IMG/VR virus record: IMGVR_UViG_3300003324_000104
Location: 1-21,803 of that record
DNA: 21,803 nt
DNA from: a virus
Strand: one strand, 5' to 3'
Under the pieces are notes generated by a model. It was not told the origin of the DNA. It ran no database searches and was given only the letters and a program-made list of their open reading frames with translations. Every line of letters starts with the position of its first letter. Position 1 is the stretch's first letter. Positions 1 through 21,803 of the stretch are shown here, piece by piece. The position numbers and the translations under genes were made by a program.

Positions 1-24
1 TTTGGCCCTGCTGGACTGACTTAA
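1..24 (+). CDS. Possible 3' end of an upstream gene (partial)
   Basis: Frame 1 reads seven sense codons (FGPAGLT) and then TAA at 22-24, just before the AT-rich promoter region of the capsid gene. In phages of this type the gene before the major capsid protein is usually a scaffold, protease or decoration protein. Seven codons cannot identify it, and the other two frames also stop within about 27 bases. This is a placeholder for a truncated gene, not a functional assignment. Confidence 0.3.
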   Translation, partial: FGPAGLT

Positions 25-47
25 TCTAAAAAGTGATGAATTTACTA

Positions 48-76
48 TTGTTAATTTAATTTTAGAATGTTATATT
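48..76 (+). promoter_or_regulatory. Sigma70-like promoter of the major capsid gene
   Basis: A -35 like TTGTTA (48-53) and a -10 like TATATT (71-76) are separated by 17 bases. A TG at 68-69 gives an extended -10 (TGTTATATT). The expected start of transcription is near base 83, about 25 bases before the ATG at 108. The -10 lies inside the 5' arm of the inverted repeat at 72-109. The match to consensus is good, but nothing shows which polymerase uses it. Confidence 0.6.
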
Positions 77-109
77 AACTCCTGATTTAAACAATTAGGA
101 GTTTAATAT
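72..109 (+). promoter_or_regulatory. RBS-sequestering hairpin at the capsid gene
   Basis: Bases 72-83 pair with 97-109 (12 base pairs with one bulged T near 102-104). The stem extends inward by G84-T96 wobble, A85-T95, T86-A94 and T87-A93, leaving a loop of about five bases. The 3' arm holds the Shine-Dalgarno AGGAG (97-101) and the first two bases of the start codon. Long transcripts entering from upstream should hide the start site. Transcripts from the promoter at 48-76 begin near base 83, lack the 5' arm and should leave it open. Confidence 0.6.
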
Positions 110-1013
110 GCCATTACTAAGAGCCGATGCCGAGCGACTTTCTAATAACCAGTTAGTCTCAGGCGTCATTGAAGAAATTATTAAGCGTGACGCTATTTAC
201 GCATTGCTCCCTTTCGTTGGCACTAACCATAAGGCTTATGTGTACAACCGTGAAGGTACTATTCCGACCGTTAGCTTCTACGATGTAAACAGTGCAATTG
301 GGGAAGGTGCGCCAACCAATTCACAAGTTACCGTAACTCTCAAGATTCTCGCTCACAACGTTGATATCGACAAGTTCCTTTCAGGTACTATGAACGATAC
401 CAATAACCAAGTTGCTGAAGCACTTGCTGGTGCAGCTAAGGCTGTTGACCAGAAGTTCCGCGATACTCTTGTTAACGGTGATACTGGCGTAGATGCTCTT
501 TCCTTTGACGGTATGAAGAAGCTCGTTACTTCAGGTCAGACCATTGATGCTGGCACTAACGGCGCTGCTCTTACTTTCGACATGCTTGACCAACTTATTG
601 ACCAAGTTCTAACTGGTCGTCCAGATGCACTCATTATGCGCTTTGGTACTTATCGTGCCCTCAAGGCTCTTATGAGAACATCAGGTGGTATGGTTCCAGA
701 ACAGCTTAAGATTCGTGAATTTGATGGTACTGTTCCTGCATACGATGGTATTCCTATCATTCTTTCAGAGTACCTTCCTGCCAACGAAACTCTAAACGCT
801 GGTTCAAACCTCTGTTCAATTTATGCTGCTCGCTTCAATACTTCTGATGGCCTTCACGGTATTTACGGTGAACCAACTGCCGGTGTTGTAGTTGAAAATC
901 TAGGGACTCGTGAGTCTTATGACGCATGGAGATACCGTCTTAAATGGTATGTATCTCTTGCTCTTAAGAGCACTAAGAGTATCGCCCGCCTACAGGGCAT
1001 TACAAACACGTAA
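108..1013 (+). CDS. Major capsid protein, HK97-fold type
   Basis: This 301-residue protein is probably the shell subunit of the phage head. Support is mostly family resemblance and place: the length is right for a phage major capsid protein, the sequence resembles HK97-fold coat proteins (acidic helical N-terminus; central helical stretch around VAEALAGAAKAVDQKFRDTL at about 104-123; C-terminal region with YDAWRYRLKWYVSLALKS), and it sits directly before a head-completion and neck block. It starts at the beginning of the coat domain with no long N-terminal delta domain, so any scaffold is probably a separate upstream gene. The ATG at 108 has AGGAG six bases upstream. It has its own promoter, an RBS hairpin and a strong downstream terminator, as expected for a very abundant protein. 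Confidence 0.85.
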   Translation: MPLLRADAERLSNNQLVSGVIEEIIKRDAIYALLPFVGTNHKAYVYNREGTIPTVSFYDVNSAIGEGAPTNSQVTVTLKILAHNVDIDKFLSGTMNDTNNQVAEALAGAAKAVDQKFRDTLVNGDTGVDALSFDGMKKLVTSGQTIDAGTNGAALTFDMLDQLIDQVLTGRPDALIMRFGTYRALKALMRTSGGMVPEQLKIREFDGTVPAYDGIPIILSEYLPANETLNAGSNLCSIYAARFNTSDGLHGIYGEPTAGVVVENLGTRESYDAWRYRLKWYVSLALKSTKSIARLQGITNT

Positions 1014-1014
1014 C

Positions 1015-1043
1015 TTGCTAGGTTAAGATACTTGCGATATACT
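1015..1043 (+). promoter_or_regulatory. Sigma70-like promoter between capsid gene and next gene
   Basis: TTGCTA (1015-1020), a 17-base spacer and TATACT (1038-1043) make a plausible promoter that begins right after the capsid stop codon. Its -10 context GATATACT (1036-1043) is identical to that of the major tail protein promoter (4256-4263). The predicted start near base 1050 lies inside the 5' arm of the terminator at 1044-1069. Confidence 0.5.
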
Positions 1044-1076
1044 AGGGCGAAGCTTTCGGGCTTCGCCCTTTTATTT
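1044..1076 (+). terminator. Rho-independent terminator after the capsid gene
   Basis: A perfect 10-base-pair GC-rich stem (1044-1053 with 1060-1069, core GGGCGAAGC/GCTTCGCCC) has a 6-base loop TTTCGG and is followed by a T-rich run (TTTATTTTAT). This is a textbook intrinsic terminator 31 bases after the capsid stop. It would raise capsid mRNA relative to the downstream neck genes. Confidence 0.88.
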
Positions 1077-1091
1077 TATCTAAGGAATTTT

Positions 1092-1511
1092 ATGAATATT
1101 GTACGCATTGCTGCACCCGGTTGGGAAGGCTATTCGGATTTGTTAGGTGGCGTTCCATTCAAAGATGGTGTTTCTGAACGACCATTAACGCCACAAGAAA
1201 TGGCACGAATTGGTGCGAGTATTAAGCTAGTAAAGGTCGATAACAATGAACAAGTGGGAGCTTCTACGATTATGGCTTGTTCTCGTAATATATCAGCAGA
1301 GGTTGTCCCGGCTCTCAAGAAAGCTTCAGAAGCTACGCCTAAAGAAGTAGAACCCAAATACAGTAAGGATAGACTCGAAGAAATTGCTTCTGAGGGTGGT
1401 ATCAAAGCTATTAGGGAAATCGCTAAGGAATTTGACGTTAAGGGCGTCGAAATTAGTAAGATGATTGATGAAATCATGAAGGTTCAGTTGGGTACCAAGG
1501 AAGAAGAATAA
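1092..1511 (+). CDS. Small protein after the capsid gene, unknown function
   Basis: This is a 139-residue soluble protein. The frame is open from TTG 1032, but that start lies in the promoter and terminator. ATG 1092 has AAGGA (1082-1086) five bases upstream and is the better choice. The N-terminal half looks beta-rich. The C-terminal part (about residues 91-130) is helical with the pattern EEIASEGGIKAIREIAKEF followed by DVKGVEISKMIDEIM. It resembles a small helical SAP/Rho-N-like module that I associate with proteins next to capsid genes in other phages. It overlaps the next gene by one base (TAATG). A head-assembly or decoration role is inferred from position only. Confidence 0.75.
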   Translation: MNIVRIAAPGWEGYSDLLGGVPFKDGVSERPLTPQEMARIGASIKLVKVDNNEQVGASTIMACSRNISAEVVPALKKASEATPKEVEPKYSKDRLEEIASEGGIKAIREIAKEFDVKGVEISKMIDEIMKVQLGTKEEE

Positions 1512-2287
1512 TGCTTGAATTTGCATCCAATACTGATGTTACGATAGAGATTCCATATGAGTATAACGGCACTCAACTGACTTTAACAAATTTTGAATAT
1601 GAAGTGCTAGATGCTAGTGGTACTGCTGTTGTAGCTCGTCAAGTTGATCCTGACTTTAACGCTGGCAATACATCTTCAACGTTAACTATACCAGCAAGTG
1701 CTAACACAACATCAGCCAAAAGGGATGCTCGCCTTCTTAATTGCTATCTGACTAATGCTAGTGGTGAATATGTAGTATCACAGGCATACGTGCTGAAGGG
1801 CAATGTGCTTCAACTGACACCGTTGACGGACAGTTTTATGACCTTTCCACAGTCGGTCTTGGTACGGGTCCAAATGGCAGAAGAACAAGATTATTTTGAT
1901 GCATTAAGTGACGAATTAAAGGCTGTCGCATTAGAAGAGTCATTTAATCGCATTGCTAATCTTAAATTTAAGGTAGGCACGACAACTATCCTTGATATAA
2001 AATCAATGACATTGGGGGATTTTAATGCGCTAGACCCTGCCTTTCTATTGGACCTTCGTAAAGCACAAATTACTGAAGCAAATAATATTGTAGAGAACAG
2101 CCCAATTCGAGATAAAATTCGCTCAGGCATTATTTCAGAAACTATCGGTGAGTCTTCAATGTTCTTTCAAAGGTCAGGGTTTCCAGTGAATAAAAGCGGT
2201 CTATCAGATGATGCCGAATTATTCTTAAAGAAGTGGATTTATAACGATGCCGCAAGTTCTCAATCTTGGCGGCTATATAGAGCCTAA
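1511..2287 (+). CDS. Probable head-to-tail adaptor / connector protein
   Basis: This 258-residue protein sits third in the capsid-to-tail block, where the portal-binding adaptor is expected. Residues 1-120 are beta-rich. Residues 120-258 are mainly helical, with the segment IRSGIISETIGESSMFF (about 204-220) followed by a run near LFLKKWI. This helical region recalls phage adaptor proteins that bind the portal, but no motif is diagnostic. ATG 1511 overlaps the previous stop and TAA 2285-2287 overlaps the next ATG, so translation is probably coupled. An alternative is another minor head protein. Confidence 0.6.
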   Translation: MLEFASNTDVTIEIPYEYNGTQLTLTNFEYEVLDASGTAVVARQVDPDFNAGNTSSTLTIPASANTTSAKRDARLLNCYLTNASGEYVVSQAYVLKGNVLQLTPLTDSFMTFPQSVLVRVQMAEEQDYFDALSDELKAVALEESFNRIANLKFKVGTTTILDIKSMTLGDFNALDPAFLLDLRKAQITEANNIVENSPIRDKIRSGIISETIGESSMFFQRSGFPVNKSGLSDDAELFLKKWIYNDAASSQSWRLYRA

Positions 2288-3009
2288 TGCTAAGGCAATC
2301 AGAATTCACTAGCGTAGCGAATGAGGTTTCAATAAGGTATGACCATTTTCTAGAAACGATTCTTGCTTCTTATAATCGCACCATTTTAGCAGCAGACCTT
2401 TCTCCTCGGTCTATTGAAGGTTTCAAAAAAGAAACAGCAAATATTCTCAAACACTACCTTGAAAGAGAAGTAACAGAGATCGTTACTTTATATCAAAGAT
2501 TATTAGCTGATATCGCTACTGACACACAGCAACTTCCAGTAAAAGTAACCGAAGATGAAGATTGGACGGAGCATTTAAGCGAAAATACACATTTCCTTTA
2601 TGAAGCTATTAAACTTCAGGCTGCAAAAGACGTTCTTTATGTCACAAACTTCTTAAGAACAAAAGTTATAGCTCTTCATTCATTGAATGACGGCCAGATT
2701 GCTTATAGCCTCGTTTATAATCATAAAGATTTAAATTTCTATTATACCGATAAGCTTGGCCGTAAAATCAATTCAACTAAATATGTCCGTACAATTACCA
2801 GAGATTTCATGGTTAAGAATTATAATGACTTAATAGCCGGTGCAGCAATTCTAAATGGAATAACAGAAGCTACTATCGAGAACACAGATGAAGGTCACAA
2901 GGACAACGGTAAAATCATTGCAATAAATAACCCTAATAGAGTAAACTACTTTACTATTAGGGAAGATGTATTTCATCCTAATAGTAACTCTATTTTAAGG
3001 ATTAGCTAG
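2287..3009 (+). CDS. Putative virion structural protein, unknown
   Basis: This 240-residue protein is not confidently recognised. The first 130 residues are helical and charged, with no signal peptide or membrane segment. Around residues 150-195 is GRKINSTKYVRTITRDFMV then NYNDLIAG, which faintly recalls the helical part of minor head (MuF-like) proteins. That resemblance is weak. Position between a probable adaptor and a head-closure protein supports a head or neck role. It is joined to both neighbours by one-base overlaps. Confidence 0.5.
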   Translation: MLRQSEFTSVANEVSIRYDHFLETILASYNRTILAADLSPRSIEGFKKETANILKHYLEREVTEIVTLYQRLLADIATDTQQLPVKVTEDEDWTEHLSENTHFLYEAIKLQAAKDVLYVTNFLRTKVIALHSLNDGQIAYSLVYNHKDLNFYYTDKLGRKINSTKYVRTITRDFMVKNYNDLIAGAAILNGITEATIENTDEGHKDNGKIIAINNPNRVNYFTIREDVFHPNSNSILRIS

Positions 3010-3374
3010 TGTTCATTCCTAACCGTATTGCCTACATAAGACGTAAATCTAAAACTACTGATATGTATGGTCAACACACATACGGTCAGAAAGAAGCTAT
3101 TCATTATGCATTGGTAAGATATGATACGGTAATTGAAGACTCGACTGTTCGTGCAGACTCTTCAGCTACAAGAGGTAATATTAAAGAGTTTCACGCATCG
3201 GGACGTATTCTAGTTGAAAAAAGACATAATCCTGATTTTGGCGATTTGGTTATTGTTGAAGGTAGAGTTTATCAAATCAAAGGCGTCGAAATTCGCTTTA
3301 ATGTTTTAGGTAAGCTAGACCATTATCAATGTGAGCTAGAGAAATATGAAGATTTGTACGGGGATGAATCATAA
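3009..3374 (+). CDS. Head closure / head-tail joining protein
   Basis: This 121-residue protein has the size and beta pattern of the head-closure (head-tail joining) family, which caps the connector so that DNA stays in and the tail can dock. The start is GTG 3009, overlapping the upstream TAG in a TAGTG junction. The C-terminal half (FGDLVIVEGRVYQIKGVEIR, then a polar tail) is typical of these small barrel proteins, where 'dominant position, bulk value, correction' strands repeat. Position directly before an HK97 gp10-like protein supports the call. Confidence 0.65.
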   Translation: MFIPNRIAYIRRKSKTTDMYGQHTYGQKEAIHYALVRYDTVIEDSTVRADSSATRGNIKEFHASGRILVEKRHNPDFGDLVIVEGRVYQIKGVEIRFNVLGKLDHYQCELEKYEDLYGDES

Positions 3375-3850
3375 TGGGTATGCGTTATTCAAGCCAGTTT
3401 AATCTAGATAAGCTCCGTCAAAATCTGTTTGCTCGTCAAGGTCGATACTATAAAGGTATGCGTGATGGTGCTGAAATTGGTGCCGAGATAATCATGGCTA
3501 AAAGTCAAGAAAACTCTCCTGTAGATACTTATAACTTAGAAGAAGCACATCATATTGAAACTACCCACACTGCGGCTGATAACGTTAGAGTAACTATAGA
3601 AGTTAGCGGTATTGGATACGGTTCAGAGCATCCTAGGGACGTTGAAACCTATGCAATGCTGGTACATGAAATGTTAGCCCCATACGGGGCAGGAGAGCTT
3701 AATGGTAAGCCTTTTAGCATTGGGCCTAAGAGCCGAGCCAAAGCTGCCACCGGTAAGGCTGTTGGTGGTAAATTCCTCGAACGTGCAATTGAATCTGAAA
3801 AGGCAAAAGCTATCCAAGCTATTCGTGAATCTATTCGGAAAAATAAATAA
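3374..3850 (+). CDS. Neck protein, HK97 gp10-like (tail completion)
   Basis: This 158-residue protein has hallmarks of the HK97-gp10 family: an N-terminal helix, the segment NSPVDTYNLEEAHHIE (polar, proline-aspartate turn), the motif ETYAMLVHE around residues 93-101, and GGKFLERAIE near the C-terminus followed by a basic helix. These proteins sit at the head-tail junction and help join the finished tail to the head. ATG 3374 overlaps the previous stop; a second ATG at 3380 is also possible. TAA 3848-3850 overlaps the next ATG. Confidence 0.75.
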   Translation: MGMRYSSQFNLDKLRQNLFARQGRYYKGMRDGAEIGAEIIMAKSQENSPVDTYNLEEAHHIETTHTAADNVRVTIEVSGIGYGSEHPRDVETYAMLVHEMLAPYGAGELNGKPFSIGPKSRAKAATGKAVGGKFLERAIESEKAKAIQAIRESIRKNK

Positions 3851-4233
3851 TGTATGAACACGCTGATATCCTTACCCTGTTAGAGAATGCGGGCCTTGGC
3901 ACCGTTGGTACGGATATCTTTGCGTATCATTCACCCGCTGAAGCTCATAACTGCATAATTGTTTATCCTTCTAATGATCCACCCCCTGTAAGTCCAGAAA
4001 CCCCATTTTATTTCCGTGGTAAATTTCAGGTAATTGTTAGAAATAGTGATTATGCTGCTGGTATTGAAGTTTGTAAGGCAGTCCAAGCTGCACTGACTTT
4101 TTATAATACCGAAACTGCTCAAATGAATGTGAAAGAGTGTAGGCCACTGTATCAGGCACGTATTTATCGTCGTAGTGGTAGCGGCGACTTGGAAATGAGT
4201 ATTAATTTCTCAATTACTTACGTTCAGAAATAA
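3850..4233 (+). CDS. Tail terminator / minor capsid-like protein
   Basis: This 127-residue protein sits between the gp10-like protein and the major tail protein, the usual position of the tail terminator, which stops tube growth and binds the head. The fold pattern fits the small alpha/beta terminator family: an N-terminal helix (DILTLLENAGLG), strands around FQVIVRNSDY, a helix AGIEVCKAVQAALT, and a C-terminal strand SINFSITYVQK. Translation is coupled to the upstream gene by TAATG. The next gene has its own promoter, so this ends the head/neck unit. Confidence 0.65.
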   Translation: MYEHADILTLLENAGLGTVGTDIFAYHSPAEAHNCIIVYPSNDPPPVSPETPFYFRGKFQVIVRNSDYAAGIEVCKAVQAALTFYNTETAQMNVKECRPLYQARIYRRSGSGDLEMSINFSITYVQK

Positions 4234-4235
4234 GT

Positions 4236-4263
4236 TTTACTTGTTTTAGCTTTATGATATACT
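4236..4263 (+). promoter_or_regulatory. Extended -10 promoter of the major tail protein gene
   Basis: TATACT (4258-4263) is preceded by TG (4255-4256), giving the extended -10 TGATATACT. A weaker -35, TTTACT (4236-4241), lies 16 bases upstream. The predicted start is near base 4270, so the leader is about 27 bases. The 8-mer GATATACT is shared with the promoter at 1036-1043. Confidence 0.5.
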
Positions 4264-4291
4264 CCATAGTGATTTTACTTTTGGAGATATC
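4256..4291 (+). promoter_or_regulatory. RBS-sequestering hairpin at the major tail protein gene
   Basis: GATAT (4256-4260) plus CTCCA (4262-4266) pairs with TGGAG (4282-4286) plus ATATC (4287-4291). This gives ten base pairs with one bulged A at 4261 and a 15-base loop. The Shine-Dalgarno GGAG (4283-4286) is in the 3' arm and the -10 TATACT is in the 5' arm. The predicted transcription start near 4270 is in the loop, so only read-through RNA could form the hairpin. Confidence 0.5.
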
Positions 4292-4296
4292 TAGAT

Positions 4297-4833
4297 ATGC
4301 CTTATACAAACACCAATGCTGACAACGTTCAACTAGGCACTTGCTCAGTGGTATTCGGTTCTGCTGACCTTGGCCTTACTAAGGGCGGCGTTGAGGTTGA
4401 CCTAACTACTGAAACTTATAAGATTGTCGTTGACCAATTCGGCTCAACTGAAATCAACGAATATATTACAGGTAGAAACGCCACCGTTAAGGTTCCTCTA
4501 GCTGAAACCGACCTTGCAACCCTTGCTCTCGTTATTCCGGGTTCAACCCTCGTAACAGATGGTACGACTCCTACCAAGAAGAAGATTAATGTTACTACGA
4601 CCACAGGTACTTCACTTCGTACCTATGCTGACGTTCTAACTCTTCACCCAATTGCACAAGCTACTAGCGCAAAGAATTATGACTTTGTTGTTCCTATTGC
4701 TTGCCCCAAGGGTGAATTCAACTTTGCCTATAAGCTAGATGAAGAGCGTATTTATATGGTTGAGTTCTATGCTCTTCCTGATTTGACTACTGGTCTTCTC
4801 TATGTTATTGGTGATGCTTCTGCTACTCCATAA
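4297..4833 (+). CDS. Major tail tube protein
   Basis: This 178-residue protein is probably the repeating subunit of the non-contractile tail tube. It is beta-rich and polar, with the opening typical of tail tube proteins (VQLGTCSVVFG, then DLGLTKGGVEVDLTTETYKI), a mid-sequence NEYITGRNATVKVPLAE, and a late strand FVVPIACPKGEFNFAYKLDE. Size, position before the chaperone and tape measure, and its own promoter all agree. ATG 4297 has GGAG ten bases upstream, a slightly long spacing. There is no C-terminal Ig-like extension. Confidence 0.85.
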   Translation: MPYTNTNADNVQLGTCSVVFGSADLGLTKGGVEVDLTTETYKIVVDQFGSTEINEYITGRNATVKVPLAETDLATLALVIPGSTLVTDGTTPTKKKINVTTTTGTSLRTYADVLTLHPIAQATSAKNYDFVVPIACPKGEFNFAYKLDEERIYMVEFYALPDLTTGLLYVIGDASATP

Positions 4834-4850
4834 AGAGTAGATTGAAATAG

Positions 4851-4882
4851 TCCCTGCCCTTGGTTTGTTACAGGGGCAGGGA
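4851..4882 (+). terminator. Strong stem-loop after the major tail gene, poor U-tract
   Basis: TCCCTGCCC (4851-4859) pairs perfectly with GGGCAGGGA (4874-4882). The stem extends inward by a T-G wobble, T-A and G-C to about 12 base pairs with an 8-base loop. The bases after it (TTGCTCTCTCC) are not a clean T-run, so termination is probably partial. It may instead protect the 3' end of the abundant tail tube mRNA or reduce expression of the chaperone. Confidence 0.55.
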
Positions 4883-4909
4883 TTGCTCTCTCCAAAATAA
4901 AAGGTGTAA

Positions 4910-5266
4910 ATGACAAAAGTAATCAATCTCGACCAACTTGAAACTCGTAAGGATCGGGCTGTTATCCTTAAAGGTAAGGAGCATATTATGAAAACCCTTA
5001 CCGTCAAAGATTATATCTTACAGCTAAAGACTCAACAGGAACTTGAAAAGCTTTCAGCAAACGTTGAGCAAAATCCCGATACTGCTGACCGTCTTATCGA
5101 ACTTACTGTTGACGCACTAAGCCAATTGTTCCCTACAATTGAACGGGAAGACCTCTTATCGCTTAATATGGATCAGCTTAATGCCATGCGTGGCCTCGCT
5201 GAAGGCTTTGCCGAAGAGGAGGCACCAGATGCGGAAGATACGGGGGAATCGACGGGGAAGGAATAG
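4910..5266 (+). CDS. Tail assembly chaperone, G-like short form
   Basis: This 118-residue protein lies between tail tube and tape measure, the position of lambda gpG. It coats the tape measure and recruits tube subunits during tail assembly and is not in the finished virion. Family features are a beta-rich N-terminus (VINLDQLE, RAVILKGKEH), then TLTVKDYI, helices, and a very acidic C-terminus (FAEEEAPDAEDTGESTGKE). ATG 4910 has AAGGTG close upstream. An in-frame ATG at 4988 has a better Shine-Dalgarno (AAGGAG 4976-4981, six bases away), which would give a 92-residue product lacking the N-terminal strands. The long form fits the family better. Confidence 0.85.
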   Translation: MTKVINLDQLETRKDRAVILKGKEHIMKTLTVKDYILQLKTQQELEKLSANVEQNPDTADRLIELTVDALSQLFPTIEREDLLSLNMDQLNAMRGLAEGFAEEEAPDAEDTGESTGKE

Positions 5267-5580
5267 CAATTGAAGCTATTGACCTTCCCTTTTTTATAAC
5301 CCGCGTTAGTCGTTATTATTCTTTAACTTACGACTCTATCTTAGACCTTCCATTAAGAGTTTTTTCCTTATATAATAAAAACGTTAGTCGCTTACGTGCT
5401 GAAGAAGATATGCGGCTAATACAATTACTTGCATCTTCTCAATATGCTCAAGCCTACGAAAAAATCACCACGAAACTTAGAGACGAATACGGTGAGCCTG
5501 TAATCAAGAAACGTAGCGGCATTATTCCTATGCAAGTGGATGCTTGGGAAAGACTGAAGGCTCTAAATGGCAGCAATTGA
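4910..5580 (+). CDS. Tail assembly chaperone, GT-like fusion by -1 frameshift
   Basis: The -1 frame is open from 5203 (after TGA 5200-5202) to TGA 5578-5580 and has no good start codon of its own at its head. It encodes GIAIEAIDLPFFITRVSRYY and then a helical domain ending near WERLKALNGSN. That placement and content match the T extension of lambda-type gpGT chaperones. A shift within 5203-5266 would give a fusion of about 223 residues. The G-rich sites G GGG GAA (5242-5248) and G GGG AAG (5254-5260) are the likely slip points. The end overlaps the tape measure start, a normal arrangement. It explains the apparent gap 5267-5566. Confidence 0.8.
5242..5260 (+). promoter_or_regulatory. Probable -1 ribosomal frameshift site
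   Basis: In the G frame the region reads ACG GGG GAA TCG ACG GGG AAG GAA TAG. Both GGG codons are preceded by G, so tRNA-Gly can slip back perfectly. The A-site tRNA then re-pairs with one wobble: GAA to GGA at the first site, AAG to GAA at the second. Neither is a canonical X XXY YYZ heptamer. A 6-base-pair AT-rich hairpin (5262-5267 with 5275-5280) lies just downstream, and an AGGAGG (5216-5221) lies upstream. Which site is used cannot be decided from sequence. Confidence 0.55.
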
Positions 5581-8500
5581 TAAATTAGTTATTGAAATTA
5601 CAGGTGATGCTTCTGGTTTGACTAAGGCTCTTAGTCAGTCACAGAAGAATCTTACCTCATTCAATGCTAACGTTATCGCTGGCAATAGAGCGATTAATAC
5701 ATTCGTTGGTGCCTTAACAAAGGGTGCTGGTGCTGCTGGTAGATTAGCTGCTACCGTTAATGAAGTTAAGAGCACATTTACTGGTCTTAATCGAAACGTT
5801 AGTTCAACAGCTAGCGCAATTGGTCGATTAGGTAGTTCTGCACGTACAGCTAATAATGACATTAAATCCTTTGCATCGCAGCTTTCTAAGCTCGCTGGAA
5901 GCTTTGAACGAATTTCGGGTGCTTCTAAAAGCGCCCAAGCTGCAATCAATTCATTACAGCGCAGAGTTGCCGCCTTAGGGACCACGGTATCTGCTGTTAA
6001 TGGTAACATGCGTACTTTCAATCGTACCGTTGAAATGGGAACAGCCGGTGCTAGGGCTGGCGGTATCATTGTTAATAATTATGGTAGAAATCTTGAAGGT
6101 GCTGGCGGCTCTGCGAATCGTGCTAGCGGTATGTTTAGTAGGCTTAACAAAGCAAATATCACTTTAATGGAGGGTTTTCGTAGGCACGTTGCTCAAATCA
6201 CTGCCCTTAGAACTCTAACTTATCAGGCTATTTTCTGGTTTAGTCCTTTAATTTACAGCATTATTAAAGTTAACGCCCAATACGAGAAGCAAATGCAGCT
6301 TCTTAAAAATTTATCTGGGATTCAGGACGAATTGGGGAAGCAAAAATGGGCCGAACAAACATATCGACAGCTAATCCAATTAGCGAATACGAATCCTTTC
6401 TCTTTAGGACAAATTACAAATACTTTCGTGCGAATGAAAGTTACTGGATTGGACCCTCTTAACGGCTCTCTTCAGACCTTAATGGATTCTATCGCTGCTT
6501 TTGGTGGCGGCAATGAGGAACTTGAACGTGCCGGTATCGCACTACAACAGATGGTTGGTAAGTCAGCCGTTTCAATGGAAGAACTTCGTCAGCAATTAGG
6601 TGAGCACATTCCTGATGCTATGAGCGCCATGGCAAAAGGCATGGGTCTTTCTATGGCGGAATTTTATAAACAAGTTCAGCATGGCACTGTAGAGTCACGA
6701 AATGCTATTGCTAAAATGATTGCTGTGTTAGCAAACGACCACTATAACGCAGCAAAAAACATGATGAATACATGGAATGGTTTGCTTGCTAGAATGGGAA
6801 CTGCTTGGCAAACGTTCGTTGCTCACTTAGAGCATGGTAATAATGGCAACACATTTATTAAAGCTTTGAAAGAACAAGTAGAAGACCTAATTAGATTTCT
6901 CAATACTCCTGCGGGGGTTGTATTTGCTCATGATATAGAAAATTCGTTAATTAACGTTGTTCATGTTATAAGTAGCGTTATAAAGCTTGTATATGAATGG
7001 CGCGATGTAATTGTAATTGCCGCGAAGACGTTTGCTGTGTTTTGGGGTGGTAGATTGATTATCGGTTCTATTCTAGGAGTGATATCTACATTTGTTAAAT
7101 TACGTTCTGCTATTCAGTTAACAATTTTGGTGTTGGCTGCTCTGAGAGGAGGATTAGTTTCTGCTCAAGCCGCTGCCGTGGCTATGGGAGTCGATATCAA
7201 GCTAGCGACTACCGCGACCAACATGCTTGGCGGTGCCGCTGGTACTGCAAATGCTAGGCTCCTAACCCTTATTGGTACGTTTGTACGAAGTGCTACTGCT
7301 GCTGGTATTTTAGCTGGTTCAATTTGGATGATTGTTAACGCGCTCAACGCTAAAACCCTTGCAGAAAGAAATGAAGCTTTAGCACAAGCTGGTGCAGAAG
7401 GTACACCTTGGAAAGATGATAAAGAACGTGCAGCAGCTTTAACTGACCTTAGAAGGCAAAAATTTTATCGTGATAAGGGGTTATATGTAGATACTAGCGG
7501 TAATATTCCTCGCTTTCACCGATGGGATGATAAGGCAGAAGAAAGATATCAGAATGCTATCGTAGGTTATAATCAGAGACAAGAAGTAACAAGAAATATC
7601 ACTTCGCAAAATATCAATCAGCGTTATTCAGATTATCTAGAAAAGGGCAATCCAATTTCGTCTGTCGAAAGTTTTTGGTTAAATCAAAAGAAAGATGTGA
7701 CAGACCCTAAACAGCGACAAGCACTTGAATTACAACAAGCAAGGGCAATGGCTGGTGCGGCCTCAAATTATTTAATGACATTGGAACACAAGCGAGACGA
7801 CAAGTCACTAAATCCCGACCAACGCCAAGCACTTGAAGCTAAGATTTTAGAAGTGCAAAGAACAAAGGACTCTTATGACACTAATGTAACGGCTCTGTCT
7901 TCACCAAATGTTTCAATTGCAGGAAATAAAAAAGGCAAGAAAAACAAAACAAAGAAAAATCCCCTTGAAGGCGCAGAGAACTCTTTTGCCAACGAACACG
8001 TTCGCACTGCTGACCTAGAGCATCAATACGAAGACCTTAAGAACAATACTAGCACTGAATTTGATGGTGAAGCGGCTCTTAAAGAGGGTCAACGGCTAGC
8101 TGGTTTAATTAAGACCAAAGAAGCTCTTAAGCTTGCTCGTCAGGCTGAACGGGATCGTCAAGAAGAGCTTAAGAAGAGCATTAAGGTTGAGCAGGCTATC
8201 CACGATATTGAAGATAAGAAAGCTGAAACCGAAGCTGAACTCCATGAAGGGCTAGAAGACTTAACGACTAGCTATGTATCAGTATCTAGTCAAGCCAACC
8301 GTTATCGTGAAACGCTAGAACGCGAAAAGAAAATTGAGCTTCAAATTGTAGAAGCTCGCATGGCGACAGGTAATGCAACGCAGGACCAGATTCGCCAATA
8401 TGTAGCTCTTAAAGAAGCTATCAACGGGGCCGTTAGAGCTAAGCAAGCTGAGCTTGTCGTTGAAGCAGCTAAGGAAGCTAAAAGCGCTAATGAAGATTAT

Positions 8501-9517
8501 TATGCTACTCTAAGAAGTCCTATTCAACAGGCCGATTATGAGTCAAGAATTGAAAAGGCGAAATATCAAGACGCTCTAAATAATGCTATCGCTTTAGCCA
8601 ACAATGAAAAAATAGTTGATGAAGAACTTGCTAGCGCAAAGGCTCAACTTCTAGCACAAACTAAAAAATTGAGTGATGCTGGTAAAACACAAAATGAAAT
8701 CGAAAGCGATGCAATTGTAATTAGTGCCAAGAGAACAATTACTCAGGACGAAGAAACAAAGTCTGCTATCGCTTCAATTCCTTACTTACAAGAGCGCATT
8801 CGCATTCTTCAAGAAGAGGATGCCATCCGCCATAAATGGAATGGCGCTGGCGGCCCAATGCTTGATTGGGCCAAGAAAGCTTCTGCTGACTTTACCGACC
8901 TAGGCGCAAGCATGGGTAACGTGCTTACCGGTGCTATGGATGATTTCATCAACGGTTTAGCGGAAGGTAAATTAGCTTTTAAAGATTTCGCTAAAACTGT
9001 TCTTAAGCAACTATTGCTTATCATTATTCGTGGGTTGATCGCTAAGGCAATCATGTCTGCTTTAGGACTTGGTGGTGCCTCTACTAGCGTTCAAAATGCT
9101 GACATTTCAATGACTGGTGTTGACCAAAGTGTTGCGAGTGGCGCTGGTATTCTACATAGTGGTGGTATTGTTGGTAGTTCTGGTATGACTAGAACGGTCG
9201 ATCCTGCTCTCTTCACTTTTGCTAAGCGGTATCATACGGGCGGTATCGTTGGCTTACGTGACAATGAATATCCTATCATTGCAGAACGGGGCGAAGGTGT
9301 CTTCACCAAAGAACAAATGACAGCAATGGGTGAGACTAATAAGGGTTCAAATGTACAAGTTAATGTGATAAACCAAACTGGTGTGCAAGCAGATGCAGAA
9401 CACAAAGGGTCTAGATTCGATGGTGAAAAGTGGGTTGAAACAATTGTATTGAAAAAAATTGCTACCGCTGGCCCGATTAGAGACGCCTTAACTGCTGTTA
9501 CTAAGAGGAACCGCTAA
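5567..9517 (+). CDS. Tape measure protein
   Basis: This 1316-residue protein sets tail length and probably helps DNA entry into the host. The N-terminus (KLVIEITGDASGLTKALSQS) is the usual opening. Residues about 238-418 form the tape-measure domain (LANTNPFSLGQI, AGIALQQMVGKSAVSMEELR, FYKQVQHGTVESRNAI). Hydrophobic segments occur near 212-235, 481-530, 566-592 and 1145-1168. A lysine-rich linker is at about 785-800 and long charged coiled coils run from 800 to 1090. The C-terminus has the lambda-H-like stretch FINGLAEGKLAFKDFAKTVL and repeated HSGGIVG/HTGGIVG motifs, then IAERGEGVFTKEQM. ATG 5567 has AAGG six bases upstream and overlaps the chaperone extension. At about 0.15 nm per residue the tail would be near 200 nm. 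Confidence 0.95.
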   Translation: MAAIDKLVIEITGDASGLTKALSQSQKNLTSFNANVIAGNRAINTFVGALTKGAGAAGRLAATVNEVKSTFTGLNRNVSSTASAIGRLGSSARTANNDIKSFASQLSKLAGSFERISGASKSAQAAINSLQRRVAALGTTVSAVNGNMRTFNRTVEMGTAGARAGGIIVNNYGRNLEGAGGSANRASGMFSRLNKANITLMEGFRRHVAQITALRTLTYQAIFWFSPLIYSIIKVNAQYEKQMQLLKNLSGIQDELGKQKWAEQTYRQLIQLANTNPFSLGQITNTFVRMKVTGLDPLNGSLQTLMDSIAAFGGGNEELERAGIALQQMVGKSAVSMEELRQQLGEHIPDAMSAMAKGMGLSMAEFYKQVQHGTVESRNAIAKMIAVLANDHYNAAKNMMNTWNGLLARMGTAWQTFVAHLEHGNNGNTFIKALKEQVEDLIRFLNTPAGVVFAHDIENSLINVVHVISSVIKLVYEWRDVIVIAAKTFAVFWGGRLIIGSILGVISTFVKLRSAIQLTILVLAALRGGLVSAQAAAVAMGVDIKLATTATNMLGGAAGTANARLLTLIGTFVRSATAAGILAGSIWMIVNALNAKTLAERNEALAQAGAEGTPWKDDKERAAALTDLRRQKFYRDKGLYVDTSGNIPRFHRWDDKAEERYQNAIVGYNQRQEVTRNITSQNINQRYSDYLEKGNPISSVESFWLNQKKDVTDPKQRQALELQQARAMAGAASNYLMTLEHKRDDKSLNPDQRQALEAKILEVQRTKDSYDTNVTALSSPNVSIAGNKKGKKNKTKKNPLEGAENSFANEHVRTADLEHQYEDLKNNTSTEFDGEAALKEGQRLAGLIKTKEALKLARQAERDRQEELKKSIKVEQAIHDIEDKKAETEAELHEGLEDLTTSYVSVSSQANRYRETLEREKKIELQIVEARMATGNATQDQIRQYVALKEAINGAVRAKQAELVVEAAKEAKSANEDYYATLRSPIQQADYESRIEKAKYQDALNNAIALANNEKIVDEELASAKAQLLAQTKKLSDAGKTQNEIESDAIVISAKRTITQDEETKSAIASIPYLQERIRILQEEDAIRHKWNGAGGPMLDWAKKASADFTDLGASMGNVLTGAMDDFINGLAEGKLAFKDFAKTVLKQLLLIIIRGLIAKAIMSALGLGGASTSVQNADISMTGVDQSVASGAGILHSGGIVGSSGMTRTVDPALFTFAKRYHTGGIVGLRDNEYPIIAERGEGVFTKEQMTAMGETNKGSNVQVNVINQTGVQADAEHKGSRFDGEKWVETIVLKKIATAGPIRDALTAVTKRNR

Positions 9518-9876
9518 TGACAGATTTTCCATCAGCACTAGCTGATTTACAAGACTCATCAAAATTTGGTTTTGAACAAGAGGACGTTGGTATTAGGTCA
9601 GAAATGGAAGGTGGATATGTTTTAACGCGACCAAGACATACTCGCACCCCTCGTAGAACATGGCATACCGGTTTCACTGATTTAAGTGATGCAGATAAAA
9701 CTACCTTTGAAAATTTTGTAGCAGTGCAAGGTACATATCTTGCGTTTAATTACACATTACCAGTAAGCGGCACAATCGTTAATGTTCGTTTTAAAGAAAT
9801 TCCTAAATATGAATACAAAGGTTTTGGAGCAAATTTAAGATGGAACATTAATGATATTACATTAGAAGAAGTTTAA
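9517..9876 (+). CDS. Minor tail protein, lambda M-like / distal tail
   Basis: This 119-residue protein directly follows the tape measure, where lambda gpM (distal tail, Dit-like) lies. The central part (RHTRTPRRTWHTGFTDLSDA, then DKTTFENFVAVQGTYLAF) is the pattern of this family: an arginine-rich strand, a 'ls.ad...' turn, a helix, then a final strand with LRWNINDITLEEV. It would form the ring that connects the tube to the tip proteins. One-base overlaps join it to both neighbours. Confidence 0.75.
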   Translation: MTDFPSALADLQDSSKFGFEQEDVGIRSEMEGGYVLTRPRHTRTPRRTWHTGFTDLSDADKTTFENFVAVQGTYLAFNYTLPVSGTIVNVRFKEIPKYEYKGFGANLRWNINDITLEEV

Positions 9877-10496
9877 TGAGTTCCAAACATTTAAATCTTT
9901 CAACTGTTGTTGATAAAAATAAAGTCAGTAGCGATAAAGCCTTTCTAATTTTGTTCAAGGTGGTAGTTAAAGATTATCTTGGTGCCACAGTTGATACACT
10001 ACATTTTGCTAAAAATAGCGCTAATGTTGTCTTTAATGGTGATGTTTACCAAGCAGCTAACTTTGATTTAGATATTAAGGTAGAAGAAGCTAAAGAGCCT
10101 AGTGTTACTCTTACTGCCCAAGACCAAACTAAAACTCTTTCTACATATATTGATTTATATGATGGTCTAGTGAAGAGTGATGTAACATTATATATTGTCC
10201 ATGAAGACTCTTTAGATGGACCTCCTGAAATGAGTGAAGATTTTATCGTAACTGACGCGACAACATCTGAGTATGTTGTGACAATGACTCTTGGCTTAGA
10301 AAGCGCCGTAGCACAACGTTTCCCTAACTTTAGACAGTTTAGAAATCGCTGTGCTTGGAAATATAAAGGTGAACGTTGTAAGTATTCGGGCGCTATGCCA
10401 ACTTGTGATTATACAAGGGATGGAGCTAACGGTTGCATTGCTCACTCTAACGAAGTGAATTTTGGCGGGTTCCCCGGTATTAATGACCTCTTCTAA
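9876..10496 (+). CDS. Minor tail protein, lambda L-like, probable Fe-S protein
   Basis: This 206-residue protein is a homologue of the lambda gpL tail tip protein. The N-terminal about 150 residues are a beta-rich domain. The C-terminal domain has four cysteines at 159, 168, 177 and 187 (spacing 8, 8, 9) within NRCAWKYKGERCKYSG...TCDYTRDGANGC and ends in NFGGFPGI. In lambda gpL the equivalent four cysteines hold an iron-sulfur cluster, so the same is inferred here. The order M, L, K, J supports the call. The next gene starts inside its 3' end. Confidence 0.85.
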   Translation: MSSKHLNLSTVVDKNKVSSDKAFLILFKVVVKDYLGATVDTLHFAKNSANVVFNGDVYQAANFDLDIKVEEAKEPSVTLTAQDQTKTLSTYIDLYDGLVKSDVTLYIVHEDSLDGPPEMSEDFIVTDATTSEYVVTMTLGLESAVAQRFPNFRQFRNRCAWKYKGERCKYSGAMPTCDYTRDGANGCIAHSNEVNFGGFPGINDLF

Positions 10497-10875
10497 TCTT
10501 ACAGATTATATTGGTATCCCTTTTGAATATGGCGGCAGGGACCATAACAAGCTAGACTGTTATGGACTAGTCATGCTATTATACAAAGAGTTACATGATA
10601 TTGAGATTCCTGATGTAACTTCTCCATCGTTTATTAAAGATATTCATGACCTCGTAGCCGTGGAAAAGCTCAAATGGACTCCATCTGAGCTAGAACCGGG
10701 AGTAGTTATTATATTCAGTATTAAAGGCTATGGTGCTCACGTAGGTTATTATCTTGGAGAAGATAAGATGATACATACTTGGGAAGCTACTGGTGGAGTT
10801 ACAATCGAAAGATTAGGATTATCTTGGAAGCATAGAATTTTAGGTGTTTATAAGTGGGAACAGAAGAACAAGTAG
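10483..10875 (+). CDS. NlpC/P60 cysteine peptidase, lambda K-like tail tip protein
   Basis: This 130-residue NlpC/P60-type peptidase probably cuts peptide stems of peptidoglycan during tail entry. The catalytic Cys26 is in LDCYGLV, the His86 in YGAHVGYY, and His98 in MIHTWEA is a fitting third residue. The frame is open from TTG 10462, but ATG 10483 is chosen because the domain begins soon after. No clear Shine-Dalgarno is seen, so translation is probably coupled to the L-like gene, which it overlaps by 14 bases. Unlike lambda gpK it lacks an N-terminal JAMM/MPN metallopeptidase domain and is NlpC/P60 only. Confidence 0.85.
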   Translation: MTSSNLTDYIGIPFEYGGRDHNKLDCYGLVMLLYKELHDIEIPDVTSPSFIKDIHDLVAVEKLKWTPSELEPGVVIIFSIKGYGAHVGYYLGEDKMIHTWEATGGVTIERLGLSWKHRILGVYKWEQKNK

Positions 10876-13800
10876 TTAAAGTTGGTCTAGTTTATAACGC
10901 TTTCGACCCTACGAACGTTGTACGCGAAGAGCTACTTTATCAAAAAGACAAAACACTAAAACATTATATTGAAGGTCTTCCTGATACGTGTGATTGGAGG
11001 ATTGGCCTCAACGCAATTCCCGTTGAACCTAAAGATTATGACGAACTTATTCCTGCACCGAATGATTATATTTCTGTAGTTTCTGTACCACGTGGCGGAA
11101 GCGGTGGTAAAGACATTCTTCGTCTTGTAGCACTAATTGCTGTTGTCGTTGCCGCTGGTATCCTCCTAGGCCCCGGTGCTTTCGGTATTACAGGTTTGGG
11201 TTTAACGGGTACTACATTCGCAGTGGCATTTGCCGCATCGGTTGCAGTTGGCGCTTTTCTAGTTAACTTAGCATTGCCACCTACCCAACTTAAATTAAAA
11301 AGCGATGCTGATGGTCAGACCTACGGTTACGATGGAGCAAAAAATACAGCAAAAGAAGGTATTACTCTTCCTGTAGTTTATGGTCAATTCCGAGTAGCTG
11401 GTAACTATGTTGACGTATTCACTGAAAATGTGGGTGACGACCAATACCTATATGGCCGAGTTGTTCTTTCCGATGGTGAAATTGATTCTGTCACCGGCGT
11501 TCCTGAACTTAACGAGCAACCTTTAACTGACTACAAGGGAGTAGAATACGGCTCAACCCTTGGAACCTTAGCTGACCCCGTTAATACTCGTTTCAATAAG
11601 GCGAAGTCTCAGTTTTTTAGACAAGATAAACTAACAACAACCTATACTGAATATACTACCACAGATGAAATTGATGCGTTCGAGATTGATTTTATCTTCC
11701 CTCAAGGTTTGACTGATATCAATACCAAGACGGGGGATAAGGGTAATTTCAGTGTTACAGTTGAAATTCAATATGCTCCTTTTGGCACAACAGATTGGAC
11801 TAATCCGGGTAGCACTAATTCAGCTACTTCTCCGTTAACGCTGTTTACCGGCTCTTCTCCTGTTAATACTCATTTTTCTCTCCTCGTTAGAGGCCACGAT
11901 GCAGTTGGCGCAATTAATGGAACAGCAACCTATAGCGTAGAATATAGTCCTGCTGGTGCTGGTACATGGACTACATATCAAACATTCAATGACCAAAGCA
12001 CAAGCTTTTCTACTAGCAGAGATTTAACTGGCATTGGCGGCGATTACAGTAGATTCGAAAACGTTCTTCCTGACGTTGGCTCTGTAGGTTTCTTCACCGA
12101 ATATCCACAACGCACAGTTAATTTAACACTACCTTCTGGTAGTTATGATTTTAGAGTTACTGGCGATGGCACACTACTTGCTACATATGTTGGCACCGCT
12201 ACAGTTGCTCCGGGTTCAGCGGGTGCTTCTGGCAGTACACAAGTTACATATACTGATCGTCGCACGGTAGCTATTCGTAAGACTTATAAATCACCTACAT
12301 TACCCCGTTCAAAATACCATATTCGTTTTCGAAGGACTACTGCCGAAGATTTAGGGCATCCTGATTGGATTAGTCAACTAAATTGTACTGCTGTTGCTGA
12401 AATTCAACATTCAAACGTTTCATTACAAAGTGTTGCTACTGGCTGGTATGTAGCGAAAATGACAGACCAATTACAAGGAATCCCAAATATTACTTGGTTG
12501 GTTAAAGGCGTTAAGGTTGATATCTATGACGTTAACGGTAACGTCACTGCTACTCAATGGTCTGACAATCCGGCTGATATTGCCCTTGATATGCTTATTG
12601 GCTCTAGAAGAGGAGCATTAAGAGGAAAACTAGATGTTGATTGGCCCGCCTATGTTGCATGGCGTGACCATTGCACTGCCGAGAGTCTAAAATTTAACGG
12701 CGTCTTCGATGATATGACGACCTTATGGGACGCTTTACAACAGGTTTACAGGGTTGGTAGAGCTATGCCTGTTCGCGTTGGGACAAAGCTTTCTGTCGCG
12801 GTTGATAAAGCTAGCGAACCTGTAATGCTTTTTGGCCCCGGCAATATTTACAAGGACTCATTTCAAATTCACTATCTTTCGTTAGCTGATAGAGCTAACG
12901 AATTCGAGGTAGATTATTTTGATAAGGACGACCGTAACAAACAACATACAATTCGTATCGCCGATCCTGATGCAGCCCAAGCTGGTGAAATTCCAAAGAC
13001 TGCTCAATATACTCTTTTCGGCGTTGATAATTTTGACCAAGCACAAAAAGAGGTTTGGTATCAGTTATATAATAATAGATTAGCTCGCCGCGTTGTTACG
13101 TTCGATGCGCCTGTTGAATCAATCGGTTTAAATATTGGTGATGTTGCTTTAATACAACATGACCAAGTTGATTGGGGTTTTAGCGGTAGAGTCGCTAGTG
13201 CGGCAAGTTCTAGTCAGATAACGCTTGATAAAGAAGTTGAAATAGAATCTGGCGAGTCTTATCTCCTCTTAATCATTCATGATAAATTAGAGCGCTTTAC
13301 TTGTAATTTTACGAACCTAGCGGGTAATACCTATTCGCTAAGTGGTATGAGCGCTACAACGTTTACTGAAGACCAAATTAAACGCATTCAGACAGATACA
13401 GGCGATGAAGCCGCAGTGCTAGTGTATGATTACCTAGGCAGCGGCAATGCTACTGTAACACTAGATAAGACCATTACAGGCACTACAGCGAGCGTTTGGG
13501 ACGTTGACGTTATCGAAGAAAAGGCAGTTAGTACAGGCGTTGGCCTTCATACTACGGTTAATGTATCGGGTGGTTTTTCAATTACTCCTGCTCAGTACTC
13601 AAACTATATGTTTGGAAAAGTTGACTCTGTTAAACGGCCATTCCGTCTAAGGTCAATTAGCGGCGATGGTTATGAACGTAGAACACTAACCTTTGGCGAA
13701 TATAACGACTTTGTTTATAGCCCGCCCGAAACTCCAATCCCGCCGCCAACTGCCAAGCCTCCTACATACCCCAATCATGTAACTGGATTAAACCTTACCT

Positions 13801-16778
13801 TAGAGCCAATTCGTACCGGTACTACCGTCACTGGCGTTCTATCATGGGTTGTAGGCGATATCCTTCATTATGCTGGTGTTGATGTTTATATTGCCACCAA
13901 TGGTGGTGATTTTGTTTTCTATAATACTGTAATGAACACAAGCACGATGATGATACAACTACAGGAGGGAACTTCTGTAGATATCAAAGTTGTAGCATTC
14001 AATGACAGGGGCTTCAGAGCTAACTTTAATACCGCTCCTACAATCCACCAAACAGTTGGTACTGTTGCTGGTTCTCTTGTTGAACCTACAGACCTTACTT
14101 GGACTCTTATTAGAATTGATTATATGGCAAGCGGTTCACTGTCATGGACTCGTGGAGATAGTGGCTTGGGTAACTTCTCGCCAGTTACTAGAGTCCAAAT
14201 TCAGTTTAACGGAGCCGGTGATTGGATTGATAAAGGTGTAACCCAAGAGACTATTCTTGAAGTACACGACATTCCAGCAGGAAACCATACTGCTCGTATT
14301 CGTACCGAGAACACTACGGGTCAAGTTTCGGATTGGGTTGAACAGAGTTTCGCTGTTGTAGCGCCGACTCTTGTTAATCCTACCTTCGCTACAGACGGTA
14401 GTGCTCTTAACCATACTATGAATACAGATAGCTCAGCAAATATCAGTGTTGAGTGGTTATGGGCTGGCTCAGAAGATGATATTGATGGTTTTCAAATCAT
14501 TAGTCACCAAGCAAGTACTAATGCTATTTATACCTTAGGTACTGACATTAGTAGTGAGACTATTAATACTACGACTCCCGATAAACGCATTTTCTATTAC
14601 TATGGTGTTCCTTGTGACCAGTTCTACACAATTTACTTAAGGGCTTATAAATTCGTTCACCCTTCGTTCGCTGCGAGTGGTATTATTTATTCAACCGCAA
14701 ACCATCCAACTTTTACTGGTGAATATCCTTATCAACCAAGCGCAGATGTTACTTTTGGTGGTGACGTTACTGGCACTATCGGTGGTGTCCCGGTTGAAGA
14801 TATTATTGCTGGTGGTGGTGATACCGATCCACCATTAATTCCTAGCGGTTTAACTTTATCAAGTTCACTTGAAGATAACCCTGATGGAACGCAATGGGTT
14901 AAATTACTTGCTGAATGGACGCCGAATACTGAACCTGATTTAGCCAGTTATGTTATTGCGTTAAAAGAAGACACAAGCGATTACATTGAATTCACTGTTA
15001 GTGGTAGCTTAACTTCATTTTATTGGTCCGTCCTAGCTTCGACGCCCTATACGGCGAAAATTAAAGCGCTGGATAGCAATCTTAACAGCAGTGGCTATTC
15101 TGCCCCTGTTAGCCATACAACCCTCGCTGATACGGTCGCTCCTGCCGCTCCTACGGCTCTTTCTGGTTTAGCTGCAATTACTAGCATCTTCTTATCATGG
15201 ACTAATCCGCCTGATGCGGACGTAACCAAAATCAAAGTCTATGAAAATGATGTAAACGATTCATCAACTGCGACTAATATTGCTACGGTATTGGCAACTC
15301 CGAACTCACAAGGTAGATTCACTCGGTCAGGATTAGCGACCGGAGTTACAAAATACTATTGGGTTAAAGCTGTAGATATATCAGGCAATACGTCAGATTT
15401 TAGTATTGGTACAAATGTCACAACAGCACAAGTTGGTACTGGCGATATCGCAGCTTTCTCAATCACTGCTGCTCAAATCGCCGCTGGTACTATTTCCGCC
15501 GATAAGTTAGCCGCTGGTATTATTACAGGCGACTTAATTCAAACAGGAACGAGTCTCCCCGGAAGTATTACGGTTGGCACTACCGGTGTAACAATTCAAA
15601 CGATTGCTGATTACGCGATTGACCCCGCTGCTAGAATTAACGCTAATACTACCCAAATCTTACCCGGTTTGGTTCTGATTAGTGGAAGCACGACTCTATC
15701 AGATTGGCGCAATGGTGGTGACCTTACTAAAATTGAAGGCGGTAGTATCGCGGCAAATACTATTACTGCCAACAAGCTAAATATTGGTCTTCGCGGAATT
15801 GATATTTCAGATATCGAATTTCAATGTGATAAGCCTGTAGCAAACAGAATTACTTGGACTACTGGTACTATTACCTATGTTAATGATGTAGGTTCACCCA
15901 CCCAAGTTACCATTACTGCTGGTAATGCTGATTGGTCAGGTAGTATTCTTTATATTTATTGGATTAAAGGTGGCACTGTTCTCAATGCCACAACTGTTCC
16001 CGCTACTGCTTACGCTACGAATAACATTGTTTTAGCTACCTATACTGGCGGAACTAGTATGGTGGTAAATTATGGTCGGACGATTATTGATGGCGCTAAT
16101 ATTATCACTGGCACTATTGACGCTAACCGTATCAAAGCTGGTAGCGTCTTAGCTGATAATGTTCTCATTGGCACTGGTGTTAGTGGCCTTACCGCTGGTG
16201 ATATTGCGCTGTGGGCTTCCACTACCGACCATACGTTTATTGACGGTGGTAAGATTTATGCTAATTCAATCACTGCTGCTCAATTAACAACAGGGACTCT
16301 TATTTCAACGTCAGCGCAGATTGGTGATTTGACTGTCACAAGAATTAAGATTGCTGGCGGTCAGATTATTACGCCAAGCGTTACTGAAGGTTCAGATACC
16401 TTTATTACAAGCACCGCTGGTACAGACATTCTAGCTAGCTCTGCGGTAACGGTGGGTGATGCTACTGATGGTAAAGCACTTGTTACTATTTTTGGTTGGA
16501 TGGATTTCAGTGCTGACAAAGATATCGTCGCTGCGATTGACCTATACGTTGCGACTAATGGTGGCGGCTATGTTCTTAAAAAGACTGTCAAAGCTGGCAC
16601 TAATACTACTGGTGGTTCTACTTATGCATTCATTCCTTTCAGTGCTAGCTTCACTGTTTCAGGCGTCCAGACCGTGCAAGTAAAGATGGTTGGAAGACAG
16701 GCGGTTATCGGCGGATCAGACTTTAAAACTAGTGTCTGTCGCGGACCTACTATCGTTATTCAGGGAGCGGCTAGATAA
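10854..16778 (+). CDS. Tail tip / central fibre protein, fused I-J type
   Basis: This 1974-residue protein combines a lambda gpI-like N-terminus with a gpJ-like body. Residues 1-85 are a small alpha/beta domain, and two hydrophobic glycine-rich segments follow (about 88-110 and 118-142). Residues 150-960 are the J-like tip core, with an inserted beta-rich segment at about 320-478 and a proline-rich end (PPETPIPPPTAKPP). About five fibronectin-III-like domains follow (roughly 967-1065, 1072-1170, 1172-1290, 1322-1424, 1426-1526). Residues 1527-1850 carry repeated ITAxQIAAGTI-like motifs, and a terminal beta domain (1850-1974) may bind the receptor. The start is GTG 10854 with AGGTG seven bases upstream, overlapping the K-like gene by 22 bases. 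Confidence 0.9.
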   Translation: MGTEEQVVKVGLVYNAFDPTNVVREELLYQKDKTLKHYIEGLPDTCDWRIGLNAIPVEPKDYDELIPAPNDYISVVSVPRGGSGGKDILRLVALIAVVVAAGILLGPGAFGITGLGLTGTTFAVAFAASVAVGAFLVNLALPPTQLKLKSDADGQTYGYDGAKNTAKEGITLPVVYGQFRVAGNYVDVFTENVGDDQYLYGRVVLSDGEIDSVTGVPELNEQPLTDYKGVEYGSTLGTLADPVNTRFNKAKSQFFRQDKLTTTYTEYTTTDEIDAFEIDFIFPQGLTDINTKTGDKGNFSVTVEIQYAPFGTTDWTNPGSTNSATSPLTLFTGSSPVNTHFSLLVRGHDAVGAINGTATYSVEYSPAGAGTWTTYQTFNDQSTSFSTSRDLTGIGGDYSRFENVLPDVGSVGFFTEYPQRTVNLTLPSGSYDFRVTGDGTLLATYVGTATVAPGSAGASGSTQVTYTDRRTVAIRKTYKSPTLPRSKYHIRFRRTTAEDLGHPDWISQLNCTAVAEIQHSNVSLQSVATGWYVAKMTDQLQGIPNITWLVKGVKVDIYDVNGNVTATQWSDNPADIALDMLIGSRRGALRGKLDVDWPAYVAWRDHCTAESLKFNGVFDDMTTLWDALQQVYRVGRAMPVRVGTKLSVAVDKASEPVMLFGPGNIYKDSFQIHYLSLADRANEFEVDYFDKDDRNKQHTIRIADPDAAQAGEIPKTAQYTLFGVDNFDQAQKEVWYQLYNNRLARRVVTFDAPVESIGLNIGDVALIQHDQVDWGFSGRVASAASSSQITLDKEVEIESGESYLLLIIHDKLERFTCNFTNLAGNTYSLSGMSATTFTEDQIKRIQTDTGDEAAVLVYDYLGSGNATVTLDKTITGTTASVWDVDVIEEKAVSTGVGLHTTVNVSGGFSITPAQYSNYMFGKVDSVKRPFRLRSISGDGYERRTLTFGEYNDFVYSPPETPIPPPTAKPPTYPNHVTGLNLTLEPIRTGTTVTGVLSWVVGDILHYAGVDVYIATNGGDFVFYNTVMNTSTMMIQLQEGTSVDIKVVAFNDRGFRANFNTAPTIHQTVGTVAGSLVEPTDLTWTLIRIDYMASGSLSWTRGDSGLGNFSPVTRVQIQFNGAGDWIDKGVTQETILEVHDIPAGNHTARIRTENTTGQVSDWVEQSFAVVAPTLVNPTFATDGSALNHTMNTDSSANISVEWLWAGSEDDIDGFQIISHQASTNAIYTLGTDISSETINTTTPDKRIFYYYGVPCDQFYTIYLRAYKFVHPSFAASGIIYSTANHPTFTGEYPYQPSADVTFGGDVTGTIGGVPVEDIIAGGGDTDPPLIPSGLTLSSSLEDNPDGTQWVKLLAEWTPNTEPDLASYVIALKEDTSDYIEFTVSGSLTSFYWSVLASTPYTAKIKALDSNLNSSGYSAPVSHTTLADTVAPAAPTALSGLAAITSIFLSWTNPPDADVTKIKVYENDVNDSSTATNIATVLATPNSQGRFTRSGLATGVTKYYWVKAVDISGNTSDFSIGTNVTTAQVGTGDIAAFSITAAQIAAGTISADKLAAGIITGDLIQTGTSLPGSITVGTTGVTIQTIADYAIDPAARINANTTQILPGLVLISGSTTLSDWRNGGDLTKIEGGSIAANTITANKLNIGLRGIDISDIEFQCDKPVANRITWTTGTITYVNDVGSPTQVTITAGNADWSGSILYIYWIKGGTVLNATTVPATAYATNNIVLATYTGGTSMVVNYGRTIIDGANIITGTIDANRIKAGSVLADNVLIGTGVSGLTAGDIALWASTTDHTFIDGGKIYANSITAAQLTTGTLISTSAQIGDLTVTRIKIAGGQIITPSVTEGSDTFITSTAGTDILASSAVTVGDATDGKALVTIFGWMDFSADKDIVAAIDLYVATNGGGYVLKKTVKAGTNTTGGSTYAFIPFSASFTVSGVQTVQVKMVGRQAVIGGSDFKTSVCRGPTIVIQGAAR
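15459..15476 (+). repeat. 18-base direct repeat, copy 1, in the fibre gene
   Basis: TCAATCACTGCTGCTCAA occurs here and again, exactly, at 16266-16283. Both encode SITAAQ in the same frame. It reflects a repeated protein motif (SITAAQIAAGTI, SITAAQLTTGTL) in the C-terminal stalk and probably arose by internal duplication. Confidence 0.8.
16266..16283 (+). repeat. 18-base direct repeat, copy 2, in the fibre gene
   Basis: This is an exact copy of the 18-mer at 15459-15476, in the same reading frame and again encoding SITAAQ. The flanking codons differ, so only the motif core is conserved at DNA level. Confidence 0.8.
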
Positions 16779-17281
16779 TGCGTTATGGTTACTTTGATGC
16801 TGATGGAATCTGTTTAGCTATTTCTACTAATGAACTAGAAAGTCCCAATTATATATATCAAATTTCTGTGCCTGATGATGGAACTCCTTCCGATTTTTGG
16901 TATGACATTTCTAAGAAAAGAGTGGTAAGTACGCAACAGGGATTTGAGTTACTTAAAATGCTTAGTTGTCCTGCTGTAATGAAACTGGGTGAAAGTTATA
17001 CCCTCAATATTCCTGAAAACTGTGTGTTGGAGGTAGATGGCACTCGCTATAAGAAACAAGTCACTTTGACCTATAACATTCCAAGAAAGGTTCTTTTATT
17101 TGTTAAAGGGCCTTGGGTTGGTGACGTAGTAGTTGATGTTAATAGTTACATTGAAGATAGACTCACAGCATATCCTACCGTACAAGAGCAACTTGATATG
17201 CTTTACCATTTAGGATTCGATGCTTGGAAAGCGGAGATTACTAAGATTAAAGAGAAGTATCCTAAGCCAGAAGACCTCTAA
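16778..17281 (+). CDS. XkdW-like / fibre-assembly-associated phage protein
   Basis: This 167-residue protein immediately follows the tip/fibre gene and overlaps it by one base. The N-terminus begins like small tail accessory proteins (MRYGYFDADGICLAIS). The C-terminus (about 124-165) has YIEDRLTAYPTVQEQLDMLY, then a helix with GFDAWKAEI and EKYPKPE. That 'AYP..QEQLDMLYH.GFDAWK' pattern is common at the ends of tail fibre accessory proteins, including XkdW-like ones. It may be a fibre chaperone or a minor tip component. Function is uncertain, but the family resemblance is fair. Confidence 0.6.
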   Translation: MRYGYFDADGICLAISTNELESPNYIYQISVPDDGTPSDFWYDISKKRVVSTQQGFELLKMLSCPAVMKLGESYTLNIPENCVLEVDGTRYKKQVTLTYNIPRKVLLFVKGPWVGDVVVDVNSYIEDRLTAYPTVQEQLDMLYHLGFDAWKAEITKIKEKYPKPEDL

Positions 17282-17283
17282 GG

Positions 17284-17312
17284 TTGCTTGATTGATTAGT
17301 AAGGAGTATAAT
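17284..17312 (+). promoter_or_regulatory. Promoter of the lysis genes
   Basis: A perfect -10 TATAAT (17307-17312) lies 17 bases after TTGCTT (17284-17289), a half-match to the -35. The predicted start is near 17319, giving a leader of about 19 bases before ATG 17338. The -10 overlaps the 5' arm of the inverted repeat at 17310-17332. Confidence 0.6.
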
Positions 17313-17332
17313 TCCTAGTTAAAATAGGAATT
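17310..17332 (+). promoter_or_regulatory. RBS-sequestering hairpin at the endolysin gene
   Basis: AATTCCTA (17310-17317) pairs perfectly with TAGGAATT (17325-17332) across a 7-base loop. The 3' arm holds AGGA (17326-17329), the likely Shine-Dalgarno for ATG 17338. The predicted start of transcription (about 17319) lies in the loop, so only read-through RNA from the tail genes would fold. It may also act as a DNA operator because it spans the transcription start. Confidence 0.6.
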
Positions 17333-17337
17333 GACTC

Positions 17338-18129
17338 ATGCAAGTTTCACAAGCAGGTATAAACTTAATCAAAAAGCATGAGGGTTTAAAATTACGGTCT
17401 TATCTTTGTCCTGCTGGTGTATGGACGGTCGGATATGGTACCACTGGCCCTCAGATTACAAAGAACCTAGTTATTACTAAAGACCAAGCAGAAAACTATC
17501 TAAAGGCAGATTTAGTTAAATTTACAAATGGTGTATTAGCCGCTGTTGCTCCTGCTGTTCCTAGCCAAAACGAATTAGATGCTTTTGTTTGTTTCGCATA
17601 TAATGTTGGACTAGCTAATTTCAAGAAATCTACTCCATGTAAATCGTTTAAGGCTGGCAACAAAGAGGATGCCGCTAGAGGTTTTATGCTTTGGACAAAG
17701 GCGAAAGACCCGAAGACAGGCAAGCTAAGAGAGCTTCCGGGCCTTGTAGCGCGTCGTACAGACGAAAAACAACTGTTTATGGCAAATAGTGACGACACAC
17801 AGGTAGAACGCGCTGTAACGGCTTCTAAGACGACTACGGTTCCTGAAACGAGCGTTGTTCCAGAACCCCCAAAACCTCTTGTTCAATCAAAAGAGATTAT
17901 TGGTGGTGTTGTAGCTGGTGCTGGTGGCCTTGGTCAAATTATTAGTAGCTTTACTGCTAGTGATTTGGAACAAGCCAAAACAGGAACACAGACTCTTCAA
18001 CAGGACGCTAACAATTCTGCTTTCTTTAAGCATATTCACGTTCCAGAAATTGCCGCTGGCTTAACTGTAACACTGAGTATGTTAATTATTTGGAAAAGAT
18101 TCGCTGATCGTAACAAAGGCGTTCGGTAA
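17338..18129 (+). CDS. GH24 lysozyme endolysin with C-terminal membrane hairpin
   Basis: This 263-residue enzyme would cleave the MurNAc-GlcNAc bond of peptidoglycan. It shows the phage lysozyme catalytic pattern E-x8-C-x5-T: Glu15 (KKHEGLKL), Cys24 (SYLCPAG) and Thr30 (VWTVGYGT). The usual Asp of T4 lysozyme is replaced by Cys, as in other GH24 lysozymes. The catalytic domain runs to about residue 160. A Pro/Thr linker follows, then two hydrophobic segments (about 185-206 and 236-256) and a basic tail (KRFADRNKG). No N-terminal signal is seen. ATG 17338 has AGGA eight bases upstream. It overlaps the i-spanin gene by one base. Confidence 0.93.
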   Translation: MQVSQAGINLIKKHEGLKLRSYLCPAGVWTVGYGTTGPQITKNLVITKDQAENYLKADLVKFTNGVLAAVAPAVPSQNELDAFVCFAYNVGLANFKKSTPCKSFKAGNKEDAARGFMLWTKAKDPKTGKLRELPGLVARRTDEKQLFMANSDDTQVERAVTASKTTTVPETSVVPEPPKPLVQSKEIIGGVVAGAGGLGQIISSFTASDLEQAKTGTQTLQQDANNSAFFKHIHVPEIAAGLTVTLSMLIIWKRFADRNKGVR

Positions 18130-18464
18130 TGCTAAGCGGGTTGTATATTAAACTTATTGCCTCAGCGATAGTTCTTGCTGTTGTGGGTGGGGCGTATTTT
18201 TATGTTACTGGTTTACAACATAAAGTAACGCAGCTTACCGCTGACAATCAAACTCTTGCCAACGATAATAGGAGCCTAAAGGATACTATCGAAGCCGAGA
18301 GAACAATGAATGATAACATCACTAAAGTTGCTCAAGCCGGTGATAAGCAAAGAGAACAAAATAAGAAAGAATACCAAACCCATTTGAAGAATATTGATGA
18401 TAAAGTTAAGGCTGGCAAAGATAGACCAGTAGGCCCTCTATTGCAGGAATTCTTTAATGAATAA
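18129..18464 (+). CDS. Inner-membrane spanin (i-spanin, Rz-like)
   Basis: This 111-residue protein has one N-terminal membrane segment (about residues 5-27, LIASAIVLAVVGGAYFYV) followed by a long charged coiled coil (about 30-95), the layout of Rz-type i-spanins. The periplasmic part would contact the o-spanin lipoprotein and fuse inner with outer membrane in the last lysis step. It lies between the endolysin and a lipoprotein gene that overlaps its 3' end by eight bases, which strongly supports the call despite low sequence conservation in this family. Confidence 0.85.
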   Translation: MLSGLYIKLIASAIVLAVVGGAYFYVTGLQHKVTQLTADNQTLANDNRSLKDTIEAERTMNDNITKVAQAGDKQREQNKKEYQTHLKNIDDKVKAGKDRPVGPLLQEFFNE

Positions 18465-18792
18465 GTGGTTAGCTTTATTACCAATATTAGCATTTTGTTT
18501 TATGATGATATCTCTTACTGGTTGTGCCGGTAGAGTCCATACGGAAATCGTTAGACCTCCTCTAAATATTCCTGAGCAAATGTATCAATGTGAGGATGGT
18601 ATTAATCGGCCTACTGGTCAAACCATTATGGAGTCTGAAGTAGCTCGCTATATAGCTTCAATAGAATTTGCAAACAAGGATTGCAAGTTAAGACTCAAAG
18701 AGCTTGCGGTGATTATAAAGTGCTACAATGATAAAAACTGTAATGTAGAGAAGCTAATCGAGTATGTTGGGTTGATACGGGAACAGAAATAA
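18457..18792 (+). CDS. Outer-membrane spanin lipoprotein (o-spanin, Rz1-like)
   Basis: This 111-residue lipoprotein has a hydrophobic signal (residues 4-22) ending in the lipobox L20-T21-G22-C23. Residue 24 is Ala, so sorting to the outer membrane is expected. The mature part is about 88 residues, has four further cysteines and is only mildly proline-rich (RPPLNIPEQ), unlike the very short classic Rz1. ATG 18457 has AGGA eight bases upstream, inside the i-spanin gene. The overlapping arrangement is intermediate between embedded and separate spanin pairs. Confidence 0.85.
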   Translation: MNKWLALLPILAFCFMMISLTGCAGRVHTEIVRPPLNIPEQMYQCEDGINRPTGQTIMESEVARYIASIEFANKDCKLRLKELAVIIKCYNDKNCNVEKLIEYVGLIREQK

Positions 18793-18893
18793 GTTTATAT
18801 CAGGTTACACTCCAAAATTTTCCAACGATTCAATTTTGATTTTAGAGATTTTGATAAGGGAGATTTAGAGAGATAAATTTAAGGTTTTAATTT

Positions 18894-19622
18894 TTGACAT
18901 TAGAGGAAAAAAAGACACCACGAATTCTGCTGTTGGACATTGAGACAAAACCTCTCATTGTTTACGCTTGGCGAATGTATGAAGAACTTAATTCTCTAGA
19001 AAAGGTTATTGATACAGGTGGCCTGTTATGCTTTGCAGCTAAATGGCTTGGTGAAAAGGAAAAGCACTTTTATTCAGAATGGGAACATGGCCGCGACGTA
19101 ATGGTTAAAGCGGCACATAAACTTCTTTCTGAGGCTGATGCAGTTGTGACCTACAATGGCGAAAAGTTCGACCTTCCAAAGCTTCAAGCTGAATTTGCAA
19201 TGGTCGGCACTGGCACTCCTCCTCCCCTAACCAGCATTGATGTTTACAAAACGACAAAAACCATGGGCTTTGTTTCTAAGAAGCTGGATTTTGTTGCTAA
19301 AGCTCTAGGTTGCGGTCAGAAGGTCGAGCATGAAGGAATGGCACTTTGGCATAAAGTGTTGCAAGGCAATTCTAAAGCTCGTAAGAAGATGAAAAAATAT
19401 AACATCGGTGATGTTATCTTACTTGAAAAGGTTTATCTAAAGATTAGACCTTTCATTAAGAACCATCCTCATATGGGTTTCACGCCTAAGCGTGAATGTG
19501 GAGCTTGTGGTAGCTCTAAGGTCCATGTGTCTAAATGGCGCAGGACTAAAGCTATGCGAATCCAACAGCTTCATTGCCAAGAGTGCGGAAGTTACTTCGA
19601 TGGGATAAGGCAGCGAATCTAA
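18894..19622 (+). CDS. DnaQ-fold 3'-5' exonuclease with C-terminal zinc ribbon
   Basis: This 242-residue nuclease of the RNase H-like DEDDy type probably trims DNA during replication or recombination. Motif I is D15-I-E17 (LLLDIETK), motif II is D93 (TYNGEKFDLPKL), and motif III is Y169-x3-D173 (KYNIGDVILLEKVY). It resembles the predicted PolB-like exonuclease / YprB-type family. A C-terminal zinc ribbon has C202-x2-C205 and C228-x2-C231. The start is TTG 18894 with AAGG nine bases upstream; no ATG lies before motif I. It is separated from the lysis genes by 101 bases in which I see no clear terminator. Confidence 0.85.
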   Translation: MTLEEKKTPRILLLDIETKPLIVYAWRMYEELNSLEKVIDTGGLLCFAAKWLGEKEKHFYSEWEHGRDVMVKAAHKLLSEADAVVTYNGEKFDLPKLQAEFAMVGTGTPPPLTSIDVYKTTKTMGFVSKKLDFVAKALGCGQKVEHEGMALWHKVLQGNSKARKKMKKYNIGDVILLEKVYLKIRPFIKNHPHMGFTPKRECGACGSSKVHVSKWRRTKAMRIQQLHCQECGSYFDGIRQRI

Positions 19623-19624
19623 TA

Positions 19625-19783
19625 TTGAAAACTTGTTCACGTTGTAGAGAGACTAAGGAATACACCGAATTTAATCGGCAAACTAAAAGCCGTGATGGAT
19701 ATGGAACATATTGTAAGCCATGTGGTAAAGAGGTTTACAAGGAATGGGTTGAAAATAATAGAGAAACATACAGGGCTTCTTAA
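19625..19783 (+). CDS. Small zinc-finger protein, endonuclease VII N-terminus-like
   Basis: This 52-residue basic protein has two CxxC pairs, C4-S-R-C7 and C30-K-P-C33, separated by 22 residues (KTCSRCRETKEYTEFN, then DGYGTYCKPCGKEVYKEW). The pattern matches the N-terminal zinc module found in phage HNH / recombination endonuclease VII-like proteins, but no nuclease domain follows. It may be a truncated relic or a stand-alone DNA- or RNA-binding zinc finger. The frame is open back to TTG 19574. TTG 19625, two bases after the exonuclease stop, is preferred and implies reinitiation. The start remains uncertain. Confidence 0.6.
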   Translation: MKTCSRCRETKEYTEFNRQTKSRDGYGTYCKPCGKEVYKEWVENNRETYRAS

Positions 19784-19836
19784 AGAAAATATAAATACTT
19801 TAAAGCAAGCAATTAAATATTTAGAGAAAGTTTAAT

Positions 19837-20070
19837 ATGGAATTTGTAAACGAAACTACACTAGAATTTACTGATATTAGCTCAGAAGCTTTTCGTGAAT
19901 ATGAATTTGAGAATAAGACTATTAGAATTGAATCCCCACTAAAACTTAACGTTAGCTCAAATGGCGGTCATAGGATTTTTGATAGCGCTGGCAATAGTCA
20001 TTATATTCCTGCTGGTTGGCTACGCCTAATGTGGGTCGCTAAAAATGGCTCTCCCCATTTTGTAAAGTAA
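19837..20070 (+). CDS. Small phage protein, unknown
   Basis: This 77-residue protein has no signal peptide or membrane segment. The C-terminal half (HRIFDSAGNSHYIPAGWLRL, then MWVAKNGSPHFVK) looks like a compact beta domain. I do not recognise a family. ATG 19837 has only a weak purine-rich leader (AGAGAAAG). The upstream 53 bases are very AT-rich. It is one base away from the next gene, so the two are probably co-expressed. Confidence 0.6.
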   Translation: MEFVNETTLEFTDISSEAFREYEFENKTIRIESPLKLNVSSNGGHRIFDSAGNSHYIPAGWLRLMWVAKNGSPHFVK

Positions 20071-20071
20071 A

Positions 20072-20314
20072 ATGATGGGAGAGTTTCACTGGACGCCATC
20101 ATGTATCGGCACTCCGATTGCGGGCGTGAAGTGGAGAATCCTTACAGACGGTGAGTGGTTTTACATCGAATGTAAGGACGAAAAAGACGAATGCTGGCAG
20201 GGTGGTCTAGCTGGAACGAAGGAGTGGCTAGGTCTAACAGATGAGGAAGCTCGTCGCGCCTACGTGATTAAGAGCCGAAGAATGGGGCCGGTCGATGAGA
20301 GTGGAAAACGTTAG
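20072..20314 (+). CDS. Small phage protein, unknown
   Basis: This 80-residue soluble protein is rich in tryptophan and charged residues (FHWTPSCIGTPIAGVKWRIL, then DGEWFYIECKDEKDE and a basic C-terminus). No family recognised. It starts one base after the previous stop; ATG 20072 and ATG 20075 are both possible. No clear Shine-Dalgarno is seen, so coupled translation is likely. The third-position bases look richer in G and C than in neighbouring genes, a subjective impression. Confidence 0.55.
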   Translation: MMGEFHWTPSCIGTPIAGVKWRILTDGEWFYIECKDEKDECWQGGLAGTKEWLGLTDEEARRAYVIKSRRMGPVDESGKR

Positions 20315-20358
20315 TAGTAACTTCACTTGGCATCTATGTATTTTCCCTAGGAGTTTAA

Positions 20359-20703
20359 ATGGCAATCGTAAACGTACCATCCGCTTTCGGTAGCTATACT
20401 TGTAGCACTTGTGGCATGTATGTATCTGCTGGAAGCATTCATAACTGTCCTTCAATTTATACTACAACAACCTTTCCGGTATCAGGTATGAAACAAATTC
20501 AATGGCAAGAATATACGCCAGCTAGACCTCCCCTTACTGGCGGTGATTTTCTTATAGTTTACAATGATATGGGAGGTAGTAAAAGATGTGTAAGAGGGAC
20601 TTTCCATATCAATGTTAGTTTCCAACACCAGTGGAAAGACGAACAAGGTATTTTCATTCTCCAACCCGTTACACATTATGCACAGATAGAGTTACCAATT
20701 TAA
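20359..20703 (+). CDS. Small phage protein with Cys-rich N-terminus, unknown
   Basis: This 114-residue protein has an N-terminal C15-x2-C18 (YTCSTCGMYV) and a third cysteine in HNCPS, a possible partial zinc site (with His28). The rest is beta-like and polar, with no membrane segment. It is not recognised. ATG 20359 has a strong AGGAG (20349-20353) five bases upstream, so it is well translated if transcribed. It overlaps the next gene by one base (TAATG). Confidence 0.6.
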   Translation: MAIVNVPSAFGSYTCSTCGMYVSAGSIHNCPSIYTTTTFPVSGMKQIQWQEYTPARPPLTGGDFLIVYNDMGGSKRCVRGTFHINVSFQHQWKDEQGIFILQPVTHYAQIELPI

Positions 20704-20855
20704 TGAAAAAAGAATTTACGTTATCAAACGGTAAGCAAGGCACTATCGAATTCGATGATATGCTCGTAGATATCAAAGGCGAAGAGTGGGCTGAAGAATA
20801 TATTAAAAATTATATCGCTAAATTAGAAAAAGAAATTGCTGAAAGTCAAGAATAG
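20703..20855 (+). CDS. Very small acidic phage protein, unknown
   Basis: This 50-residue acidic protein (MKKEFTLSNGKQGTIEFDDM, then an amphipathic helix EEWAEEYIKNYIAKLEKEI) is not recognised. The frame extends upstream to 20631, but ATG 20703 overlapping the previous stop is the natural start. A beta hairpin followed by a helix is a plausible fold. The amphipathic helix suggests a protein-binding role, which is inference only. Confidence 0.6.
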   Translation: MKKEFTLSNGKQGTIEFDDMLVDIKGEEWAEEYIKNYIAKLEKEIAESQE

Positions 20856-20864
20856 TATTGTGCG

Positions 20865-20891
20865 TATGGAGTATGATAAGATTGCTCCATA
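20865..20891 (+). promoter_or_regulatory. Inverted repeat upstream of the PhoH-like gene
   Basis: TATGGAG (20865-20871) is repeated in perfect inverted form as CTCCATA (20885-20891) with a 13-base centre. The centre contains -10-like sequences (TATGAT 20872-20877; TAAGAT 20877-20882 preceded by TG), but no convincing -35 is placed correctly. It could be an operator, a 5' stem-loop or part of a weak promoter. The Shine-Dalgarno of the gene (AAGGA, 20898-20902) lies outside it. Confidence 0.4.
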
Positions 20892-20909
20892 ATGCATAAG
20901 GACAATTGT

Positions 20910-21668
20910 ATGCCTACTTCTAAAAGGGGTCGTTCAAAAGACGATCTTCCCGAATTGCCCGACCTAACGGTTCCTAAATATAGTGCAACGAAGACTTTCA
21001 AACCTTTAAATAAATCGCAAGAAATTTATTACAACAAAATTAGCAACAACACAGTAACTTTTGGCCTAGGTCCAGCAGGAACCGGTAAGACTTTTGTTGC
21101 AGCTATGGTAGCAGCCGAAGCACTTAAGTCTAAACGTGTTGAGAGAATTATAGTTAGTCGGCCAGTCGTTGAGGCGGGTGAAAGTCTAGGTTTCCTTCCC
21201 GGCGACATGAAAGAAAAATTCACCCCATACATTCAACCCTTTCTTGAAGCTTTGGCTAGAATTATAGGAACCGGTCACGTAGAAGCTTTGGTTAATAATG
21301 AACGGATAGTCTTTCTACCGTTAGCTTACATGCGAGGATGGTCGTTTGAAAATGCATTTGTAATTCTAGACGAAGCGCAAAATTCAACTTCATCCCAAAT
21401 GAAATTGTTCCTAACGAGAATTGGAAAAAATAGTAAAATTGTGGTCGATGGTGACGGTTCGCAAAGAGATATTGATGTTCGGGGACTACAAGATGCAGTA
21501 GAAAGGCTTGCATCTGTTAGTGGAGTTGCTATTCATACATTCCAAGTTTCAGACATTGTACGCAGCGGAATCGTTGCGGACATTCTCAAAGCCTATAGTG
21601 GCGATTACGACTTAGAAGAGTCGGATGAACAGAGAGAGGGTTTGAATACTTTTCTAAATAATTCCTAA
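20910..21668 (+). CDS. phoH: PhoH-like P-loop ATPase
   Basis: This 252-residue protein of the PhoH family, common in phages, is an ATPase with RNA-helicase-like features and unsettled function. Walker A is GPAGTGKT (residues 54-61) and Walker B is ILDEAQN (about 152-158, Asp154-Glu155). Other family segments are IIVSRPVVEAGESLGFLPGD and a PLAYMRGWSFENAF stretch. The frame is open from ATG 20892, but ATG 20910 has AAGGA seven bases upstream and gives the usual start. It is followed seven bases later by a helicase gene, pointing to a nucleic-acid metabolism role. Confidence 0.93.
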   Translation: MPTSKRGRSKDDLPELPDLTVPKYSATKTFKPLNKSQEIYYNKISNNTVTFGLGPAGTGKTFVAAMVAAEALKSKRVERIIVSRPVVEAGESLGFLPGDMKEKFTPYIQPFLEALARIIGTGHVEALVNNERIVFLPLAYMRGWSFENAFVILDEAQNSTSSQMKLFLTRIGKNSKIVVDGDGSQRDIDVRGLQDAVERLASVSGVAIHTFQVSDIVRSGIVADILKAYSGDYDLEESDEQREGLNTFLNNS

Positions 21669-21675
21669 GGCTATA

Positions 21676-21803
21676 ATGACAGCACCATTCGATGATGATT
21701 TTAAGAATAAGATTCTATCTTTACAACTGAGAGACAGTAATTTTTGTGAGAGGGTTGATGGTTTAATTCAACCTTCTCTTTTTGAAGCAGAAATTGATAA
21801 ATA
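21676..21803 (+). CDS. DnaB-type replicative helicase, N-terminus (partial)
   Basis: The 42 residues visible here begin MTAPFDDDFKNKILSLQLRD and continue SNFCERVDGLIQPSLFEAEI, the helical N-terminal pattern of phage DnaB-like helicases (a '.kil.l.lrd..f..r..gli.p..fe' signature). The helicase motor domain would lie beyond the window. ATG 21676 has AAGG five bases upstream, overlapping the PhoH stop. The assignment rests on the N-terminal pattern and on the neighbour. Confidence 0.65.
   Translation, partial: MTAPFDDDFKNKILSLQLRDSNFCERVDGLIQPSLFEAEIDK

Follow-up and report, generated by a model that had tools for sequence, protein, structure and literature searches.

Promoters inside ribosome-binding-site hairpins: computational evidence for translation set by the transcription start site at virion and lysis genes of a phage clade

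We analysed a fragment of an uncultured phage from IMG/VR (21,803 nucleotides, referred to as the window) and found that its genes for the major capsid protein, an Ig-domain tail protein and an endolysin are each preceded by a hairpin that holds the −10 box of a promoter in its 5′ arm and the Shine-Dalgarno (SD) sequence, often together with the AUG, in its 3′ arm. It is likely that these genes are separate expression units, with the translation of each set by the site of transcription start. In the computed folds, the 5′ arm of RNA reading through from upstream would fold onto the start site and close it for translation, and RNA from the local promoter would begin just past the anti-SD stretch and leave the start site open. 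The local promoter is presumably used, probably late, and the amounts and timing of capsid protein, tail protein and endolysin would then follow their own promoters and not the operon. The computational evidence for a mechanism of the T4 gene e kind is strong, and placing the promoter in such a hairpin seems to be a rule of the group at its virion and lysis genes. The hairpin layout appears to be an evolved habit of this clade, firmly so for the capsid gene and less firmly elsewhere; its purpose may lie in stoichiometry and lysis timing. An earlier note had read the three leaders as sharing one layout, with the 5′ arm over the −10 box and the SD in the 3′ arm. This was confirmed by folding, by the positions of the boxes and by constrained shuffles (0, 6 and 1 of 200 as strong for the capsid, tail and endolysin hairpin, respectively), and the interpretation offered there is largely supported.

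Shell and tail-tube proteins are needed in hundreds of copies, and how they come to exceed their operon neighbours in long late operons is often unclear. The sequence offers a simple answer. If it holds, the operon maps of these phages are misleading, as a gene inside a transcript would stay untranslated from that transcript. The layout would also represent a compact genetic part of about 60 bases that combines a promoter with a translational insulator, and it gives a search rule for other phages.

The phage and its relatives

No megablast DNA match to the window was found among cultured phages, and relatives were therefore sought by protein. The closer capsid relatives (L002-L007) are 71-84% identical; the Pseudomonas phages nickie and Nican01, Rhizobium phages and SSU5 are among those further away. 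The compared set consisted of six distinct AT-rich genomes (the window, G001, G002, G003, G004 and G006); G005 was excluded because its capsid leader is identical to that of G004. A short ORF in the window (19574-19783), which overlaps the end of the preceding gene, matches HNH/endonuclease VII families over their N-terminal part (phrog_1035, E 1e-12) and looks like a truncated endonuclease.

The capsid gene unit

The major capsid protein gene (108..1013, + strand) was identified by matches to phrog_212 major head protein (E 2e-81) and, above the cut-off, PF20911. Its promoter (48..76, +) consists of a −35-like TTGTTA (48-53), a 17 nt spacer and an extended −10 TG-T-TATATT (−10 at 71-76), with a +1 predicted from promoter spacing at about G84. 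Matching −35 and −10 boxes with spacers of 15-17 nt were found in the five relatives. The hairpin (60..122, +) pairs 71-87 with 93-110 (bulge at 102) and is extended by outer helices 66-69/112-115 and 60-65/117-122. It has an MFE of −22.6 kcal/mol and a z of −6.5, which was equalled by 0 of 200 shuffles. The earlier note was right that the SD is hidden and understated the extent of the hairpin, as the paired bases include not only the SD (97-101) but also the AUG (108-110) and codons 2-5.

All six capsid leaders combine a −10 box and a −35-like box starting with TTG with a hairpin that hides the SD. The sequences of the arms vary (ACTCCT/AGGAG, TCTCCG/CGGAG, CTTCG/CGGAG, CTCCA/TGGAG), with changes on both sides of a pair at −11, −4, −3, −1, +6, +8 and +9; as each sequence was folded separately, these pair-change counts are biased towards pairing, a bias that does not affect the swap test. 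In a MAFFT alignment of the leaders the arms of L002 and the window were out of register, and pairs were therefore not counted by column. Per-sequence folding was used in its place, together with a swap test in which 5′ arms and start sites were exchanged between genomes or genes. For the capsid leaders of the six genomes, 4 of 720 arrangements matched the real one. When the extended −10, the SD and the coding part were held fixed (constrained shuffles, 200 per hairpin), only 0-3 shuffles equalled the capsid hairpin in each of the six genomes. The longest stems, in G002 and G006, comprise about 20 pairs.

Pairing in the coding part was addressed by synonymous recoding of codons 2-6. Such recoding weakened the hairpin. 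Pairing was favoured at 2% or better in four of the six genomes, where the natural codons did at least as well as 98-100% of random choices, and in a fifth the real codons equalled or exceeded 93% of random choices (7%); G004 displayed no preference. The first predicted RNA base is in most of the six a purine directly after the anti-SD pyrimidines, so that, judging from promoter spacing, the stretch from −10 to +1 would double as the anti-SD.

An intrinsic terminator lies directly 3′ of the capsid gene (1044..1069, +; AGGGCGAAGC/GCTTCGCCCT, then T-rich), and a terminator-like hairpin was found at this place in all six genomes, so that the capsid gene looks like an insulated single-gene unit. 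Such terminators would yield a single-gene capsid transcript. Promoter, hairpin, gene and terminator may then form one unit that is closed to upstream RNA and stopped before the downstream genes. A terminator was also found 3′ of three other hairpin genes. The next ORF is listed with a TTG start upstream of the capsid terminator (region 1032-1092), and the ORF runs through this terminator; the ATG at 1092, after AAGGAA, is more likely the true start.

The capsid geometry was absent in the distant relatives Nican01, hairong, RHph, ANB28, SSU5, PhiR41 and V1VFA, and was not seen at the capsid gene of about 40 further loci with 47-58% identity. The layout is thus missing at the capsid gene of GC-rich distant relatives. 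Other structures were observed there. At a distance of 40-80 nt from the capsid ATG, L170, L059, L057, L055, L066, L069 and others have an upstream TATAAT or TATAGT, adjoined by a short AAGTCA..TGACTT-like hairpin that sits at the extreme 5′ end of the RNA and not over the SD, possibly as a 5′ stabiliser. In SSU5-like capsid genes (L040 SSU5, L042 PhiR41), an upstream AGTAACATCTT pairs with AAGATG..TTACT across the start codon and leaves the SD in the loop, which differs from the hairpin of the clade. Two loci of Rhizobium phages (L038, L043) carry long, very stable hairpins upstream of the capsid gene (leader fold −38 to −46 kcal/mol) that stop just 5′ of the SD and leave it uncovered.

The tail and endolysin gene units

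The tail gene (4297..4833, +) matches phrog_2175 Ig-domain protein (E 2.5e-52) and phrog_885 major tail protein (E 2.8e-6). It probably encodes the major tail or tube protein, although its match to major tail proteins is weak. Its promoter (4236..4263, +) is made up of TTTACT (4236-4241), a 16 nt spacer and TG-A-TATACT (−10 at 4258-4263). The hairpin (4256..4291, +; z −2.5) pairs 4256-4266 with 4282-4291 and contains the SD GGAG (4283-4286). A strong hairpin without a clean T-run follows the gene (4851..4882, +); it is present in G002 and G003 and absent in G004 and G006. The tail-gene swap test gave 19 of 720 permutations that match the real arrangement. Of 200 constrained shuffles, only 1 equalled the hairpin of G006 and 6 that of the window, which are the clear cases; with 14 in G003 and 12 in G004 it is marginal, and in G002 it was no stronger than the shuffles (100/200). 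The tail relative L128 has the promoter TGTGTATAAT but no hairpin.

The endolysin gene (17338..18129, +) encodes a GH24 phage lysozyme (PF00959, E 1.7e-34; phrog_7). The gene identities in the earlier note were thus borne out for the major head protein and the lysozyme, and for the tail gene as an Ig-domain protein with a weak major-tail match. The endolysin promoter (17284..17312, +; promoter score 9.7) has TTGCTT at 17284-17289, 17 nt of spacer and TATAAT at 17307-17312. In the hairpin (17304..17337, +; z −3.1), 17309-17317 pairs with 17325-17333, extended by 17304-17307/17334-17337, with the SD AGGA at 17326-17329. The hairpin was kept in three of four genomes: it stands out clearly in G003, G004 and the window, with 1/200 constrained shuffles as strong in each, and is lost in G002, where 187/200 were as strong. 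The GH19 endolysin of G004 has the same layout, though it is non-homologous to the GH24 enzyme of the window. The pairing that the earlier note expected in close relatives is retained by all six capsid leaders although their sequences differ, is weak or absent at the tail gene of some genomes, and is gone from the G002 endolysin.

Since the dyads overlap the −10 box and the predicted +1, where repressor sites are frequent, the inverted repeats might instead be DNA operators bound by a dimeric regulator, with RNA pairing as a by-product; T4 I-TevI indeed has an operator plus such a hairpin (PMC2988022). However, the arms differ among the three genes of one genome and among relatives, with little in common beyond the −10 and the anti-SD, the pairing partners co-change, and at the capsid gene the pairing reaches codons 2-5, where the choice among synonymous codons favours it. 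We consider operators of this kind an improbable explanation.

Opening of the start site in read-through and local RNA

Seven genomes (the six and the GC-rich G007) contributed 519 gene starts, and at each start the cost of opening the SD-to-AUG region was computed for a read-through RNA and for an RNA whose first base lies 7 nt beyond the best −10. For the capsid, tail and endolysin genes of the window, the cost was 11.7-17.3 kcal/mol in read-through RNA and 3.0-3.9 kcal/mol in RNA with the predicted start 7 nt past the −10, which agrees with the earlier proposal that read-through RNA is closed and local RNA open. RNAs of these genes starting beyond the 5′ arm had no significant structure (z 0.2 to 0.8). 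The RNA start was also moved stepwise in 19 genes; in nearly all of them, most closing pairs were gone once the RNA began 7 nt beyond the −10, close to its expected start. The upstream neighbours of the hairpin genes are mostly 52-80 nt away and co-directional with no terminator between, so that read-through RNA can be assumed to occur.

The coincidence of this drop with the predicted RNA start bears on two further explanations. Thermosensors and translational operators usually take the form of hairpins that hide the ribosome binding site, and the present stems, which share this form, are AT-rich. The hairpin could therefore be a switch on the long RNA that responds to temperature, protein, ligand or ribosome pausing, with the promoter overlap as a secondary matter. 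However, sequences that are unrelated show the drop in cost at the place where RNA is predicted to start, no common loop or bulge motif was seen between genes by eye, and Rfam covariance models gave no match in the window at the gathering score. A regulated switch is thus very improbable. Stems of about 20 pairs suffice for RNase III, and the G002 and G006 capsid stems reach this length; the stems might then serve RNA processing or stability, such as cleavage of read-through RNA by RNase III, instead of blocking ribosomes directly. This would leave unexplained why SD and AUG are paired at many genes and why the arm stops where RNA is predicted to begin, and the tail and endolysin stems are shorter. 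We regard a processing role as highly improbable.

Recurrence of the layout across the clade

Promoter-like boxes alone occur in the window at chance level (42 found, 45.6 expected), as do consensus terminators, and the combined geometry was therefore compared with shuffled sequences. A start was taken to pass with an opening cost of at least 9, a drop of at least 5 and a promoter score of at least 9, and the control consisted of 60 rounds of dinucleotide shuffling of the sequence 5′ of the SD. Of the 161 starts with a good SD in the six AT-rich genomes, 16 passed, compared to 0.22 expected from shuffles (maximum 2). Promoters this good were over-represented before genes (29 vs 4.0), and among starts with such a promoter 16/29 real and 13/238 shuffled ones passed.

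The passing starts belong to the capsid gene (5), the tail gene (5), the GH24 endolysin (2), two G004 genes, encoding the GH19-like endolysin and a polysaccharide deacetylase domain protein with weak tail-protein matches, and the virion protein phrog_3758 of G006. The 16th, G002:7007 (ParB-like), also passed but has a hairpin of a different type. As the passing starts are mostly those of virion and lysis genes, the layout marks these gene classes, and the recurrence foreseen in the earlier note extends to further virion and lysis genes of the clade. Forms with a weaker promoter were seen in G002 at a Gp80/phrog_240 head or fibre protein and at the unknown protein phrog_22694, both marginal in the constrained control; the values at G002:33479 and G002:35672 were 33/200 and 19/200. 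G004:60067 (primase), G004:53709 and G007:13764 have strong hairpins with poor promoters and were not counted.

When arms were permuted over 20 genes, 0 of 20000 permutations were as good as the real arrangement. Chance pairing of an AT-rich −10, anti-SD-like pyrimidines and the start codon is barely credible against this result and the 16 passing starts, even though TATAAT-like sequences pair with ATTATG and the G002 tail gene and endolysin do not exceed their constrained shuffles, and for the capsid gene the shuffles reject it in all six genomes.

A phage sigma factor was not found in G000-G006, which are partial genomes. A search for a T7-type RNA polymerase gave no match, and none in the control genomes either. 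No ParA-like ATPase was found in G004-G007, so that a plasmid-prophage rationale is without direct support in the clade.

Occurrence outside the clade

A pattern scan of IMG/VR for one strict form of the layout gave 10 matches compared to 18 for the intended control; this control retains CTCC/GGAG and is not neutral, real-looking cases occur in both sets, and we claim no enrichment. One match, L264, is a major tail protein gene in an unrelated GC-rich phage contig with a hairpin of −38 kcal/mol. Alongside chance matches, the scans also picked up genes for a homing endonuclease (L266) and for endonucleases (L274, L276). At these three phage loci and at L279, which holds a putative endonuclease gene, a TATAAT lies in a CTCC/GGAG hairpin over the start, resembling I-TevI with sigma70-like boxes.

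In T5, another AT-rich phage, 1 of 40 genes passed the same test. This gene is llp, encoding the lytic-conversion lipoprotein (leader L288:38349-38429), in which a distant upstream TTCTCC pairs with GGGGAGAA and a TATAAT lies within the loop.

Anecdotally, the strict-form matches outside the clade suggest repeated invention. A broader reading, towards which we are tentative and slightly more inclined to doubt than to accept, is that the module has evolved widely and repeatedly in phages that use sigma70. A −10-to-+1 stretch antisense to the gene's own ribosome site would, together with a terminator, silence major virion and lysis genes in all transcripts but their own, and may have been acquired independently by non-homologous genes (the GH24 and GH19 endolysins, the L264 major tail protein and the endonuclease genes).

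Comparison with known systems

The T4 precedent named in the earlier note, the logic of e and soc, is confirmed by the literature (PMC3014915, PMC2988022). In T4 e, longer early transcripts fold an inhibitory structure that lowers lysozyme about 100-fold (PMC3014915), while RNA made from late promoters located in the 5′ strand is open; the genes grouped with e are soc, 49 and I-TevI (PMC3014915; also PMC2988022). The layout described here is predicted to share with these four genes a helix in the long RNA that hides the SD and/or AUG, and a promoter in the 5′ strand that gives a shorter, translated RNA (PMC3014915; PMC2988022). As in e, soc and I-TevI, the SD and/or AUG are paired in the long RNA, the local RNA is predicted to lack the 5′ arm, and the structure is conserved, in 6/6 genomes for the capsid gene, in 3/4 for the endolysin and unevenly for the tail gene. 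The same cost pattern was obtained when T4 leaders were measured in the same way: opening costs in long and short RNA were 15.4/3.8 for e, 8.5/4.8 for soc and 13.2/0.4 for I-TevII, in the same range as in the present phages.

T4 belongs to an unrelated phage group and uses gp55-dependent late promoters (TATAAATA), whereas the present phages have sigma70-like boxes, mostly with an extended −10. The window leaders carry TATATT, TATACT and TATAAT with −35-like hexamers and no TATAAATA. These leaders would work like the T4 cases, but their promoter is not of the T4 late type. The cited T4 list includes lysozyme and soc without the major capsid or tail tube gene, whereas the present clade has the layout at capsid, tail protein, endolysin and other virion genes.

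A hairpin of more than 20 bp has been proposed to block translation of spoIIG read-through RNA at the Bacillus subtilis gene for sigG (spoIIIG; PMC5942855). There too, RNA that starts at the gene's own promoter is unable to form the hairpin (PMC5942855), but this is a single case of a cellular gene with a sigmaF/sigmaG promoter. Hairpins that hide the ribosome binding site also curb expression of the homing endonucleases Aeh1 mobE and T4 segB from neighbouring transcription (PMC2988022). Unlike virion genes, these are selfish mobile genes, and mobE is described without a promoter of its own. In a limited search of open-access papers, we found no report of a major capsid gene with such a layout. 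The logic itself is known; what is new is the sigma70-like type of promoter, the use at the major capsid gene and the systematic use over the virion genes of one clade.
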